In this document: positions 1 through 64,000 of the stretch, piece by piece
Layout of the letters: every line of letters begins with the position of its first letter
How positions within the stretch are numbered: the first letter of the stretch is position 1
Notes under the pieces: model-generated
Database searches by the model: none
Told to the model about the DNA's origin: nothing
What the model saw: only the letters and a program-made list of their open reading frames with translations
Translations under genes and position numbers: made by a program
NCBI RefSeq assembly: GCF_018327705.1
Contig: NZ_BNEM01000001.1
Span: 2,790,001-2,854,000 of the forward strand
Length of the DNA: 64,000 nucleotides
Direction of reading: 5' to 3'
From: Catellatospora sp. TT07R-123
GTDB taxonomy: Bacteria > Actinomycetota > Actinomycetes > Mycobacteriales > Micromonosporaceae

Positions 1-345
1 GTGATGGGCTCGGACGCGCTGGCGCAGCGGGTGAAGACCGCGGGCGAGGTCGTGGGCGAGCCCACCTGGCCGATGCCGCTGCCGGACGACGTACGCAAGA
101 CCATGGAGTCCGACGTCGCCGACATCCTCCAGGTCAGCGCCGGGATGGAGCGCGCCGGGCACATGCTGCAGGGCGGCGTGTTCCTGCGCGAGTTCGTCGG
201 CGAGGGCGTCGAGTGGGTGCACATCGACATCGCGGGCCCGTCGTTCCACTCGGGTGAGCCGACCGGCCACTGGAGCAAGGGCGGCACCGGCGTGCCGGTC
301 CGCACCCTGCTGGCCCTGCTCGACGACATCGTCGCGAACGGCTGA
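1..345 (+). CDS. pepA: Leucyl aminopeptidase (M17), C-terminal part only
   Basis: This is the 3' end of a cytosolic leucyl aminopeptidase that begins outside the window. The visible 114 residues contain the conserved M17 C-terminal block HIDIAGPSFHSGEPTGHWSK followed by GGTGVPVRTLL. The metal-binding NTDAEGR region lies upstream and is not seen. The enzyme removes N-terminal residues from peptides during protein turnover. A pepA/pepB gene next to the 2-oxoacid dehydrogenase genes is a standard actinobacterial arrangement, which supports the call. The reading frame is already open at base 1, so the in-frame GTG and ATG codons there are not taken as the true start. A 65-bp palindrome follows 15 bp after the stop. 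Confidence 0.9.
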   Translation: MMGSDALAQRVKTAGEVVGEPTWPMPLPDDVRKTMESDVADILQVSAGMERAGHMLQGGVFLREFVGEGVEWVHIDIAGPSFHSGEPTGHWSKGGTGVPVRTLLALLDDIVANG

Positions 346-360
346 CCGGATCCGCTTTAC

Positions 361-425
361 ATTGACGCTGGCCTATCTAGAGGACGTTTTCTCCAAAACA
401 GTCCTCTAGATAGGCCAGCATCAAT
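361..425. repeat. 65-bp palindromic repeat, copy 1
   Basis: Two 25-bp arms (361-385 and 401-425) match at 24 of 25 positions around a 15-bp centre that itself contains GTTTT/AAAAC. The outer 16 bp are a variant of the shared ATAGACGTTGGCCTAT end. The inner arm reads CTAGAGGAC, as in copy 2. It lies between the convergent 3' ends of pepA and the 461-772 gene. The ten bases right of the arm (GCTATGTGCG) nearly match those beside copy 2 (GCTAAGTGCG). Confidence 0.95.
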
Positions 426-460
426 GCTATGTGCGCTTCGGCGCAAGCGGCCACTACTCG

Positions 461-772
461 CTATGTGCGCTTCTGCCGGGCGTTGTAGTCGCGCATCCGC
501 TGCGGGTAGCCGACGAGTTGGACGTCGTACACCGGCATCGCCAGCCGCTGCGCGAACTGCCGCACCGCGCCGGGGCTGGGCATGTTGCGCCGGGTCCACT
601 CCCCGTCGTACGCGATGAGGATGACCGTGGTGCCCGTCACCGTGGTACGCGGCTCGATGAACGCCTCCACCCCCCGGCGAGATCGTACGAACTGCTCCAG
701 ATGCTGTAGATCTGACGGATTCGCCGGACGGTCGCCCGAGGGACCGCTGCCGCGACGGCGGAACCAGCCCAC
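461..772 (-). CDS. Small conserved actinobacterial protein of unknown function
   Basis: A 103-residue soluble protein starting VGWFRRR and ending in a basic tail. The GTG at 772 was chosen because a strong purine-rich ribosome site (GGAGAAGGAGAGG) lies just upstream on this strand; the open frame extends further upstream but without such a site. It contains the stretch FVRSRRGVEAFIEPRTTVTG and no membrane segment or recognised catalytic motif. The gene diverges from lpdA and I recall similar small proteins in this position in other actinobacteria, but I do not know a function. A 14-bp direct repeat (GCTATGTGCGCTTC at 426-439 and 460-473) overlaps its 3' end. Confidence 0.75.
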   Translation of the reverse strand: MGWFRRRGSGPSGDRPANPSDLQHLEQFVRSRRGVEAFIEPRTTVTGTTVILIAYDGEWTRRNMPSPGAVRQFAQRLAMPVYDVQLVGYPQRMRDYNARQKRT

Positions 773-968
773 TGTGCCTCTCCTTCTCCGCGACGGCGTC
801 GGAGTGAACCTACCGATGGGACACAAGACTAGCCAGACGTGTCCTTCAGCACCTCGGTGCACCGCAGCGCTGTCGGCAGTGACAAGATGGCCGGTGGTGG
901 GCTGAGCACACGCTGGCGCGGCCCGCCCCTGGGCCTCACAGTGGCAATGACGCGACCTTGGAGCGATC

Positions 969-2345
969 GTGAGCGACACCTTTGACGTAGTCATCCTCGG
1001 CGGCGGTAGCGGCGGTTACGCCACCGCGCTGCGAGCGGCACAGCTGGGCCTGTCCGTCGCGCTGATCGAGAAGGACAAGCTGGGCGGCACCTGCCTGCAC
1101 CGGGGCTGCGTGCCCACCAAGGCGCTGCTGCACGCCGGCGAGGTCGCCGACCACACCCGCGACGCGGGCCACGTCGGCATCAAGGCCGAGCTGATCGAGA
1201 TCGACATGGCCGGCGTGAACGCGTACAAGGACGGCGTCGTCGCCGGCCTGTACAAGGGCCTCCAGGGCCTGATCAAGGCCGCCAAGGTCACCTACGTCGA
1301 GGGCACCGGCACCCTGGTCGCGCCGAACGCCGTCGAGGTGAACGGGCAGCGCTACACCGGCCGCAACATCGTGCTGGCCACCGGGTCGTACTCCAAGAGC
1401 CTGCCCGGCCTGGAGCTGGACGGCGAGAAGGTCATGGCCAGCGAGCACGCGCTCGTGCTGGACCGGGTGCCCGCCTCCGCGATCGTGCTGGGCGGCGGCG
1501 TCATCGGCGTCGAGTTCGCCAGCGCGTGGAAGTCGCTGGGCGCCGACGTGACCATCATCGAGGCGCTGCCGCGCCTGGTCGCCGCCGAGGACCCGGACAT
1601 CTCCAAGCAGCTGGAGCGCACCTTCCGCAAGCGCGGCATCAACTTCAAGGTCGGCAAGCCGTTCGAGAAGGTCGAGAAGACCGACACCGGCGTCAAGGTG
1701 ACCATCGCCGGCGGCGACACGCTCGAGGCCGAGCTGCTGCTGGTCGCGGTGGGCCGCGGCCCGGCGACCGCCAACTGCGGCTACGAGGCCCAGGGCGTCA
1801 CCATGGAGCGCGGCTTCGTGCTGACCGACGAGCGCCTGCGCACCAACCTCCCCAACGTGTACGCCGTCGGCGACATCGTGCCCGGCCTCCAGCTGGCCCA
1901 CCGCGGCTTCGCCCAGGGCATCTTCGTGGCCGAGGAGATCGCGGGCCTCAACCCCGCCCCGGTCGTCGAGTCGGGCATCCCGCGCGTGACCTACACCGAC
2001 CCCGAGATCGCGTCGGTGGGCCTCACCGAGGCGCAGGCCAAGGAGAAGCTGGGCGCCGAGAACGTCGAGTCGTACAACTACAACCTCGGCGGCAACGGCA
2101 AGAGCAAGATCCTCAACACCCAGGGCTTCGTCAAGCTGGTGCGCCAGAAGGACGGCCCGGTCGTGGGCATCCACATGATCGGCGCCCGGATGGGCGAGCA
2201 GGTCGGCGAGGCTTCGCTGATCGTGAACTGGGAGGCCTTCCCGGCCGAGGTCGCGCAGCTCATCCACGCCCACCCGACTCAGAACGAGGCGCTGGGCGAG
2301 GCTCACCTGGCCCTGGCGGGCAAGCCGCTGCACGCGCACAACTGA
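969..2345 (+). CDS. lpdA: Dihydrolipoyl dehydrogenase (E3)
   Basis: A 458-residue flavoprotein that reoxidises dihydrolipoamide on E2 using NAD+. The N-terminal FAD fold [14 protein letters not shown] is followed by the redox disulfide motif [13 protein letters not shown] near residue 40. A second nucleotide fold ([13 protein letters not shown], about residue 175) binds NAD. The C-terminal interface domain ends with [14 protein letters not shown], which carries the catalytic His-Glu pair. The length is normal for the family. The GTG start at 969 has TTGGAG a few bases upstream. The E2 gene follows 64 bp downstream in the same direction, so the two are probably co-transcribed, and this E3 would serve the pyruvate and 2-oxoglutarate dehydrogenases. 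Confidence 0.97.
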
Positions 2346-2409
2346 GCGATTAAGCTCGCCTCGTCCTATTCCATACTGCGGATCTGCATCAACTGAGGAG
2401 TCTGAAGCA

Positions 2410-4146
2410 ATGCCGGTATCGGTAACCATGCCGCGGCTCGGCGAGAGCGTCACCGAGGGCACCGTCACCCGGTGGCTCAAGCAGGAGGGTGACCGCGTCG
2501 AGGTCGACGAGCCGCTGCTCGAGGTGTCGACCGACAAGGTCGACACCGAGATCCCGTCGCCGGCTGCCGGCATTCTCAGCAAGATCCTCGTCGGTGAGGA
2601 CGAGACCGCTGAGGTAGGGGCCGAGCTCGCTGTCATCTCGGGCGAGGGCGAGAGCCCAGCCGCCGCCGCGCCCGCTCCGGCGGCGCCCGCAGCGGCCGAG
2701 CCCGCCCCCGCCGCCCCGCAGGCTGCGGCCCCGGCCGCGCCCGCCGCCGCCCCGCAGGCCCCGGCCGCTCCGGCCGGCGCGGGCACCCCGGTGCGCATGC
2801 CCGCCCTGGGCGAGAGCGTCACCGAGGGCACCGTCACCCGCTGGCTCAAGGCCGTCGGCGAGACCATCGAGGTCGACGAGCCGCTGCTGGAGGTGTCCAC
2901 CGACAAGGTCGACACCGAGATCCCGTCCCCGGTGGCGGGCACCCTGCTGGAGATCACCGTCGCCGAGGACGAGACCGCCGCCGTCGGCGCGCAGCTCGCG
3001 CTCATCGGCGCGGCCGGTGCCGCCGCGGCACCCGCCGCCCCGGCCGCGCCCGCGCCCGCCCCGGCTGCTCCGGCCCCGGCTCCGGCCGCCCCGGCACCCG
3101 TCGCGGCTCCGGCCGCCCCGGCTCCGGCTGCCCCCGCCGCTGCCGCCCCGGCGCCCGCGCCGGCGGCGACCCCGGTGGCCGCGGCTCCCGCAGCCGCCCC
3201 GGCCGCGGGCAACGCCGACGGGTACGTCACCCCGCTGGTGCGCAAGCTCGCCGCCGAGCACGGCGTCGACCTGAACACCCTCGCCGGCACCGGTGTGGGC
3301 GGCCGCATCCGCAAGCAGGACGTCCTGGACGCCGCCGCCAAGGCCAAGGCACCGGCTCCGGCCGCCGCCGCGGCCCCGGCGCAGGCCGCCCCGGCCGCCG
3401 CGCCCAAGGCCGCGCCGAGCCCGCTGCGGGGCCGCACCGAGAAGCTGTCGCGGCTGCGTACCACCATCGCCAAGCGCATGGTGGAGTCGCTGCAGGTCTC
3501 GGCGCAGCTCACCACCGTCGTCGAGGTCGACGTCACCCGGATCGCCCGGCTGCGCGAGCAGGCCAAGGCCGACTTCGTCGCCAAGCACGGCGTGAAGCTG
3601 TCCTTCCTGCCGTTCTTCGCGCTCGCGGCGATCGAGGCGCTGCGGCAGTTCCCGAACGTGAACGCGTCGATCGACATGGAGGCCGGCACGGTCACCTACC
3701 ACGACGCCGAGCACCTGGGCATGGCCGTGGACACCGACAAGGGCCTCATCGTCCCGGTGATCCGCAACGCGGGCGACCTGAACCTGGCCGGGCTGTCGCG
3801 TCGCATCGCCGACGTGGCCGAGCGCACCCGTACCAACAAGATCCTGCCGGACGAGCTGTCGGGCGGCACCTTCACGCTGACCAACACCGGCAGCCGGGGC
3901 GCCCTGTTCGACACGCCGATCATCAACCAGCCGCAGGTCGCGATCCTGGGCACCGGCGCGGTCGTCAAGCGCGCCGTGGTCGTGGACGACCCGGACCTGG
4001 GCGAGCTGATCCTGCCCCGGCAGATGGTGTACCTGGCCCTGTCCTACGACCACCGCCTGGTGGACGGCGCGGACGCGGCCCGGTTCCTCAGCGCGGTCAA
4101 GGAGCGCCTGGAGGCGGGCAACTTCGAGGCCGAGCTCGGCCTGTAG
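2410..4146 (+). CDS. sucB: Dihydrolipoamide acyltransferase E2, two lipoyl domains
   Basis: A 578-residue E2 subunit. Two lipoyl domains (about residues 1-78 and 130-205) each contain the lipoylated lysine in [12 protein letters not shown]. They are joined by long Ala/Pro linkers, which explains the extreme local GC and the repetitive DNA at 2670-3200. The peripheral subunit-binding domain ([17 protein letters not shown]) starts near residue 275. The catalytic domain ends with the active-site motif [21 protein letters not shown] precedes the ATG. In actinobacteria one E2 is commonly shared by pyruvate and 2-oxoglutarate dehydrogenases (DlaT/AceF), so the sucB symbol names the family and not a proven substrate. 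Confidence 0.95.
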
Positions 4147-4157
4147 AGCCACCGTCA

Positions 4158-4195
4158 GCGCAGGGCGTCCCGGCCTCGGCCGGGGCGCCCTGCGC
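4158..4195 (+). terminator. Strong hairpin after the E2 gene
   Basis: GCGCAGGGCGTCCCGGCC pairs with the matching right arm ending CGCCCTGCGC across a very short loop, 11 bp after the E2 stop. There is no clear T-run, as is common for actinobacterial terminators. Confidence 0.7.
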
Positions 4196-4274
4196 CGTCT
4201 CCGGCACCCGGCCGACCGGCCGAACCGGGCGGTGCCTGCTCCGCGCGGCGCCGCCCCTCGGGCATGATTGTCGT

Positions 4275-5177
4275 ATGCGGATCGTGGTGGCGGGAGCCTC
4301 GGGCTTCCTCGGACAGCCCTTGCTGGCGACGTTGCAGGCACACGGCCACGAGGTCGTCCAACTGGTACGCCGCCCGGCCGGGCATCCGTCGGAGCGCCAG
4401 TGGGATCCGGCCGGGCCGATCCGGCTGCCGGACGGCACCGACGCCGTGGTCAACCTGTGCGGGGTCGGCGTGGGCGACCGCCGCTGGACCGAGCAGTACC
4501 AGGCGCTGATCCTGTCCAGCCGGATCGTGCCGACCGCGACCCTGGCCCGGGCCGTGGCCGAGCAGCGCATCCCGCTGCTGGTCAACGCGTCGGGGGTGGG
4601 CTACTACGGCGACACCGGCGACCGCGAGGTGACCGAGTCGTCCCCGGCCGGGGACGACTTCCTGGCCGAGGTGTCGCAGCACTGGGAGCGAGCGACCGGC
4701 CCCGCCTCCGACGCCGGGGCCCGGGTGGTGCTGCTGCGCACCGGCTACCCGCTGCACCGCGACGGCGGGTTCCTGAAGGCCCAGCTGGTGCCGTTCAAGA
4801 TGGGCGTGGGCGGGCGGCTGGGCAGCGGGCGGCAGTGGGTGCCGTGGATCTCGCTGGCCGACTGGCTGGGCGCGGCGCTGCACGTGCTCGGCGACGACCG
4901 CATCGACGGCCCCGTCAACATGGTCGGCCCCGAGCCCGTGACCAACACCCAGTTCACCAAGGCGTTCGGCGCCGAGCTGCACCGTCCCACCCTGCTGCCC
5001 ATCCCCAAGGCCGCCCTGAAGATGCTGTACGGCGAGTTCGGCAACGAGGCCTTCCGCAGCCTGCGGGTGCTGCCGACGGTGCTCAAGGAGACGGCGTACC
5101 CGTACCAGCACCGCACCCTGTCCCTGGCGCTGCGCGCCGCCCTGACCGACCCCCTGCCCACCTCCGTCCCGCGGTGA
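4275..5177 (+). CDS. TIGR01777 family NAD(P)-binding epimerase-like protein
   Basis: A 300-residue extended short-chain dehydrogenase-like protein. The Rossmann motif VAGASGFLGQP is at the N-terminus, followed by NLCGVGVGDRRW and NASGVGYYGDTGDREVTE, both typical of the YfcH/SDR39U1 family. The C-terminal 50 residues (RSLRVLPTVLKE onward) match the DUF1731 tail. The substrate is unknown in the family. The gene corresponds in position to M. tuberculosis Rv2216, directly after the E2 gene, as I recall that locus. A hairpin between the two suggests it has its own promoter. It converges with the polyprenyl synthase gene. Confidence 0.9.
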   Translation: MRIVVAGASGFLGQPLLATLQAHGHEVVQLVRRPAGHPSERQWDPAGPIRLPDGTDAVVNLCGVGVGDRRWTEQYQALILSSRIVPTATLARAVAEQRIPLLVNASGVGYYGDTGDREVTESSPAGDDFLAEVSQHWERATGPASDAGARVVLLRTGYPLHRDGGFLKAQLVPFKMGVGGRLGSGRQWVPWISLADWLGAALHVLGDDRIDGPVNMVGPEPVTNTQFTKAFGAELHRPTLLPIPKAALKMLYGEFGNEAFRSLRVLPTVLKETAYPYQHRTLSLALRAALTDPLPTSVPR

Positions 5178-5184
5178 GCGCCGC

Positions 5185-5205
5185 GGCCGCGCAGGGTGCG
5201 CGGCC
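5185..5205. terminator. Hairpin between convergent genes
   Basis: GGCCGCGCA and TGCGCGGCC are perfect 9-bp arms around GGG in the 43-bp gap between two convergent stops, so it could end transcription from both sides. Confidence 0.6.
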
Positions 5206-5220
5206 GGGCGCCGGTCGGGC

Positions 5221-6369
5221 TCAGCGGCGCCGGGTGACGGCGGCCGCGGCCAGGGAACACAGCGCGGCACGGGCGTCGGCGGCGACCGGCAGCTCGTCGA
5301 GCACCGCCAGGGCCTGTGCCCAGCGCTGCTCGATCAGCATCTCGACCGCCTCGGGCGCACCCGTGGCGGCGATGGCCGCACGCAGCCGCCGAGCGGCGCG
5401 CTCGGTCAGGTCGGCGCGGCCGTAGAGCGAGGTGATGGTCCGGGTCTGGGCCGTGTCGGCGCGGGCCAGCGCCAGTCCGATGAGCACGGTCGGCTTGCCC
5501 TCGCGCAGGTCGTCCACGACCGACTTGCCGGTCTGCTCGGGCTCGCCGAACACGCCGAGCAGGTCGTCGCGCAGCTGGAACGCCGCGCCCAGCGGGTCGC
5601 CGAAGCGCTCGAAGCCGTCTAGCAGCTCGGCGGGCGCACCCGCGAGCGCGGCCCCGATCTGCAGCGGCCGGGTGACGGTGTACCGCGCCGTCTTGTACCT
5701 GATGACCTGCTCGGCCAGGGACAGCGAGCCGCCCGCGACGGTCAGGTCCAGGTACTGCCCGACCATCACCTCGCTGCGCATCAGCGCGAGCCAGTGCCGG
5801 GCGGCCACGACGCGGTCGCGGTCGGCACCGGCCTCCTCGAACATCTGGTCCGACCACATCGCGCACAGGTCGCCCGCGAGGATGGCCAGGCTCGCGGCCA
5901 GCCGTTCGCGCTCGGCCTTCGCCCCCCTCAGCGGCGGTAGCCCGGTGAAGGCACGGTGCAGGGTCGGTTCGCCGCGGCGCAGGTCGCTGGCGTCCATGAG
6001 GTCGTCGTGGATCAGCGCGAAGCTGTGGAAGAGTTCGAGCGCGGCCGCGGCCGCGATCACCGCGTCCTCGGCGGCGGGGTCGTGGTCCGGCCCGGCGCAG
6101 CGCCAGCCCCAGTAGCAGAACAGCGGCCGCAGGCGCTTGCCGTCGGCCAGGACGAAGCGGCGGATGAGGCTCATCGCCTCGGCGAGCCCGGACGCCCGGG
6201 TCGCCGGGGTCTGCGCTTCGAGCGCGCCCAGTTCGTCGGCGCGGTGGTTCAGGAAGTGCGCGAGCGCGGCGTCGAAACGCTGGCGCAGCGGTGCGGGCTC
6301 GGTGAGTGCGGTGCGGGTGGTGCCGGTGGCGCGGGGAGCGATCGTGGGTACGGCGCGGACGGTCGACAT
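5221..6369 (-). CDS. Polyprenyl (geranylgeranyl-type) diphosphate synthase
   Basis: A 382-residue trans-prenyltransferase that elongates allylic diphosphates with isopentenyl diphosphate. The first Asp-rich motif is FALIHDDLMDAS and the second is FQLRDDLLGVFG, both intact. The first has the usual DDxxD spacing of short-chain synthases. RHWLALMRSEVMVGQYLDL lies between them. The ATG has GAGAGGAG upstream. No carotenoid or other terpene genes are adjacent, so the product (probably geranylgeranyl diphosphate) and its use are not fixed by context. A palindrome overlies its likely promoter, suggesting a dedicated regulator. Confidence 0.92.
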   Translation of the reverse strand: MSTVRAVPTIAPRATGTTRTALTEPAPLRQRFDAALAHFLNHRADELGALEAQTPATRASGLAEAMSLIRRFVLADGKRLRPLFCYWGWRCAGPDHDPAAEDAVIAAAAALELFHSFALIHDDLMDASDLRRGEPTLHRAFTGLPPLRGAKAERERLAASLAILAGDLCAMWSDQMFEEAGADRDRVVAARHWLALMRSEVMVGQYLDLTVAGGSLSLAEQVIRYKTARYTVTRPLQIGAALAGAPAELLDGFERFGDPLGAAFQLRDDLLGVFGEPEQTGKSVVDDLREGKPTVLIGLALARADTAQTRTITSLYGRADLTERAARRLRAAIAATGAPEAVEMLIEQRWAQALAVLDELPVAADARAALCSLAAAAVTRRR

Positions 6370-6397
6370 GGCCGGCTCCTCTCCGGCTGGGCGCCCG

Positions 6398-6427
6398 AGT
6401 ACAGCGCTACCAACTTGACTTAGTCAA
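6398..6427 (-). promoter_or_regulatory. Promoter with palindromic operator for the prenyl synthase
   Basis: On the minus strand TTGACT (6427-6422) and TGTACT (6403-6398) are separated by 18 bp. The -35 is part of a perfect 13-bp palindrome TTGACTAAGTCAA, so a dimeric regulator bound there would block RNA polymerase. The rest of the 210-bp gap (6370-6580) holds a short palindrome CCACTC/GAGTGG at 6478-6493 and TTCATCGATGAA near 6502. Confidence 0.5.
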
Positions 6428-6531
6428 TCATATAGCAAGTTGCATCAATGCATACATGACACTGAACCTCAGCCTGTCCACTCACGCGAGTGGCCCTCTC
6501 ATTCATCGATGAAACGGGCCCGGACGTTACG

Positions 6532-6562
6532 GCGGCCGGGGGATGCACCATCCCCCGGCCGC
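6532..6562 (-). terminator. Hairpin after the SCO5389-family gene
   Basis: Perfect 14-bp arms GCGGCCGGGGGATG / CATCCCCCGGCCGC with a 3-base loop, 18 bp past the stop of the minus-strand gene ending at 6581. Confidence 0.75.
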
Positions 6563-6580
6563 ACGCGACGGTCGCGCCGT

Positions 6581-6976
6581 TCAGCAGTCGCGCAGCTCCG
6601 GCGACTGGTTGCGCACCTGCGCCAGCGGCGAGACGAACTCGACGTACTCCGGGCCGCCGACGGCCGACAGGGCGAACGCCGCCACCCGGTGGCAGTTCTG
6701 GAACGCGAACTTCACGCCGAAGTGCCGCTCCACCCCGCCCCGGATCGCGTCGCTGGCCAGCGCGCGCAGCAGCTGACCGCGCTCGGCCTCGCTCGGCGGC
6801 GGCACGGCGTGCTCGCCGAACGCCGCACCCGGCTCGTCGGCCAGGCGCTGCGCGGCGACGGTGAACACCTCCCACGCGTACGGCAGCGACTGGCGGACGC
6901 AGTCGACGAACTCGGCGTCGTCGACCTGACCGGCCTCGGCGCGCTCCAGCAGTGCCACGGGCACCTCAAGGGACAT
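6581..6976 (-). CDS. SCO5389-family small protein
   Basis: A 131-residue soluble protein beginning MSLEVPVALLERAEAGQ and containing EFVDCVRQSLPYAWE, RHFGVKFAFQNCHRV and the C-terminus NQSPELRDC. These features match my memory of the Streptomyces SCO5389 family, whose biochemical role is not known to me. The three cysteines sit in the most conserved stretches, which hints at metal or thiol chemistry; that is inference. The ATG at 6976 follows GAGAGGA. It lies 14 bp after the CooC-like ATPase gene in the same direction, so the pair is very likely an operon and the two proteins may act together. Confidence 0.8.
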   Translation of the reverse strand: MSLEVPVALLERAEAGQVDDAEFVDCVRQSLPYAWEVFTVAAQRLADEPGAAFGEHAVPPPSEAERGQLLRALASDAIRGGVERHFGVKFAFQNCHRVAAFALSAVGGPEYVEFVSPLAQVRNQSPELRDC

Positions 6977-6990
6977 GGACTTTCCTCTCT

Positions 6991-7968
6991 TCAGCGGTGG
7001 TGCTCGGCGAGCTCGAGCCACTGCGGCCCGAGCACGAATCCGGGGTCGACCTGGGCGGCGAGGTCCTCGCCGCTGCGGGCGTTGCCCCAGGCCTGCGCGT
7101 TGCGCAGGTGGAACTCGACGGCCTGGGCGGTGTAGCGGGCCCAATCCTTGACGCTGCCGTCCACGGCGGCGCGGATCCGGTCGAGCGCGGCCCGGTTGGC
7201 GGGCTCCAGCTCGGCGATGGGGCGCGCGACGCCCCGCTCGGCGGCGCGCACGAACGACGACCGCCCGATCCAGGTGAGCAGGTCCGCGCCGACGTGCTCC
7301 CGCAGGAAGTCGACGTCCGAGTCGTCGTCGATCTTGTTGCCGACGACGTGCACCCGCACCCCGAACTCCCGGGCGTACCCGATGTACTGCCGGTACACCC
7401 CCACGCTGCGCAGGGTCGGCTCGCACACCAGGAAGGTGGCGTCGAAGCGGGTGAACAGCCCCGAGGCGAAGCTGTCCGCGCCGGCGGTCATGTCGACCAC
7501 GACGTACTCCCCCGGCCCGTCGATCAGGTGGTTGAGCAGCAGCTCGACCGCGCCGACCTTGGAGTGGTAGCAGGCCACGCCCAGGTCCTCGGTGGCGAAC
7601 GGGCCGGTCACCGCCAGCCGGACCCCGCCGACGCGGCGGACCAGCCGGTCGTAGAGCGGGTTGGGCTCGGCCACCCGCAGCAGGCGCGAGCCGCGCCCCG
7701 GCGGGGTGGTCTTGACCATCGCGGCGGCCGAGGAGATCCGCGGGTTGTCCCCGCGCAGGTACTCCTTGATCTGGCCCAGGTGGTCGCCGAGGGAGGGCAG
7801 CAGGACCGCCTCGTCCTCGCTGATGCCCAGGGCCGCGGCCAGGTGCTGGTTGATATCGGCGTCGACGGCCAGCAGGGCCGCGGAGTCCTCCGCGGCCAGG
7901 TGCCGGGCCACCAGCGCCGCAAGGGTGGTCTTGCCACTACCGCCCTTGCCAACGAATGCCATCTTCAT
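6991..7968 (-). CDS. CooC/MinD-type ATP-binding protein
   Basis: A 325-residue SIMIBI-class ATPase. The deviant Walker A motif FVGKGGSGKTTLAALV is at the N-terminus, VVDMTAGADSF is the switch/Walker B region and VVGNKIDDDSD is the base-recognition region. The architecture resembles CooC, which helps load nickel into CO dehydrogenase, but no CO dehydrogenase, hydrogenase or other metalloenzyme is nearby, so the client is unknown. Start: ATG 7968 puts the P-loop at the usual distance; an in-frame ATG at 7986 overlaps a palindrome and neither has a strong ribosome site. It is coupled to the SCO5389-family gene downstream. Confidence 0.82.
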   Translation of the reverse strand: MKMAFVGKGGSGKTTLAALVARHLAAEDSAALLAVDADINQHLAAALGISEDEAVLLPSLGDHLGQIKEYLRGDNPRISSAAAMVKTTPPGRGSRLLRVAEPNPLYDRLVRRVGGVRLAVTGPFATEDLGVACYHSKVGAVELLLNHLIDGPGEYVVVDMTAGADSFASGLFTRFDATFLVCEPTLRSVGVYRQYIGYAREFGVRVHVVGNKIDDDSDVDFLREHVGADLLTWIGRSSFVRAAERGVARPIAELEPANRAALDRIRAAVDGSVKDWARYTAQAVEFHLRNAQAWGNARSGEDLAAQVDPGFVLGPQWLELAEHHR

Positions 7969-7973
7969 ACTGC

Positions 7974-7994
7974 TATTGATACCCATTTTCAATA
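7974..7994. promoter_or_regulatory. Palindrome in the divergent promoter region
   Basis: TATTGA and TCAATA are separated by 9 bp in an AT-rich island between the ATPase gene and the divergent membrane protein gene at 8046. A dimeric repressor could read it, but no candidate is adjacent. Confidence 0.35.
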
Positions 7995-8045
7995 AGGGTT
8001 CAACCACCACCGGCCCGGCGTGTCCCCGCTGATAAACTGCGCCGA

Positions 8046-9896
8046 GTGTCGATCGCCCCGCAGCACGCCCCGCTGAACCCGCCCGCGTCCGAGCCGAGCA
8101 CCCCGCCCGCGGACCCGGCACCGGCCCGTCCCCGGGCCTGGCGCGCGGATCTGCTGGTCGCAGCCGTGTCGCTGCTCACCGCGCTGTGGGTCACCAGCTC
8201 CCTGTGGGCCGATCCGGCGCACCGCGCCAGCGGCGTCAACTCCGGCGACCAGGCGTTCTTCGAGTGGCTGCTGTCGTACGGCGCGTGGGCGGTCGGCCAC
8301 GGCGCCGACCCGCTCTTCACCCACCTGCTCAACGTGCCCGACGGCGTGAACCTCGCCGTCAACACCTCGATCACGGTGTACGCGGTCGCCTTCGCCCCGC
8401 TGACCTACCTGGCCGGGCCGGCCGTGACCTTCCTGGTCATCCTCACCCTGAACCTGGCCCTGAGCGCCTTCGCCTGGTATCGCCTGTTCACCCGGCACCT
8501 GGGCGCCGCCCCCTGGGCGGCCGCGGTCGGCGGCCTGTTCTGCGGCTTCGCCCCCGCGATGATCTCCCACGCCAACGCGCACCTGAACTGGACCGCGCAG
8601 TGGGTCATCCCGCTGATCATCGGGCGCTGCCTGCTGCTCGTCCGCCGCGGCAGGCCGGTCCGCGACGGCGTGATCCTGGGCCTGCTGATCGCGGTCTGCT
8701 TCTCCATCGCCGCCGAGGCGCTGTTCTTCACCGCCCTCGCCCTCGGCGTGTTCACGCTGGTCTGGGCGCTGTCCCAGCGCACGGCGGCGCGGTCGCTGGT
8801 CCGCCCGGCCCTGGCCGGGCTGGGCACCGCCGCGCTGGTCGCGGGCGTCCTGCTGGCATACCCGCTGTGGCTGCACTTCCTCGGCCCGCAGGGCTACCAC
8901 GGCACCGGCTTCGACCCGAAGATCCATAACGAGGACCTCGCCGCGTACGCCGCCTGGCCGCAGCGCTCGCTCGCCGGGGCACTCGGCCTGAACGCCGAAC
9001 TCGCCGCCAACCCGACCGAGGAGAACTCGTTCTTCGGCGCCCCGCTGCTGGTGCTGATCGCCGTCGGCCTGGTGCTGCTGTGGCGCCGCGCCGACGGAGC
9101 GCACCGGGCCACCCTGCGCGCCCTGGCGGTCGTCGCGGGCGCCTTCGCCCTGCTGTCGCTCGGCCCGGAACTGCGCTGGCTGCACCACCTCACCGGAGTG
9201 CCGATGCCCGAGGCGCTCGTCGGCGGCCTGCCCGTCTTCAACGCCGCGCTGCCGTCCCGGCTGGCCCTGATCGTCGCCCCGGTGTTCGGCCTGATCCTGG
9301 CCTGGCTCGGCACCGCGCTGACCCGCCCCGGCGCCGCCCGCCCGCTGCCCGGCCCGCGCTGGGCCTGGGTCGCCGCGTTCGCGGTCGCGCTGGTCCCGCT
9401 GGTGCCCACCCCGCTGCTGGCCCGCGACCGGGCCCCCGTGCCGCACTTCTTCGCCGCGGGCACCTGGCGGCAGTACGTCGCCGACGGCGGCACCGTCGTG
9501 CCCGTACCGATCACCAACGACCTGCTCCCCGACGGCCAGCGCTGGCAGGCTGCCGCCCTGACCGACGGCGGCAGCGTGTTCCGCCTGCCCGCCGGGTTCT
9601 TCCTCGGCCCCGGCGGCCCCAACGGCACCGGCCGCATCGGCCCCGTCCCGCGCCCGACGCAGACCCTGCTGGAAGAGGTCGCCAAGACCGGCACCGTCCC
9701 GCCGATCGGCGACGCCGAGCGCACCGCGCTGCGCGAGGACCTGCGGTACTGGCAGGGCTCGATCGTGGTGCTCGCCGACGACGTGCACGGCGCCCACTGG
9801 CAGACGTACCAGCCCGCCCTGCTCCAGACGATGACCGCGCTGCTCGGCGCCCCCGAGCGCGTCGACGACGTCTGGCTCTGGCACGTCCCCGCCTGA
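8046..9896 (+). CDS. Large integral membrane protein, GT-C glycosyltransferase-like
   Basis: A 616-residue protein with a Pro/Ala-rich cytosolic N-terminus, roughly eleven hydrophobic segments between residues 35 and 470, and an extracytoplasmic C-terminal domain of about 150 residues. The first loop (NSGDQAFFEWLLSYGAW) contains an Asp in the position where GT-C glycosyltransferases carry their catalytic acid, and HANAHLNWTAQW lies in a later loop. Such proteins often use polyprenyl-linked sugars in cell-envelope assembly. No acceptor or donor can be inferred from the neighbours. The GTG at 8046 is the first start in the frame; a weak ribosome site makes a leaderless transcript possible. Confidence 0.65.
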   Translation: MSIAPQHAPLNPPASEPSTPPADPAPARPRAWRADLLVAAVSLLTALWVTSSLWADPAHRASGVNSGDQAFFEWLLSYGAWAVGHGADPLFTHLLNVPDGVNLAVNTSITVYAVAFAPLTYLAGPAVTFLVILTLNLALSAFAWYRLFTRHLGAAPWAAAVGGLFCGFAPAMISHANAHLNWTAQWVIPLIIGRCLLLVRRGRPVRDGVILGLLIAVCFSIAAEALFFTALALGVFTLVWALSQRTAARSLVRPALAGLGTAALVAGVLLAYPLWLHFLGPQGYHGTGFDPKIHNEDLAAYAAWPQRSLAGALGLNAELAANPTEENSFFGAPLLVLIAVGLVLLWRRADGAHRATLRALAVVAGAFALLSLGPELRWLHHLTGVPMPEALVGGLPVFNAALPSRLALIVAPVFGLILAWLGTALTRPGAARPLPGPRWAWVAAFAVALVPLVPTPLLARDRAPVPHFFAAGTWRQYVADGGTVVPVPITNDLLPDGQRWQAAALTDGGSVFRLPAGFFLGPGGPNGTGRIGPVPRPTQTLLEEVAKTGTVPPIGDAERTALREDLRYWQGSIVVLADDVHGAHWQTYQPALLQTMTALLGAPERVDDVWLWHVPA

Positions 9897-9962
9897 CAGC
9901 GAGGATGTGGGGACCGGTCACCCGGGCGGTCTGACGGCGACGACGACGAACGGCGGCAGCGG

Positions 9963-11093
9963 ATGGACGGCGACACGCAGGGCGGCGACGCGCGCGAGGA
10001 GCCGGTCCGGGCGTCGCTGATCCTCGACGGGCTGTGCACGGACTGGTCCGGGGTGGTCGACGAGATCGAACTGCCCGACGCCGTGGGCGGGGTGGCCGAC
10101 CTGGTGCCGGTCGACGCCCGGCGCGGGCGGGGCTGGCTGGTGCTGGACGCCTCGGGCCGGATCGGGTGGTGCGACCGGGACTTCGGCGCGTACCGGCTGC
10201 TCGCCAAGTCGAGCGTGCCCGCACCGGACGACGACGAGGCACCCCAGCACGGTTTCCGGCCCGGGCGGCGGCTGCATGCCGACCCGCGCGGGCGGTACGC
10301 GGCGGTCGTGCTCGACGGCGGCAGTCGCGGGCAGGTGCTGGACCTGGCCGGGGGCCGGGTCACGATGGAGCTGTCCGCCGACGACGACAACCCGGAGACC
10401 GTGCCGTTCTCGCTGGCGTTCGCCGAGCACCGGGGGCGGCCGGTGGTGCTCCACCGGACCGCCTGGAACCGGCTGGACGTGAGCGATCCGGCCACCGGTG
10501 AACTGCTCACCGCCCGGGAGTCGCCGGCGGACGGCGACAGCGCCCACTACCTCGACTACTTCCACGGCGCGCTACTGGTCAGCCCGAACGGCGCCCGGGT
10601 GCTCGACAGCGGCTGGATGTGGCACCCGGTGGGCCTGCCCGCCGTATGGGAGCTGGGCCGGTGGCTGGAGCTCGACCCGTACGAGTCCGAGGACGGCCGC
10701 AGCCGCGTCGACGTGTGCGACCGCGACTACGGCTGGAACGCGCCCATGCTCTGGCTGGACGCGCACACGGTCGCGCTGGGCGGCGGCGGCGAGCCGGGCC
10801 GTCCCGATGTCGCCGTCTACGACGTGACCCGCACGCAGCGGCGGCACGGCCACGACTGGTGCGCCGAGACGGCACGGTTCGACGGGCCGAAGGGTGCGCT
10901 GTTCAGCGATGGCTGGCACCTGTTCAGCGCCGGCGGGTCCGGCGTGGACGTCTGGGACCCGGCGGGCGGCGCGCACCTGGGGCGGATCGACGGCATCGAC
11001 CCGACCGGGCACGACCCGGTCACCGGCGACTTCGCGCAGCCGGTCACCGGCGGGGTCCGCCGCTGGCGCTACCAGCGCCCCGGCGGGCAGTAG
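9963..11093 (+). CDS. Uncharacterised beta-propeller-like protein
   Basis: A 376-residue acidic protein without signal peptide or membrane segment. It has several blocks ending in Asp/Trp dipeptides (WLVLDASGRIGW, AAVVLDGGSRGQVLDL, VDVWDPAGGAHLGRID) with the spacing of propeller blades, similar to WD40-like proteins in actinobacteria. No catalytic residues are recognisable. It follows the membrane protein by 66 bp and may share its transcript. A terminator-like hairpin shared with the convergent MMPL gene follows the stop. Confidence 0.6.
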   Translation: MDGDTQGGDAREEPVRASLILDGLCTDWSGVVDEIELPDAVGGVADLVPVDARRGRGWLVLDASGRIGWCDRDFGAYRLLAKSSVPAPDDDEAPQHGFRPGRRLHADPRGRYAAVVLDGGSRGQVLDLAGGRVTMELSADDDNPETVPFSLAFAEHRGRPVVLHRTAWNRLDVSDPATGELLTARESPADGDSAHYLDYFHGALLVSPNGARVLDSGWMWHPVGLPAVWELGRWLELDPYESEDGRSRVDVCDRDYGWNAPMLWLDAHTVALGGGGEPGRPDVAVYDVTRTQRRHGHDWCAETARFDGPKGALFSDGWHLFSAGGSGVDVWDPAGGAHLGRIDGIDPTGHDPVTGDFAQPVTGGVRRWRYQRPGGQ

Positions 11094-11105
11094 AACCGGC
11101 GGGCG

Positions 11106-11156
11106 GCAGAAAGGGCACCTTCTCATCGAATGCGATGTAGAGGGTGCCCTTTCTGC
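11106..11156. terminator. Bidirectional hairpin, GGGCACCTT family copy 1
   Basis: Arms GCAGAAAGGGCACC(T) and AGGGTGCCCTTTCTGC enclose a second small hairpin CATCG/CGATG. It sits between convergent stops. AAGGGCACCTTCTCATCG is identical in the hairpin at 17661-17708. Confidence 0.8.
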
Positions 11157-11164
11157 TGCCTGGG

Positions 11165-13309
11165 TCAGCGGGACTGGCGCCAGAGGTTGCCCGGCCACCA
11201 CACCACTCGGCCGAGGTCCACGGTCAGCGCCGGGACCAGCAGCGACCGCACCAGCAGCGTGTCCAGCAGCACGCCGAACGCCACCGCGAACGCGATCTCG
11301 ACCACGAACACGAGCGGGAGCACGGCCAGGGCCGCGAACGTCGCCGCCAGCACCACGCCCGCCGAGGTGATCACGCCGCCGGTCACCGCCAGGCCCTTGA
11401 GCGTGCCCGCCTGGTGGCCGATCTTCCCGGCCTCCTCGCGGACCCGCGTCATCAGGAAGATGTTGTAGTCGACGCCGAGCGCCACCAGGAACACGAACGC
11501 GAACAGCGGGTACGACGAGTCGGCGCCCGGGAAGTCCAGGATGTCGGTGAACACGAACCCGGAGATGCCCAGCGTCGCCAGGTACGACAGCACGACCGTG
11601 GCGATGAGCAGCAGCGGTGCCACGATCGAGCGCAGCAGCACCATCAGGATCAGGAAGATCACGCCCAGCACCAGCGGGATGATCACGTTGCGGTCGCGCT
11701 GCGAGGTGTGCTGGACGTCCATGTTGATCGCGGTGAACCCGCCGACCTTGGCGTCGGCGCCCTCGATCGCGTGCACGCCGTCGCGCAGCCGCTGGACGGC
11801 CGCGGTGGCGGCGGGCGAGTCGGCCGCGTCGGCCAGCGTGGCGTCGATGCGGACCAGCCCGTCGACCACCTTGGGCGGCGCGCCCGGGATCGGGAACGGG
11901 CCGGTGTAGACGTGCGCCTCGGCGACGCCGGCGGTCTGCCGTACCACCGCCAGGGCCTGGTCCAGTTTGTCGGCCCGGACGACGATCTCGGCGGGGCTGC
12001 CGGTGCCGCCGGGGAAGTGCGCGTTGGTCAGCTCCTGGGCGGCGACGGAGTCCTGGTGGCCGGTGAAGCCCTCGGTCTGCGGGATGCCGTCGGCCTTGAG
12101 CTGGGTCAGCCCGGCCACGCCAGCCAGCAGCAGGAACGCGGTGGCGATCCAGACCAGCCGGGCGCGGCGCCCGACCAGGGCGGAGACCTTCGCCCAGATG
12201 CCGCGCTCCTCGGCGGGGGCGGAGCCGAACCTGGGGCGCACCGGCCAGAAGGCGACCCGGCCGAGCAGGACCAGGATGGCGGGCAGCAGGGTCAGCGAGA
12301 CGAGCAGGCTGCTGGCGATGCCGATGGCCCCGACCGGGCCCAGGCCCTTGTTGGAGGCGAGGTCGGACACGAGCAGGCACAGCAGGCCGAGGATGACGGT
12401 GGCGCCGCTGGCCAGGATCGGCTCGAACGAGGCGCGCAGGGCGACCCGCATCGCGTCATACCGGCTCTCGGTGCGGCGCAGCTCCTCGCGGAAGCGGGAG
12501 ACCAGCAGCATCGCGTAGTCGGTGGCGGAGCCCAGCACGAGCACGTCCAGGATGGCCTGGCTCTGGCCGGAGACGGTGATGACGTCGTTCCTGGCCAGCA
12601 GGTAGACCACGCCGTTGGCCAGGGCGAACGCCAGCCCGGCGCCGACCAGCACGACCACGGGCAGGATCGGGCTGCGGTACACGATCAGCAGGATGACCGC
12701 GATGATGCCGACGGTGACGCCGAGCAGCAGCCCGTCGATGGAACCGAAGACGGCCATCATGTCGGTGAGGATGCCGCCCAGGCCGCCGACGTGCGCCTCC
12801 AGGCCGTCGGCGGTGCCGGTGTGGTCGCGGATCCACTCGACGTACTCGACGTTCTTCTGCGCGTCGGTCTCCGAGAACAGCACGGTGACCTGCATCGACT
12901 TGCCGTCGGTCGAACGCTCGGGCATCAGCGGGACGTCGACGAGGTGCGCGCCGAGCTCCGCCTTGATCGCACGGAGCTGGTCGGCGATCGTCACCTCGTC
13001 GGCCGCGGTGAGGCCGGTGCTCCGGCCGTAGATCAGCTGCGCGGGCACGGCCTCGATCCCGGCGAACTTCTGGGCCAGGTCGAGCACGGACGTGGCCTCG
13101 GCGCTCTCGGGCAGGAACGAGGCGTTGTCGTTCTTCTGCACCTCGCTGACCTTCTGGGCCAGGCTGCCCATGCCGCCGCCGACCAGCAGCCACAGCACCA
13201 GGGCCACGGCCGGCAGCACCCAGTGCAGCCGCCGGGCCGGACCCGGCCGGTCCTCGCCCGTGCCCGGGTCGCCCACCCGGGGCTCCTTCTTCTCCCGCGT
13301 CGCCGTCAT
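11165..13309 (-). CDS. MMPL/RND-family exporter
   Basis: A 714-residue transporter of the MMPL group (lipid or drug export). It has the two-fold RND layout: TM1 at about residue 30, an extracytoplasmic domain, five more segments (about 170-360), then the same again. Both halves keep the proton-relay and amphipathic-helix motifs SATDYAMLLVSRFREEL (about 255) and GVDYNIFLMTRVREE (about 620). GGGAAGG precedes the ATG at 13309. No lipid-synthesis genes are adjacent, so the cargo is unknown. Palindromes in the upstream gap suggest local repression, although no regulator gene is next to it. Confidence 0.92.
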   Translation of the reverse strand: MTATREKKEPRVGDPGTGEDRPGPARRLHWVLPAVALVLWLLVGGGMGSLAQKVSEVQKNDNASFLPESAEATSVLDLAQKFAGIEAVPAQLIYGRSTGLTAADEVTIADQLRAIKAELGAHLVDVPLMPERSTDGKSMQVTVLFSETDAQKNVEYVEWIRDHTGTADGLEAHVGGLGGILTDMMAVFGSIDGLLLGVTVGIIAVILLIVYRSPILPVVVLVGAGLAFALANGVVYLLARNDVITVSGQSQAILDVLVLGSATDYAMLLVSRFREELRRTESRYDAMRVALRASFEPILASGATVILGLLCLLVSDLASNKGLGPVGAIGIASSLLVSLTLLPAILVLLGRVAFWPVRPRFGSAPAEERGIWAKVSALVGRRARLVWIATAFLLLAGVAGLTQLKADGIPQTEGFTGHQDSVAAQELTNAHFPGGTGSPAEIVVRADKLDQALAVVRQTAGVAEAHVYTGPFPIPGAPPKVVDGLVRIDATLADAADSPAATAAVQRLRDGVHAIEGADAKVGGFTAINMDVQHTSQRDRNVIIPLVLGVIFLILMVLLRSIVAPLLLIATVVLSYLATLGISGFVFTDILDFPGADSSYPLFAFVFLVALGVDYNIFLMTRVREEAGKIGHQAGTLKGLAVTGGVITSAGVVLAATFAALAVLPLVFVVEIAFAVAFGVLLDTLLVRSLLVPALTVDLGRVVWWPGNLWRQSR

Positions 13310-13338
13310 AGCGAGCCTTCCCTGTCAACTTCATAAGA

Positions 13339-13373
13339 TGGCAGTACGTGCCACTATTTGTGAAAACTTTCAC
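13339..13373 (-). promoter_or_regulatory. Two palindromes upstream of the MMPL gene
   Basis: TGGCA-GTACG-TGCCA (13339-13353) and GTGAAA-AC-TTTCAC (13360-13373) lie in the divergent gap between the exporter and lipB. TetR-like repressors of RND pumps bind sites of this kind; this is inference. Confidence 0.35.
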
Positions 13374-13485
13374 GAGCACGCTTGTGGCTCACATTACCGA
13401 TCGCGAGCGGGGCACGCATTCACGGGTGCGGGTGACCCCCGCCACTGTCGGCCGCCGCGACCCGCCGCGCGAGTAGCCTGGCGAC

Positions 13486-14139
13486 GTGACCAGCACTGCG
13501 ATCCCCACGCTCGCCGTACGCCGCGCGGGCACCGTCGACTACCTGACCGCCTGGGACGAGCAGCGCCGCCTGCACGAGGGCGTCGTGGCGGGCACCGAGC
13601 CCGACACCGTGCTGCTGCTGGAGCACCCGAGCGTCTACACCGCCGGCAAGCTCACCGAACCCTGGGAACGACCGTTCGACGGCACCCCGGTCGTCGACGT
13701 CGACCGCGGCGGCAAGATCACCTGGCACGGGCCGGGCCAGATCGTCGGGTACCCCATCGTCAAGCTGCCCGTCATCCGCGGCGGCCTGGCCGACGTCGTG
13801 GCGCACGTACGCCGGACCGAGCAGATGCTCATCGACGTCTGCACCGAACTCGGCCTGGCCACCGAGCGGGTCAAGGGCCGGTCCGGGGTGTGGGTGCGCG
13901 CCGACGAGCGCGGCCCCGACCGCAAGGTCGCCGCGATCGGCATCCGCGTCGCGCGCGGCGTCAGCCTCCACGGCTTCGCCCTCAACTGCAACCCCGACCT
14001 GACCTGGTACGACCGCATCGTCCCGTGCGGCATCAAGGACGCCTCGGTGACCTCGCTGACGGCCGAACTCGGCCGCGACGTGACGGTCGACGAGGTCCTC
14101 CCCATCGTCGAACACCACCTCCCCGCCATCCTCGGCTGA
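13486..14139 (+). CDS. lipB: Lipoyl(octanoyl) transferase
   Basis: A 217-residue enzyme that moves the octanoyl group from acyl carrier protein to the lipoyl domains of E2 and related proteins. The family block [18 protein letters not shown] and the active-site motif [13 protein letters not shown], with its catalytic Cys and Lys, are intact. The GTG at 13486 gives the expected N-terminus. Together with lipA at 16 kb it makes the lipoyl cofactor needed by the E2 at 2.4 kb. In most actinobacteria lipB and lipA are adjacent; here the AspRS gene, on the opposite strand, is inserted between them. Confidence 0.96.
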
Positions 14140-14218
14140 CCATCCCGGCCCCCGACTCCGGCCCACCCAGCGCCCAGCCACCCGGGCGACCGGCCGCCCG
14201 GCCGCCCAGCCCGTTTTC

Positions 14219-14283
14219 ATAGACGCTGGCCTATCTAGAGGACATTTTCAAAGAATCCGTCTTCTAGATAGGCCAGCGTCGAT
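14219..14283. repeat. 65-bp palindromic repeat, copy 2
   Basis: Arms 14219-14243 and 14259-14283 match at 23 of 25 positions around a 15-bp centre. Inner arm CTAGAGGAC/GTCTTCTAG as in copy 1. Left flank CCGTTTTC resembles the extended arm of copy 3. It lies between convergent lipB and the AspRS gene. The next 130 bp to the AspRS stop show only GC-rich sequence with no gene. Confidence 0.95.
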
Positions 14284-14416
14284 GCTAAGTGCGGCGCGGA
14301 CAGGGCGCAGCGGGGCAGGGCAGGGCAGTCAAGCGCAGCCCGAACGGCCGCGCCGCGCCCCGGCCGGACACGGCGCGGTCGAACGCGGAGCGAACGGGCG
14401 CGGCGCGGTCGCCGGG

Positions 14417-15685
14417 TCAGGGCGTGACGCGGTTGAGGTCGCGCGGGAAGGCGGTGACCTCGCGGATGTTGGGGGCGCCGGTGATGCGCGCCGTGAAGCG
14501 CTCCAGCCCGATGGCGAAGCCGCCGTGCGGAGGCATGCCGTGCCGGAATGCCTGGAGGTACGACTCGTACGCCGCCGGGCTCTCGCCGTGCGCCGCCAGC
14601 GCCGCGACATAGTCGCTGTACCGGTGCAGCCGCTGACCGCCGGTCACCATCTCCAGACCCCGGAACAGCAGGTCGAAGCTGTTGGACCAGCGCGGGTCGC
14701 CCGGTTCGGGGTGGGTGTAGAACGGCCGCTTGACCATCGGATACCCGGTGACGAACACGAACTCGCTGCCGTGCTCGCGCACCGCCCAGTCCCCGATCGC
14801 CCGCTCGTGCGCGGGCGCCAGGTCCGGCTCGTCCTCCGGCGCGCCCGCGATCTTCAGCGCCTCACTGAAGTGCAGGGCCGGGATCTCGGCCGGGACCTCG
14901 GGCAGGTTCAGCTCGAAGCCCAGCTCGCCGACGCGGCCGACCATCCCGGCCACCACCTCGCGCAGCACCGCCATCACGTCCCGGTGGTCGCCGACGAACC
15001 CCAGCTCCGCGTCGAGCGACGTGTACTGGGCCAGGTGCCGCGTGGTGTCGCTGGGCTCGGCCCGGAACACCGGCCCTACCTCGTACACCCGCTCGAAGAC
15101 GCCGACCATCATCTGCTTGTAGAACTGCGGCGACTGGGCCAGGTAGGCCGGGCGGCCGAAGTAGTCGATCGCGAAGACGTTGGCGCCGGACTCGGTCGCG
15201 GTCGCGGTGATCTTCGGCGTGTGGATCTCGGTGAAGCCGAGGGAGTCCAGCGTCCGGCGGAACCCGCCCGTGGCGGCGGCGGCGACCCGCAGCCCGCGCG
15301 AGCGGGACGGGTGGCGCAGCGACACCGGCGCGTGGTCGAGCTGACTGGGCAGGCCCGCGGTCAGCACCGGCCGGTACAGGTCGAACGGCGGCGCCTGCGC
15401 GGGCTCGCCGAGCAGCCGTACGCCCACCTCGGTGAGCTCGACCCCGCCGGGAGCCGCCGGGTTGGCGGTCACCGTGCCCTCGACGGCGACGACGGTCTCC
15501 TCGGGCAGCGTCTCGACCAGCTCGCGCAGCCCGGGTTCGGCGATGACGGCCTGGCTCAGTCCTGCGGCGTCGCGCACGATCAGGAAGGCGACCGATTTGA
15601 GCAGCCGGCGGCGATGGATCCAGCCGGCGATGGTGATCCGTGCGCCCACGTGCGCGGGCAGCTCAGCGGAAAGGATGCGTTGCAT
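14417..15685 (-). CDS. aspS: Archaeal-type aspartyl-tRNA synthetase
   Basis: A 422-residue class IIb synthetase charging tRNA with aspartate. The N-terminal OB fold contains ITIAGWIHRRRLL. Motif 2 is VGPVFRAEPSDTTRHLAQYT and motif 3 is GGFAIGLERFTARI, ending FPRDLNRVTP. The protein is about 160 residues shorter than bacterial AspRS because it lacks the GAD insertion, as in archaeal and non-discriminating AspRS. It may therefore also charge tRNA-Asn for conversion by GatCAB, or be a second AspRS. GGAGGT precedes the ATG and is part of the T-box sequestrator, so translation is probably controlled by tRNA charging. Confidence 0.88.
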   Translation of the reverse strand: MQRILSAELPAHVGARITIAGWIHRRRLLKSVAFLIVRDAAGLSQAVIAEPGLRELVETLPEETVVAVEGTVTANPAAPGGVELTEVGVRLLGEPAQAPPFDLYRPVLTAGLPSQLDHAPVSLRHPSRSRGLRVAAAATGGFRRTLDSLGFTEIHTPKITATATESGANVFAIDYFGRPAYLAQSPQFYKQMMVGVFERVYEVGPVFRAEPSDTTRHLAQYTSLDAELGFVGDHRDVMAVLREVVAGMVGRVGELGFELNLPEVPAEIPALHFSEALKIAGAPEDEPDLAPAHERAIGDWAVREHGSEFVFVTGYPMVKRPFYTHPEPGDPRWSNSFDLLFRGLEMVTGGQRLHRYSDYVAALAAHGESPAAYESYLQAFRHGMPPHGGFAIGLERFTARITGAPNIREVTAFPRDLNRVTP

Positions 15686-15689
15686 GGGT

Positions 15690-15880
15690 GTTTACCTCCG
15701 GGTTCTTCCGCAACGCCATCCCCAAAGGGGTGTGGGCGGTTTGGGAACCCGCGGTGCCACCACACCTTCACCCGCGATCCGGACGGATCGGGGCCTCTTG
15801 CAGCGGGTTCGGAGCCACACGAGCACGGTCTGACCGGCTCGACCCGGGCGTCACTCCGGTGATTCGCCCCGTCCCAGCTG
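15690..15880 (-). ncRNA. Translational T-box riboswitch upstream of aspS
   Basis: The minus-strand leader contains the T-box core GGTGGCACCGCGGGTTC at about 15762-15746. Between 15855 and 15770 it has a short stem I (GGGCG/CGCCC enclosing TCAC/GTGA), a GAGC-CGGTC/GACCG-GCTC hairpin and a CGATCCG/CGGATCG hairpin. GAC (Asp) at 15852-15850 lies in the 3' side of stem I and is the likely specifier. The 3' part of the T-box, ACCGCGGGTTC, is complementary to GAACCCGGAGGT, which holds the ribosome site. Uncharged tRNA binding the T-box would free the ribosome site. No T-run is present, so control is at translation. Confidence 0.85.
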
Positions 15881-16000
15881 TTGAGCGACGACGCTAGCGG
15901 TCCGCCGCGCCGTGGGCAACCGTTTTCGGGCCGTGTCGGGCGCTGAGACGTCCGTTACCCATGCTGAGATCAAGGGGTCGTCGGCGCGTACGCTGGCCGC

Positions 16001-16933
16001 ATGACCATCGTCGCTCCTGAGGGCCGCCGCCTGCTGCGCGTAGAGGCCCGCAACGCCGAGACGCCGATCGAGCGCAAGCCCGAGTGGATCAAGGTTAAAG
16101 CGAAGATGGGCCCGGAGTTCACCCAGCTGCACTCGCTGGTGAAGCGGGAGGGCCTGCACACGGTCTGCCAGGAAGCGGGCTGCCCGAACATCTATGAGTG
16201 CTGGGAGGACCGCGAGGCCACCTTCCTCATCGGCGGCGACCAGTGCACCCGTCGCTGCGACTTCTGCCAGATCGACACCGGTAAGCCCGCCGAGTTCGAC
16301 GCCGACGAGCCCCGCCGGGTCGGCGAGTCCGTGGCGACCATGGGCCTGAAGTACGCCACCGTGACCGGGGTGGCCCGCGACGACCTGCCCGACGGCGGCG
16401 CCTGGCTGTACGCCGAGACCGTGCGCCAGATCCACAACCTGGTCCCGGGCTGCGGCGTCGAGCTGCTCATCCCCGACTTCAACGCCGTCCCCGAGCAGCT
16501 GGCCGAGGTGTTCGCGGCCGCGCCCGAGGTGCTGGCGCACAACGTGGAGACCGTGCCGCGCATCTTCAAGCGCATCCGGCCCGCGTTCCGGTACGAGCGC
16601 TCCCTCGAAGTGATCACCAAGGCCCGCGCGGCCGGACTGGTCACCAAGTCCAACCTGATCCTGGGCCTGGGCGAGGAGCGCGCAGAGGTGTCGCAGGCGC
16701 TGCGCGACCTGCACGCGGCCGGCTGCGAGCTGATCACCATCACGCAGTACCTGCGCCCGACCCCGCGCCACCACCCGGTCGAGCGGTGGGTCAAGCCGGA
16801 GGAGTTCGTCGAGCTGAGCGCCGAGGCGACCGAGATCGGCTTCGCCGGGGTGATGAGCGGTCCGCTCGTTCGCTCGTCGTACCGGGCCGGACGCCTGTAC
16901 CGTCAGGCCCTGGCAGCCCGTACCGCCGCCTGA
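16001..16933 (+). CDS. lipA: Lipoyl synthase
   Basis: A 310-residue radical-SAM enzyme inserting two sulfurs into octanoyl-E2. The SAM cluster motif is [13 protein letters not shown]. The auxiliary cluster cysteines are in [16 protein letters not shown], and the C-terminal RSSYRAGRL carries the conserved RSSY serine. Length is typical. The ATG at 16001 starts [16 protein letters not shown]4191 follows 32 bp later, as in other actinobacteria, and lipB is upstream across the AspRS insertion. Confidence 0.97.
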
Positions 16934-16965
16934 ACCGTCGACATCGACCCTTAGGATCCACACCC

Positions 16966-17649
16966 ATGGCAAAGGCCGAAGAAAAGGTCTCCTTCTTCCA
17001 GCGGTTGAAGCAGATCGGCATGGTGTTCTCGTTCACCGCCAAGCAGGACCGCTGGTTCGTGCCGCTGGTCGCGGCCGCCTCGCTGATCCCGCTGGCCGTG
17101 GCGATCACCGCCGTGCTGCTCGGCGCCGGCTGGATGTGGCTCCCCATCGGCATCCTGTTCGCGCTGCTCGCGGTGCTCATCGTGCTCAACCTGCGGTCCA
17201 ACACCGCGATGATGAACATGATGGAGGGCCAGCCGGGCGCGGCGGGCCAGCTCGTCGAGCAGATGCGCGGTGACTGGCGGGTCAAGCAGGCCGTCAGCGC
17301 CACCGCGCAGATGGACGTGGTGCACCTGGTGATCGGCAAGCCCGGCATCATCCTGCTGGCCGAGGGCGCCCCGCAGCGGGTCAAGCCGCTGCTCGGCGAG
17401 CAGAAGCGCCGCCTGGCCAAGGTCATCGGCGACACCCCGCTGTACGACTACATCATCGGCACCGAAGAGGGCCAGCTGAGCATCCGCAAGCTGCGTACCA
17501 CGCTGCTGCGCCTGCCTCCCCGCCTGAAGGGCAAGGACATCAACGCCCTGGACCGCGCGCTGACCGCGCTGACGGCCCGCCCACAGATGCCCAAGGGCGG
17601 CCTCCCCAAGGAGTTCCGCCCCAAGATGCCCCGCGGCCGCATGCGCTGA
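16966..17649 (+). CDS. DUF4191 membrane protein
   Basis: A 227-residue protein with two adjacent transmembrane segments (about residues 28-75, WFVPLVAAASLIPLAVAIT and WLPIGILFALLAVLIVL). They are followed by a cytosolic domain with VVHLVIGKPGIILLAEG and a basic C-terminus rich in Pro, Lys and Arg. The family sits directly after lipA in mycobacteria and streptomycetes, but its function is unknown. The ATG at 16966 is 32 bp after lipA and the two are probably one transcript, ended by the hairpin at 17661. The open frame runs further upstream inside lipA, which I regard as spurious. Confidence 0.9.
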   Translation: MAKAEEKVSFFQRLKQIGMVFSFTAKQDRWFVPLVAAASLIPLAVAITAVLLGAGWMWLPIGILFALLAVLIVLNLRSNTAMMNMMEGQPGAAGQLVEQMRGDWRVKQAVSATAQMDVVHLVIGKPGIILLAEGAPQRVKPLLGEQKRRLAKVIGDTPLYDYIIGTEEGQLSIRKLRTTLLRLPPRLKGKDINALDRALTALTARPQMPKGGLPKEFRPKMPRGRMR

Positions 17650-17660
17650 CGCTGACGTAC

Positions 17661-17708
17661 GGAAGGGCACCTTCTCATCGCTTGACGCGGTGGAAGGTGC
17701 CCTTTCTT
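17661..17708 (+). terminator. Hairpin, GGGCACCTT family copy 2
   Basis: GGAAGGGCACCTT pairs with AAGGTGCCCTTTC and is followed by TTAT. Eighteen bases (AAGGGCACCTTCTCATCG) are identical to the hairpin at 11106-11156, although neighbouring genes are unrelated. Confidence 0.8.
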
Positions 17709-17733
17709 ATGCTTCAGTTCATCGATATCTATA

Positions 17734-17773
17734 AGATCCAGTAGAAAGCTTCCGGAAGAGTTCTACTGGATCT
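17734..17773. promoter_or_regulatory. 40-bp palindromic operator of the ArsR-type gene
   Basis: The two 20-bp halves match at 18 positions. Outer 13-bp arms AGATCCAGTAGAA/TTCTACTGGATCT are perfect and the centre is CTTCCGGAAG. It ends 12 bp before the regulator's ATG, so a dimer or dimer-of-dimers bound here would block transcription or initiation. TATCTATAAG just upstream may supply the -10. Confidence 0.75.
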
Positions 17774-17785
17774 AACGTCTACGGC

Positions 17786-18358
17786 ATGCGACGCATCACC
17801 GATCCGCAGGTGCTCAAGGGGCTCGCCCAGCCGATCCGGCAGAAGCTGTACCGGCTGCTCGTGCAGCTCGGGCCGTCGACCGGCGCGACCCTGTCCAAGC
17901 GGCTGGGGACCGATCCCGGGCAGACCAGCTACCACCTGCGCGAGCTGGCCCGGCACGGCTTCGTCGAGGACGTGCCCGAGCTGGCCCGCGACCGCCGCGA
18001 GCGCTGGTGGCGCGCCGTGCCCGGCTCCACCGGCTGGGCCCACGTCGACTTCCCCACCCCGGAGGGCCAGGCCGTCGCCGCGGCGGCCAAGGCCCAGGTC
18101 GTCATCGACGAGTTCGAGCGGGTGCGCGCGTACGAGCGCGGCCGCGACACCTGGAGCCCCCAGTGGCAGGCCGCCGCGACCAGCAGCGACTCGTTCCTCC
18201 GGCTCACCCCGGACGAGTTGGGCGAGCTGACCGCCGAACTGCACGAGGTGCTCGTGCGCTGGGCCGGCCGCGGCCGCGAACGTGCCGCCGCCCCGGACCC
18301 GGACCCCGACCGCGAGCACGTCTTCCTCTTCTTCCACGCCTTCCCCGAGCGTCCCTGA
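17786..18358 (+). CDS. ArsR-like winged-helix regulator
   Basis: A 190-residue DNA-binding protein. The N-terminal winged helix (ITDPQVLKGLAQPIRQKLYR, recognition helix DPGQTSYHLRELARHGFVED) matches ArsR-type regulators with a HTH_20 domain, and the C-terminal half forms a helical ligand or dimer domain with FEHAF-like aromatic residues at the end. No cysteine pair for metal sensing is seen, so it probably senses an organic compound. The MFS transporter starts 20 bp downstream, and the 40-bp palindrome lies immediately upstream. The simplest model is autorepression of a regulator-pump operon. Confidence 0.88.
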   Translation: MRRITDPQVLKGLAQPIRQKLYRLLVQLGPSTGATLSKRLGTDPGQTSYHLRELARHGFVEDVPELARDRRERWWRAVPGSTGWAHVDFPTPEGQAVAAAAKAQVVIDEFERVRAYERGRDTWSPQWQAAATSSDSFLRLTPDELGELTAELHEVLVRWAGRGRERAAAPDPDPDREHVFLFFHAFPERP

Positions 18359-18377
18359 GCACCGGCTGGAGCCCCCG

Positions 18378-19628
18378 ATGACCACCGCCACCCTCGCCCC
18401 CGCCCCGGCCACCACCCCGGCCCGCCCCGCCCACCGCGAACCCGCCTACCTGCGCTACGTCACGGGTCAGGCCGTCTCCGTCCTCGGCGACCAGGTCTGG
18501 TACGTCGCGCTGTCGTACACCGCCGTCCAGCTCGCCGACCCGGCCACCGCCGGTGCCGTCCTGGCCGTCTCCTCGGTGCCGCGGCTGTTGCTGCTGCTGT
18601 TCGGCGGCGCGTTCGTCGACCGGTACGGCCCCCGCCGCCTCATGATCGGCAGCGACCTGGCCCGGGGCGCGATCGCGCTGACCACCGCCGCCATCGCGCT
18701 CGCCCAGCCGAGCATCACCCTGCTGGTGCTGGTCGCGCTGGCGTTCGGCGTCGCCGACGCGCTGTTCCTGCCCGCCGCGGGCACGATGCCGCCGCGCCTG
18801 CTCGCCCCGGCGCAGCTCACCGGCGGGCTGGCCCTGTCCGGCCTGGCCGCGCGCCTGGCGCTCACGCTGGGCGCCCCGCTGGGCGGCCTGCTGCTGCCGC
18901 TCGGCGGCCTGCCGCTGGCCTGCCTGGTCAACGCGGCCACCTTCGCCGTATCGGTGTTCGCGCTCTGGTCGGTGCGCCCCGCGCCCGCCCCGGCCGCCGC
19001 CGCCCGTACACCGCTGGCCGCCTCGATCCGCGACGGCCTGCGGCACCTGGCGGGCCACCCGGTCCTGCGCAGCACGCTCGGGGTGTCCCTGCTGGTCAAC
19101 GTGGGCTTCGTCGGACCGATGAACGTCGGCCTGGCCCTGGTCGCCGACGACCGGGGCTGGGGCGCAGGCGGCATCGGGGCCATGCTCGCCGGATTCGGCG
19201 CCGGCGCCGCGGTGGGCAGCCTGGCCATGCTGCGGGTACGCCCGAAGCGCCGCCTCGGCCCGGTCCTGGCCGCCGCCGCGGCCCTACAGGGGGCTGCGGT
19301 GTTCTCCGTCGCGCTGGCCCCGGCGGCGGGGTGGGCGGTGGCCGCCACGACCGTCGTCGGGCTGACCAGCGGGCCGCTCGGGGTGCTGCTGTCGGCGCTG
19401 GTGCAGGGGCACACGGCCGACACCCACCGGGGGCGGATCGCCAGTGTGAATACGCTGGCCAGCCTGGGGGTCACCCCGCTGGCGATCGCGGCGGTCGGCG
19501 CTGCGGCGGGCACGTTCGGGACGGTGGCGACGTTCGCGGGCAGCGCGTCACTGGAGCTGGTGGCGGCGGCCCTGTGCGTCGCGGTCCCCGCCCTGCGGGG
19601 CGCCACCCTGACCGGCGCAGCCGCCTGA
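18378..19628 (+). CDS. MFS transporter, drug-efflux type
   Basis: A 416-residue protein with twelve predicted membrane segments. The MFS motif A variant GGAFVDRYGPRRLMIGSDLARG lies between TM2 and TM3 (about residue 75). The fold resembles the EntS/MFS_3 exporters. The ATG at 18378 has GGAG upstream; the frame is open further 5' but overlaps the regulator gene. Co-transcription with the ArsR-like regulator suggests export of the compound sensed by it. The pair interrupts the DUF4191-RDD-glnA order that is conserved elsewhere, which points to a later insertion. Confidence 0.9.
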   Translation: MTTATLAPAPATTPARPAHREPAYLRYVTGQAVSVLGDQVWYVALSYTAVQLADPATAGAVLAVSSVPRLLLLLFGGAFVDRYGPRRLMIGSDLARGAIALTTAAIALAQPSITLLVLVALAFGVADALFLPAAGTMPPRLLAPAQLTGGLALSGLAARLALTLGAPLGGLLLPLGGLPLACLVNAATFAVSVFALWSVRPAPAPAAAARTPLAASIRDGLRHLAGHPVLRSTLGVSLLVNVGFVGPMNVGLALVADDRGWGAGGIGAMLAGFGAGAAVGSLAMLRVRPKRRLGPVLAAAAALQGAAVFSVALAPAAGWAVAATTVVGLTSGPLGVLLSALVQGHTADTHRGRIASVNTLASLGVTPLAIAAVGAAAGTFGTVATFAGSASLELVAAALCVAVPALRGATLTGAAA

Positions 19629-19634
19629 CAGACT

Positions 19635-19716
19635 CGTTTTTCATAGACGTTGGCCTATTACAAAGAGTTGGCACGCCGTCGGGCTCGATGTGATAGGCCA
19701 ACGTCTATGAAAAACG
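19635..19716. repeat. 65-bp palindromic repeat family, copy 3 (extended arms)
   Basis: Perfect 24-bp arms: CGTTTTTCATAGACG plus TTGGCCTAT at 19635-19658, and the complement at 19693-19716, around 34 bp. From ATAG to CTAT it is 66 bp, close to the other copies, but the inner part is no longer self-complementary. It lies between convergent MFS and RDD genes. The 120 bp from 19717 to the RDD stop show no gene. Confidence 0.95.
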
Positions 19717-19837
19717 GAGGTCCGTGGCGCAACGGGGGTTCGTGGCGCGTCGCGCGGAAGCGGTGGTCGTGCGGGTGGAGCCCGCAGCGGGAGCTGTCAG
19801 TTCCAGGTTGTTCCGCGGGGGCGGGCGCCGGGAACGC

Positions 19838-20239
19838 TCAGACTGCGGGGCGGATCAGGGTGCCGGTGATGCGGTCGTGCAGGCCGCGGCGCTCGGCGTC
19901 CAGCGGCAGGGCCGGCAGGACCAGCGCGAGCAGGATGCCGCGGACGGCACCGCGAAGTAGGCCGACCGGCTGACCCGTCTGCTCACCCAGGCAGGTAATC
20001 TTCGCCAGGCGCATGCCGGGCGTCTGGCCGAACAGGCCGACGAAGAAGGTGTATTCGGCGATGAGCACGACAACCGGGGCCCAGGCGTCCACCATCGGAC
20101 GGGCGAACAACCCGGCGACGAGGACACACAGCATCCAGTCGAGCAGCAGGGCGCCGAACCGCCTGGCCAGCGAGGGAACAGCAGGTAGCGAGGCGTCTGT
20201 CACCCGGTGAGCGTACCGCCCGGGTCTGGGGCAGCTCAT
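19838..20239 (-). CDS. RDD family membrane protein
   Basis: A 133-residue protein with three hydrophobic segments. SLARRFGALLLDWMLCVLV carries the Arg-Asp pair of the RDD family, and FGQTPGMRLAKITCL is the conserved second block. Its position beside glnA corresponds to Rv2219A of M. tuberculosis. Function is unknown; some RDD proteins are ion or solute transporters. The ATG at 20239 is used here; GTG at 20203 (MTDASLPAV) is an alternative, as neither has a clear ribosome site. It diverges from glnA. Confidence 0.85.
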   Translation of the reverse strand: MSCPRPGRYAHRVTDASLPAVPSLARRFGALLLDWMLCVLVAGLFARPMVDAWAPVVVLIAEYTFFVGLFGQTPGMRLAKITCLGEQTGQPVGLLRGAVRGILLALVLPALPLDAERRGLHDRITGTLIRPAV

Positions 20240-20259
20240 CGGGCCGGTTTACAGGTGAC

Positions 20260-20297
20260 GTAACACGGCCGAAACAAAACTGACACGGCCGGGCAAC
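20260..20297 (+). promoter_or_regulatory. GlnR binding boxes upstream of glnA
   Basis: GTAAC-N6-GAAAC-N6-GACAC-N6-GCAAC gives four half-sites at exact 11-bp spacing. This fits the actinobacterial GlnR consensus gTnAC-n6-GaAAC repeated twice. It lies about 145 bp before the glnA start, the usual place for GlnR activation under nitrogen limitation. A TCTAGCG-like -10 follows near 20305. Confidence 0.75.
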
Positions 20298-20441
20298 GCC
20301 GCGGTTCTAGCGTCGCGACCAGCCAATGGCCACCCGACGCAACGCAGCGCCGTCGGCCGCGTTTCCCAGGGAAGAGCCCCCGAGAGATGTGCTGAGTGGG
20401 GGCCGTAGCTCTCCCAGAGACCATCCGTGCCAGGAGGACGT

Positions 20442-21875
20442 GTGTTCGCCAACTCCGAAGAACTGCTTCGGTACCTCAAGGACGAAGACGTCAAGTTCGT
20501 CGACGTCCGCTTCTGTGACCTGCCCGGCGTGATGCAGTTCTTCACGGTGCCGGTGCAGTCGTTCGACGCGAGCGTCTTCACTGACGGGCTCGCCTTCGAC
20601 GGCTCGTCCATCCGTGGTTTCCAGCAGATCCACGAGTCGGACATGATGCTGCTGCCGGACGTGACCACCGCGTTCATCGACCCGTTCCGGGTCCAGAAGA
20701 CCCTGGCGCTGAACTTCTTCACCCACGACCCGTTCACGCGTGAGGCGTACTCGCGTGACCCGCGCAACGTGGCGAAGAAGGCCGAGGCCTACCTGGCCGC
20801 CAGCGGCTTCGCCGACACCGCGTACTTCGGCGCCGAGGCGGAGTTCTACATCTTCGACTCGATCCGCTACTCCACCCAGCCGAACCAGGCGTTCTACCAC
20901 ATCGACTCGATCGAGGGTGCCTGGAACACGGGTGCGGCGACCAACGCCGACGGCTCGGCGAACCGCGGCTACAAGCCCGGCTACAAGGGCGGCTACTTCC
21001 CGGTCGCGCCGACCGACCACTACGCGGACCTGCGCGACCAGATGGTGACCAACCTGGTGAACCTCGGCTACACGGTCGAGCGCGGTCACCACGAGGTCGG
21101 CACCGCCGGTCAGGCTGAGATCAACTACAAGTTCTCCACGCTGCTCGCCTCCGGCGACCAGATGCAGCTGTTCAAGTACGTCATCAAGAACACCGCCTGG
21201 CAGGCCGGCAAGACCGCGACCTTCATGCCGAAGCCGCTGTTCGGCGACAACGGCTCGGGCATGCACACCCACCAGAGCCTCTGGCTGGGCGGCGAGCCGC
21301 TGTTCTACGACGAGACCGGCTACGGCGGCCTGTCGGACATGGCCCGCTGGTACATCGGCGGTCTGCTGCACCACGCGCCGTCGCTGCTGGCCTTCACCAA
21401 CCCGTCGGTCAACTCGTACCGCCGCCTGGTGCCGGGCTTCGAGGCGCCGGTCAACCTGGTGTACTCGCAGCGCAACCGCTCCGCCTGCACCCGTATCCCG
21501 GTGACCGGCACGAACGCGAAGGCCAAGCGCATCGAGTTCCGCTGCCCGGACCCGTCGTCGAACCCGTACCTGGCGTTCTCGGCGATGCTGATGGCCGGTC
21601 TCGACGGTGTCCGCAACAAGATCGAGCCCCCGGCTCCGATCGACAAGGACCTCTACGACCTGCCGCCGGAGGAGGTCGCGAACGTCACCCAGGTGCCGGG
21701 CTCGCTGTCCGACGTGCTCGACTCGCTCGAGAAGGACAACGACTACCTGCAGGCTGGTGGCGTGTTCACCAGCGACCTGATCGAGACCTGGATCGACTAC
21801 AAGCGGTCCAACGAGATCGACCCGGTCCGCCTGCGCCCGACCCCGCACGAGTTCCAGATGTACTTCGACTGCTGA
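20442..21875 (+). CDS. glnA: Glutamine synthetase type I
   Basis: A 477-residue enzyme that makes glutamine from glutamate and ammonia. Present are the N-terminal latch [15 protein letters not shown], the active-site blocks [13 protein letters not shown] and [12 protein letters not shown], the ATP site [18 protein letters not shown], the glutamate loop NRSACTRIP and the adenylylation tyrosine in [14 protein letters not shown] at 20442 was chosen because AGGAGG ends 4 bp before it; an in-frame GTG at 20427 is upstream of that site. GlnE at 26.9-29.8 kb is its adenylyltransferase. GlnR boxes lie upstream and a strong hairpin follows. Confidence 0.97.
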
Positions 21876-21899
21876 TTCCAGCAGCCGCTGCACCACGGC

Positions 21900-21932
21900 G
21901 AGAGGGCCGGGCGTCAAACGCCCGGCCCTCTC
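21900..21932 (+). terminator. Terminator after glnA
   Basis: GAGAGGGCCGGGCGT and ACGCCCGGCCCTCTC are perfect 15-bp arms with a 3-base loop, 24 bp after the stop, followed by a pyrimidine run CCCTCTTCC. Confidence 0.9.
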
Positions 21933-22302
21933 CCTCTTCCACCACATTCCACCGCGCCACGACATTCCACCGCGCCACCGCGCCACGCGCCCACGAGCTT
22001 CCGCACCCGCCGGGGTTTCCGCGCCCGCCGGGGTTTCCGCGCCACCGGCCTGGCGCCCGCCGGCGTCCGCGCTCTAGCCGCCACGCGCTCCACCAACACG
22101 CACCGCGCCGGCCCCGCGTTCTGCCAGGCCCCGCGTTCTGCCAGGCCTTCGCGCCAAGATCGGGGTTTCCGGTCATCGGATGCGCTCAGAGTTCATTTCG
22201 CGACCGCAACCAGCGATCATCAGAGCCGCATCGCGACGATCGCCGCAGCAGCCGACCGCTTTCCGGCGTCAAACACCGTTCGCGGCTGCCGGGTGTCCGC
22301 AT
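21933..22302. other. Non-coding stretch with short duplications
   Basis: No gene is supported here. The sequence shows small imperfect direct duplications: ACATTCCACCGCGCCAC twice near 21945-21980, CGCCGGGGTTTCCGCGC twice near 22010-22045, and CCCCGCGTTCTGCCAGG twice near 22110-22147. They look like replication slippage. Confidence 0.6.
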
Positions 22303-22363
22303 GATCGCCGTCTTCGGTCGCGGCCTGGGCATCCAGCCCACCTTTCGACCGAAGACGGCGATC
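22303..22363. repeat. 61-bp GATC-ended hairpin, copy A
   Basis: GATCGCCGTCTTCGGTCG and its exact complement form 18-bp arms around 25 bp that contain a nested TGGGC/GCCCA. The arm resembles that at 58829-58889 (GATCGTTGTCTGCGG) and total length is the same. It lies downstream of the minus-strand holin-like gene. Confidence 0.85.
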
Positions 22364-22402
22364 AACCGCCTGAAGCCGCAGTCCGACCCGCCCGGGTGAC
22401 CG

Positions 22403-22582
22403 CCGGTCCCGCGCACGCCACCGGTCCCGCGCACGCCACCGGTCCCGCGCACGCCACCGGTCCCGCGCACGCCACCGGACCTGCGCAGGTCGCTGGTCCC
22501 GCGTACGTCGCCGGTCCCGCGTACGTCGCCGGACCTGCGCAGGTCGCCGGACCCGCGTACGTCGCCGGTCCCGCGCAGGTCG
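22403..22582. repeat. 18-bp tandem repeat, ten units
   Basis: Ten head-to-tail 18-bp units. The first four are identical (CCGGTCCCGCGCACGCCA); later ones alternate ...CGCGCAGGTCG and ...CGCGTACGTCG endings. The period is a multiple of three, so all frames stay open (hexapeptides such as ATGPAH), but no start, ribosome site or neighbour supports a protein. Confidence 0.9.
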
Positions 22583-22698
22583 CCGGAGCCGTCGCGTCGC
22601 CGACTCTTCGCCTCGCCGGACCCATCGCGTCGCCAACCGGGCCCGTCTCCGGGCCGGTGACGTCGAAAGGCGACGCCGACCCGATCCGGGCCGGTGGA

Positions 22699-23148
22699 TC
22701 AGGCCGTCGGCGCCGACGCGGCGGAGGAGGCAGCGGGCGCAGCCGGGGCCGCCGCAGCAGCGGCCGGAGCAGCAGCGGCCGGAGCAGCAGCGGCCGGAGC
22801 CGGGGCGGCGGGGGCGGCGGGCGCGGGGGCGGCCGGAGCGGGGGCGGTGGCGGTGGCGGTGGCCAGGGCGACGGCGGCCGGGGAGGCGCCGAGGACCGGG
22901 GCGGCCAGCGATACCAGGCTGGGGCTGTTCGGGGCGCCGATCGGGCCCGATCCGACCGACATCAGCACCGACAGCAGGGCCGCGCTGACCGCCAGCGACA
23001 GCGCCCCGCGCCACTCGATGGCGGTGACGTCGGCGCCGATGGCGCCGCTGACCGACCCGACGCCGAACGCCGCGATCAGCGCCTGGACGAAGGTCTTGAT
23101 CGCACGCTCCATGGTGCCGATCCAGAACTGCTTGTTGAGCAGGTACAT
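22699..23148 (-). CDS. Holin-like membrane protein with Ala/Pro-rich tail
   Basis: A 149-residue protein. The first 70 residues (MYLLNKQFWIGTMERAIKTF, then two hydrophobic segments with GVGSVSGAIGADVTAIEW between them) resemble small actinophage holins of the r1t type. The C-terminal half is low complexity, almost only Ala and Pro. AGGGAGC lies upstream of the ATG at 23148. No endolysin, capsid or tail gene is near, so it is either a domesticated phage remnant or a small membrane protein of other use. The tail could span the wall or be unstructured. Confidence 0.7.
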   Translation of the reverse strand: MYLLNKQFWIGTMERAIKTFVQALIAAFGVGSVSGAIGADVTAIEWRGALSLAVSAALLSVLMSVGSGPIGAPNSPSLVSLAAPVLGASPAAVALATATATAPAPAAPAPAAPAAPAPAAAAPAAAAPAAAAAAPAAPAASSAASAPTA

Positions 23149-23296
23149 GCGGTTGCTCCCTAAAGGGGGGTGAAGCCCGAAGACGCGCATGAGCCTAGAT
23201 GCCTCGGGTCGCCGGGAGGCGTCGCGTGTACGACACCTGCCCCCACCTGCCCTGCTGGCGGTTCGGCCAGCCTCGGCCAGCCGTCCGTAGGATTTC

Positions 23297-23338
23297 CGTT
23301 ACCTGGCGGTAACGACGATCACACCTGGTGCGTAGACT
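23297..23338 (+). promoter_or_regulatory. Promoter and palindrome of the penicillin acylase gene
   Basis: CGTTACC-TGGC-GGTAACG (23297-23314) is a perfect 7-bp inverted repeat. TAGACT at 23333-23338 is a plausible -10 only 9 bp before the GTG start, which suggests a leaderless transcript. The palindrome would lie over the -35 region. Confidence 0.5.
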
Positions 23339-23346
23339 CCGCCAAC

Positions 23347-25881
23347 GTGAAACCCCCACGTACTTTCCTGCGCCGCCTGCGCAAGGTCGCGCTCTGGGCC
23401 CTCGGTGTGGTGGTGGTGCTCGCCATCGTCGCCACCGGGCTCGGGGTGTGGTCGGTGCGCCGGGCCTTCCCCACCCAGGACGGCACCCTGTCCCTGCCGG
23501 GCCTGTCCGCGCCGGTCACCGTCAAGCGCGACGGGCACGGCATCCCCCAGGTCTTCGCGAAGACCGCCGACGACCTGTACCGGGCGCAGGGCTACCTGCA
23601 CGCCCAGGACCGGTTCTGGGAGATGGACTTCCGCCGCCACGTGACGGCGGGCCGGATCTCGGAGCTGTTCGGCGCGAGCCAGCTCGACACGGACAAGTAC
23701 CTGCGCACCATGGGCTGGCGCCGGGTGGCCGAGCAGGAGGTGGGGCTGCTGTCGCCGCAGGCGCAGCAGGGCCTCAAGGCGTACGCCGACGGCGTGAACG
23801 CGTGGCTGGCCGCCAACACCGAGAAGAAGGGTGCGGGCTTCGCCGCCTCGGGCGCGCTGAGCCTGGAGTACTCGATCCTCGGGCTGCAGAACTCCGACTA
23901 CGTGGTGGAGCCGTGGCAGGCCGCCGACAGCCTCGCCTGGCTCAAGGCGATGGCGTGGGACCTGCGCGGCAACATGGAGACCGAGATCCGCCGCGAGGCG
24001 CTCAAGGCCGAGGGCCTGACGGTCGAGCAGGTGGAGCAGCTCTACCCGGCGTACCCGGTGGACCGCAACGTGCCGATCGTGCCCGGCGGCGCCGTGGTGA
24101 ACGGGGCGTTCGACCAGAACGCGAAGGGCGAGCCGACCACCTCGGCCCCGAAGGCCGACACGGTGCCGCTGCCCGCGGGCGGCCTGATGGATCTGGCCGA
24201 CGGCCTGGCCAAGCTGCCGGGTCTGATGGGCAACGCCGACGGCGACGGCATCGGCTCGAACTCGTGGGTGATCTCGGGCAAGCTGACCGCGACCGGCAAG
24301 CCGATCCTGGCCAACGACCCGCACCTGAGCCCGAGCCAGCCCGGCATCTGGTACCAGATGGGCCTGTTCTGCGAGTGCGGCCTGAAGGTCGCGGGCTTCA
24401 CCTTCTCCGGCGTGCCCGGCGTGGTGATCGGCCACAACGACCGCATCGCATGGGGTTTCACCAACCTCGACCCCGATGTGATCGACATGTACCTGGAGAA
24501 GCTCGACGGCGACAAGGTGAACGTCGACGGCGCCTGGGAGCCGCTGACCACCCGCCAGGAGGTCATCAAGGTCGCGGGCGGCCAGGACGTGACCATCACG
24601 GTCCGCTCCAGCAAGCACGGCCCGCTGCTGTCGGACGCCAGCGAGAGCCTGAAGAAGCTCGGCGGCCAGTACGGCCTGGCGATCCGCTGGACCGCGCTGG
24701 ACCCCGGCCGCACCGCGGACGCCCTGTTCTCGCTGAACAAGGCCAAGGACTGGACCGAGTTCCGGTCGGCGGCGTCACTGTTCGAGGTCCCGGCGCAGAA
24801 CATCGTGTACGCCGATGTCGACGGCAACATCGGCTACCAGTCCCCCGGCCGCATCCCCGTGCGGGGCGCCCAGGGCGACGGCAGGTGGTTCGCCCAGGGC
24901 TGGGACAGCAAGTACGACTGGACCGGTTACCTCCCGTTCGCGGAGCTGCCCAGCGTGTTCAACCCGGAGCAGGGGTACGTCGCCACCGCCAACCAGAAGG
25001 TCATCGGTGACCAGTACCAGCACCACCTGACCGACGACTGGAGCTTCGGCTACCGCAGCCAGCGCATCAACGACATGATCAAGGCGAAGTCCGGCATCAC
25101 GCTGGACGACGTGCAGCAGATGCAGTTCGACAACCGCAACGGTTTCGCCCCGACGCTGATCCCGGTGCTCCAGGCCGACCAGCGGGCGGGCCGCTCGAAG
25201 GTGGAGCAGGACGCGGACAAGCTGCTCCAGGGCTGGGACTTCCAGCAGGGCGAGGGCTCGGCGGCCGCGGCGTACTACAACGCGATCTGGCGCAACCTGC
25301 TGCTGCTGACCTTCGACGAGATCCCGGCCGACTACGCCCCCGACGGCGGCGACCGGTGGTTCGAGGTGGTGCGGGCGCTGCTGGACAAGCCGGACGACCC
25401 GTACTGGGACGTGAAGTCCACCTCGGCGGTGGAGAAGCGCGACGACATCCTGGTCCGGGCCATGTCGGACGCGGTGAAGGAGCTGTCGGAGGCGCAGGGC
25501 GAGGACGTGTCGCAGTGGCGCTGGGGTGCCATGCACACGCTGACCCCGACCCACGCGACGTTCGGCGAGTCGGGCATCGGCCCGATCGAGTGGCTGTTCA
25601 ACGAGCCCGCGGCCGGTGTCTCCGGCGGCGACTCGATCGTCAACGCGACCGGCTGGAGCGCCGGCGACGGGTACGAGGTCGACGCGGTGCCGTCGATGCG
25701 GATGATCGTCAACCTGGCGGACCTGGACGACTCGCGCTGGGTGCAGCTGACCGGCAACTCGGGCCACGCGTTCCACGACAACTACTTCGACCAGTTCGAG
25801 CTGTGGCGTACGGGCCAGCTGCTGCCGTTCCGCTTCGGCACCGACAAGGAGACCGAGCAGACCCTGACGCTGACGCCCTAG
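23347..25881 (+). CDS. Penicillin acylase family Ntn-hydrolase
   Basis: An 844-residue membrane-anchored or exported amidase. An N-terminal membrane segment (about residues 13-36) is followed by an alpha region beginning DGTLSLPGLSAPVTVKRDGHGIPQVFA. The autocatalytic site is GIGSNSWVISG near residue 303, where the Ser becomes the N-terminal nucleophile of the beta chain. TGKPILANDPHL follows, as in penicillin G and acyl-homoserine-lactone acylases. Homologues act on beta-lactams, lactone signals or lipopeptides, so the substrate is open. GTG at 23347 begins MKPPRTFLRRLRK, a positive N-region before the anchor. A clean hairpin ends the gene. Confidence 0.92.
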   Translation: MKPPRTFLRRLRKVALWALGVVVVLAIVATGLGVWSVRRAFPTQDGTLSLPGLSAPVTVKRDGHGIPQVFAKTADDLYRAQGYLHAQDRFWEMDFRRHVTAGRISELFGASQLDTDKYLRTMGWRRVAEQEVGLLSPQAQQGLKAYADGVNAWLAANTEKKGAGFAASGALSLEYSILGLQNSDYVVEPWQAADSLAWLKAMAWDLRGNMETEIRREALKAEGLTVEQVEQLYPAYPVDRNVPIVPGGAVVNGAFDQNAKGEPTTSAPKADTVPLPAGGLMDLADGLAKLPGLMGNADGDGIGSNSWVISGKLTATGKPILANDPHLSPSQPGIWYQMGLFCECGLKVAGFTFSGVPGVVIGHNDRIAWGFTNLDPDVIDMYLEKLDGDKVNVDGAWEPLTTRQEVIKVAGGQDVTITVRSSKHGPLLSDASESLKKLGGQYGLAIRWTALDPGRTADALFSLNKAKDWTEFRSAASLFEVPAQNIVYADVDGNIGYQSPGRIPVRGAQGDGRWFAQGWDSKYDWTGYLPFAELPSVFNPEQGYVATANQKVIGDQYQHHLTDDWSFGYRSQRINDMIKAKSGITLDDVQQMQFDNRNGFAPTLIPVLQADQRAGRSKVEQDADKLLQGWDFQQGEGSAAAAYYNAIWRNLLLLTFDEIPADYAPDGGDRWFEVVRALLDKPDDPYWDVKSTSAVEKRDDILVRAMSDAVKELSEAQGEDVSQWRWGAMHTLTPTHATFGESGIGPIEWLFNEPAAGVSGGDSIVNATGWSAGDGYEVDAVPSMRMIVNLADLDDSRWVQLTGNSGHAFHDNYFDQFELWRTGQLLPFRFGTDKETEQTLTLTP

Positions 25882-25899
25882 CGTCCGCCGCCAGAGGTC

Positions 25900-25931
25900 A
25901 GGAGGGGCACCTGCAAGCAGGTGCCCCTCCT
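25900..25931. terminator. Terminator between convergent genes
   Basis: AGGAGGGGCACCTGC and GCAGGTGCCCCTCCT are perfect 15-bp arms, followed by TTCGT. Its core GGGGCACCT resembles the GGGCACCTT hairpins at 11.1 and 17.7 kb. Confidence 0.9.
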
Positions 25932-25933
25932 TC

Positions 25934-25975
25934 GTCTCTAGGCCTGCTGAAGCGGTCTCTAGGCCTGCTGAAGCG
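25934..25975. repeat. 21-bp tandem duplication at a gene 3' end
   Basis: GTCTCTAGGCCTGCTGAAGCG occurs twice in direct succession. The right copy holds the last codons and stop of the phosphoesterase gene and the left copy lies past the stop, so the duplication did not change the protein. Confidence 0.9.
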
Positions 25976-26750
25976 GGAGCGGCACCACCAGGCAGGCCGC
26001 GCCGAGCGAGATCCCCGTGTCGACGGCCACCGCCAGCCCCTCGGCGTACACGACCGGCGCGCACACCACCTCCGGCGGCACCCCGAACGTCTCCGGAATG
26101 GTGGAGTGCCCGTGCACGATCCGGCTGCCCCCGAGCCGCGACAGCAGGTCGCGAGCGTTGTCGGGGCCGCCGGTGGACAGGAACTCGAAGCGGCGGAACA
26201 GCAGCCGGGTGTTGCGCCCGAACGTCTCCGGGTCGCGGTCGAGCATGATCTGCCGTACCGCGGCGTTGATCTCGTCGATCGTGGCGCCGAACTCCAGGTA
26301 GGCCATGGTGTCGGCGTGGATGAGCAGGTGGTCTTCGACCAGCGCCACCGCGGGCAGGGCGGCCAGCCAGTCCGAGCGCCCGTCGTCGAGCCCGGCCAGG
26401 TCGGCCTCCTGGCCGCCGTTGAGGGCCCAGACGCCGATGATGTCGCGCAGGTCGGTGACGGCGGAGTGGGGCGTGTGCCTGCTGCCGTACAGCAGCATGT
26501 CGTGGTTGCCGATGACGCAGCCGACCTCGCCGCCGACCGCCGCGGCCTCGCCCTGCAGGCGCCGGATCAGGTCGATCACGCCGACCCCGTCCGGGCCCCG
26601 GTCGGTCAGGTCGCCCAGGAACCACAGCCGCGCGTCGCCGCCGGACCAGGCACCGTGCTCGTCGAGCAGGCCTGTCCCGCGCAGCGCCCGGGTCAGTGGC
26701 ACGAGGTGTCCATGCACGTCACCGACCACATACAGCGTCACGGGGCACAC
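25959..26750 (-). CDS. Calcineurin-like metallophosphoesterase
   Basis: A 263-residue phosphoesterase with the full metal-binding series: VGDVHGHL at the start, FLGDLTDRGPDG, VIGNHDMLLYG, and later HADTMAYLEF and GHSTIPETFG. This order matches the ApaH/PrpE group, which cleaves diadenosine tetraphosphate or phosphoproteins. The first start is GTG 26750; GTG 26741 (MTLYVVGDVHG) is equally likely and neither has a ribosome site. It lies between two hairpins, so it is probably a single-gene unit. Confidence 0.85.
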   Translation of the reverse strand: MCPVTLYVVGDVHGHLVPLTRALRGTGLLDEHGAWSGGDARLWFLGDLTDRGPDGVGVIDLIRRLQGEAAAVGGEVGCVIGNHDMLLYGSRHTPHSAVTDLRDIIGVWALNGGQEADLAGLDDGRSDWLAALPAVALVEDHLLIHADTMAYLEFGATIDEINAAVRQIMLDRDPETFGRNTRLLFRRFEFLSTGGPDNARDLLSRLGGSRIVHGHSTIPETFGVPPEVVCAPVVYAEGLAVAVDTGISLGAACLVVPLPLQQA

Positions 26751-26820
26751 AGTACGCCAGGCGCGTTTCGAAAACGATCACGGCCGGAACACGGTCGGCG
26801 GCGTATTCCTCATCGCGGTC

Positions 26821-26858
26821 CACACCTCATGTGGTGTGGACACACCGCATGAGGTGTG
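26821..26858 (-). terminator. CACACCTCATG palindrome after glnE
   Basis: CACACCTCATGTGGTGTG and CACACCGCATGAGGTGTG match at 17 of 18 positions with a 2-base centre, 3 bp past the glnE stop. A close relative follows aceE at 62483-62530. Confidence 0.75.
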
Positions 26859-26861
26859 GGC

Positions 26862-29846
26862 TCACGCGTGGAACAGTCGCTCGACGGCGGCGCGGGCGCG
26901 ACGGGTGGTCTTGAGGTATTCGTCCAGGAACTCGCCGGGGTCGCCCGCCGCCAGGATGCGGGCCACGCCCGCGAGCTCGTCGCCGTGGCGGGGCAGCTGG
27001 TCGACGGCCCGGCCGCGGATCAGCGTGAGCGCGTTGCGGACCCGGGAGCACAGGGTCCAGGCCGCGTCGAGCACCTCGGCGTCCTCGACCGAGACCAGGT
27101 CGGCCTCGTGCGCGGCACGCAGCGCGACCAGGGTACGGGTGCTGCGCAGGCCCTCGACCTCGTGGCCGTGGCGCAGCTGCCACAGCTGCACCGTCCACTC
27201 GACGTCGGCGATGCCGCCCCGGCCCAGCTTGGTGTGGGTGAGCGGGTCGGCGCCCCGGGGCAGCCGCTCGCTCTCGACCCGTGCCTTGATCCGGCGGATC
27301 TCGGTGATCTGCTCCCGGCGCAGCCCGTCGGCGGGGTAGCGGATCGGATCGACGAGCGCGGTGAACCGGCGCGCCAGGTCGGCATCGCCGGCCACCGGGC
27401 GGGCCCGCAGCAGCGCCTGCGCCTCCCACACCTGCGACCAGGTGGCGTAGTAGCGCTGGTACGCGGCGAGGCTGCGCACCAGCGGGCCCTGGCGGCCCTC
27501 GGGGCGCAGGTCGGCGTCGACGCCCAGCGGCGGGTCGGGCGCCGGGGCCGACAGCAGCGTGCGCAGCTGCTCGGCGATGGCCAGGGCGACGCCGTTGGCC
27601 TCGTCGTCGCGCATGCGACGAGCAGTCGACTCAGTGTCGCGCATGCCGGGGGCGGGCTCGTAGACGAACAGCACGTCGGCGTCGCTGGGATAGCTCAGCT
27701 CGGCGCCGCCGAGGCGGCCCATACCGATGATCGCGAAGCGGAAGTCCGGCGGCGCGCCGACCGCTTGACGAGCCACCGCCAGCGCGGCGCCGAGGGTCGC
27801 GTCGGTGAGGTCGGCCAGGCCCTGTCCCACCTCGAGCACGTCCAGCGGCCTGGCGGGGGCCAGCTCGCCCGCGCCGCTGAGCAGGTCGGCGCTGCCGATG
27901 CGGAACAGCTCGCGGCGGCGCATCGCGCGGACCGCCGCGACGGCCGAGCGCGGGTCGGGGTGGCGGGCCGCGGCGGCGGCCAGGCCGTCGCAGAGCGGTT
28001 CGCGGGCCCGCAGCGCCAGCTCGGTGTCGTCGGCGAGCAGCCGCAGCGCCTCCGGGTCGCGAGTGAGCAGGTCGGTGAGGTAGCGGGAGCTGTCCAGCAC
28101 CCGGCCCAGGCGCAGCGCCACCGGCCCCTCGTCGCGCAGCAGCCGCAGGTACCACGGGGTGCTGCCGAGGGTGTCGGAGACCTGGCGGTAGGCCAGCAGC
28201 CCGGCGTCGGGGTTGGGCGCGTCGGCGAACTCGGCCAGCAGCACCGGCAGCAGCGTCCGCTGGATCGCGGCGGTGCGCGACACCCCGGCGGTCAGCGCCT
28301 CGATATGGCGCAGCGCCCCGGCCGGGTCGGCGTAGCCGAGCAGCTCCAGGCGGCGCCGGGCGCCCTCGGCGCGCAGCGACAGGCCGTCGGCGGGCACCCG
28401 GGCCACGGCCGCCAGCAGCGGGCGGTAGAGCAGCTTGGCGTGCAGGCGGCGCACCTCGGCGGCGTGGGTGACCCAGTCTGCGCGGAACGCCGCCACCGGG
28501 TCGAGCCCGGCGCCCTCGCGGGCGCGTCCCACGCCGAGGGCGGGCTCCTCGCGCCGGTAGTTCATGGCGCGGGCCAGCCAGCGCAGCGCGGCGGTCCCGG
28601 CGGCGCCGTCGTCGGCGGGCACCGTGTGGGTACGCCGCAGCCGCTGCAGTTGCAGCCGGTGCTCGACGTTGCGCAGGAACCGGTACGCCTTGCTCAGCGC
28701 CTCGCCGTCGCCGCGGCCGACGTACCCGCCCGCGACCAGGGCCCGCAGTGCGCGCAGCGAGTTGCCCGAGCGCAGCGACTCGTCGCCGCGGCCGTGCACC
28801 AGTTGCAGCAGCTGCACCGCGAACTCGATGTCGCGCAGGCCGCCCGGCCCGCGCTTGATCTCGCGGTCGACCTCGTTGCGGGGCACCTGGTCGATGATGC
28901 GCCGCCGCATGGCCCGCACGTCCTCGACGGCTTCGGGCCGCTCGGCGGCGTGCCAGACCAGCGGTTGCAGTGCGGCCAGCCACGCCTTGCCCAGCCCCGC
29001 GTCCCCGGCCACCGGACGCGCCTTGAGCAGCGCCTGGAACTCCCAGGTCCGCGCCCAGCGCTTGTAGTACACCAGGTGGCTGGCCAGCGTACGCACCAGC
29101 GGGCCGCGCCCGCCCTCGGGCCGCAGCGCCGCGTCGACCGGCCACGCCACGTGCCCGCAGATCTCCATCAGCGCCGCCGCGACGGTCGTACCGGCGCTGA
29201 GGTCCTCGTCCTCGGCGGCGACGAAGATGACGTCCACGTCGGAGACGTAGTTCAACTCGTCCCCGCCGCACTTGCCCATCGCGATCACGGCCAGCCTCGG
29301 CCGCGTCGGCACCCGCCCCAGCGCGATCCGGTACGCCGCCCGCAGCGTCGCGTCGGCCAGCGCGGTGATCTCGGCCATCGTCGTCTCGACGTCGACCCCG
29401 TCGGCGAGGTCGGCCGCCGCGATCCGCAGCAGCCCCCGCTGGTATCCCAGCCGCAGCGCGGGCACGTCGGCCAGCCCGCTGTGCACCTCGTAGCGCGGCG
29501 GCACCGTGTGAGTGAGCACCCGCCACTGCCCGCTCTGCGCCGCGAGCTGGTCGCCCAGCGCCGACGACGCCCCGAGCACGGTGAGCAGCCGGATGCGCAG
29601 GTCCTCGTCGGCGCCCAGCCGCTCCAGCACCTCGGGGTCGCGCTCCCAGATGCGGTGCAGCTGGCGCAGCGCGAGGTCGGGGTCGGCGGCGCGGCCGAGC
29701 TGCTCCAGGACGAGCGCGCTCTCCTCGTCGACGGGCCGCTGCGCCTCGGGGTCCCACAGGCGCAGCCCGCGCAGCAGCACCACCGGGTCGGGCCCGGTCG
29801 CCCCGAGGGTGAAGCCGAACCGCGCCAGCCTGCCGATGCCCGCCAC
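26862..29846 (-). CDS. glnE: Glutamine synthetase adenylyltransferase / adenylyl-removing enzyme
   Basis: A 994-residue bifunctional enzyme that adenylylates and deadenylylates the conserved tyrosine of GlnA. Two nucleotidyltransferase domains are visible: VIAMGKCGGDELNYVSDVDV (about residue 190) for deadenylylation and AIIGMGRLGGAELSYPSDAD (about residue 710) for adenylylation. Each is followed by a PII-like uridylyltransferase-associated helical domain with RGPGGLRDIEFAVQLLQL and KLGRGGIADVEWTVQLWQL. The GTG at 29846 starts MAGIGRLARFGF. Placing it near glnA is conserved in actinobacteria; here a penicillin acylase and a phosphoesterase are inserted between them. Confidence 0.97.
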   Translation of the reverse strand: MAGIGRLARFGFTLGATGPDPVVLLRGLRLWDPEAQRPVDEESALVLEQLGRAADPDLALRQLHRIWERDPEVLERLGADEDLRIRLLTVLGASSALGDQLAAQSGQWRVLTHTVPPRYEVHSGLADVPALRLGYQRGLLRIAAADLADGVDVETTMAEITALADATLRAAYRIALGRVPTRPRLAVIAMGKCGGDELNYVSDVDVIFVAAEDEDLSAGTTVAAALMEICGHVAWPVDAALRPEGGRGPLVRTLASHLVYYKRWARTWEFQALLKARPVAGDAGLGKAWLAALQPLVWHAAERPEAVEDVRAMRRRIIDQVPRNEVDREIKRGPGGLRDIEFAVQLLQLVHGRGDESLRSGNSLRALRALVAGGYVGRGDGEALSKAYRFLRNVEHRLQLQRLRRTHTVPADDGAAGTAALRWLARAMNYRREEPALGVGRAREGAGLDPVAAFRADWVTHAAEVRRLHAKLLYRPLLAAVARVPADGLSLRAEGARRRLELLGYADPAGALRHIEALTAGVSRTAAIQRTLLPVLLAEFADAPNPDAGLLAYRQVSDTLGSTPWYLRLLRDEGPVALRLGRVLDSSRYLTDLLTRDPEALRLLADDTELALRAREPLCDGLAAAAARHPDPRSAVAAVRAMRRRELFRIGSADLLSGAGELAPARPLDVLEVGQGLADLTDATLGAALAVARQAVGAPPDFRFAIIGMGRLGGAELSYPSDADVLFVYEPAPGMRDTESTARRMRDDEANGVALAIAEQLRTLLSAPAPDPPLGVDADLRPEGRQGPLVRSLAAYQRYYATWSQVWEAQALLRARPVAGDADLARRFTALVDPIRYPADGLRREQITEIRRIKARVESERLPRGADPLTHTKLGRGGIADVEWTVQLWQLRHGHEVEGLRSTRTLVALRAAHEADLVSVEDAEVLDAAWTLCSRVRNALTLIRGRAVDQLPRHGDELAGVARILAAGDPGEFLDEYLKTTRRARAAVERLFHA

Positions 29847-29873
29847 GCGCCCAGGCTATCGGTTGGCCGGGGG

Positions 29874-30638
29874 TCAGCCCAGCAGCGGCAGATCCCGGCG
29901 CACGTCCACCTCGGGCGTACGCCCCAGCGCCAGGTCGGCGAAGCGCCGCGCGAACGGCTGCCACACCTCGGCCACGTCTTCCTGCGTGGCCTCGACGCCC
30001 GCGATCAGCCCGTCGGGCTGCCAGCCCTGCTCGGTCATCCAGTCGCGGTTGTTCTCGATCCACCCGGCGAACATGTCGAGGTCGCACTCGATGTGGAACT
30101 GGGTGCCCCAGGCCCGGTCGCCGAGCCGGAACGCCTGGTGCGGGTAGCGCGGCGAGGCCGCGAGCAGGGTCGCCCCGATCGGCAGCTCGGTGATCTCGTC
30201 GAAGTGGTACTGGATCACGTCGGGCGCGAACGGCACCGCCCACCACAGCGGGTCGGATTCGGCCACGTCGCGCCGGGCCACCAGCCGGGCGCCGATCTCG
30301 GGACCCGTGGTGGACCGCTCGACCGTGCCGCCGTGCGCCTGGGCGAGCAGCTGCCCGCCGAGGCAGATCGCCAGCGTCGGCACCCGGTGCTTGACGGCCT
30401 TGCGCAGCAGCCCCTCCAGCTTCGGGAACCACGGCGCGCCGGGCACCCCGCCGGTCGGGAACGCGTCCTGCTCACCGCCGAGCACCACGAACGCGTCGTA
30501 CCCGGCGAGGTCGTCGGGCAGCTCCTCGCCGGCGTGCGGCCGGAGCACGGCCAGGTCCAGGCCGGCCTCGGTCAGCCAGTCGCCGAGTCGGCGCAGGTCG
30601 TCGGTCGGGTCGTTCTCGATCACCAGTGCGGTCGCCAC
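29874..30638 (-). CDS. Class I glutamine amidotransferase
   Basis: A 254-residue protein with the catalytic triad of class I amidotransferases: the nucleophile in LAICLGGQLLAQ, and His-Glu in WGTQFHIECDLDMFA. The oxyanion block FVVLGGEQDAFP precedes them. It resembles the GMP-synthase-like amidotransferases that act alone, such as the gamma-glutamyl hydrolases of polyamine breakdown, but no synthetase partner is near. GTG at 30638 gives a start just before the first beta strand; the frame runs on upstream without support. glnE ends 28 bp away on the same strand in the downstream direction, so co-transcription is possible. Confidence 0.85.
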   Translation of the reverse strand: MATALVIENDPTDDLRRLGDWLTEAGLDLAVLRPHAGEELPDDLAGYDAFVVLGGEQDAFPTGGVPGAPWFPKLEGLLRKAVKHRVPTLAICLGGQLLAQAHGGTVERSTTGPEIGARLVARRDVAESDPLWWAVPFAPDVIQYHFDEITELPIGATLLAASPRYPHQAFRLGDRAWGTQFHIECDLDMFAGWIENNRDWMTEQGWQPDGLIAGVEATQEDVAEVWQPFARRFADLALGRTPEVDVRRDLPLLG

Positions 30639-30661
30639 GCCGACGAGGTTAGCCCGCCCGG

Positions 30662-30958
30662 TCAGGAGGGTGTCGGCCCCGGGGTGCCGGTCGGGCGCGG
30701 CGACGCGCCACGGAACGGGGCCGTGGGCAGCACGGGGCGCTGGGGGCGGCCCCGCATGCCGTCCTCGACGACGATCTGCCACTGGGTGAGCCTCCCGACG
30801 ACCAGCAGTCCGAGGCCGTACCCGCCGAACCCGGCGGCCAGCGTCGCGACCAGGACCAGGGCCGCGACCTTGCGTTCGAACCGGGTGAGCCGATGGCGCG
30901 GCGGCAGGCTGTCGCGCAGGTTCGTCACCGCCGGAACGGGTGAGTGACCGTACGTCAT
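30662..30958 (-). CDS. Small single-pass membrane protein, unknown
   Basis: A 98-residue protein: a basic N-terminus (RHRLTRFERK), one membrane segment (VAALVLVATLAAGFGGYGLGLLV) and a Pro/Arg-rich C-terminus with PRPTGTPGPTPS at the end. Its ATG overlaps the stop of the preceding gene as ATGA (30958-30955), so the two are translationally coupled and probably act together. I recognise no family. Confidence 0.6.
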   Translation of the reverse strand: MTYGHSPVPAVTNLRDSLPPRHRLTRFERKVAALVLVATLAAGFGGYGLGLLVVGRLTQWQIVVEDGMRGRPQRPVLPTAPFRGASPRPTGTPGPTPS

Positions 30959-31515
30959 AGCGCGGCGAGCACCTCCTGCCCCGTCAGTAGCACGCCCTCG
31001 ACCAGCTGCTTGCCTCTGGCCTGCGGATTCTTGTAGTGCAGGTAGAGCACGTACGTACCGGACCAGACCATCAGGTAGGCCTCCGTGAAGTCGTGGTCCA
31101 TCCAGCAGCGGACCGCGTCGCCCAGACCTGACACGGGAATGTCCCTGTCCGCCGCCAGGAAGCCGCCGTGCGCGTGTTTCGCCTGGTCGGCCGGGCCGCC
31201 GTGCTCGCCCCTGCCGAAGCGCGTGACCTGCACCGAGAGCTTCGCACCGGCGACCTCCCGGCTCCCGGCGATGCAGGCCGCCCAGCGCCGGTCGCTCTTC
31301 TCGCCCCACAACTCGTCCGGTTCCGCGCCGCCCGGCAGCAGGCTCGCCAGCAGCTCGGGCCGCATGAGGCCGCAGACTCGGGGCAGTGGATCGGCCGGGG
31401 GCACCTCGGCCCCGACGATGGCATGCTGCAGGCCGAAAGACGCGGCGGCGAGCACGAAGCCCATGCCCACCGCGGTCGCCTTGCGCGCCGCCCTCATGTC
31501 GTGCCATCGCCGCAT
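30955..31515 (-). CDS. Membrane-anchored or secreted protein, unknown
   Basis: About 186 residues from the ATG at 31515. A basic N-terminus and hydrophobic segment (ATAVGMGFVLAAASFGLQHA) form an uncleaved anchor or signal peptide. The remainder is extracytoplasmic, with cysteines in PRVCGLM, WAACIAG and AVRCWMD. LPGGAEPDELWGEKSDRRW and TEAYLMVWSGTYVLYLHYKN resemble the substrate-like domains of small actinobacterial DUF3558-type lipoproteins, but there is no lipobox. Alternative start ATG 31497. Coupled by ATGA overlap to the small membrane protein downstream. Confidence 0.6.
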   Translation of the reverse strand: MRRWHDMRAARKATAVGMGFVLAAASFGLQHAIVGAEVPPADPLPRVCGLMRPELLASLLPGGAEPDELWGEKSDRRWAACIAGSREVAGAKLSVQVTRFGRGEHGGPADQAKHAHGGFLAADRDIPVSGLGDAVRCWMDHDFTEAYLMVWSGTYVLYLHYKNPQARGKQLVEGVLLTGQEVLAAL

Positions 31516-31588
31516 GCGTCGCCCCGTTCGTCGCGGCGAAGCGTAGCGGCGGGGCGCAATCCCGTGTGCCCGAAGGGACACGGGCGGG

Positions 31589-32224
31589 TCAGGGGCGGCG
31601 GGAGGTCTTCTTCGCGATGCGGGCGCGCAGGGCGCGGCGGGCCACCGGGCCGAGGTCCTCGACCATCTCGACCAGCACCGCGAGCTGCTCCAGCGCCGCC
31701 ATGGCCCGCTGGGCGCCGTCGCGGTCGACGCCCTCGTACAGCTCGAGTCCGATGAACGCGGCCGACACCGCCGTGGCCAGCCCGGGGACGTCGGCGATCT
31801 CGGAGATCGGCGAGCCGGTCAGCACCCGCCGCAGCACGTGCTCGATCTCGACCGTCCACAGTGCGAGCGCCTGCGCGGTGGTCTCGGTGAGCTTGCCGCC
31901 GTGCTGCGCCCCGGCCAGCATCTGTGCCAGCACCGCGACGTTGCCGAGCTCGCGCTCCTCCTCGTGCAGGGCGCGGCCGACGTCGAGCAGCCCGCGCAGC
32001 GAGGTGACCGACTCCAGCCGCTGCCGGTATGCCTCGACCCGGGCCGCGGTGGCGGTCTGGCAGGCGGTCACGAGCAGGTCCTCGACGCTGCCGTAGTGGT
32101 AGAAGATCAGCGCCTGGTTGACCCCGGCGGCGGTGGCGATCGTGCGCGCCGACGCGCCCGCGATGCCGTGGTCGCGCAGCGTGGCCATGGCACCGTCGAG
32201 CAGCCGCTGCTTGGTGTCGGACAT
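31589..32224 (-). CDS. TetR/AcrR family regulator
   Basis: A 211-residue repressor. The N-terminal HTH is KQRLLDGAMATLRDHG followed by ASARTIATAAGVNQALIFYH; the C-terminal domain is an all-helical ligand pocket. GAGAGG precedes the ATG. The nearest TetR-type operators are the twin palindromes at 33724-33773, upstream of the SRPBCC/DUF4166 pair that is transcribed toward this gene. I infer that it controls that pair. A perfect hairpin at 32263 separates it from them, so it has its own promoter. Confidence 0.9.
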   Translation of the reverse strand: MSDTKQRLLDGAMATLRDHGIAGASARTIATAAGVNQALIFYHYGSVEDLLVTACQTATAARVEAYRQRLESVTSLRGLLDVGRALHEEERELGNVAVLAQMLAGAQHGGKLTETTAQALALWTVEIEHVLRRVLTGSPISEIADVPGLATAVSAAFIGLELYEGVDRDGAQRAMAALEQLAVLVEMVEDLGPVARRALRARIAKKTSRRP

Positions 32225-32262
32225 CGTTCCCCTCTCCGCCCGTCCAGCCTAGGTAGAGGTCC

Positions 32263-32310
32263 CGGGCGGCGCCGGCCACCCCCCGTTGCCTTTGTGGCCG
32301 GCGCCGCCCG
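32263..32310 (-). terminator. Terminator after the DUF4166 gene
   Basis: CGGGCGGCGCCGGCCAC and GTGGCCGGCGCCGCCCG are perfect 17-bp arms around 14 bp, 16 bp past the minus-strand stop at 32327. Confidence 0.85.
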
Positions 32311-32326
32311 AAGTCTGTTATCCGAC

Positions 32327-33007
32327 TCAGTCTCGGAGACTCTCGCGCACGGGTCTGACAGAATCCGGCACCGGCGACGCGGCGGTGTCGAGATAGGTCG
32401 CCGTGAACGCGCCCCGGTATCCGAACAGCGGCCCGAACCTGCTGTTGGCGACGTCGACCTGGATCCGGAAGCAGCCCGCGTCGTCGTCGTACCACTCGTG
32501 GACGCGGGCGGTGCCGGACAGCGCCAGCGGCAGCCGCATGCCGATGAGTCCTTCGTGGAAGCGCTGGCTGCCGGTGCGGATGTGCAGGCCGCCCTGGCCG
32601 TCCACGCGCAGGTCGAGGTCGACGGCGAGGTGCTGGTGCGTGCCGAGGTAGTCCACGACCCGGCCCCGGGCCGCGCTGTAGATCATCGTCGCGTCGAAGC
32701 GGCGGCGCACTCCGCCCAGGTCGAAGGTGCGGACGAAGGTGACGGTCTCGCGGTCGTGGGAGTCGCGGTAGGCGAAGTTCTGGATGGTGAACGGCACGTC
32801 GCGGCCGCGCTCGGGGAACAGGATGTTGCGGGTGGCGCCCGCGTACAGGAACGGCAGCGTGAAGGCGCGCCCGCGCCAGATCTCGGCCATCACCCCGGTG
32901 CCGACACAGGCGGTGCGGTCGTCGCTGGCGAAGCCGAAGCGGCGGCGCAACTGCGGGTGCAGGCGGTCGAAGTCGGCGCCAAGCGCGCGCTGGAAGATCG
33001 AGGTCAT
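32327..33007 (-). CDS. DUF4166 protein
   Basis: A 226-residue soluble protein starting MTSIFQRALGADFDRLHPQL. FGFASDDRTACVGTGVM, GRAFTLPFLYAGATRNILFP and GFRYRGAFTATY-like C-terminal strands are typical of DUF4166, sometimes found fused to or beside lipid-modifying or SRPBCC proteins. Function unknown. Its ATG overlaps the stop of the upstream SRPBCC gene (33007-33004), so the two are translationally coupled. Confidence 0.85.
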   Translation of the reverse strand: MTSIFQRALGADFDRLHPQLRRRFGFASDDRTACVGTGVMAEIWRGRAFTLPFLYAGATRNILFPERGRDVPFTIQNFAYRDSHDRETVTFVRTFDLGGVRRRFDATMIYSAARGRVVDYLGTHQHLAVDLDLRVDGQGGLHIRTGSQRFHEGLIGMRLPLALSGTARVHEWYDDDAGCFRIQVDVANSRFGPLFGYRGAFTATYLDTAASPVPDSVRPVRESLRD

Positions 33008-33702
33008 GGCTGCTCCAGGGGGTCGAGCCGGGCGGGGGCGGTGGCCGCGGTGCGGTCGGGTGGGCGGCGCAGGCAGCGGCGGGCGGCGGGAGTGGCCGGA
33101 TGCGGGGGCACGGCCAGCGCCAGCACCCCGGCGGCCAGCCCCGCCACCGGCCCGCCCAGCAGCGCGGCGGCCACGGTGACGGCCGCCCGGACGGCGGTCT
33201 CGGCCAGGGCGTGCGCCAGCGAGCGCCGCGGGTCGATCCCGTGGTCGAGCCACAGCCGCAGCCGGTCGAACGACCACGCGGTGAGCCAGCCGAACACCGG
33301 CCGGAACAGCCGGTCGGCGACCGTGCCGGGGCGGCCCCAGCCGGGGCGGTAGTCGTACCCGGTGAGGAACCTGGTGCCGCCGGGGACCGGGACGTACCGC
33401 CAGTAGCCGGACCCGGTGTCGACCAGCGACAGCGGGTGCTCCGCCCGGAACCGCAGCACCGAGGTGCGGGTGCCGTCGGGGCGCACGCGCTCCCCCGCGC
33501 TCACGCCGACGCCGTGGACGGTCAGTCCGGGCAGCACGGTGGTGGCGTACCGAAACCGCTGCGGCTGCCCGTCCGGCCGGGGCAGGTAGCTGATCCGCCC
33601 GAAGCGGGCGTCCCAGCGCTGGTGCTCGCCCGGGTCCTGGGTGGCGCGCCACAGCGGCTCCAGCCCGGCCCGCACCAGCGTCTCCACGTAGATCGGCCGC
33701 AT
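33004..33702 (-). CDS. SRPBCC-fold protein with membrane tail
   Basis: A 232-residue protein. The first 145 residues form a START/SRPBCC-type lipid or hydrophobic-ligand pocket (YVETLVRAGLEPLWRATQDP, RWDARFGRISYLP, VDTGSGYWRYVPVPGGTRF). Two hydrophobic segments (about 165-200) then anchor it, ending in a basic, Pro-rich tail. GGAGGGAGG precedes the ATG. First gene of a coupled pair with DUF4166, with twin TetR operators directly upstream. A role in handling a membrane lipid is plausible but not shown. Confidence 0.85.
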   Translation of the reverse strand: MRPIYVETLVRAGLEPLWRATQDPGEHQRWDARFGRISYLPRPDGQPQRFRYATTVLPGLTVHGVGVSAGERVRPDGTRTSVLRFRAEHPLSLVDTGSGYWRYVPVPGGTRFLTGYDYRPGWGRPGTVADRLFRPVFGWLTAWSFDRLRLWLDHGIDPRRSLAHALAETAVRAAVTVAAALLGGPVAGLAAGVLALAVPPHPATPAARRCLRRPPDRTAATAPARLDPLEQP

Positions 33703-33723
33703 ACCGCCCTCCCTCCGCGCGAT

Positions 33724-33773
33724 TTGAGCGATCGGTCAACTCAGACTGTAGCCATGTTTGAGCGATCGCTCAA
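33724..33773 (-). promoter_or_regulatory. Twin TetR-type operators
   Basis: TTGAGCGATCGGTCAA (33724-33739) and the perfect 16-bp palindrome TTGAGCGATCGCTCAA (33758-33773) are centred 34 bp apart, about three helical turns. They lie 22 bp upstream of the SRPBCC start. The pattern is typical of TetR-family regulators. Confidence 0.8.
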
Positions 33774-33814
33774 GTCACCTGCGACCCAGCTCACCCCCCG
33801 ACCCCCGGGTGGGG

Positions 33815-34783
33815 TCAGGGCAGGACGAGTTCGGCCAGGACGGGGCGGTGGTCGCTGCCGTGCAGGGAGAGCACGCGGTAGTCGCGGATGCCGACGCGCC
33901 GGTCGGCCAGGACCCGGTCCAGCACCACGGGCGGGATCCGGTCCCCGTCGTACGGGCCCCACGTGCCGATCAGCCCGTGCCCGGTCACGTCGGCGGCGTC
34001 GCGGTAGCCGGAGTCGACCAGGTCGCGCACGAAGTGGTGGTCCAGCGTGGCGTTGAAGTCGCCCAGCAGCACCCGCACCGGCCCGTCCGGCGTGGCCGGC
34101 TGCTGGTCGGCGTAGCTGGTCCGCCACGGCGGCACCGCGACCTCGGTCGACGGCGCGGTCGGGTGCATCGACTCCAGCGCCACCTCCTGCCCGCCCGGCA
34201 TGGTCAGCACGGCCTTGGCCTGCCCGAAGTGCCACGGGTTGAGCCGCATCCCGGCGTCACGCAGCGGATACCGCGCGAACAGGCCGGAGCCGCCCACGTT
34301 CGGGTCCGGATAGGTCACCCAGTACGGCAGCGTGTCGCGCAGCCCGGCCGCCTCCAGCTCCGCGACGAAGGTCGGCGTCATCTCCTGGATCGCCAGCACG
34401 TCCACCCGCTGCTCGCGCACCAGTGCCACCAGCCCGGCCGAGCTGGCCGAGCCCGCCAGCACGTTGGCGGTCAGCACCCTCAGCTCAGGGCCCTTCGCCC
34501 CGGCGAGCGGGTCGCCGTCTGCGGTCATCCGGGGCAGCACGACGGCCGCCAGCAGCACCGCCACCAGGCCTGCGGCGGCCGCGGCGGGCCAGCGCCGCCA
34601 CACCAGCAGGACCGCCAGGGGCACCAGCGCCCCGAGCGCGACGTACGGGGTGAACGCGATCAGCTGGGTCATCGGGTACCACTCGTCCGCGCCGGTCAGG
34701 CGCAGCAGCGCCCACATCGCGCCGGGCAGCACCAGCAGCCACGGCAGCACGGACCGGACGGTGAACCGCAGGAAGCTCCGCAT
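33815..34783 (-). CDS. Membrane-anchored endonuclease/exonuclease/phosphatase family protein
   Basis: A 322-residue protein. Three hydrophobic segments occupy residues 8-85, followed by an EEP catalytic domain outside the membrane: VLTANVLAGSAS, VLAIQEMTP, VLLGDFNATLDHH and LHGSDHRPVLAEL provide the metal and catalytic Asn, Glu, Asp and His residues. EEP domains hydrolyse phosphodiesters of nucleic acids, inositol phosphates or sphingomyelin. The membrane placement favours a lipid or extracellular nucleic acid substrate. It diverges from the LD-carboxypeptidase gene. Confidence 0.88.
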   Translation of the reverse strand: MRSFLRFTVRSVLPWLLVLPGAMWALLRLTGADEWYPMTQLIAFTPYVALGALVPLAVLLVWRRWPAAAAAGLVAVLLAAVVLPRMTADGDPLAGAKGPELRVLTANVLAGSASSAGLVALVREQRVDVLAIQEMTPTFVAELEAAGLRDTLPYWVTYPDPNVGGSGLFARYPLRDAGMRLNPWHFGQAKAVLTMPGGQEVALESMHPTAPSTEVAVPPWRTSYADQQPATPDGPVRVLLGDFNATLDHHFVRDLVDSGYRDAADVTGHGLIGTWGPYDGDRIPPVVLDRVLADRRVGIRDYRVLSLHGSDHRPVLAELVLP

Positions 34784-34863
34784 GTGCTCGGACTCTAGGC
34801 AGCGGCGCCCGAGCTCGGGGGCCGCCTTTGTGAAGGTTGTGTGCAGAGCTAAGCTCTGCCCCC

Positions 34864-35823
34864 ATGACCGCCCCGGCCGCCCCGTCCGCCGCTCCCGCCC
34901 TGCTGCCGACCCTGCACCCGGACCGGCTGCGGCCCGGCGACACGGTGGCGCTGGTCTCGCCGTCGGGCCCGGTGCCCGCCGAGCGGGTGGACGCGGCGGT
35001 GGCCGTGCTGACCGGCTGGGGACTGCGCCCGCATGTGTACCCGCACGTGCTGGCCCGGCACGGCTTCTTCGGCGGCACCGACGAGCAGCGCCTGGACGAC
35101 CTGAACGCGGCCCTGTCCGACCACCGGATGCGGGCTGTGCTGTGCACCCGCGGCGGGTACGGCGCCCAGCGCATCGTCGACGGCATCGACCTCGACGCGG
35201 TGCTGCGCGACCCGAAGCTGGTGATGGGCTTCTCCGACATCACCGCGCTGCACCTGGCGCTGTGGCAGGGCGCCCGGCTGGCCACTGTGCACGGGCCGGT
35301 CGCGGCCCAGTTCGACAAGGGCGCCGACTCGCCGACCGCGCTGGGTGCCCGGCACGCGCTGATGACCGGTGAGCCGGTGGTGGTCGCGGCCGACCCGGCC
35401 GAGGAGACCTACCCGGTGCGCACCTCCGGGCGGGCCGAGGGCGTGCTGCTCGGCGGCAACCTGTCCCTGCTGGCCAGCACCCTGGGCACCCCGCACTCCC
35501 CCGACCTGACCGGCGCGATCCTGCTGATCGAGGACGTGGGCGAGTTCCCGTACCGCATCGACCGGATGCTGACCCAGCTGCGCCGCGGCGGCGCGCTCGA
35601 CGGGGTCGCCGGGATCGCGGTGGGCCAGTTCACCGACTGCGCCGACGGCTGGCCGGTGACCGTGGCCGAGGTCGTCGCCGAGCGCCTGGCCGGGCTGGGC
35701 CTGCCGGTGCTCGGCGGGCTGCCGGTCGGCCACGGCGCCCAGCACACCGCGGTGCCGCTGGGCACCCGGGCCGTGCTCGACGTCGACGCGGGCACGCTCA
35801 CGGTCGCGGCGGCCGCCGCCTAG
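34864..35823 (+). CDS. LD-carboxypeptidase, peptidase family S66
   Basis: A 319-residue enzyme that removes the terminal D-residue from tetrapeptides in murein recycling, or in the MccF branch cleaves microcin-like adducts. DTVALVSPSGPVPAERV starts the fold. CTRGGYGAQR and the nucleophile Ser in MGFSDITALHLAL follow. The Glu and His of the triad are in ILLIEDVGEFPYRIDR and LPVGHGAQHTAVPLG. No signal peptide, so it is cytosolic. ATG at 34864 fits the family start. Confidence 0.92.
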   Translation: MTAPAAPSAAPALLPTLHPDRLRPGDTVALVSPSGPVPAERVDAAVAVLTGWGLRPHVYPHVLARHGFFGGTDEQRLDDLNAALSDHRMRAVLCTRGGYGAQRIVDGIDLDAVLRDPKLVMGFSDITALHLALWQGARLATVHGPVAAQFDKGADSPTALGARHALMTGEPVVVAADPAEETYPVRTSGRAEGVLLGGNLSLLASTLGTPHSPDLTGAILLIEDVGEFPYRIDRMLTQLRRGGALDGVAGIAVGQFTDCADGWPVTVAEVVAERLAGLGLPVLGGLPVGHGAQHTAVPLGTRAVLDVDAGTLTVAAAAA

Positions 35824-35829
35824 CGCGGC

Positions 35830-36228
35830 TCAGGCGGCCGACGGGACCGGGTCGGCGGTGCCGACCGGGACGGTGGCACGGCAGCGCAGCAGCCGCTGCG
35901 CGATCATGCGCGCACCGGTCCACGCACCGTGGCGGCGCACCGCCTCCAGGCCGTAGTTGCTACAGCTCGGGGTGAACCGGCAGTGGGCCGGGGTGCGCGC
36001 GGAGATTCGCAGCTGGTACTCGCGGATCAGGTTCTCGGCCAGCCGGGTGGCGACGCCGGGGCGCGGCCCGGCCACCGGCGCGGCCGTGAACAACCCGGCC
36101 ACCGCCCGGAACACCACCTCGGGCAGGTGCAGCCATGCCTGGCTGTGGAGATCGCAGCAGATCGCCGGGGAACAGCAGACGAAACAGCCCCCGCAGGGCG
36201 GCTCCAGGACGGCCACGGCACTCCTCAT
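35830..36228 (-). CDS. YidD-family protein with Cys-rich N-terminus
   Basis: A 132-residue protein. The C-terminal part (LIREYQLRISARTPAHCRF, TPSCSNYGLEAVRRHG, RLLRC) is the complete YidD membrane-protein-insertion factor domain with its three conserved cysteines. Unlike standard YidD, which is about 70-90 residues, it has a 55-residue extension with six cysteines in fourteen residues (CGGCFVCCSPAICC), suggestive of metal binding. The standard yidD lies between rnpA and yidC near oriC, so this isolated gene is probably a paralogue. It lies 7 bp from the convergent S66 stop. Confidence 0.82.
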   Translation of the reverse strand: MRSAVAVLEPPCGGCFVCCSPAICCDLHSQAWLHLPEVVFRAVAGLFTAAPVAGPRPGVATRLAENLIREYQLRISARTPAHCRFTPSCSNYGLEAVRRHGAWTGARMIAQRLLRCRATVPVGTADPVPSAA

Positions 36229-36297
36229 GATCGGCTACGGCCGAGCACGGTAGCAGGTCCCGGCGGCGCGGTCTGCCCCGTCAGCGGCGTGAGGGTC

Positions 36298-36708
36298 TCA
36301 GCGGGTCAGGATGACGAGCACCATGACCGCGACGACGGGCGTGACCATCAGCCCGACGCCCCAGCCGACGAGCACGCCGGTGCCGGTGCCGGTGTCGCGG
36401 CGGACCAGGCGCACGACGCTGTACGTCACCGCCGCCACCGCCAGCAGCCCCTGGCTGATCAGCCCGGTGACGGCGTAGACCGATTCGATGTCGGAGCCGT
36501 AGTAGTCGGGGCCGCTGCCGAACGCCAGCGCGAACACCGTCGCCGCCAGGACGGTGCCCAGGTGGCCGAGGGCGGACAGCCCGAGACCGCGCCACATCTG
36601 CCGGGCCCGCACCTGGTTCGGGTCGGCCGGCGCGACGGGCACCGGCGCCTCGGCCACGGCGGTGGCCGCCGCCGGGTTCGCGGGTGCCTGGTAGGGGTTG
36701 TCGCGCAT
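36298..36708 (-). CDS. Small membrane protein, unknown
   Basis: A 136-residue protein starting MRDNPYQAPANPAAATAV, a Pro/Ala-rich cytosolic head, followed by three hydrophobic segments (LGLSALGHLGTVLAATVFAL; AVTGLISQGLLAVAAVTYSV; VLVGWGVGLMVTPVVAVMVL). GGAGGCGG precedes the ATG. No recognised family; the neighbours do not suggest a role. Confidence 0.65.
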   Translation of the reverse strand: MRDNPYQAPANPAAATAVAEAPVPVAPADPNQVRARQMWRGLGLSALGHLGTVLAATVFALAFGSGPDYYGSDIESVYAVTGLISQGLLAVAAVTYSVVRLVRRDTGTGTGVLVGWGVGLMVTPVVAVMVLVILTR

Positions 36709-36829
36709 GGGATTGCCGCCTCCGTCCCGGGCGCAAGGGGTGGCCCGTGGCTCGCAGCGTAGCGCCGCGGACCACGGGCCGGGGTTCGGCCGATCCGCCG
36801 ATCCGGACCGGATCGGCGGGACGGTCAGG

Positions 36830-37579
36830 TCAGAAGCACTGCGAGGCCGACCAGAGGCGGCTGGCCCGGATGTCGGCATGCACGTGGTCGCTGTGGTCGG
36901 GGTAGCCGGGCCCGAGGATGCCGTTGAACCCGTGGTAGCGGGCCTCCTTGGCCATGGTGCACAGCGTGTGCGACCCGGCGCCGAGGTCGGCGCTGTTGCC
37001 GTACAGGTGCTGGCTGTCGGAGGCGCCGCCGACCGCGGCGTTGCAGGCCTGGCTGCGGAACCCGGAGGTGACCCGGATGGGCTGGTCGCCCAGCGCGTGC
37101 CGCAGCGCCTCCAGGCGCCACATCACCTTCAGCGCGTTCGCCTTGGCGGTGGCGGCCGAGACGTTGCCGCCGGCCCAGGTGCTGTTGCAGGTGTTCAGCT
37201 CGCTGTAGGCGAAGTGGACCGGGGTGCAGTCGTCGTCCTGCAACGAGTAGATCTTGCTGTAGGTCTGCGCCCCGGCGATGCCGTCGGCGCCCAGGCCGTA
37301 CGCGGACTGGAAGCGGACCACCGCGTCGTGGGTCTGCTGGCCGAACACGCCGTCGATGGTGATGAAGCCGCCGTAGCCGGGCCAGCCCGCGACCCGGATC
37401 TGGAGCTGGCGCACGTCCTCGCCGGACGTGCCCGTGGACAGGTTGCGCGTCCAGGTGTAGCAGCCGTCGGCGTGGGCGGGGGCGGCACCGACGACGACGG
37501 CGGCCGTCGAGCCGACGGCCGCCATCACCAGCACGGTCAGTGCCCGGATAAGGGCATTTCTGAGGGTACGAGGGGGCAT
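36830..37579 (-). CDS. Secreted zinc D-Ala-D-Ala carboxypeptidase-like (M15), with peptidoglycan-binding domain
   Basis: A 249-residue exported protein. A signal peptide (about residues 1-37, ending APAHA) leads to a peptidoglycan-binding PG_1 domain (GTSGEDVRQLQIRVAGWPG, DGVFGQQTHDAVVRFQ). The C-terminal M15A domain has VTSGFRSQACNAAVGG, QHLYGNSADLG and HSDHVHADIR, giving the zinc ligands His-Asp-His. The architecture matches the Streptomyces albus G peptidase, which trims murein stem peptides. AT-rich upstream sequence carries the likely promoter and the cimA end structure. Confidence 0.92.
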   Translation of the reverse strand: MPPRTLRNALIRALTVLVMAAVGSTAAVVVGAAPAHADGCYTWTRNLSTGTSGEDVRQLQIRVAGWPGYGGFITIDGVFGQQTHDAVVRFQSAYGLGADGIAGAQTYSKIYSLQDDDCTPVHFAYSELNTCNSTWAGGNVSAATAKANALKVMWRLEALRHALGDQPIRVTSGFRSQACNAAVGGASDSQHLYGNSADLGAGSHTLCTMAKEARYHGFNGILGPGYPDHSDHVHADIRASRLWSASQCF

Positions 37580-37615
37580 GGCGAAACCATGCCAACCACG
37601 TACGTCGATGTCAAT

Positions 37616-37645
37616 ACTTTACATGAACTGATGTGTTCATGAAGT
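37616..37645 (-). terminator. Imperfect hairpin between cimA and the M15 gene
   Basis: ACTT-TA-CATGAAC and GTTCATG-AAGT pair with a 2-base bulge around TGATGT, 13 bp past the cimA stop. Its low GC makes it as likely to be an operator for the M15 gene as a terminator. Confidence 0.4.
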
Positions 37646-37657
37646 AATCCTGCACGT

Positions 37658-39253
37658 TCAGTGCCCGGAACGCACCCGCCCGCCGTCGCCCGCTGCGGTC
37701 ACGCCGAACGCCAGCGCGTCGACCAGGGCCCGCCAGCTGGCCTCGACCACGTTCTCGTGCACGCCGACCGTGGTCCAGTCCCGGCCGTCGGTGTCGACGG
37801 TCTCGACCAGCACCCGGGTCACCGCGTCGGTGCCGTGCGACCCGGCCAGTATGCGCACCTTGTAGTCGGCCAGCTCCAGCCCGGCCAGCTGCGGGTAGTG
37901 CCGCGACAGCGACTGGCGCAGCGCGTGGTCCAGCGCGTTGACCGGGCCGTTGCCCTCGGCGGTGGCGATCACCCGCTCGCCGCGCACCCGCAGCTTGACG
38001 GTCGCCTCGCTGACCACCGCCCCGTCCTCGCGGTGCTCCACGCTCACGCGGTAGGACTCCAGCGCGAACGGGGTGGTCTGCTCGCCCAGCGACTGGCGCA
38101 CCAGCAGCTCGAACGAGGCGTCGGCCGCCTCGAACGACCAGCCCGCCGCCTCCAGCTCCTTCACCCGGTGGGTGACCTTGGACAGCGTGTCCGGATGGGC
38201 GGCCAGGTCCAGCCCGAGCTCGCGGCTCTTGAGCTCGATGCTGGCCCGGCCGGCCATCTCGGTGACGAGGATCGCCATGTCGTTGCCGACGACCGCGGGG
38301 TCCACGTGGTTGTAGAGCGCCGGGTCGACCTTGATCGCGCTCGCGTGCAGCCCCGCCTTGTGGGCGAAGGCGGCGGACCCGACGTAGGCCTGGTGGGTGT
38401 CGGGTGCGATGTTGGCGATTTCCGCGATGGCGTGCGAGACGTGCGCCATCTGTTCCAGGCACCCGTCCGGTAGGACGGTCATGCCGAGCTTGAGCTGCAG
38501 GTTGGCCGTGATGGCGAAGAGGTCGGCGTTGCCGGGGCGCTCTCCGTAGCCGTTCGCGGTGCCCTGCACGTGCCGTACGCCCGCCTCCACCGCGGCGATG
38601 GTGTTGGCGACGGCGCAGGCGGTGTCGTTCTGGGCGTGCATGCCGAGCACGTCGGCGTCGATGCCGAGCATGCCGCACAGCGCCTCGATGGCCCGGGTGA
38701 CCTGCGAGGGCAGCATGCCGCCGTTGGTGTCGCACAGCACCACGCGCTCGGCGCCGGCCGCCAGCGCCGTGCGCACCACCTCGGCGGTGTAGTCGGGGTC
38801 GAAGCGGAAGCCGTCGAAGAAGTGCTCGCAGTCCACGAAGACGCGGCGGCCGTGCTCGCGCAGGTGGGTGATGCTGTCGCGGACCATGTCGAGGTTCTCC
38901 TCGACCGTGGTGCGCAGGGCCCGCTCCACGTGGCGCCGGTCGGACTTGGCGACCAGGCACACAGCCGGGGTGTTCGCCGCGAGCAGGCCCGCGATCTGCT
39001 GGTCGTCGGCGACCGGCGTGCCCGCCTTGCGGGTGGAGCCGAACGCGACCAGGACCGCATGTTTGAGTTGCAACTCGGTTTGCGCGCGGGCGAAGAACTC
39101 GGTGTCCTTCGGCACGGCGCCGGGCCAGCCGCCCTCGATGAAGCCGACGCCGAACTGATCGAGCAGCCGGGCCACCGCGAGCTTGTCGGCCACCGAGTAC
39201 GTGATCCCCTCCCGCTGTGCCCCGTCGCGCAGCGTGGTGTCGAAGATCTGCAT
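37658..39253 (-). CDS. cimA: Citramalate synthase
   Basis: A 531-residue DRE-TIM enzyme that condenses pyruvate with acetyl-CoA to citramalate, the first step of the threonine-independent isoleucine route. The catalytic DTTLRDGAQREG is at residue 4, GMHAQNDTACAVANTIAAV carries the metal His, and HVQGTANGYGERPGNADL follows. The C-terminal LeuA regulatory domain (from about residue 380, GWSFEAADASFELLVRQSLG) is present, so isoleucine feedback is likely. The AspRS-like longer frame upstream is not used: AGGAGG lies before the ATG at 39253. A leader peptide and attenuator precede it. Confidence 0.94.
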   Translation of the reverse strand: MQIFDTTLRDGAQREGITYSVADKLAVARLLDQFGVGFIEGGWPGAVPKDTEFFARAQTELQLKHAVLVAFGSTRKAGTPVADDQQIAGLLAANTPAVCLVAKSDRRHVERALRTTVEENLDMVRDSITHLREHGRRVFVDCEHFFDGFRFDPDYTAEVVRTALAAGAERVVLCDTNGGMLPSQVTRAIEALCGMLGIDADVLGMHAQNDTACAVANTIAAVEAGVRHVQGTANGYGERPGNADLFAITANLQLKLGMTVLPDGCLEQMAHVSHAIAEIANIAPDTHQAYVGSAAFAHKAGLHASAIKVDPALYNHVDPAVVGNDMAILVTEMAGRASIELKSRELGLDLAAHPDTLSKVTHRVKELEAAGWSFEAADASFELLVRQSLGEQTTPFALESYRVSVEHREDGAVVSEATVKLRVRGERVIATAEGNGPVNALDHALRQSLSRHYPQLAGLELADYKVRILAGSHGTDAVTRVLVETVDTDGRDWTTVGVHENVVEASWRALVDALAFGVTAAGDGGRVRSGH

Positions 39254-39300
39254 GATGTCGCTCCTCCTAGAGCCGCATGCCGCATGGATGGGACGTTGAC

Positions 39301-39353
39301 GCCGATCATTGGATCGGCAAAAACAAAAGACCCCCCGCGGTCGCGGGAGGTCT
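39301..39353 (-). promoter_or_regulatory. Transcription attenuator of cimA
   Basis: In the minus-strand leader AGACCTCCCGCG (39353-39342) pairs with CGCGGGGGGTCT (39339-39328) and is followed by TTTTGTTTTT, a textbook intrinsic terminator placed before the gene it would end. GACCCCC further upstream (39379-39373) is complementary to GGGGGTC in the 3' arm, so an alternative antiterminator can form. The upstream GACCCCC is itself within CCTGG/CCAGG. A GCCGATC/GATCGGC hairpin follows the T-run. Confidence 0.85.
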
Positions 39354-39395
39354 GCGCGTCGGCGAGGGGCCTGGGGGTCCAGGCGGGCCGGCACG

Positions 39396-39428
39396 CTAGG
39401 TGCGAATAATCAGTACGGGGCGGATCAC
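39396..39428 (-). CDS. Leader peptide of the cimA attenuator
   Basis: A ten-codon frame, GTG start at 39428 and TAG stop at 39398-39396, encoding MIRPVLIIRT. Five of nine residues after the start are branched-chain amino acids. It ends about 20 bases before the first attenuator segment. The ribosome site is weak (GGGACG). Stalling on Ile/Val/Leu codons would favour the antiterminator and cimA expression. Confidence 0.75.
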   Translation of the reverse strand: MIRPVLIIRT

Positions 39429-39611
39429 GTTCGGTAGCGTCCCACTTTTGCGGTGCCCAGGCCAGCAAGCTCCCGTATTCCGGGACGCCGTGGCGCCCCT
39501 CGAACGCGACTGGGCAGGCCACGGGTGCTGTGTCTGATGCCACAGCGCACGATTGCGTAATCCGCAGGTCACGACAGTGCGCCCTGGCTCCGCCTCGCGG
39601 CTGGGCGATTG

Positions 39612-39630
39612 TTGAACGCTCAAGTATTCT
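39612..39630 (+). promoter_or_regulatory. Likely promoter region of the dioxygenase gene
   Basis: TATTCT at 39625-39630 lies 8 bp before the ATG, so the mRNA is probably leaderless. TTGA-ACGC-TCAA (39612-39623) overlaps the spacer. The rest of 39429-39611 shows nothing else recognised. Confidence 0.35.
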
Positions 39631-39637
39631 GGTCCAC

Positions 39638-40426
39638 ATGACCGAGCGCATGCCCGCCCTGTACCTCAGCCACGGCGCCCCGCCGCTGGCCGACGACCCG
39701 CTGTGGACCCGCCAGCTGGCCGACTGGTCGGCCGGGCTGCCCCGCCCCACCGCGGTCCTGATGGTCTCCGCGCACTGGGAGAACGCCCCGCTGGCCCTCG
39801 GCGCCACCGAGACGGTCCCGCTGGTGTACGACTTCGGCGGCTTCGAGCGCCGCTACTACGAGGTCACCTACCCCGCCCCGGGCGCGCCCGAGCTCGCCGC
39901 CAAGGTGCGCTCGCTGCTGCGCGGCCCCGGCCGCTCCGTCGTCGACGTGCCCGACCGCGGCCTCGACCACGGCGCGTACGTGCCGCTGAAGGAGATGTAC
40001 CCCGACGCCGACGTCCCGGTGCTCCAGATCTCCATGCCCAGCCTCGACCCGCGCGAGCTGATGGAGATCGGGCGGCGGCTGGCGCCGCTGCGCGACGAGG
40101 GCGTGCTGATCGTGGGCAGCGGCTTCTTCACCCACAACCTGCGCGCCGCCATGCAGTACGGATTCCTCGGCGCCGACGCGCCGGTGCAGGGCTGGTCGGC
40201 CGAGTTCGACGAGTGGGGCGCGCGGGCGCTGGCCGCCGGCGACGTCGACGGCCTGCTGGACTTCCTGCACGCCGCGCCCGCGGGCCGGATGGCGCACCCG
40301 CGCACCGAGCACTTCGCGCCGCTGTTCGTCACCCTGGGGGCCGGCGAATCCGACCTGGACAGCCAGCGCAGCATCATCGACGGGTTCTGGATGGGGCTGG
40401 CCAAGCGGTCGATCCAGGTCGGCTGA
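39638..40426 (+). CDS. LigB/DODA-type extradiol ring-opening dioxygenase
   Basis: A 262-residue non-haem iron enzyme of the YgiD/DODA family, which opens catecholic rings such as DOPA. Metal-binding histidines are in LYLSHGAPPLADDPL, VSAHWENAP and GFFTHNLRAAM, with the end block HPRTEHFAPLFVTLGA. ATG at 39638 begins MTERMPALYLSHGAP, the usual family start. No aromatic catabolism genes are adjacent, so the physiological substrate is not set by context. It is followed by the phosphatase pair after 64 bp. Confidence 0.92.
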   Translation: MTERMPALYLSHGAPPLADDPLWTRQLADWSAGLPRPTAVLMVSAHWENAPLALGATETVPLVYDFGGFERRYYEVTYPAPGAPELAAKVRSLLRGPGRSVVDVPDRGLDHGAYVPLKEMYPDADVPVLQISMPSLDPRELMEIGRRLAPLRDEGVLIVGSGFFTHNLRAAMQYGFLGADAPVQGWSAEFDEWGARALAAGDVDGLLDFLHAAPAGRMAHPRTEHFAPLFVTLGAGESDLDSQRSIIDGFWMGLAKRSIQVG

Positions 40427-40490
40427 CGGGGCGACGCGTCGAGGCGGGCGGCGGTGGAACGGGCGCCCGGACGGACACTACGGTAGGGGC

Positions 40491-41237
40491 GTGACGATCA
40501 CGCCCGACCGCAGCATCGCCTTCACCGCCGTCTTCAACTTCCGCGACCTCGGCGGGCTGCCCGCCGGCGGCGGGGCCGTGGTCCGGCCGGGCACCGTGTA
40601 CCGGTCGGACACGCTGAGCCGCCTCATCGAGGCCGACCGCGACTCCTTCGGCGCGCTGGGCGTCCGTACCGTGATCGACCTGCGCCGCCCCAGCGAGGTC
40701 GCCGCCTACGGGCGGGTGCCGGAGTGGACCGGGGTGGTGTGGCGGCACAACCACCTGGACCACCCGCTGTGGGACCACAGCACGTACACCGCCGAGACCG
40801 GCGTGGCCCGCTGGCTGGCCGACCGGTACCTGGAGCTGGCGCACTTCGGCCGGGGCGACATCGCCCGGGTCGTGGGCATGCTCACCGACGCCGACAACGG
40901 CCCCACCGTGGTGCACTGCCTGGCCGGCAAGGACCGCACCGGCCTGATCGTCGCGATGACGCTGGAGCTGCTCGGGGTCGGCGACGACGAGATCGCCCAG
41001 GACTACGCGCTGACCGGCCTCAGCGAGGCCGCGTTCACCCGCTGGTTCCTCCAGACCCACCCCGAGCAGGCGCAGCAGCCGACCCCGATCGTCTACCAGC
41101 AGACCCCGGCCGAGGCGATGCTGATCACCCTGCACGAGCTGCGCGGGCGGTACGGGTCGGTACGCGAGTACCTGGTCGCGGCCGGGCTGCACCCGGACCG
41201 GATCGCCATGCTGCGCGACCGGCTGCTCCAGCGATGA
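40491..41237 (+). CDS. Tyrosine-protein phosphatase, PtpB/SioC type (first of a tandem pair)
   Basis: A 248-residue phosphatase. FNFRDLGGLPAGGG starts the domain, DLRRPSEV follows, and the P-loop signature VVHCLAGKDRTGLIVA (about residues 139-154) has the catalytic Cys and Arg. The family acts on phosphotyrosine, phosphoserine or phosphoinositides. GTG at 40491 follows GTAGGGGC. The second phosphatase starts within its stop (ATGA at 41234), so the two are translationally coupled paralogues. Confidence 0.92.
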   Translation: MTITPDRSIAFTAVFNFRDLGGLPAGGGAVVRPGTVYRSDTLSRLIEADRDSFGALGVRTVIDLRRPSEVAAYGRVPEWTGVVWRHNHLDHPLWDHSTYTAETGVARWLADRYLELAHFGRGDIARVVGMLTDADNGPTVVHCLAGKDRTGLIVAMTLELLGVGDDEIAQDYALTGLSEAAFTRWFLQTHPEQAQQPTPIVYQQTPAEAMLITLHELRGRYGSVREYLVAAGLHPDRIAMLRDRLLQR

Positions 41238-41971
41238 CCGGCGAGATGCTCGATTTCACGGGTACGGTCTTCAACTTCCGCGACGCGGGCGGCGTCCCCA
41301 CCGCCGACGGGGCCGCGGTGCGCCCCGGGCTGCTGTACCGCTCCGACGCGCTGTGCGACCTGGCGGAGGCCGACCGGGAGGCGTACGCCGCGCTGGGCAT
41401 CCGAACCGTCGTCGACCTGCGCAAGCAGGTCGAGCTGGACCGCTACGGGCGGGCGCCGGAGTGGGCCTGCGAGCGCTGGCACAACGTGCCGCTGAACAAC
41501 CCGATGTGGCGGCACGAGGACTACTCCCCCGCCGACGGCGTGGCCGCGTTCCTGGTCGAGCGCTACCACGAGGCGGCCCGGCACGCCGCCGACGACATCG
41601 TGCGCGCCGTGCGCATCCTGGCCGATCCCGGCTGCGGCCCGGCGGTGGTGCACTGCTGGGGCGGGCGCGACCGGACCGGTGTGGTGATCGCGCTGGTGCT
41701 GGCGCTGTGCGGGGTCGCCGACGCCGACATCGCCGCCGACTACCACCGCACCGAGCAGGGCACGGCCCGCTTCCTGGCCTGGCGCGACGAGCACCGGCCG
41801 GGAAAGCCGCCGCTGGAGCCGTACCTGGCCGGCACCCCCGCCGAGGCGATGCTGACCTTCCTGACGCAGCTGCGCGGTCACCACGGCTCGATCGAGGCCT
41901 ACCTGCTCGGCGCGGGCCTGCCCGAGGCCGACCTCGCGGCCCTGCGCGCCCGCCTGCGCACCGCCGTCTGA
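41234..41971 (+). CDS. Tyrosine-protein phosphatase, second of the tandem pair
   Basis: A 245-residue paralogue of the preceding gene, sharing FNFRDAGGVPTADG, DLRKQVEL and the C-terminal helices. Its P-loop is VVHCWGGRDRTGVVIA: the Ala-Gly-Lys of the first copy is Gly-Gly-Arg, a change that may alter substrate preference while keeping the catalytic Cys-x5-Arg. The pair probably arose by tandem duplication and could work as a dimer or on separate targets. Confidence 0.9.
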   Translation: MTGEMLDFTGTVFNFRDAGGVPTADGAAVRPGLLYRSDALCDLAEADREAYAALGIRTVVDLRKQVELDRYGRAPEWACERWHNVPLNNPMWRHEDYSPADGVAAFLVERYHEAARHAADDIVRAVRILADPGCGPAVVHCWGGRDRTGVVIALVLALCGVADADIAADYHRTEQGTARFLAWRDEHRPGKPPLEPYLAGTPAEAMLTFLTQLRGHHGSIEAYLLGAGLPEADLAALRARLRTAV

Positions 41972-41979
41972 GCTGCCCG

Positions 41980-42837
41980 CTACCGCCCGGCCAGGCGGTG
42001 GAGGGGATCCGTGCGGGCGGAGTCGGCGGCGAACGCGGGGTCGCAGCCGGGCAGCAGCTCCAGCGCCTGGCGGGCCGGTGCGGCCGCGTCGGCGTCGCGG
42101 CCCGCCAGGGCGTACGACAGAGCCAGTTCCTCGTAGAGCCAGCCGTCCGGGGCCGCCGACTCGGCGACGGCCGTCTCCAGCTCCGGCAGCGCCTCGGCCG
42201 GGCGGCCCAGCAGCCGCAGCGCCTTCGCCACGGCGTACCGGGCGATCGGGACCAGGGCGGGGGAGTCCGGGTGGGCCAGGCGCTGCGCCAGCGCCTGGCG
42301 GAACGCGTCCAGCGCCGCGTCGGGCTCGCCGGCCTCCAGCAGGTCCCAGCCCAGGTTGTTGAGCAGCGAGCCCTGCCAGCGGCGCACCTCGGCGTCGGCG
42401 GAGGACCGGGCCTGCTCCAGTGCCGTGCGCGTCCACGCGCGCCGGTCGGCGGCCTCGGGCTGCACCAGTGCCACCATGTGCGCGGCGTCGACGGCCACGA
42501 ACGGGGCCGAGGCGTCGGCGTCGGCCCGCGCCGCCTCGTACGCCCCCAGGAACAGCGGCAGCGCCGCGGCCGGGTCGCCACCGCTGCGCCGCAGCCGCCC
42601 GCGCTCCAGCCAGACCCGCGCCCGCACCACCGGCACCGACCCGGCCAGGGCCTCCGCCCGGTCGACCAGCTCGTCGCCGGCGGCGAACTCACCGCGCAGC
42701 CCGTGCACCCGGGCCAGCTGGGTCAGCACCTCCGCACGGCCGGTGTCGCCCGGCTCGCTGTCGAGCCGGGCCGACAACCGCTGCCACGTGGTGTCGAGAT
42801 CGCCGAAGTCCCACAGCCCCCGCAGCCGGTCTCCCAT
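41980..42837 (-). CDS. TPR-repeat protein
   Basis: A 285-residue soluble helical protein from the ATG at 42837, made of tetratricopeptide-like repeats (RAEVLTQLARVHGLRGEFAA; GSLLNNLGWDLLEAGEPDAA; ALRLLGRPAEALPELETAV; ELALSYALAGRDADAA). No enzymatic domain. Its ATG overlaps the stop of the VOC gene (ATGA), so the two are coupled; a scaffolding or assessory role for an unknown partner is inferred. It converges with the phosphatase pair 8 bp away. Confidence 0.82.
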   Translation of the reverse strand: MGDRLRGLWDFGDLDTTWQRLSARLDSEPGDTGRAEVLTQLARVHGLRGEFAAGDELVDRAEALAGSVPVVRARVWLERGRLRRSGGDPAAALPLFLGAYEAARADADASAPFVAVDAAHMVALVQPEAADRRAWTRTALEQARSSADAEVRRWQGSLLNNLGWDLLEAGEPDAALDAFRQALAQRLAHPDSPALVPIARYAVAKALRLLGRPAEALPELETAVAESAAPDGWLYEELALSYALAGRDADAAAPARQALELLPGCDPAFAADSARTDPLHRLAGR

Positions 42838-43598
42838 CAGCGCCCCATCGTCTCCAGGACGAGCTCGGACAGCTCGATGATCGCGAACATGCCGCCCTGC
42901 GGGTCGGCGAGGATCGCGTAGTTGCCGACCGGCATCTCCAGCGGCCCGGTCAGCACCTGCCCGCCCAGCTCCCGGCACCGCGCCACCGCTCGCGCGCAGT
43001 CGCTCACCTCGAAGGTGACCCGCCAGTGCGCGGGCGCGTCCAGCGGGTAGCGCGCATCCATGACCGACAGGCCGCCGACGGTCCGGCTCTCCTTCAGCCA
43101 CTCGATGTACGGCACCCCCTCGACGATCTCGCCCTTACGCTCCGACCAGCCGAACGCCTTGCCGTAGAACGACACCGCGGCCGACTCGTCGCGCGCGACG
43201 ACCTCGGTCCAGCACTGGGTGTCCGGCTCGTTGGCGAGCTCGGCACCGCCGAAGCTGCCCTTCTGCCAGAGCCCGAACACGGCCCCCTCCGCATCGGCGC
43301 ACAGCGCTGTACGGCCACGCGGGCCGATGTCGCTCGGTCCCGCCAGGACGGCGCCGCCAGCGTCCGCCACCGTCACCGCGGCGTCGTCCGCGCTGACCAC
43401 CGAGACGTACCCGAGCCAGGCGGAGGGCCGTCCCGGCGTGCCCGGTCTGATCCCCGCCACGGCCCTGCCGTCCAGCGAGAACACCTCCCCCGGCTCCCAC
43501 CCGAACATGGCCGCGTAGAACGCCGTCGCTCCGGCGACGTCGGCTGCGGCGTACTCCGCCCAGCACGGCGTGGCCGGTGCGTATCCCCTAACTCGCAT
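42837..43598 (-). CDS. VOC (glyoxalase-like) family protein, two domains
   Basis: A 253-residue protein with two VOC half-barrels: residues 8-118 (CWAEYAAADVAGATAFYAAM, SVVSADDAAVTVADAGGAVL) and 128-248 (CWTEVVARDESAAVSFYGKA, VTFEVSDCARAVARCRELGG). The family includes glyoxalases, bleomycin-resistance proteins and hydroxylases, and many binuclear members bind drugs. The glyoxalase metal ligands are not all evident, so the activity is open. The downstream TPR gene is translationally coupled. Confidence 0.88.
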   Translation of the reverse strand: MRVRGYAPATPCWAEYAAADVAGATAFYAAMFGWEPGEVFSLDGRAVAGIRPGTPGRPSAWLGYVSVVSADDAAVTVADAGGAVLAGPSDIGPRGRTALCADAEGAVFGLWQKGSFGGAELANEPDTQCWTEVVARDESAAVSFYGKAFGWSERKGEIVEGVPYIEWLKESRTVGGLSVMDARYPLDAPAHWRVTFEVSDCARAVARCRELGGQVLTGPLEMPVGNYAILADPQGGMFAIIELSELVLETMGR

Positions 43599-43735
43599 GC
43601 GGACACCTTAGGGCCATCTCGGCCGTGCGGCGAGAGGCCCGCTCGCTCGGGCGTTACCCGCCGTTCGGCCAGGTGTACTGTCGATGGGGTCGATCGGTCC
43701 ATGCGCGAACGTCACTGCCGCGCGATGATGTGGCC

Positions 43736-44386
43736 ATGCTCCAGGATCGATCCGTCGTGGCGGGCCTCAACACCGCGCTGAACGAGGCCGACGTGGTCGG
43801 CCTGCGCGTCTACTGGCCCGGCCGCACCGTACGGCTGCTGCTGCACGTGCTGGCGCTGCCGGAGCTCGGTCCGGCCGATCCCGACACGCGGCGGGCACTG
43901 ATCTTCACCGGCGTCTCCCAGCTGCGCGTGCTGCTGCGCACCGACCGCAGCAACAACCGCGACTACAGCAAGGCGATCACGCTGGCCGACGCCGACGACG
44001 CGGACCGCTTCCTGGCCTCGGTCGGCTGGTCCAATCCGATGTACGGCTGGAGCTTCGTCGACGACCCGCAGCTGACCCACGGCTGGCCCGAGGAGCTGAG
44101 CTTCACGCTGACCTCGCCCAACGGCCCCGCCGACGGCCCCGGCACGCACACCCTGTACTGGTTCTGCGAGTGCGGCCGCGCCGAGCCCGGCGGCGACATC
44201 GGCTACTGCATCGAGGGCGACATCCGGTTCGAGCGGCTGGAGATCGAGCGTGCCGACGGTTCCCCGATCCCGCTGACCACCTTCGTCGCCGCCGGAGTCC
44301 GCTGGTGGGAGGCGCACGAAGCCGCCGACCCCCGGGTCTCCCCCGAAGCCCAGCAGTCCCAGCCCCCCTCCCCCGCCTGGACCTGA
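43736..44386 (+). CDS. Conserved hypothetical protein
   Basis: A 216-residue soluble acidic protein starting MLQDRSVVAGLNTALNEADV. Beta-rich stretches (LRVYWPGRTVRLLLHVLALP, LRVLLRTDRSNNRDYSK, TLYWFCECGRAEPGGDIGYC) suggest a compact immunity- or DUF-type fold, and the tail is Pro/Gln-rich (SQPPSPAWT). I recognise no family or catalytic site. It is divergent from the VOC gene and convergent with the MpaB-type gene. Confidence 0.6.
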   Translation: MLQDRSVVAGLNTALNEADVVGLRVYWPGRTVRLLLHVLALPELGPADPDTRRALIFTGVSQLRVLLRTDRSNNRDYSKAITLADADDADRFLASVGWSNPMYGWSFVDDPQLTHGWPEELSFTLTSPNGPADGPGTHTLYWFCECGRAEPGGDIGYCIEGDIRFERLEIERADGSPIPLTTFVAAGVRWWEAHEAADPRVSPEAQQSQPPSPAWT

Positions 44387-44397
44387 GGGGAGCCTGC

Positions 44398-45276
44398 TCA
44401 GCCGCGCAGACCGGCGTTCACGGCGCGGCGTAGGGCGTCGCGGTAGAGGGGGCCGTGCAGGAGGCGTTCGGGCAGGACGCCGACCGCCAGGCGGAGTGCC
44501 CGGACCGAGATGGAAGCGGAGACGTCGGTGGTGGGCAGGGCGATGGTGCCGTAGACGCGGCGGGCCCAGGCCGGTTGCAGGGCGAACGCGGTGGCCGCCA
44601 GGCCGGTGTAGAGCAGCCGGGCCGGGGTCAGGCCCAGGTGCCACGGCAGCGGTGGGGCCATCAGGAACCGCAGCGTGTCGGCGCACTCGCGGGTCATCGC
44701 CAGGCCGGGGCGCATCGCCCGGTAGTAGGCGGCCACCTCGGCCGCGCTGCCGGGCACGGTGTCCGGGTCGAGGCCGATCAGGGCGGCCGCCGCCCGCTGC
44801 TCGGCGAAGTACCGGTCCACCTCGGCGTCGGTCAGCGCCAGCCCGGCCCGGCGGGCGGTGCCGACGAACGACTCCACCTCGGTCACGTGCACCCAGCGCA
44901 GCAGCTCCGGCTCGTCGACGCGGAACTGCTCGCCGGTACGCGGATCGACCGCCCGCATCCGCGCGTGCACCCCGCGCACCCGCCGCCCGGCCGACCTGGC
45001 CTGCGCGGTGGTGCCGTAGACGACGGTGCCGACATACTCGGCGGTGCGGATCAGGCGGCCCCACGGGTCGGTCTTGTAGTTCGAGTTCTGCACCACCCCG
45101 GCGATGGCGCGCGGGTGCAGGGCCTGCAGGAACAGGGAGCGTACGCCCGCGACGTACAGGATCGGCTCGGCGTGCACGCGCCAGGTGACCGAGTCGGGCC
45201 CGAACAGGCCGACGTCGCAGTCCTCGTCCACAGGGCGGGACGCGGTCGAGCGGAGGTCCGTGCCGGCGGCGCTCAT
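44398..45276 (-). CDS. MpaB-family (DUF2236) oxygenase
   Basis: A 292-residue protein of the latex-clearing/MpaB family, haem b-dependent oxygenases or dehydratase-like proteins. Family blocks are FGPDSVTWRVHAEPILYVAG, LFLQALHPRAIAGVVQNSNY and a central WVHVTEVESFVGTARRAG, whose His can serve as the haem ligand. No signal peptide. GTG at 45279 and ATG at 45276 are adjacent; the ATG is used. The substrate is unknown; the gene stands alone. Confidence 0.85.
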   Translation of the reverse strand: MSAAGTDLRSTASRPVDEDCDVGLFGPDSVTWRVHAEPILYVAGVRSLFLQALHPRAIAGVVQNSNYKTDPWGRLIRTAEYVGTVVYGTTAQARSAGRRVRGVHARMRAVDPRTGEQFRVDEPELLRWVHVTEVESFVGTARRAGLALTDAEVDRYFAEQRAAAALIGLDPDTVPGSAAEVAAYYRAMRPGLAMTRECADTLRFLMAPPLPWHLGLTPARLLYTGLAATAFALQPAWARRVYGTIALPTTDVSASISVRALRLAVGVLPERLLHGPLYRDALRRAVNAGLRG

Positions 45277-45345
45277 CACCCCAGAGTGCCACGCGCCCCG
45301 GCCGGGGAGGGCCGGGGCGCGTGTTTCATACCGCTATCGGGAACG

Positions 45346-46800
45346 CTATCCGATCTTCGCGCCGACGTGGATCGCGATCGCGTCGTGGGCCGCCACGTTG
45401 GCGACGAACCAGCCGTTGGCGTCGACCGTGATCACCGGACCGGTGCAGGCGCTGCCCGTGTAGTCGCCGTGGATGACGTCGCAGTAGCGCCCGGCGGGCA
45501 CGTTCGTGTGGTACGACCGCCCGTTGACCGCGGCGTCCTCGTCGTTGATCGTCAGGTAGCCCTTGCCGTTGCGGCCGAACGCGATGTGGTTGTTGCCGTT
45601 GTCGTACCAGTTGACGACCGTGGTGCCCTTGACCGCGTTGTGGAAGGCGACCATGTTCGCGATGACCTGCCAGCGGTGCTCGCAGCGCCAGCCGCCGGTG
45701 AAGCACGTCGCGTCGTTGGTCTTGCCCGCGGCGTTCGACGGCGGGCCCTGGTCGCGGTTGCTGAACTCGTAGCTGCTCATCACCGCGGGCGACCCGTACG
45801 GCCAGGCCAGCATGAACGCGTTGGCCAGCGCGTAGATCCCGTTGTCCTTGTACGTGAGGATGTCCCCGCCGTCGCGCTGCGTGTCGTGGTTGTCGGTGAA
45901 CACGACCGCCTTGGACGTGGAGATGTAGCCCCACGGCTCACCGAAATTGTTCAGATAGGCGAGCTTCTCGTACCGGAACACCCGGCCCAGGTCCTTGCCG
46001 TACCGGAACTCGTGCACGTCGCCGTTGCCGGTGTACTCCGTCGGCAGGATCGGCTCGCCCGCCCCGAAGATGACCTCCTGCACGAGGTACGCGCTGCGCG
46101 ACAGCTTCGCCTTGATGGCGGCGATGTCGGCGGCGGGCATGTGCTTGCTGGCGTCCAGCCGGAACCCGTCCACGCCGAGGCTCAGCAGGTCGTTGAGGTA
46201 GCCCGCGATCTTGGTGCGGACGTAGTCGCTCTCGGTCTTGAGGTCGGCCAGGTTGGCCAGCTCGCAGTTCTGCACCTCGTACCGGTCGTTGTAGTTGACG
46301 ATGTCGTCGTTGCCGTTGCGGCCGCAGTGGTGGAAGTCCTGCGTCTGGTAGATGCCCGGATACGTGTACGAGGTGTAGGTCGAGCCCGCCCAGCCGGTGC
46401 CCGAGCCGACGCCGGTCATGTGGTTGACCACCGCGTCGACGATCACCTTCACGCCCGCGTTGTGGCAGGTGGTCACCATCGACTGGAACTGCGCCCGGGT
46501 GCCCTTGCGCGACTCGATCCGGTAGCTGACCGGCTGATACGCCACCCACCACTGCTGGCCGGTCGCGTGCTCCTGCGGCGGGGAGACCTGCACGTAGCCG
46601 TAGCCGCGCGGGCCGAGGAAGTTGGTGCACTCGGCGGCGACCGAGGGCCAGTTCCACTCGAAGAGCTGGACGATCACGTCCTTGGTGCCGGACGGGGCGG
46701 CCGCGGCGGGGGCGGCCGCGGTGAGGCCGGTGAGGCCGGTGACGGCGCTCGCGGCCAGGACGGCCGTCAGCGCCAGTGGGAGGAGCCTGCGTCGTCTCAT
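45346..46800 (-). CDS. Secreted alpha-amylase (GH13)
   Basis: A 484-residue exported amylase. A Sec signal peptide of about 35 residues (RRRR, then a long Ala/Leu core, ending AAAA) precedes a GH13 barrel: DAVVNH (about 122), GFRLDASKH with the nucleophile Asp (about 216), the acid Glu in LVQEVIFGAG (about 242) and FTDNHDTQ (about 305). The C-terminal beta domain closes the fold; there is no starch-binding domain. GGAG precedes the ATG. The promoter has a -35/-10 pair with a palindrome at the start site, so expression is probably repressed without maltose-type sugars. Confidence 0.95.
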   Translation of the reverse strand: MRRRRLLPLALTAVLAASAVTGLTGLTAAAPAAAAPSGTKDVIVQLFEWNWPSVAAECTNFLGPRGYGYVQVSPPQEHATGQQWWVAYQPVSYRIESRKGTRAQFQSMVTTCHNAGVKVIVDAVVNHMTGVGSGTGWAGSTYTSYTYPGIYQTQDFHHCGRNGNDDIVNYNDRYEVQNCELANLADLKTESDYVRTKIAGYLNDLLSLGVDGFRLDASKHMPAADIAAIKAKLSRSAYLVQEVIFGAGEPILPTEYTGNGDVHEFRYGKDLGRVFRYEKLAYLNNFGEPWGYISTSKAVVFTDNHDTQRDGGDILTYKDNGIYALANAFMLAWPYGSPAVMSSYEFSNRDQGPPSNAAGKTNDATCFTGGWRCEHRWQVIANMVAFHNAVKGTTVVNWYDNGNNHIAFGRNGKGYLTINDEDAAVNGRSYHTNVPAGRYCDVIHGDYTGSACTGPVITVDANGWFVANVAAHDAIAIHVGAKIG

Positions 46801-46829
46801 GGGGACACTCCATACACGATGGAAACCTG

Positions 46830-46922
46830 GCTGAAATCTTTCAGCAAAGTTACAAGCGGCTTGCCGTCAGGTCAACGTGTAGACAGTGGAATGGCACGCC
46901 ACACGGCTTGAAAGACCTTTCA
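46830..46922 (-). promoter_or_regulatory. Amylase promoter with two TGAAA/TTTCA operators
   Basis: On the minus strand TTGACC (46875-46870) and TAACTT (46852-46847) are 17 bp apart. GCTGAAA-TC-TTTCAGC (46830-46845) covers the predicted start site and TGAAAG-AC-CTTTCA (46909-46922) lies upstream of the -35. A LacI-family sugar repressor is the likely reader. Confidence 0.7.
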
Positions 46923-46970
46923 CCGCACCGGTGACCTCGGCACACCTCGCGCCACCCGACCCCTTCTTCT

Positions 46971-47035
46971 ATAGACGTTGGCCTATCACATCGACTGCAT
47001 CGAGATCGAAGTCGATGTGATAGGCCAACGTCAAT
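46971..47035. repeat. 65-bp palindromic repeat, copy 4
   Basis: Arms 46971-46995 and 47011-47035 match at 24 of 25 around 15 bp. Inner arm CACATCGAC; the central ...AGATCGAA is shared with copy 5. Right flank GGCAAACGG resembles copies 3 and 5. It is upstream of the amylase promoter and downstream of the monooxygenase gene, so here both neighbours point left. Confidence 0.95.
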
Positions 47036-47057
47036 GGCAAACGGGGTGGGGTGAGGG

Positions 47058-47142
47058 GTGGTCAGGGGTGGCGGGTGGTCAGGGGTGGCGGGTGGTCAGG
47101 GGCGGCGGGTGGTCAGGGGCGGCGGGTGGTCAGGGGCGGCGT
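47058..47142. repeat. 17-bp tandem repeat across the monooxygenase stop
   Basis: Five units of GTGGTCAGGGG(T/C)GGCGG. The last codons and stop (47096) of the minus-strand monooxygenase lie inside. Because 17 is not a multiple of three, a change in copy number would alter the protein C-terminus. Confidence 0.9.
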
Positions 47143-48370
47143 AGGAACGGGGCAGGCCGGTCGGGGCGCCTGTCGGCACGCCGGCCGGGGCGGGGCGCGG
47201 TGGGGCGAACGGGGCTGTGCGGGACTGGTCGACGGCGGCGAAGCCGTACTCCAGCATCTGCGCCTCGTACTCCTGCTTGGCCCGCAGCAGCGGCATCGTG
47301 CCGCGCGCCGCGTCGGCGAGCAGGGCGCCCAGCAGGCTCGCGTCGCGTAGCGCGATGTTCGCGCCGTCGCCGCGCCCCGGCGACATGGTGTGGATCGCGT
47401 CGCCGAGCAGCGTCACCGCGGGCTCGCGCCAGAACCCCGTCGGCCGCGCCGAGCTGAGCACCACCGGGAAGGTCGCGGCCACGTCGGCCTCGGCCACGAT
47501 CCGGCGTACGGCCGGATGGAAGCCCGCCGCCGTCCGCACCGCCAGCGCGTGCAGCCCGGCCGCGTCCACGCCGCTGGGCAGGGGCGCGTTCACCGTCATC
47601 GTCCAGGCGAAGCAGTCCGCGACCGGCGTCAGCCGCACGTGCGGGGCGAACCGCGCCACCGCCTCGGCGTACGGCGTGACCGGGCGGCAGGTGGCGGCCG
47701 CGAACGCGCTGCCGTCGGCGGCGGTCACCCGGTTGAAGCTGTCGACCAGCACGTCCGGGGTCGCGGCGAGCAGGTCCGGGGTGAGCGGGGTGCGGCCGTA
47801 CAGGCCCCAGCCCAGGTCGTCGTGCCCGGCGTCGGGCAGCAGCTGGGCGCGCACGGCCGAGCCGGTGCCGTCGGCGCCGACCAGCAGGTCGCCGACGGCG
47901 GCCGAGCCGTCGCCGAAGCGGGCCTCGACCCGCCCGCCGGCGGTGGCCGCATAGCCGCGGCAGGCCCGGCCGAAGTGCACCTGAGGCAGCTCGGCCAGCA
48001 GGATCTCCCGCAGCGTACGCCGGTTGACGCCGAAGCCGCCGTCGGTGGCGGGCGGGATGTCCTTGGCGAACTTCGGCACGAGCTGGTCGTCCAGGAAGGC
48101 CATCAGGCGCGCCTGGCGGATGGCGGTGGCCTGGGCGAGGTCGTACAGGTGGGGCGGCAGGCACTCGCGCAGCGCCTGGGCGCCGGTGCCCTTGAGGCTG
48201 ATGCGGTAGCCCTGGTCGCGGGACTCGGCGGTGGCGTCGCGCTCGTAGACGGCGGCACTGACGCCGCTGCGGTGCAGGCTGTGGGCCAGGCACAGGCCGC
48301 CGAGGCCGGCGCCGGCGATGATCACGTGCAGCGGGTCTCCTCCTCGGGCGGGGATGACGGTGTCGTTCAT
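47096..48370 (-). CDS. FAD-dependent monooxygenase
   Basis: A 424-residue class A aromatic hydroxylase-type flavoprotein. The FAD Rossmann motif VIIAGAGLGGLCLAHSL, the DG motif LLVGADGTGSAVRAQLLP and the GD motif LLGDAIHTMSPGRGDGANIA are intact. The Pro-rich C-terminus (RSYAAPDHPPPLTTRRP) is encoded by a tandem repeat and looks like a recent addition. It diverges from a MarR regulator and three GTCNNGAC palindromes lie between them, so substrate-induced derepression is likely. Related enzymes oxidise antibiotics (tetracycline or rifampicin type) or aromatics. Confidence 0.9.
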   Translation of the reverse strand: MNDTVIPARGGDPLHVIIAGAGLGGLCLAHSLHRSGVSAAVYERDATAESRDQGYRISLKGTGAQALRECLPPHLYDLAQATAIRQARLMAFLDDQLVPKFAKDIPPATDGGFGVNRRTLREILLAELPQVHFGRACRGYAATAGGRVEARFGDGSAAVGDLLVGADGTGSAVRAQLLPDAGHDDLGWGLYGRTPLTPDLLAATPDVLVDSFNRVTAADGSAFAAATCRPVTPYAEAVARFAPHVRLTPVADCFAWTMTVNAPLPSGVDAAGLHALAVRTAAGFHPAVRRIVAEADVAATFPVVLSSARPTGFWREPAVTLLGDAIHTMSPGRGDGANIALRDASLLGALLADAARGTMPLLRAKQEYEAQMLEYGFAAVDQSRTAPFAPPRPAPAGVPTGAPTGLPRSYAAPDHPPPLTTRRP

Positions 48371-48392
48371 GCCGGTGAGACTAACGGCATAC

Positions 48393-48434
48393 CTGTCACG
48401 ACAGCAACCGTCATGACAGCAGCCGTCGCGACAG
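48393..48434. promoter_or_regulatory. Triple GTCNNGAC operator between MarR and monooxygenase genes
   Basis: CTGTCACGACAG, CCGTCATGACAG and CCGTCGCGACAG start at 48393, 48408 and 48423, exactly 15 bp apart, within the 77-bp divergent gap. The third ends 13 bp before the MarR ATG. Confidence 0.75.
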
Positions 48435-48447
48435 CTAGCATCAGGTC

Positions 48448-48888
48448 ATGGACAAGCGCCTACCCGACTTCGCGGCCCTCGGCGGCGGCTCGATGCTGCA
48501 CCAGGTCTCCCGGGAGCTCACCAATCTGCTGGACCGGCAGTTCGCCGAGCACGGCCTGACGACGCAGCAGGCAGCCCTGCTCATGCACGCGGCGGGCGGG
48601 CCGGTGACCCCGAGCAGCCTGCGGGCCGACCTCGGCACCGACACCGCGGGCATGACCCGGCTGGTCGACCGGCTGGAGAGCAAGGGCCTGCTGCGGCGCT
48701 CCCCGCACGCGGAGGACCGGCGGGCGGTGGTGATCGAGCTGACCCCGGCCGGGCGGGCGCTGCTGCCGCTGGTGCCGCCGATCTTCGGGCGTACGGTCGG
48801 ACGGATGTTCGCCGACTTCGCCCCCGCCGAGATGGCCCAGTTCAACGCCCTGCTCCGCCGGGCGCACGCGAACCTCACCATGCCCTGA
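48448..48888 (+). CDS. MarR family regulator
   Basis: A 146-residue winged-helix regulator. The recognition region is VTPSSLRADLGTDTAGMTRL and the wing is LLRRSPHAEDRRAVVIELT, both typical of MarR. Dimerisation helices flank it. Divergent from the FAD monooxygenase, with the triple palindrome in between, it probably represses both genes until an aromatic ligand binds. Confidence 0.93.
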   Translation: MDKRLPDFAALGGGSMLHQVSRELTNLLDRQFAEHGLTTQQAALLMHAAGGPVTPSSLRADLGTDTAGMTRLVDRLESKGLLRRSPHAEDRRAVVIELTPAGRALLPLVPPIFGRTVGRMFADFAPAEMAQFNALLRRAHANLTMP

Positions 48889-48901
48889 CACCCCGCCCTC
48901 A

Positions 48902-48966
48902 ATAGACGTTGGCCTATGACATCGACTCCACGCAGATCGAAGTCGACGTCATAGGCCAACGTCTAT
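48902..48966. repeat. 65-bp palindromic repeat, copy 5
   Basis: Arms 48902-48926 and 48942-48966 match at 24 of 25 around 15 bp. Inner arm GACATCGAC differs from copy 4 by one base, and the matching right arm has changed as well (GTCGACGTC). Right flank GACAAAGCGG. It lies between convergent MarR and mannosyltransferase genes. Confidence 0.95.
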
Positions 48967-49031
48967 GACAAAGCGGGGCGCCGGAGAGCGGGGCGCGGAG
49001 TAGCTGGTGTGCGGTCAGCTCGGTGCCAGGG

Positions 49032-49766
49032 TCAGCTGGGCTTCTTGCCGAAGCGGAGCTTCCAGGGGACCATCGCGGACTCCAGCTGGACGCCCAGGCT
49101 CATCTTGGAGACGCCCTCGGCGCGCTCCTCGAACCGGATCGGCACCTCGTCGATCCGCAGCCCCTGCCGCACCACCCGGTAGTTCATCTCCACCTGGAAC
49201 GCGTATCCGTTGCTCTGCACCGACGCGACGTCGATCGCGCGCAGGGTGTCGGCGTGCCACGCCTTGAAGCCGGCGGTGGCGTCCTTGACCCTGAGCTGGA
49301 GGATCGCGTTGACGTAGAAGTTCGCCCAGGCCGACAGGGCCTTGCGGTGCCAGGGCCAGTCGGCGGCCAGCGCGCCGCCGGGGACGTAGCGCGAGCCGAG
49401 CACGACGGCGGCGTCGGTGTGGGCGAGCTTGTCCAGCATGCCGGGGATGGCCGAGCACGGGTGGGACAGGTCCGCGTCCATCTGGATCACGATGTCGGCA
49501 CCTTCGGCCAGGGCCCGGGTCATGCCCGCCACGTACGCCCGGCCGAGGCCGTTCTTCTCGGTGCGGTGCAGCACGCTGACCGGGATCGGCCCGTCGACGG
49601 CGAGCTTGTCGGCGACCTCGCCGGTGCCGTCCGGGGAGTTGTCGTCGACGACCAGCACGCCCAGGTTCGGGATGTTCAGCGCCGCGAGCAGCTCCACCAG
49701 CTTGGGCAGATTCTCCCGCTCGTTGAACGTCGGCACGACGACGGTGGTCTTCGGAGCGCTGGACAT
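49032..49766 (-). CDS. Polyprenol monophosphomannose synthase
   Basis: A 244-residue GT2 enzyme that transfers mannose from GDP-mannose to polyprenyl phosphate, the donor for lipomannan and protein O-mannosylation. VVVPTFNERENLPKLVELL, VLVVDDNSPDGTGEVA and the metal motif VIQMDADLSHP are present, and the end EERAEGVSKMSLGVQLES matches Dpm1/Ppm1. No transmembrane domain, as in the short Dpm1 form. AAAAGGTGATC places the start at ATG 49766. The tRNA-Val gene lies upstream in the same direction. Confidence 0.93.
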   Translation of the reverse strand: MSSAPKTTVVVPTFNERENLPKLVELLAALNIPNLGVLVVDDNSPDGTGEVADKLAVDGPIPVSVLHRTEKNGLGRAYVAGMTRALAEGADIVIQMDADLSHPCSAIPGMLDKLAHTDAAVVLGSRYVPGGALAADWPWHRKALSAWANFYVNAILQLRVKDATAGFKAWHADTLRAIDVASVQSNGYAFQVEMNYRVVRQGLRIDEVPIRFEERAEGVSKMSLGVQLESAMVPWKLRFGKKPS

Positions 49767-49812
49767 GATCACCTTTTGGTCTGGCCGGACTCGGCACGTG
49801 AAGCACGTGAAG

Positions 49813-49884
49813 TGGGCGCGGCAGGGTTCGAACCTGCGACCCTCCGCTTGTAAGGCGGATGCTCTCCCGCTGAGCTACGCGCCC
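49813..49884 (-). tRNA. tRNA-Val(TAC)
   Basis: A 72-base cloverleaf on the minus strand without encoded CCA. The acceptor stem is GGGCGCG/CGCGCCC with A as discriminator. The D-arm is AGCTCAGCGGGAGAGC, the anticodon loop is CTTACAA (TAC) closed by TCCGC/GCGGA, and the T-arm is GCAGGTTCGAACCCTGC. Confidence 0.97.
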
Positions 49885-49965
49885 GGTGGGCAGGCGCCCG
49901 CACGGAACCCGGACATCCTACCTGACGGTGCGCCGGGATCTCGAAACCCCGGCGCACCCGAGGTG

Positions 49966-50421
49966 TCACAGCGCGGCGAGCGCCTTGCGCCAGCCGTCCT
50001 GGTCACGCGCCTCACCAGGCAGGTTCATCTCGGCGTGGCGCACGACGCCCTCGCGGTCGATGACGAAGGTGCCCCGGTTGGCGAAGCCGCGCTCGTCGTT
50101 GAAGACCCCGTACGCCTGCGCGACGGCGCCGTGCGGCCAGAAGTCGGCCAGCAGCGGGAAGTCGTAACCCTGCTGGTCGGCCCACACCTTGTGGGCGAAG
50201 ACCGAGTCGACGCTCACCGACAGGACCTGGGTCGTGTCGTTGGCGAAGTCGCCGATGTTGTCGCGGACCGAGCACAGCTCACCCTGGCAGATGCCGGTGA
50301 AGGCGAGCGGGTAGAAGACCAGCAGGACGTTCTTGCCGCCGCGGAAGTCCGACAGCCGCACTTCCTGGTTGTTCTGGTCCTTGAGCACGAAGTCCGGTGC
50401 CTGCGTCCCGACCTCGATCAT
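49966..50421 (-). CDS. ahpE: Peroxiredoxin, AhpE type
   Basis: A 151-residue thiol peroxidase. The peroxidatic Cys is in YPLAFTGICQGELCSVRD, with the usual resolving Cys pattern of one-Cys AhpE enzymes, and DFPLLADFWPHGAVAQ and FVIDREGVVRH follow. ATG 50421 (MIEVGTQAPDF) has GGGGGAA upstream. It reduces hydroperoxides and peroxynitrite in the cytosol. The next gene upstream on the strand is the DUF3052 protein, an order also found in M. tuberculosis (ahpE-Rv2239c). Confidence 0.95.
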   Translation of the reverse strand: MIEVGTQAPDFVLKDQNNQEVRLSDFRGGKNVLLVFYPLAFTGICQGELCSVRDNIGDFANDTTQVLSVSVDSVFAHKVWADQQGYDFPLLADFWPHGAVAQAYGVFNDERGFANRGTFVIDREGVVRHAEMNLPGEARDQDGWRKALAAL

Positions 50422-50558
50422 GGCGATTCCCCCAAAGCTCGGCGGCCGCTGCCTCAGGCGCGGGCAGTGCCGCCGGCCGGCCGCGCCGCTGCTCATGATC
50501 GCAGCCCGGTCTGGCGGCCTGCCGGGTGGGGCAGGCCGCTACGACGGGCGGCCGGCTG

Positions 50559-51002
50559 TCAGCGCTTGGGGGCGCGCGCCGCCTTCGGTGCCACCAACCG
50601 CGCCGCGCTCCAGTCCTTGCCGGCGCTGAGGGTGGAAGTCTGGGTGAGCCCGGCGGTGGGTGCCGCCTCGGCGATCTCGCTCGGCTCGACGTGTCCGGGC
50701 CGGCCTGATTTGGGCGTCAGCAGCCACACCACGCCGCTCTCGGCGAGTGGGGCGATGGAATCGACTAGCAGGTCGACCAGGTCCCCGTCGTCCTCGCGGT
50801 ACCACACCAGCACCGCGTCGACGACCTCGTCGGTGTCCTCGTCGACCAGATCTGATCCGCATGCGTCGGCCAGGGCGTCACGGAGCTCGAAGTCGACGTC
50901 GTCGTCGTACCCCATCTCCATGACCACCATGTCCGGCTCGATACCGAACCGGTCCGCCAGGCTGCGTACGCCCTCGGCGGCCTGACCAGCGGTCGCGCTC
51001 AC
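50559..51002 (-). CDS. DUF3052 protein
   Basis: A 147-residue protein starting at GTG 51002, with AGGAGG upstream. It contains LADRFGIEPDMVVMEMGYDD, an acidic stretch (DLVDEDTDEVVD), VWYREDDGDLVDLLVDSI and a basic tail. The family is found throughout actinobacteria beside ahpE; function unknown. The fold resembles small regulatory domains, but there are no catalytic residues I can name. Confidence 0.88.
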   Translation of the reverse strand: MSATAGQAAEGVRSLADRFGIEPDMVVMEMGYDDDVDFELRDALADACGSDLVDEDTDEVVDAVLVWYREDDGDLVDLLVDSIAPLAESGVVWLLTPKSGRPGHVEPSEIAEAAPTAGLTQTSTLSAGKDWSAARLVAPKAARAPKR

Positions 51003-51181
51003 TGTCGCGTGCCTCCTCTTCCGTTCGCGCACGCCCGCCGCTGCGGCGGGTTAACGTGCCCTTCGCGTTCTGTTGCCATTGTCGTCGGCGTCACAGCCGA
51101 CTGCCGGTAGTCCACACAGTTCTAGCTCCCAGCGCAAGTGGCGCACCGGGCGGGTCCCGAAAATCCGCCGCCCATGCCCCC

Positions 51182-51201
51182 GCGCCCGCGAAGGCGGGCG
51201 C
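51182..51201 (-). terminator. Hairpin after the fused E1 gene
   Basis: GCGCCCGC/GCGGGCGC with a 4-base loop, 4 bp past the minus-strand stop at 51205. The rest of the gap to the DUF3052 start (51003-51181) holds CCGCCGCTGCGGCGGG and no gene. Confidence 0.65.
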
Positions 51202-51204
51202 CGA

Positions 51205-53514
51205 TCACACCGCCAGGAGCGCTCTCGCGGCCCGCTCGATGGCGTCCTCGCCGACCAGCACGTGGTCGGCGGCGGGCCCCAGCGGCAGGAACGTGTCGAC
51301 GGCCGCGATCCGGCGGGCCAGGCCGACGTATCCGGCGTCGACCAGGGTCGCGAGCACGCCCTCGGCGACGCCGCCGGTGCGGCGGGTCTCGTCGACGACC
51401 AGGACCCGGCCGGTGGCGGCGGCCTCGCGGACGATGTCGGCGACCGGCAGCGGGGCCAGCCAGCGCAGGTCGACGACGCGGCAGCCGTGGCCCGCCTCGG
51501 CCAGGCGGGCCGCGACCCGCAGCGACATGCGTACGCCGTTGCCGAAGGTGATGATGGTCAGCTCGTCGGTGGCGCCGAAGCTGTAGCCGCGGGCGCGTCC
51601 GACGGGCACGTGCGTGTCGCCCCAGCGCGCGGGCGGGGCGTAGGGCGCCGTCCAGCCGCCGTCGCCGTCGGTGTGCAGGTCGCGGGTGTGGTAGAGCGCG
51701 ATGGGCTCCAGGAAGACGCTGACGGTGCCGTCGACCTCGGCCGCCGCCACGCAGGTGCGCAGCATCGCGGCGGCGTCGTCGGGCCGCGCCGGGGCGGCCA
51801 CGACCAGGCCCGGGATGTCGCGCAGGACGGCCACCGAGTGGTCGTTGTGGAAGTGCCCGCCGAAGCCCTTCTGGTACGCCAGCCCGGCGACGCGCACCAC
51901 CATCGGATTGCGGTACGCCCCCTGTGAGAAGAACCGCATGCTGGCCGCCTCGCCCCGCAGCTGGTCCTCGGCGTTGTGCAGGTACGCCAGGTACTGGATC
52001 TCGGGGATCGGCAGCATGCCGCCCAGCCCCGCGCCCAGCCCGAGGCCGAGGATGGACGTCTCGTCCAGCAGCGTGTCGAAGACCCGGGCCGGGCCGAACC
52101 GGTCGCGCAGGCCCTTGGTGACGCCGTACACGCCGCCCTTGCGGGCCACGTCCTCGCCGAAGACCAGCGCCTGCGGGTGGGTCAGCAGCAGGTCGGTCAG
52201 AGTCGCGTTGATGCTCTGGGCCAGGGTCAGCGCCCCGCCGCGCTCGGGCGCGGTGCCGCCGAACGCCTCGGTACGGGCCGCCAGCAGCGCACCGGCGGCA
52301 CGTTCGCCCGCCCCGGTGACACTGCGGGCCACCCGCAGCGGGCGGCGCGGGGCCAGCGGGGCGACGACCTCGGCCGCCGAGGCGAGCTTGGGCTCCTCGC
52401 GCACCTGGGCGGCGGCGTGGCGCACCCGCCAGCCGAGCTCGTCGTAGCGGCTGAGCAGCTCCGGCGCGGTGGCCTGGCCGGAGTCGATGAGCAGCCGCGC
52501 GGTGCGCAGCAGCGGGTCCAGGGCCAGGTCGTGCTCGATCTCGGCGGGCGCCCGGTAGGCCAGCTCGGCGTCGGCCCCGGCGTGGCCCATCAGCCGGACC
52601 GTACGCAGGTGCAGCACGGCGGGGCGGCGGTGGCGGCGCACCCAGGCGACCGCGGAGCGGGCCACCGCGTACGTCTGGGCCAGGTCGCAGCCGTCGGCGT
52701 GGTGGTAGCGCAGGCCGGGGCGGGCCTTGAGCGCGGCGCCGACCCAGCCCGCGGGCGAGCGGACGCTGATGCCCAGCCCGTTGTCCTCGCACACGAAGAG
52801 CAGCGGCAGCCGCAGGCCGGTGAAGTCGGACCAGCCCGCGGTGTTGAACGCGGCGGTGGCGCTGGCGTGGTTGACCGAGGCGTCGCCGAACGAGCACACC
52901 GCGATCGCGTCCCGCGGCCACGGCGGCAGCGCGACGTCGGCCTCGGGCGCGGCGTGCCGCCCGGCCCGCAGCGCGTCGCCGCCCTGCCGGGCCCGCTCGA
53001 TCGCGAACGCGAGCCCGACCGCGCGCGGCAGGTGCGAGGCGATGGTCGAGGTGGTCGGGATGATGTTCAGCTCGGTGCTGCCGAAGACCTTGTGCCGCCC
53101 GCCCGCGATCGGCTCTGCCGCGCTGGCGACGATGCCCCGCAGCACGTCGCGGATCGGGTCGACCTTGCCGTCGGGCAGCTGGGCGGCGCGGGCGCAGTAG
53201 AATGCGCCGGAGCGGTAGTGCAGCAGCGCCGGGTCGGTGGGCCGCAGCGCGGCGGCGACGGCCGCGTTGCCCTCGTGCCCGGCCGAGCCGATGGTGTAGA
53301 AACCGGCCCCGTCGGCGCGCAGGCGGCGCGCGGCCAGGTCGAGGTGGCGGCTGGTGACCTGGGCGTCGAACAGCTCGCGCGCCTGGGCGGCGGTCAGGGC
53401 GCTGTCACCGCGCACCGTCGCATGGGGATCGGCGGCCGGTGTCGTGGTGGGCTGGTGGGACCAGGCTGTCAGCGCGCCGCGGAACCGTTCGTCGAGATCA
53501 TGAGAGGTGCTCAC
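51205..53514 (-). CDS. Fused E1 alpha-beta subunits of a branched-chain-type 2-oxoacid dehydrogenase
   Basis: A 769-residue thiamine-diphosphate enzyme. The alpha part (about residues 40-390) has IGSAGHEGNAAVAAAL, the TPP motif SFGDASVNHASATAAFN and LLFVCEDNGLGISV. The beta part (about 430-769) has LVFGEDVARKGGVYGVTKGL, LPIPEIQYLAYLHNAEDQLR and VVDLRWLAPLPVADIV. Normally the two are separate polypeptides. The TPP Gly is replaced (GDA, not GDG). No E2 or E3 is beside it; it may use the E2 at 2.4 kb or a distant one. GTG at 53514 is used; ATG 53526 is an alternative. Confidence 0.85.
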   Translation of the reverse strand: MSTSHDLDERFRGALTAWSHQPTTTPAADPHATVRGDSALTAAQARELFDAQVTSRHLDLAARRLRADGAGFYTIGSAGHEGNAAVAAALRPTDPALLHYRSGAFYCARAAQLPDGKVDPIRDVLRGIVASAAEPIAGGRHKVFGSTELNIIPTTSTIASHLPRAVGLAFAIERARQGGDALRAGRHAAPEADVALPPWPRDAIAVCSFGDASVNHASATAAFNTAGWSDFTGLRLPLLFVCEDNGLGISVRSPAGWVGAALKARPGLRYHHADGCDLAQTYAVARSAVAWVRRHRRPAVLHLRTVRLMGHAGADAELAYRAPAEIEHDLALDPLLRTARLLIDSGQATAPELLSRYDELGWRVRHAAAQVREEPKLASAAEVVAPLAPRRPLRVARSVTGAGERAAGALLAARTEAFGGTAPERGGALTLAQSINATLTDLLLTHPQALVFGEDVARKGGVYGVTKGLRDRFGPARVFDTLLDETSILGLGLGAGLGGMLPIPEIQYLAYLHNAEDQLRGEAASMRFFSQGAYRNPMVVRVAGLAYQKGFGGHFHNDHSVAVLRDIPGLVVAAPARPDDAAAMLRTCVAAAEVDGTVSVFLEPIALYHTRDLHTDGDGGWTAPYAPPARWGDTHVPVGRARGYSFGATDELTIITFGNGVRMSLRVAARLAEAGHGCRVVDLRWLAPLPVADIVREAAATGRVLVVDETRRTGGVAEGVLATLVDAGYVGLARRIAAVDTFLPLGPAADHVLVGEDAIERAARALLAV

Positions 53515-53595
53515 GCAGCACAGCATGACCCAGGAGGGCGACCGGCAACCACTCGGATCGCCGATCGGACACGCCGGTCGCCCCGTCCGGCCAGG

Positions 53596-55170
53596 TCAGT
53601 CGCGCCATCCGGCGATGTCGACGCCCTTGGCCGACTCGACGCGCAGGCCGAACTGGATCTCGGCCCCGGCGCCGGGCGGCAGGGCCAGCTTCCAGGTGAG
53701 CACGCCCAGGTCGGAGCGCTCGGCGGGCTCGGGTTTGGCGTGCAGCTCCCGTACGGCGATCTGCGCGTCGCGCGACACCGGCAGCTGGTCCAGCACGGTC
53801 ACCGAGATCGGCCGGGGGCTGTGGTTGGCGATGGTGATCTTGTATTCGGCGTCGGTGCGCCGGGTGGAGCCGAGCGTGGCCCGGCTCGCGGCCCGGCGCA
53901 CCAGCTCCCGCTCCACCCGCACCCGGTCGTCGACGCCCAGGGCCAGTTCCCGCTCCTCCAGCGGCGCCCACGGCTCCAGCCGCGTGGAGCCGACGAAGTC
54001 GCCCTCGTGGAACAGCGCGGCCTGGCCGGGCGGCAGCGTGTGGCCGGAGGTGTTGCGCACCGTGGCCCGCAGCGTCGCCTCCTGGGCGCGCACCGGCGCG
54101 GTGATGTGGTCGAGCTTGGCCTCCAGGTCGAAGGTCGCGATCAGGGTCCGGTGCGCGGTGCCGTCAGCGGGCACCGCCACCGACTTGAGCGGGGTGTACG
54201 TCGCCGCGACCGGCCCCTCCTCCACCGCCGCGCTGGTCTCCCGCACCGCGGCCCGCGCCTTGGGCGCCATCGCCTGCATCGGGGCGGCGCCCGGGGCGGG
54301 GGCGGGCATCGCGGCGGCGGCCATCGGCGCCCCGCCGACCGTCATGCCGTACACCTGCGGCGGCGCCGGGTGGAACACGTCGACGAACCACGGGTCGAGC
54401 TCGGGGACGGTCAGCGCGCCCGCCGGGCGGGCGGTGGACAGGCGCAGCTGGCACTCGGGCCAGTCCTCACCGGTGCGCTGGGTGATCATGCCGTGCCAGG
54501 TCAGGGCGAGCCGGTCCCCGGCCAGGCGCAGGTCGTACCCGCTGATCCAGCTCGCACCCGGGACCAGGTAGGTCAGCTCCAGCTCGACCTCGCCGCCGCC
54601 GGAGTCCACCTCCAGCAGGATCTCGGCCAGCAGCCGGTCGGGCCGCGCGCTGCCGCGCAGGTCCATCAGGCGGCGCTCCACGGCGTCGCGCCGGCGGTGC
54701 AGGTCGGTGCGCTCCAGCTCGCGCGAGCGCCGGTCGCGGTGCAGGGCGGTCAGCTGCTCGTCCAGGCCGTCGGCGAACCGGGCCGCCGCGGCGACCTCGC
54801 CCTGCGCCAGGTTGCCCGCGCCGCGCATCGCCAGCCGGGCCAGGAACCGCTCCCGGGCCGTGGCCACGGTGTCGGCGTCGAGCAGTTCCCCGATCCGGGT
54901 CTCCAGCTCGCGCAGCTGCGCCTCCAGTGCCGTCACGGCCGCGTCGTCGCTCGCCGCCTCGCGCCTGGTGATCACGTTGACCCCGGCCACGGCGGCCGGG
55001 CCGTGCCCGGAGACCCGGACGGAGTCGCGCAGCAGCCCGAGCGGCAACGGTCCACAGGCGACCCGGTGCTCGCCCGCGGGGAGGGTGACGGTGCCCCGCC
55101 GGGTGATCCGGGCGCGGTCGGGGAAGACCGTGACGGCAGTGATCGGTGCGTCGAGGGATTCGAGGCTCAT
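53596..55170 (-). CDS. MuiA-like DUF4139/DUF4140 protein
   Basis: A 524-residue soluble protein. The N-terminal DUF4140 part (SLDAPITAVTVFPDRARITR) is followed by a coiled coil (about residues 75-165, LEAQLRELETRIGELLDADT onward) and a beta-rich DUF4139 domain (LTYLVPGASWISGYDLRL, DHITAPVRAQEATLRATVRN). The family is called mucoidy inhibitor A, but its activity is unknown. A Met/Ala/Pro-rich insertion (GAPMAAAAMPAPAPGAAPMQ) interrupts the C-terminal domain. It stands between the E1 and cellulase genes on the same strand. Confidence 0.88.
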   Translation of the reverse strand: MSLESLDAPITAVTVFPDRARITRRGTVTLPAGEHRVACGPLPLGLLRDSVRVSGHGPAAVAGVNVITRREAASDDAAVTALEAQLRELETRIGELLDADTVATARERFLARLAMRGAGNLAQGEVAAAARFADGLDEQLTALHRDRRSRELERTDLHRRRDAVERRLMDLRGSARPDRLLAEILLEVDSGGGEVELELTYLVPGASWISGYDLRLAGDRLALTWHGMITQRTGEDWPECQLRLSTARPAGALTVPELDPWFVDVFHPAPPQVYGMTVGGAPMAAAAMPAPAPGAAPMQAMAPKARAAVRETSAAVEEGPVAATYTPLKSVAVPADGTAHRTLIATFDLEAKLDHITAPVRAQEATLRATVRNTSGHTLPPGQAALFHEGDFVGSTRLEPWAPLEERELALGVDDRVRVERELVRRAASRATLGSTRRTDAEYKITIANHSPRPISVTVLDQLPVSRDAQIAVRELHAKPEPAERSDLGVLTWKLALPPGAGAEIQFGLRVESAKGVDIAGWRD

Positions 55171-55278
55171 AAGCCGAGGCTACCGAAACCTGGCCAGCGC
55201 TCGCGGCGCAACGGGGCCGGGGCGGCCCCGCGGCTCGTGGCCGCGCGACCGCCCCGGTTTCCAGGGAGGAGTGAATGC

Positions 55279-57846
55279 TCAGGAGCAGGCGGCGCCGTTC
55301 AGGGTGAACAGGGCCGGGTCGGGGTTGGCGCCGGTGGCCGGGGTGCCGATGAACCCGAAGGTCAGCGACTGGCCGGGGGCGATGACCTTGTTGTACGCCA
55401 GGTTGCTGGCGCTGACCTGCGCGCCCGCCTGGGCGTACGCGGCGCTCCAGCCGCTGCCGACCGACTGGCCGCCCAGGAACGACCAGCGCAGCGTCCACCC
55501 GTTGACGGCGGTGCTGCCGGTGTTCTTGACGATGATCTGGGTGTTGAAGCCGCCGTCCCACTGCGCGTGCTTGGTGTAGGTCACCTGGCACTTCGCCGCG
55601 GCCGGGGCCGTGCCGTCGCCCTGACCGGCCAGGAACGAGGCGATCCAGGCCAGCGGGGCGTTCCAGTTGATCGTCAGCTCGTTGGTGGACCACGAGTCGA
55701 TCGAGTCGATGTAGCAGAACTGGCCGGTGCAGCCGGTCAGCTTCTGCTGCGCGACCGGGTCCTGGATGGACGAGTTCGCGCCGCCCGACAGCGTGCCCTT
55801 GGGCGGGTTGGGCAGGTCGGGGTTGAGCGAGTGGGCGTACCAGCGGCTGTGCTGGTTGTGCGAGTTCACCTCGCCGTAGCCGGTGACATAGGACATGTTC
55901 AGGGCGTTGCGGCCCAGGACGTAGTCCATGCCGCGGGCCACGCCGTCGGCGTACTTGCGCTGGCCGGTGAGGTCGTAGGCGGCCGCCAGCACGATCATGT
56001 TGTTGATGATCCCGCTGTTGGAGCCCCAGTCGTAGGAGTTGTTCGCCGGGGCGTACGGCACGCCGTACGGGTGGGCGGTCCCGTCGGTGAGGTACTTGTC
56101 GGCACCGGCCACCACCGAGGCCCGGACGGCGGCCCGGTTCGGCAGGGAGCTGGGCAGGGTGGCCAGGTCGATGCGGCCCAGCGCCGCCACGCCCTGCCAG
56201 CCGAAGCCGCCGCCGGACCAGATGTCGGACGTGTGCAGCGGCGAGGCGGTCACCGCGTCGCGGTACTGGTTCTCGCCGGTGGTCAGGAACAGCTCCGCCG
56301 CGGCCCAGTAGAACTCGTCGGTCACGTTGGCGTCGTCGTACGTGCCGCCGCCGGTGCCGTCGGCGGTGCTCGCGTAGATCGCCGGGTGGGCCAGCGCCGC
56401 CGCGTAGGCGGTGCGGGCCGCGGCCAGGCTGCGCGCGGCGAAGGCCGGGTCGTACGAGGCGAACACGCGCGCCGCCTGCGCCGCCGTGGCGGCCAGGTTC
56501 AGCGTCGCCGCCGTCGACGGCGGGTGCAGCTCGCGCACCTTGTCGTCCCGGTCGGGAAGAAGGGGCAGCCCGGTCCACTCGCTGTCGTGGATCTTGTGGT
56601 GCGCCATGCCGGCCAGCGGCTTGCCCGCCGGCACCTGCATCTTGAGCAGGAACTCCATCTCCCAGCGGGCCTCGTCGAGGATGTCCGGCACGCCGTTGCC
56701 GCTCTCGGGCGTGTTCAGCTGCCCGTCGGTGAACGGCGCCTGGCCGCTGGCGGCGTACTTGCCCCGCTCGAACTCGTTGAGCATCTGGAACACCGAGATG
56801 CCGCCGTTGACGACGTACTTGCCGTGGTCGCCCGCGTCGTACCAGCCGCCGGAGACGTCCAGGCGGTAGTCGCAGACGCCCGGCTGGCACGGCACCGAGG
56901 TGTCACCGGTGTTCGGGGCCACGCCGACGTGCCCGGCCGCGCGGCCGTAGCCGGGGCGCAGGTCGTTGGAGATGGCGATGCCGGAGCGCTGCGGGTAGAA
57001 GAACTTCAGCGCGTCGTCGCGCAGCCCGGCGTAGAGGTCGCCGCCGAGGTCGAACGGGCGGCTGGTCTCCCCGTCGGCGACCAGGGTGTATCCGGTGCCG
57101 GCCACCGTGTACGAGCTGAAGTCGATCGACTGCACGTTCTGCCCGGAGCTGGCGTCCACGCCGCGCGGGGTGGTGCTGCCGCTGGCGACCACGGTGCCCG
57201 CGCCGTTCTTGAGCTGCCACGGCAGGGCGGCCGTGGCGTCGGTGACGACCGTGGCGCCCTTCGGGCCCTTGGTCAGGTAGCCGACCTGGTTGACCCGGAC
57301 CCGGGGGCCGGTGTCGGGCTTGTAGACCTCGGGCGCGGCGCCGCCCTTGAGGGAGATGTCGTCCAGGCAGAGCCGCCAGGGGGAGGCACTGCCACCGATC
57401 TGAAACGCCACCTGCGCGTTCGGTAGGGAGACGGGCGCGGTGAAGGTGTACGAGTAGCCGGTGGCAGTGCCCGTCATCAGCGGATTCGCGGCCAGGAACT
57501 GGGTCCACGGATCCACCGGGAGCTGGATGAGCGCCTTGCCCACCTTGTCGGGGGTGGCGCTCGCCTTGAAGGCGTACTGGTAGGTCTCGCCCGCGACCAG
57601 CGGGACGTTGTCCTGCCCGATGATGACGTCCCACGGGTTGACGGTGCCCCCGGGGATGTCCGCACAGAGCTGGCCGCCGCTGGAGTCGAGCACGATGTTG
57701 CTGGTCCCCCACCACGGGGCGTGCCCGGAGTCGAAGGTGCCGTTGACGATCTGCTCGGGCGGATCGGCTGACGCGCCGGCGGCGGTGAGGCTCGTGGCGA
57801 CGAGCCCGGCCACCGCCGCGATGGCGATCAGAACGGGTTTGCGCAC
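55279..57846 (-). CDS. Secreted GH9 cellulase with CBM4-like and CBM2 domains
   Basis: An 855-residue exported endoglucanase/exocellulase. After a signal peptide (about 1-27, ending ASA) come a CBM4/9 domain (30-165, [16 protein letters not shown]), a CelD-type Ig-like domain (178-260), the GH9 barrel (270-740; [53 protein letters not shown] with the catalytic Asp and Glu) and a CBM2 (755-855, [20 protein letters not shown]). This is the standard actinobacterial CenC/CelK-like order. GTG 57846 has AAAGGAA upstream. A CebR box lies 85 bp before it. Confidence 0.95.
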
Positions 57847-57930
57847 TGGGGTTCCTTTCGATGAAGCGATCGGGTGGTGCATCGAAAGAGGCACGGAGGC
57901 GGTCCCACCTGCGGGAACCGCAGGAGCGGA

Positions 57931-57944
57931 GTGGGAGCGCTCCC
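57931..57944 (-). promoter_or_regulatory. CebR/CelR operator of the cellulase gene
   Basis: TGGGAGCGCTCCCA is a perfect 14-bp palindrome and the exact consensus reported for CebR/CelR, the LacI-family cellobiose repressors of Streptomyces and Thermobifida. Confidence 0.93.
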
Positions 57945-58066
57945 ATTCGTGCGCATGAATTATTGCCGTAGCGTTTCCGGAGTGTCAATCGCCCGCCCGG
58001 CCAGCCCGCCCCGGGACACCCCGCCCCGCACCTCCCCGCACCTCCCCGCGCCGCCCCCGGCCCGTC

Positions 58067-58145
58067 AAGATCGGCCAACTTGCCGGGCAATCGGGTGAAT
58101 AGAGCCGCGTTGAGTGCCCGATTGCCCGGCAAGTTGGCTGGTCTT
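58067..58145. repeat. Long GATCGG hairpin downstream of yjbQ
   Basis: Perfect 22-bp arms (58074-58095 and 58117-58138, CAACTTGCCGGGCAATCG within) around 21 bp, extended by AAGA/TCTT. It is 92 bp past the yjbQ stop and upstream of the cellulase promoter. It could be a terminator or an insulating repeat. Confidence 0.8.
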
Positions 58146-58237
58146 GAGGCCAGGCACCGCCAAGCACGCCCCGCCCCGGCCGCGCCGCGGGGCGGGGCAG
58201 GGCAGGGCAGGGCAGGGCGGTAAGCCGGGAGGGGCGG

Positions 58238-58642
58238 TCAGCCGGGGAGGAAGGAGAAGCGGACCTGGCGGGTGGGGTTGTCGCCGTTGGGGTCGACCAG
58301 GCAGATCGACTGCCAGGTGCCCAGCATGATGCGGCCGCCGAGCACCGGCAGCGTCGCGTACGGCGCCACGAAGGCGGGCAGCACGTGATCCCGGCCGTGC
58401 CCGGCCGAGCCGTGCCGGTGGCGCCACCGGTCGTCGGCGGGCAGCACGTGCTCCAACGCCGTGAGCAGGTCGTCGTCACTGCCGGCGCCGGTCTCGATGA
58501 TCGCGACCCCGGCAGTGGCGTGCGGCACGAACACGTGCAGGAGGCCGTCGCCCCGGCCGCTGGTGAAAGTTTCCGCCTGCGCGGTCAGATCCACCACGCT
58601 GGGCCGCGACCCGGTCCGCACAGTGATCACGATGCTGTCCAT
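58238..58642 (-). CDS. YjbQ (UPF0047) family protein
   Basis: A 134-residue protein. VFVPHATAGVAIIETGAGSD and the His-rich HGSAGHGRDHVLP, with GRIMLGTWQSICLVD, define the YjbQ/UPF0047 family. Some members rescue thiamine-phosphate synthesis and bind divalent metal through the histidines, so the name 'secondary thiamine-phosphate synthase' is used, though the physiological role is uncertain. ATG at 58642 is the only reasonable start. No other thiamine gene is nearby. Confidence 0.9.
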   Translation of the reverse strand: MDSIVITVRTGSRPSVVDLTAQAETFTSGRGDGLLHVFVPHATAGVAIIETGAGSDDDLLTALEHVLPADDRWRHRHGSAGHGRDHVLPAFVAPYATLPVLGGRIMLGTWQSICLVDPNGDNPTRQVRFSFLPG

Positions 58643-58725
58643 GCGATCACCGTACGCACCCGCCCCAGTCCACCCCGAAGAGCCGGGCGGCGCTGGGGTG
58701 GGGCTGGGGCGGAGCTTGGGCTGGG

Positions 58726-58800
58726 CTGGGCGGAGCTGGGCTGGGCGGAGCTGGGCTGGGCGGAGCTGGGCTGGGCGGAGCTGGGCTGGGCGGAGCTGGG
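58726..58800. repeat. 15-bp tandem repeat
   Basis: Five exact units of CTGGGCGGAGCTGGG with degenerate units on both sides (about 58690-58815), in the 317-bp gap upstream of yjbQ. Strong G/C strand asymmetry. No gene is supported here; the yjbQ promoter should lie between the repeat and 58642. Confidence 0.9.
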
Positions 58801-58828
58801 CTGGGTGGGCGTGGCGGGGTGGGGTGAT

Positions 58829-58889
58829 GATCGTTGTCTGCGGGCGGAATCTCCACCAGCGGGGCGCCTCTTGACCGCAGACACCGATC
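58829..58889. repeat. 61-bp GATC-ended hairpin, copy B
   Basis: GATCGTTGTCTGCGG and CCGCAGACACCGATC match at 14 of 15 positions around 31 bp. Same length and similar arm as 22303-22363. It lies 70 bp past the stop of the minus-strand gene at 58960. Confidence 0.8.
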
Positions 58890-58959
58890 TTGCGGGCGGC
58901 AGGTCACGATGATCGCGTTCTCCGGTCAGGATGTCGCCGCGCCCGCTGCGCCCGGGGCC

Positions 58960-59529
58960 TCAATCGCCGCCGCCGCCGTCCCCGCCGCCACCGTCCCCGC
59001 CGCCACCGCCGCCGCCACCGCCGTCGGAGTCGCCGCCGGAATCGCCGCTGTCGTCGGAGTCGTAGTCGGCGGGGTCGGAGTCGGAGTCGCCGTGCGAGTG
59101 GTGGCTGCCGCCGTGCGCACGGCGGCGGTGGCGGCGGCGCCGGGCGAACAGCAGACTGAGACCCAGGAGCGCGACGATCGGGCCCGCGATGCCCGCCACC
59201 TGCTCGGCACCGGTCGGCGCGAGGAAGGCGTAACCCTTCATGCCGGGAATGACGTACGCGTCGGCGCCGGTCGGGGCGGTCAGCGACTGCTCGACCCCGG
59301 CTCCGACCAGCCTGCCCTGCTGGCGCTGGCTGCCGTGGGTCCAGGTGGCGTCGCAGTGGCGGTGGATGCCGGCCCAGGGCGGCGCCCCGAACGGCGCCGA
59401 GCAGTCCCGGCCGGTGGCGGCGACCGCGGTGACCGGGTCACCGCCGACCTCGGCCACCAGGGGGAAGGTCGTGTTGACCGCGAGCAGGCAGCCCCAGAGG
59501 AACAGGAGCAGACCGAGGAGTCGTCGCAT
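58960..59529 (-). CDS. Two-pass membrane protein with His/Asp/Gly tail
   Basis: A 189-residue protein: a first membrane segment at the N-terminus (LLGLLLFLWGCLLAVNTTF), an extracytoplasmic loop of about 95 residues with two cysteines (GRDCSAPFGAPP, HRHCDATW), a second segment (IAGPIVALLGLSLLF), a basic stop-transfer (RRRRHRRRAHGG) and a tail of HHSHGDSDSD, then Asp/Ser/Gly and poly-Gly. The tail is disordered and could bind metal ions. Function unknown. Divergent from aceE. Confidence 0.7.
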   Translation of the reverse strand: MRRLLGLLLFLWGCLLAVNTTFPLVAEVGGDPVTAVAATGRDCSAPFGAPPWAGIHRHCDATWTHGSQRQQGRLVGAGVEQSLTAPTGADAYVIPGMKGYAFLAPTGAEQVAGIAGPIVALLGLSLLFARRRRHRRRAHGGSHHSHGDSDSDPADYDSDDSGDSGGDSDGGGGGGGGGDGGGGDGGGGD

Positions 59530-59732
59530 GCGCGGCAGGCTAATCGATCAGCGCCGTTGTGATCGCGCCGCAGTCGCCCATCCGACCCGGAAGTTACTGG
59601 TCAGTATGCGTGTCGCGGATCGCACCGGGCGGCTGTCTGCGTGACGAATGCCCCGGCGAAGGGGCAGGATGGGGCGAACAGACAACTTCTGTTGGCAAGA
59701 CCGACTATCACTACAACTACGAGGGAACGCCT

Positions 59733-62468
59733 GTGGCCACCGAACGCAAGCGCCCGGTGATCAGCGACGGCCTGCCGAGCCAGCTCCCGGATATCGACCC
59801 CGAGGAGACGGCGGAGTGGGTTGAGTCGCTCGACGGAGTGATCGACGAACGCGGCGCCAAACGCGCCCGCTACGTCATGTTGCGGCTGTTGGAGCGTGCC
59901 CGTGAACGCCAGGTCGGCGTTCCGCCACTGACCACCACTGACTACATCAACACCATTCCCAGCGAGCGCGAGCCCTGGTTCCCGGGCGACGAGAACGTCG
60001 AGCGCCGGCTCCGCGCGTACATCCGCTGGAACGCCGCGATGACCGTGCACCGCGCCCAGCGCCCCGGCATCGGCGTCGGCGGCCACATCTCGACCTTCGC
60101 GTCGTCCGCGTCGCTGTACGAGGTCGGTTTCAACCACTTCTTCCGCGGCAAGAACCACCCCGGCGGCGGCGACCACATCTTCTACCAGGGGCACGCCTCC
60201 CCCGGTATGTACGGGCGCGCCTACCTGGAAGGCCGGCTGACCGAGTACCAGCTCGACGGGTTCCGCCAGGAGCTGTCGCACCCGGGCGGCGGGCTGCCGT
60301 CGTACCCGCACCCGCGCCTGATGCCGGACTTCTGGGAGTTCCCCACGGTGTCCATGGGCCTGGGCGGCCTGAACGCGATCTACCAGGCGCGGTTCAACCG
60401 CTACCTGCACCACCGCAACATCAAGGACACGTCCGACCAGCGAGTATGGTCGTTCCTCGGTGACGGCGAGATGGACGAGCCGGAGACCCTGGGCGCGATC
60501 GGCCTGGCCGCGCGCGAGGAGCTGGACAACCTCACCTTCGTCATCAACTGCAACCTGCAGCGGCTCGACGGCCCGGTGCGCGGCAACGGCAAGGTCATGC
60601 AGGAGCTGGAGGCCTTCTTCCGGGGGGCCGGCTGGAACGTCATCAAGGTCGTCTGGGGCCGCGAGTGGGACCCGCTGCTGGCCGCCGACACCGACGGCGC
60701 GCTGGTCAACCTGATGAACACCACGCCCGACGGTGACTACCAGACCTACAAGGCGGAGTCCGGGGCGTACGTGCGCGAGCACTTCTTCGGGCGCGACCCG
60801 CGCACGCGCAAGATGGTCGAGCACATGTCCGACGACGAGATCTGGGGTCTCAAGCGCGGCGGGCACGACTACCGCAAGCTGTACGCGGCGTACAAGGCGG
60901 CGACCGAGCACACCGGCCAGCCGACCGTGATCCTCGCCAAGACCATCAAGGGCTGGACGCTGGGCTCGCACTTCGAGGGCCGCAACGCCACGCACCAGAT
61001 GAAGAAGCTGACGCTGGACGACCTGAAGACGTTCCGCGACCGCCTCTACCTGGACATCCCGGACTCGGTCCTGGAGGCCAACCCGTACGAGCCGCCGTAC
61101 TACAAGCCGGACGCCAAGAGCGACGAGATGGCGTACCTGCTGGAGCGCCGGGCGGCGCTGGGCGGCTCGCTGCCGCAGCGCAACACCAAGTACACGGCGC
61201 TCCAGCTGCCCGAGCACAAGGTGTACGCGGACCTGAAGAAGGGTTCCGGCAAGCAGAAGATCGCCACCACGATGGCGTTCGTCCGCCTGTTCAAGGACCT
61301 GATGAAGGACAAGCAGATCGGCCACCGCTGGGTGCCGATCATCCCGGACGAGGCGCGCACGTTCGGCATGGACTCGCTGTTCCCGACGGCGAAGATCTAC
61401 TCGCCGCACGGCCAGCAGTACACCGCCGTCGACCGCGAGCTGTTCCTGTCGTACAAGGAGTCGACGGCCGGGCAGATCCTGCACGAGGGCATCAACGAGG
61501 CCGGCTCGGTCGCCTCGTTCACCGCGGTGGGCAGCTCGTACAGCACCCACGGCGAGCCGATGATCCCGGTCTACATCTTCTACTCGATGTTCGGCTGGCA
61601 GCGGACCGCCGACGGCCTGTGGGCCGCGGCCGACCAGATGACGCGCGGCTTCCTGCTGGGCGCCACCGCCGGTCGCACCACGCTGAACGGTGAGGGCCTG
61701 CAGCACGAGGACGGCCACTCGCACCTGATCGCGGCGACGAACCCGGCTGCGGTCGCGTACGACCCGGCGTTTGGCTTCGAGATCTCGTACATCGTCGAGG
61801 ACGCCCTGCGCCGCATGTACGGCGAGTCGCCGGAGGACGTCTTCTACTACCTCACGGTGTACAACGAGCCGTACGTGCACCCGGCCGAGCCCGCGGGCAT
61901 CGACGTGCAGGGCCTGCTCAAGGGCCTGTACCGGTACTCGTCCGGCCCGGCGGAGGGCCCGAAGGCGCAGATCATGGCCTCCGGCGTCGGCATGCAGTGG
62001 GCGATCAAGGCCCAGCAGCTGCTCGCCGAGGACTGGGGCGTGTCGGCCGACGTGTGGTCGGCGACGAGCTGGACCGAGCTGCGCCGCGACGCGGTCGAGG
62101 CGGAGCAGTTCAACCTGCTGCACCCGGACCAGCCGGCGAAGGTGCCGTACGTGACCCGGGCGCTGGAAGGCGCCCCGGGCCCGAAGGTGGCCGTCTCCGA
62201 CTGGATGCGGGCCGTCCCGGACCTGATCTCGCGTTGGGTGCCCGGCGACTACACGTCGCTCGGCACGGACGGCTTCGGCATGTCCGACACCCGCTCGGCG
62301 CTGCGCCGCCACTTCAACGTGGACGCGGAGTCGGTCGTGGTGGCCGTGCTGTCGCAGCTGGCCCGCGCCGGTGAGGTGCCGGCGTCGGCGCCCGCCGAGG
62401 CGTTCCGCAAGTACGCGATCGACGACGTGACCGCGGCCCCGGCCGGCGAGACCGGCGGCGACTCCTAA
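59733..62468 (+). CDS. aceE: Pyruvate dehydrogenase E1 component, homodimeric
   Basis: A 911-residue E1 that decarboxylates pyruvate and acetylates the lipoyl group of E2. [40 protein letters not shown] and the TPP motif [15 protein letters not shown]...[12 protein letters not shown] are intact, as is the long C-terminal half with [17 protein letters not shown] 59733 has GAGGGA upstream. In actinobacteria AceE works with the shared E2 (here at 2.4 kb) and Lpd. The ahpE-DUF3052-aceE order is conserved, here with the E1 fusion, MuiA, cellulase and YjbQ genes inserted. Confidence 0.97.
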
Positions 62469-62482
62469 GCAGTACCGCTCTC

Positions 62483-62530
62483 GGGGTCACACGTCCTGTG
62501 GTGTACGTACACCGCAGGAGGTGTGGCCCC
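62483..62530. terminator. CACACGTCCTG palindrome after aceE
   Basis: GGGGTCACACGTCCTGTGG pairs with CCGCAGGAGGTGTGGCCCC around GTGTACGTACAC; 20 of 23 arm positions match. Closely related to the palindrome after glnE (26821-26858). It separates the convergent aceE and ABC transporter genes. Confidence 0.8.
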
Positions 62531-62558
62531 GAGGCGTATCCACCTGTCGGGCGAGTGG

Positions 62559-64000
62559 TCAGTCGGCCTCGACGAGCGGTGCGACCAGGAACTGGTGGGC
62601 GGCGAGCTCGCGGTAGAGCGGGCTGGTCTCCAGCAGCTCGTGGTGGCGGCCGGTCGCCACGACCCGGCCGTGTTCGAGCACCACGATCTGGTCGGCGTCG
62701 AGCACGGTGGACAGCCGGTGCGCCACGATCAGCAGCGTGCGCCCGCTGGCGACGGTGTCGATCGCGGCGCGCAGCGCGGCCTCGTTGCGCGCGTCGAGGT
62801 TGCTGGTCGGCTCGTCCAGCAGCAGGATCGGCGGCGCGGCCAGCAGCGTACGCGCGATGGCCAGGCGCTGGCGCTCGCCGCCCGACAGCAGCACCCCGCC
62901 CTCGCCGACCTGGGCGTCCAGGCCGAGCGGGGTGCGTTCGACCAGCTCACCGAGGTTGACGGCGTCGAGCACCTGGCGCATCCGCTCGTCGGTGGCGTCG
63001 GGGGTGGCCAGGCGCAGGTTGTCGCGCAGCGTCCCGGCGAGCACCGGCGACTCCTGCTCGACGTAGCCGAGCTGGCCGCGCAGGGTGTCGTGGTCGAGGT
63101 CGCGGATGTCGGTGCCGCCGACGCGGATGCTGCCCGAGCTGGTCTCGTAGAAGCGCTCGACCAGCGACAGCAGGGTCGACTTGCCCGCGCCGGACGGGCC
63201 GACCAGCGCGGTGCGGCTCCCGGCGGGGGCGCGGAAGCTCACCTCGTGCAGGATCTGGGCGGGCGGGGCGCCGTCCTGGGCGGCGTACGCGAACCCGACC
63301 CGGTCGAACTCGACCGCGGGCGCGTCGGCGGGCCCGCGCGGCGCGGGCACCGGCGGCGCCTGCTCGCCCTCCAGCGGGATGACCAGCACCTCTTCCATCC
63401 GCTGGAGCGCCCCGAGCCCGGCCTGGAGCTGCGTGTACGCGTTGAGCGCCTGCCCCAGCGGCATGACCAGGAAGAACACGAACAGCACGAACGCCACCAG
63501 GTCGCCGACGGTGATGGTGCCGCTGGCCACCCGGGCCCCGCCCACGCCCAGGACCAGCAGGAACGATCCCTGGATCGTGGTCACCATGGCGGGCTCGACG
63601 ATCGCCTGCAGCCGCGCGATGCGGATGCCCGCGCGGAACGCCTGCTCGGCGCTGTGGACGACGGTCGCGGTCTCGCGGGCCTCGGCACGGCTGGCCCGGA
63701 TCGTGCGCGCGGCGGTGATCGACCGCTCGACGGCGGCGGTCATGTCGCCGATGCGCTCCTGGGCCTGCCGGGACATGCCGCGCACCTTGCGGGCGAAGAA
63801 GATGCCGCCGGACAGGCCGACGACCAGGCCGACCAGGGTGACGCCGAACAGCACCGGGTCCAGCACGATCATCGCGGTGGCGGCGCCGACGACGGTGATC
63901 GCGCCGGTGACGGTCTCGAACAGGCCGGAGGTGACCACCGCCCGCAGCAGCGTGGTGTCGGCGCCGACGCGGGAGAGCAGGTCGCCGGTGCGGCGGTTGT
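62559..64000 (-). CDS. ABC exporter, fused permease and ATPase (5' end outside window)
   Basis: The last 480 or so residues of a type I ABC exporter half-transporter. The visible part starts in the first membrane half (RRTGDLLSRVGADTTLLRAV), has four to five membrane segments, and ends with a full nucleotide-binding domain: Walker A ALVGPSGAGKSTLLSLVERF, signature LLSGGERQRLAIARTLL, Walker B PILLLDEPTSNLD, and the H-loop VAHRLS. The start lies beyond base 64000. Similar exporters carry drugs, lipids or peptides; the cargo cannot be told from the window. Confidence 0.93.
   Translation of the reverse strand, partial: NRRTGDLLSRVGADTTLLRAVVTSGLFETVTGAITVVGAATAMIVLDPVLFGVTLVGLVVGLSGGIFFARKVRGMSRQAQERIGDMTAAVERSITAARTIRASRAEARETATVVHSAEQAFRAGIRIARLQAIVEPAMVTTIQGSFLLVLGVGGARVASGTITVGDLVAFVLFVFFLVMPLGQALNAYTQLQAGLGALQRMEEVLVIPLEGEQAPPVPAPRGPADAPAVEFDRVGFAYAAQDGAPPAQILHEVSFRAPAGSRTALVGPSGAGKSTLLSLVERFYETSSGSIRVGGTDIRDLDHDTLRGQLGYVEQESPVLAGTLRDNLRLATPDATDERMRQVLDAVNLGELVERTPLGLDAQVGEGGVLLSGGERQRLAIARTLLAAPPILLLDEPTSNLDARNEAALRAAIDTVASGRTLLIVAHRLSTVLDADQIVVLEHGRVVATGRHHELLETSPLYRELAAHQFLVAPLVEAD

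Follow-up and report, generated by a model that had tools for sequence, protein, structure and literature searches.

Five Palindromes in a Catellatospora Window

The window analyzed here, a whole stretch of 64,000 nucleotides (C1:2790001-2854000 in the 9.17-Mb genome of Catellatospora sp. TT07R-123, G000; 72.5% GC), contains five palindromes of 65 to 66 bp. Genes were called by an in-house codon-usage script. Copy 1 (361–425, core 364–422) lies between the end of a peptidase M17 gene (1–345, plus strand) and a convergent gene at 461–670 on the minus strand. Degenerate extensions on its left (352–360, family consensus CCGYYTTNN) and right (426–434), both placed by the flank consensus of 154 copies, make it a unit of ∼83 bp. 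Three further copies also stand between convergent genes: copy 2 (14219–14283, core 14222–14280) between a lipoyl ligase-domain gene (13486–14139, plus) and a class II tRNA synthetase-domain gene (14417–15685, minus), copy 3 (19643–19708, core 19646–19705, 60 bp) between an MFS gene (18378–19628, plus) and an RDD gene (19838–20134, minus), and copy 5 (48902–48966, core 48905–48963) between a MarR-family gene (48448–48888, plus) and a glycosyltransferase gene (49032–49772, minus). Copy 4 (46971–47035, core 46974–47032) is located between two minus-strand genes, 60 bp off the 3′ end of a FAD-binding gene (47096–48370) and upstream of an amylase-domain gene (45346–46800). A tandem array of 5.5 copies of a 17-bp unit (47048–47141) lies 12 bp from copy 4.

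An earlier note on this DNA had described the five palindromes, four of them between convergent genes, and and they stand at the coordinates that it gave; the gene calls agree on their placement. The 13-mer GACGYTGGCCTAT, with up to two mismatches allowed, has 12 matches in the window, against 2.2 expected from shuffles, and 10 of these are the ten arms. Every copy folds better than all 200 of its shuffles, with z scores of −9.0 to −11.5 as RNA and −8.1 to −11.7 as DNA. Copy 3 is indeed the exception with imperfect inner arms; its outer stem is prolonged by CGTTTTTC/GAAAAACG. The end reported as invariant, GACGTTGG, is not so: copies 1 and 2, of class GACGCTGG/CTAGAG, carry GACGCTGG in its place, and copy 1 starts with ATTGACG and has CATC within its right arm. 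In the relative G016, the orthologue of copy 1 has a single outer-arm mismatch and that of copy 2 a compensated outer change (GACGGTGG/CCACCGTC). At the place in G016 that matches copy 4 (L269), the gene at 47096–48370 is missing and a copy with two outer-arm mismatches stands at a divergent junction.

A Dispersed Family Restricted to One Genus in the Genomes Sampled

How far does this family reach beyond the window? A search of the genome and its relatives, as the earlier note had proposed, returned additional copies. The five palindromes do form a family, but a far larger one, with 87 forward matches in G000 to a pattern of the two outer arms (none to the reversed control pattern) plus further copies with an altered arm. 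Of the places in G000 that match a 14-mer, twenty outside the listed exact copies were inspected: in 17 the partner arm of the copy is altered, one holds an exact copy, one a lone arm, and one a broken half adjoining a full copy. Copies with exact outer arms number 75 in G016, 43 in G100, and 32 in G133, and ten congeneric genomes hold 1 to 95 apiece. Since G051 and G071 have one exact copy each, no site as such is indispensable. Among the matches listed in position order, none lies in G000:C1:1-1380000, which may be a terminus region or an accessory one.

A sample of 300 genomes from the same family contained 11 that match, which are all 11 Catellatospora genomes of that sample; the palindrome with exact outer arms was not found in the 289 genomes of other genera. 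In a class sample of 296 genomes, the window's genome matched and the other 295 did not. A scan of named genomes gave at least 120 stretches with the element, all Catellatospora among the matches listed. Viral contigs yielded no exact match to the element, and plasmids no match to copy 5. By the family and class samples, then, this is an abundant dispersed palindrome restricted to the genus Catellatospora in the genomes sampled. We found no description of such a Catellatospora family in the literature, judged by titles, abstracts, and passages, and four arm strings had no match in the paper texts searched.

The copies analyzed below number 194: 127 from named Catellatospora stretches (among the matches listed), 51 from the window's genome, and 16 from other relatives.

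Anatomy of the Element

In 154 copies of 59 bp, each half of the core runs from a nearly invariant outer arm (ATnGACGYTGGCCTAT) through six bases that vary but are mostly paired, then GA, to the loop. The outer 13 bp (positions 0–12) were fixed by the search pattern, so that conservation of the outer arm is overstated there; A−3, T−2, G19, and A20, which the pattern did not select, keep the consensus pair in 93, 91, 95, and 98% of the 154 copies, respectively. Position 4 alternates between C:G and T:A. At positions 13–18 there are 40 different words, paired in 78–90% of copies, followed by the conserved G19 and A20; pairing fades at positions 21–22. GATC occurs in the loop of 126 out of 184 copies, for the most part at one of two mirror-image positions. 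Length is 59 bp in 184 of the 194 copies, and folding gives stem stabilities of −45 to −56 kcal/mol.

Across the family the left flank is pyrimidine/T-rich and the right flank A-rich, in line with the T before and the A after the stem that the earlier note had seen. The left flank follows the consensus CCGYYTTNNATN, the right flank the complement of it, and these degenerate flanks bring the palindrome to ∼83 bp (154 copies), in keeping with the longer ancestral unit that had been suspected.

Location behind Genes and Near-Exclusion of Other Hairpins

Where do the copies lie relative to genes? None of the 194 is genic: 111 stand at convergent junctions, 70 at tandem junctions, 6 at divergent junctions, and 7 at sequence edges. 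Tandem copies lie close to the upstream gene, at a median of 48.5 bp past its stop, with 67 of 70 no more than 120 bp from that stop and 63 nearer to it than to the next start. Divergent spacers held only 3 of 145 placed copies in a first sample, although ∼45 were expected from spacer length. Decay of copies at divergent junctions was seen in one case, in G016; we make no claim of it, because the other mismatched divergent copies come from places chosen for having no listed partner.

The copies thus form a multi-copy, extragenic, REP-like family at gene 3′ ends, as had been proposed. attC sites, too, have conserved ends and a variable but paired interior, a plan that the element resembles, and a structured regulatory RNA could also be imagined. 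We regard an attC-type recombination site or a structured RNA as very improbable, since the copies are dispersed, usually one per junction, behind genes, and since no Rfam family reaches the cut-off in the window except one tRNA. A 3′-end bias is general among stem-loops and REPs (passages of PMC1590033 and PMC3733652), so position alone is little proof.

Do these junctions carry other hairpins as well? When the element was cut out and its flanks joined, another hairpin (score of at least 12) was found at 13 of 104 convergent junctions with the element, against 94 of 153 without it (Fisher P = 7e-16), and at 8 of 69 tandem junctions against 177 of 625 (Fisher P = 0.002); the junctions include orthologues and overlap in origin, so these P values are optimistic. 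Masking the element instead gave another hairpin at 12 of 105 convergent and 6 of 69 tandem junctions. Tandem spacers show the exclusion, as do convergent spacers no longer than 160 bp. It is not seen in the few long convergent spacers (4/6 with the element vs. 21/26 without at 160–300 bp; 2/5 vs. 2/9 above 300 bp). Position together with this near-exclusion of other hairpins is the main evidence for a role at the 3′ end.

The element is not a canonical intrinsic terminator, because its GC-rich hairpin is followed by a tail that is not U-rich. At least three U's in the 8 nt after the stem occur in 3 of 68 tandem copies, and a looser measure of U content is reached by 20 of the 68; among other 3′ hairpins of tandem junctions it is reached by 108 of 211. 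The earlier note had taken the T before and the A after the stem to argue against a terminator. This argument is weak, because Streptomyces clavuligerus has 3′ ends at U-lacking hairpins—according to passages of PMC8269248, strong hairpins without a U-rich tail account for 353 of its 1,427 mapped 3′ ends—and because the junctions with the element mostly have no other hairpin.

Turnover at Orthologous Junctions

Orthologous junctions differ in the hairpin family that they carry. All 11 genomes keep the MFS/RDD junction of copy 3. G000 and G016 have the element there, whereas G125, G100, G129, G087, and G109 have a long palindrome unrelated to it; in G133, G118, G051, and G071 the hairpin is short or a long one is absent. 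Downstream of the lipoyl ligase-domain gene of copy 2, G000 and G016 again carry the element, while G133, G125, G129, G051, and G071 carry long palindromes of other sequence and G087, G109, G118, and G100 structures that are weaker; the next gene differs except in G016 and G133. An epimerase-domain gene (Pfam) at 4275–5177 is followed by the element in six of six genomes of one clade (G118, G125, G100, G129, G087, and G109) and by a different palindrome in G051 and G071; in G000, G016, and G133 it has another neighbor, and no family member is there. At the junction of the genes at 25959–26741 and 26862–29846, the element is found in G125, G118, and G109 and is absent in G129, G100, and G087. 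A clean empty site was sought at this last junction and not obtained, the spacers turning over too fast and being too diverged for a footprint. Overall, 64 of the 127 copies from named stretches (among the matches listed) have an orthologous copy elsewhere in the sample.

Could the family be simply a selfish or neutral MITE/REP that survives only behind genes, where it is harmless, and that inserts into or displaces terminators, leaving no other hairpins? A dispersed family in a REP-like position, present or absent at orthologous junctions and with only one exact copy in two genomes, would fit such an element, as would termini that parse as TA-GACG...CGTC-TA. Yet sites and orientation are common to species whose spacers are barely alignable (the copies being still recognizable by their arms), and tandem copies keep close to the upstream stop. 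In a test for target-site duplication only the palindromic TA clearly exceeds shuffles, and no transposase link was found, PF01797 being unmatched in the copy-rich G000, G016, G100, and G133 and also in G051. We therefore consider a purely selfish or neutral element unlikely. RAYT mobilization as a present-day cause finds no support in those four copy-rich genomes, PF01797 having matches in 6 of the 11 genomes and in none of the four. No larger element with the same ends was seen in 1.6 Mb, where 10 arms without an exact partner each have a near-match partner close by, and inspection by eye of the matches listed for 131 14-mer places in G000 revealed no distant opposed pair of arms.

Covariation of the Inner Arms

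Do the two inner arms change together? The six best-covarying of 1,891 column pairs are all stem pairs, in line with the covariation that the earlier note had read from a few copies. In an R-scape-like test none of them is individually significant, each having an E value of 0.05 to 1.8 under a tree-based null; the tree was built from the same columns, so we take the test as conservative.

We also compared orthologous copies, reducing 96 pairs to 86 by dropping 5 in which not both copies were 59 bp and 5 that repeated one place; the pairs are not independent, and some places are represented twice, under separate locus names (e.g., L138/L180 and L155/L176). Within the stem, both sides differ with pairing kept 233 times, one side differs 172 times, and both sides differ otherwise 63 times. 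In the 60 pairs whose flanks are at least 90% identical, 159 of 198 two-sided differences are compensated, and loop orientation is the same in 43, reversed in 9, and undecided in 8. Compensated differences and shared loop orientation indicate that these sites come from common descent and that both arms of the inner stem change at them. One orthologous pair (L019 4523 and L120 4671) has the same left flank and an apparently inverted interior. Inner-arm identity between orthologues is 0.52 and 0.48, against 0.47 and 0.46 between random pairs of the family. An identity so little above random would be unexpected under slow compensatory evolution, and copying between arms or between copies could account for it. 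Loop identity is 0.51 against 0.33, a gap for which orientation accounts in part because the random pairs are of mixed orientation.

Does this pairing bear the mark of selection on RNA? Mismatches in the sense strand of tandem copies comprise 32 G:U and 27 A:C (25 and 18 as counted by the hairpin finder), and no G:U excess indicative of RNA-level selection was seen. Other tandem 3′ hairpins at the same loci (n = 175, leaving out 30 hairpins of other long-palindrome families with 14 and 6) have 56 G:U and 15 A:C, a different ratio (Fisher P = 0.004 for 32:27 and 0.02 for 25:18), which means that the comparison is able to detect RNA-level constraint. RNA-level selection is thus not the evident cause of inner-arm covariation. 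Of the selection for pairing that had been proposed, the leading place of stem pairs stands, and pairing as RNA is less supported, given those E values and A:C mismatches nearly as frequent as G:U.

The lack of a G:U preference, the near-invariant outer arm, the uniform length, and a loop orientation that has only a weak association with transcription (20:36, P = 0.04) would all suit a site that acts as DNA. A protein would read the outer arms, and the palindrome would act as a DNA hairpin or cruciform, for example, holding gyrase or a nucleoid protein against the positive supercoils of convergent transcription. However, near-exclusion of ordinary hairpins, which do bear an RNA signature, points to a shared 3′-end role, and at −45 to −56 kcal/mol the stem may be stable enough to absorb any one mismatch, which limits the power of the G:U test. 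On this evidence we think a DNA-level site quite unlikely.

Relation to Known Repeats and Proposed Role

In the broad sense the element is REP-like, being a multi-copy extragenic palindrome downstream of genes. It is not a GTAG/CGTC REP, as its core is 59 bp, GACG and CGTC pair together, and the copy-rich G000, G016, G100, and G133 have no match to the RAYT domain. MITEs are short, multi-copy elements with terminal inverted repeats and no coding capacity. The Catellatospora element is alike in all of this and differs in that an autonomous partner was not found in the 1.6 Mb and the listed 14-mer places covered, nor a target duplication beyond TA, and in that many of its sites are common to species.

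Tagged REPs, as passages of Di Nocera et al. (2013; PMC3733652) describe them, are likewise extragenic palindromes scattered over the genome, which lie downstream of genes and for the most part at convergent or unidirectional junctions; there are several families per organism, some species- or genus-restricted, and the CGTC class has no dedicated transposase. They are 20–40 bp long with an unpaired GTAG/CGTC tag at one end and stems of 5–13 bp, whereas the Catellatospora element has a 59-bp core, arms of more than 20 bp, and GACG/CGTC inside the paired stem. The phylum lists in those passages do not name Actinobacteria for tagged REPs, and untagged REP-like repeats in Mycobacterium tuberculosis are mentioned. 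The putative REPs of RepRanger (PMC12306157) are also palindromic and without U-tails, with genome-wide counts that include three Actinomycetota genomes; passages of that text name no Micromonosporaceae or Streptomyces (the terms Streptomyces, Micromonospora, and Mycobacter each count zero) and give no account of the Catellatospora family. I-shaped terminators, or structured ends lacking U's (passages of PMC8269248), share a strong 3′-end hairpin without a U-tract in a GC-rich actinomycete. In those passages they are not a repeated sequence family, whereas the outer arm here is nearly invariant across dozens of copies. The high-stability intergenic stem-loops of Petrillo et al. (2006; passages of PMC1590033) are similarly concentrated just past stop codons and between convergent genes, and the element differs from them in being one repeated family with covarying inner arms.

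What, then, might keep this repeat behind genes? On balance we favor a genus-restricted dispersed palindrome of the REP/MITE kind that is retained at gene 3′ ends and does the job of a 3′ hairpin there. The 59-bp core, ∼83 bp with its degenerate flanks, would be kept behind genes because it replaces their 3′ hairpin, and it would end or cap transcripts, from both sides where genes converge. The means may be a stem of very high stability that lacks a U-tract and probably acts with Rho and/or by blocking 3′–5′ RNases. Since a terminator needs only pairing, this role leaves the conserved sequence of the outer arm unexplained; a putative protein may read that arm, either in the spread of the element or at its hairpin. 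The inner arms could stay palindromic via selection for pairing or via copying from arm to arm (hairpin-templated repair or conversion). Both the terminator action and the mode of spread are what we infer from sequence comparison. An abundant family seems here to replace ordinary gene-ending hairpins, with an arm of which one part is constant in sequence and another is preserved chiefly as pairing. Such a split arm lets many natural sites test selection for pairing in DNA against that in RNA, and the family offers a view of how terminators arise, how they are replaced, and whether dispersed repeats supply them.

Other Palindrome Families

A hairpin census of the sampled loci revealed further repeated long palindromes behind genes. 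In G003, which belongs to a different genus of the family, a 56-bp palindrome (TGATCAAGAGGTTT ... AAACCTCTTGATCA) occurs in 34 copies; it is found in 5 of 121 genomes searched. Its 31 rows, three of which repeat the same places, comprise 25 convergent and 5 tandem junctions and 1 edge; its inner bases also vary in pairs, and GATC is present in 12 of 39 loops. At L244–L248 and L271–L286 this family has a similar plan, sometimes with two or three copies per junction. The G003 and Catellatospora families share a similar plan with different arms, and a common origin is conceivable.

Might they be parts of something wider? As a tentative conjecture that we rate as somewhat unlikely, a Micromonosporaceae superfamily of 56–59 bp palindromes would have genus-specific outer arms read as DNA by a putative cognate protein, a short inner stem whose two arms are rewritten jointly, and a loop in which GATC is often present. 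Its families would displace one another as 3′-end hairpins of the same genes, so that a pool of dispersed palindromes would both supply terminators and renew them.

The window itself holds a different long palindrome at 58080–58132, with TTGCCGGGCAATCGGG arms, which represents a second repeated family behind genes in several Catellatospora loci. Further 3′ hairpins, starting at ∼11101, 26819, and 62479, are of the GGGCACCTTCT type, at a convergent junction, and of the CACACCTCATG / CACACGTCCTG types, with similar ones in other loci. Short tandem arrays lie at 22365–22605 (18-bp unit) and 58705–58823 (15-bp unit).
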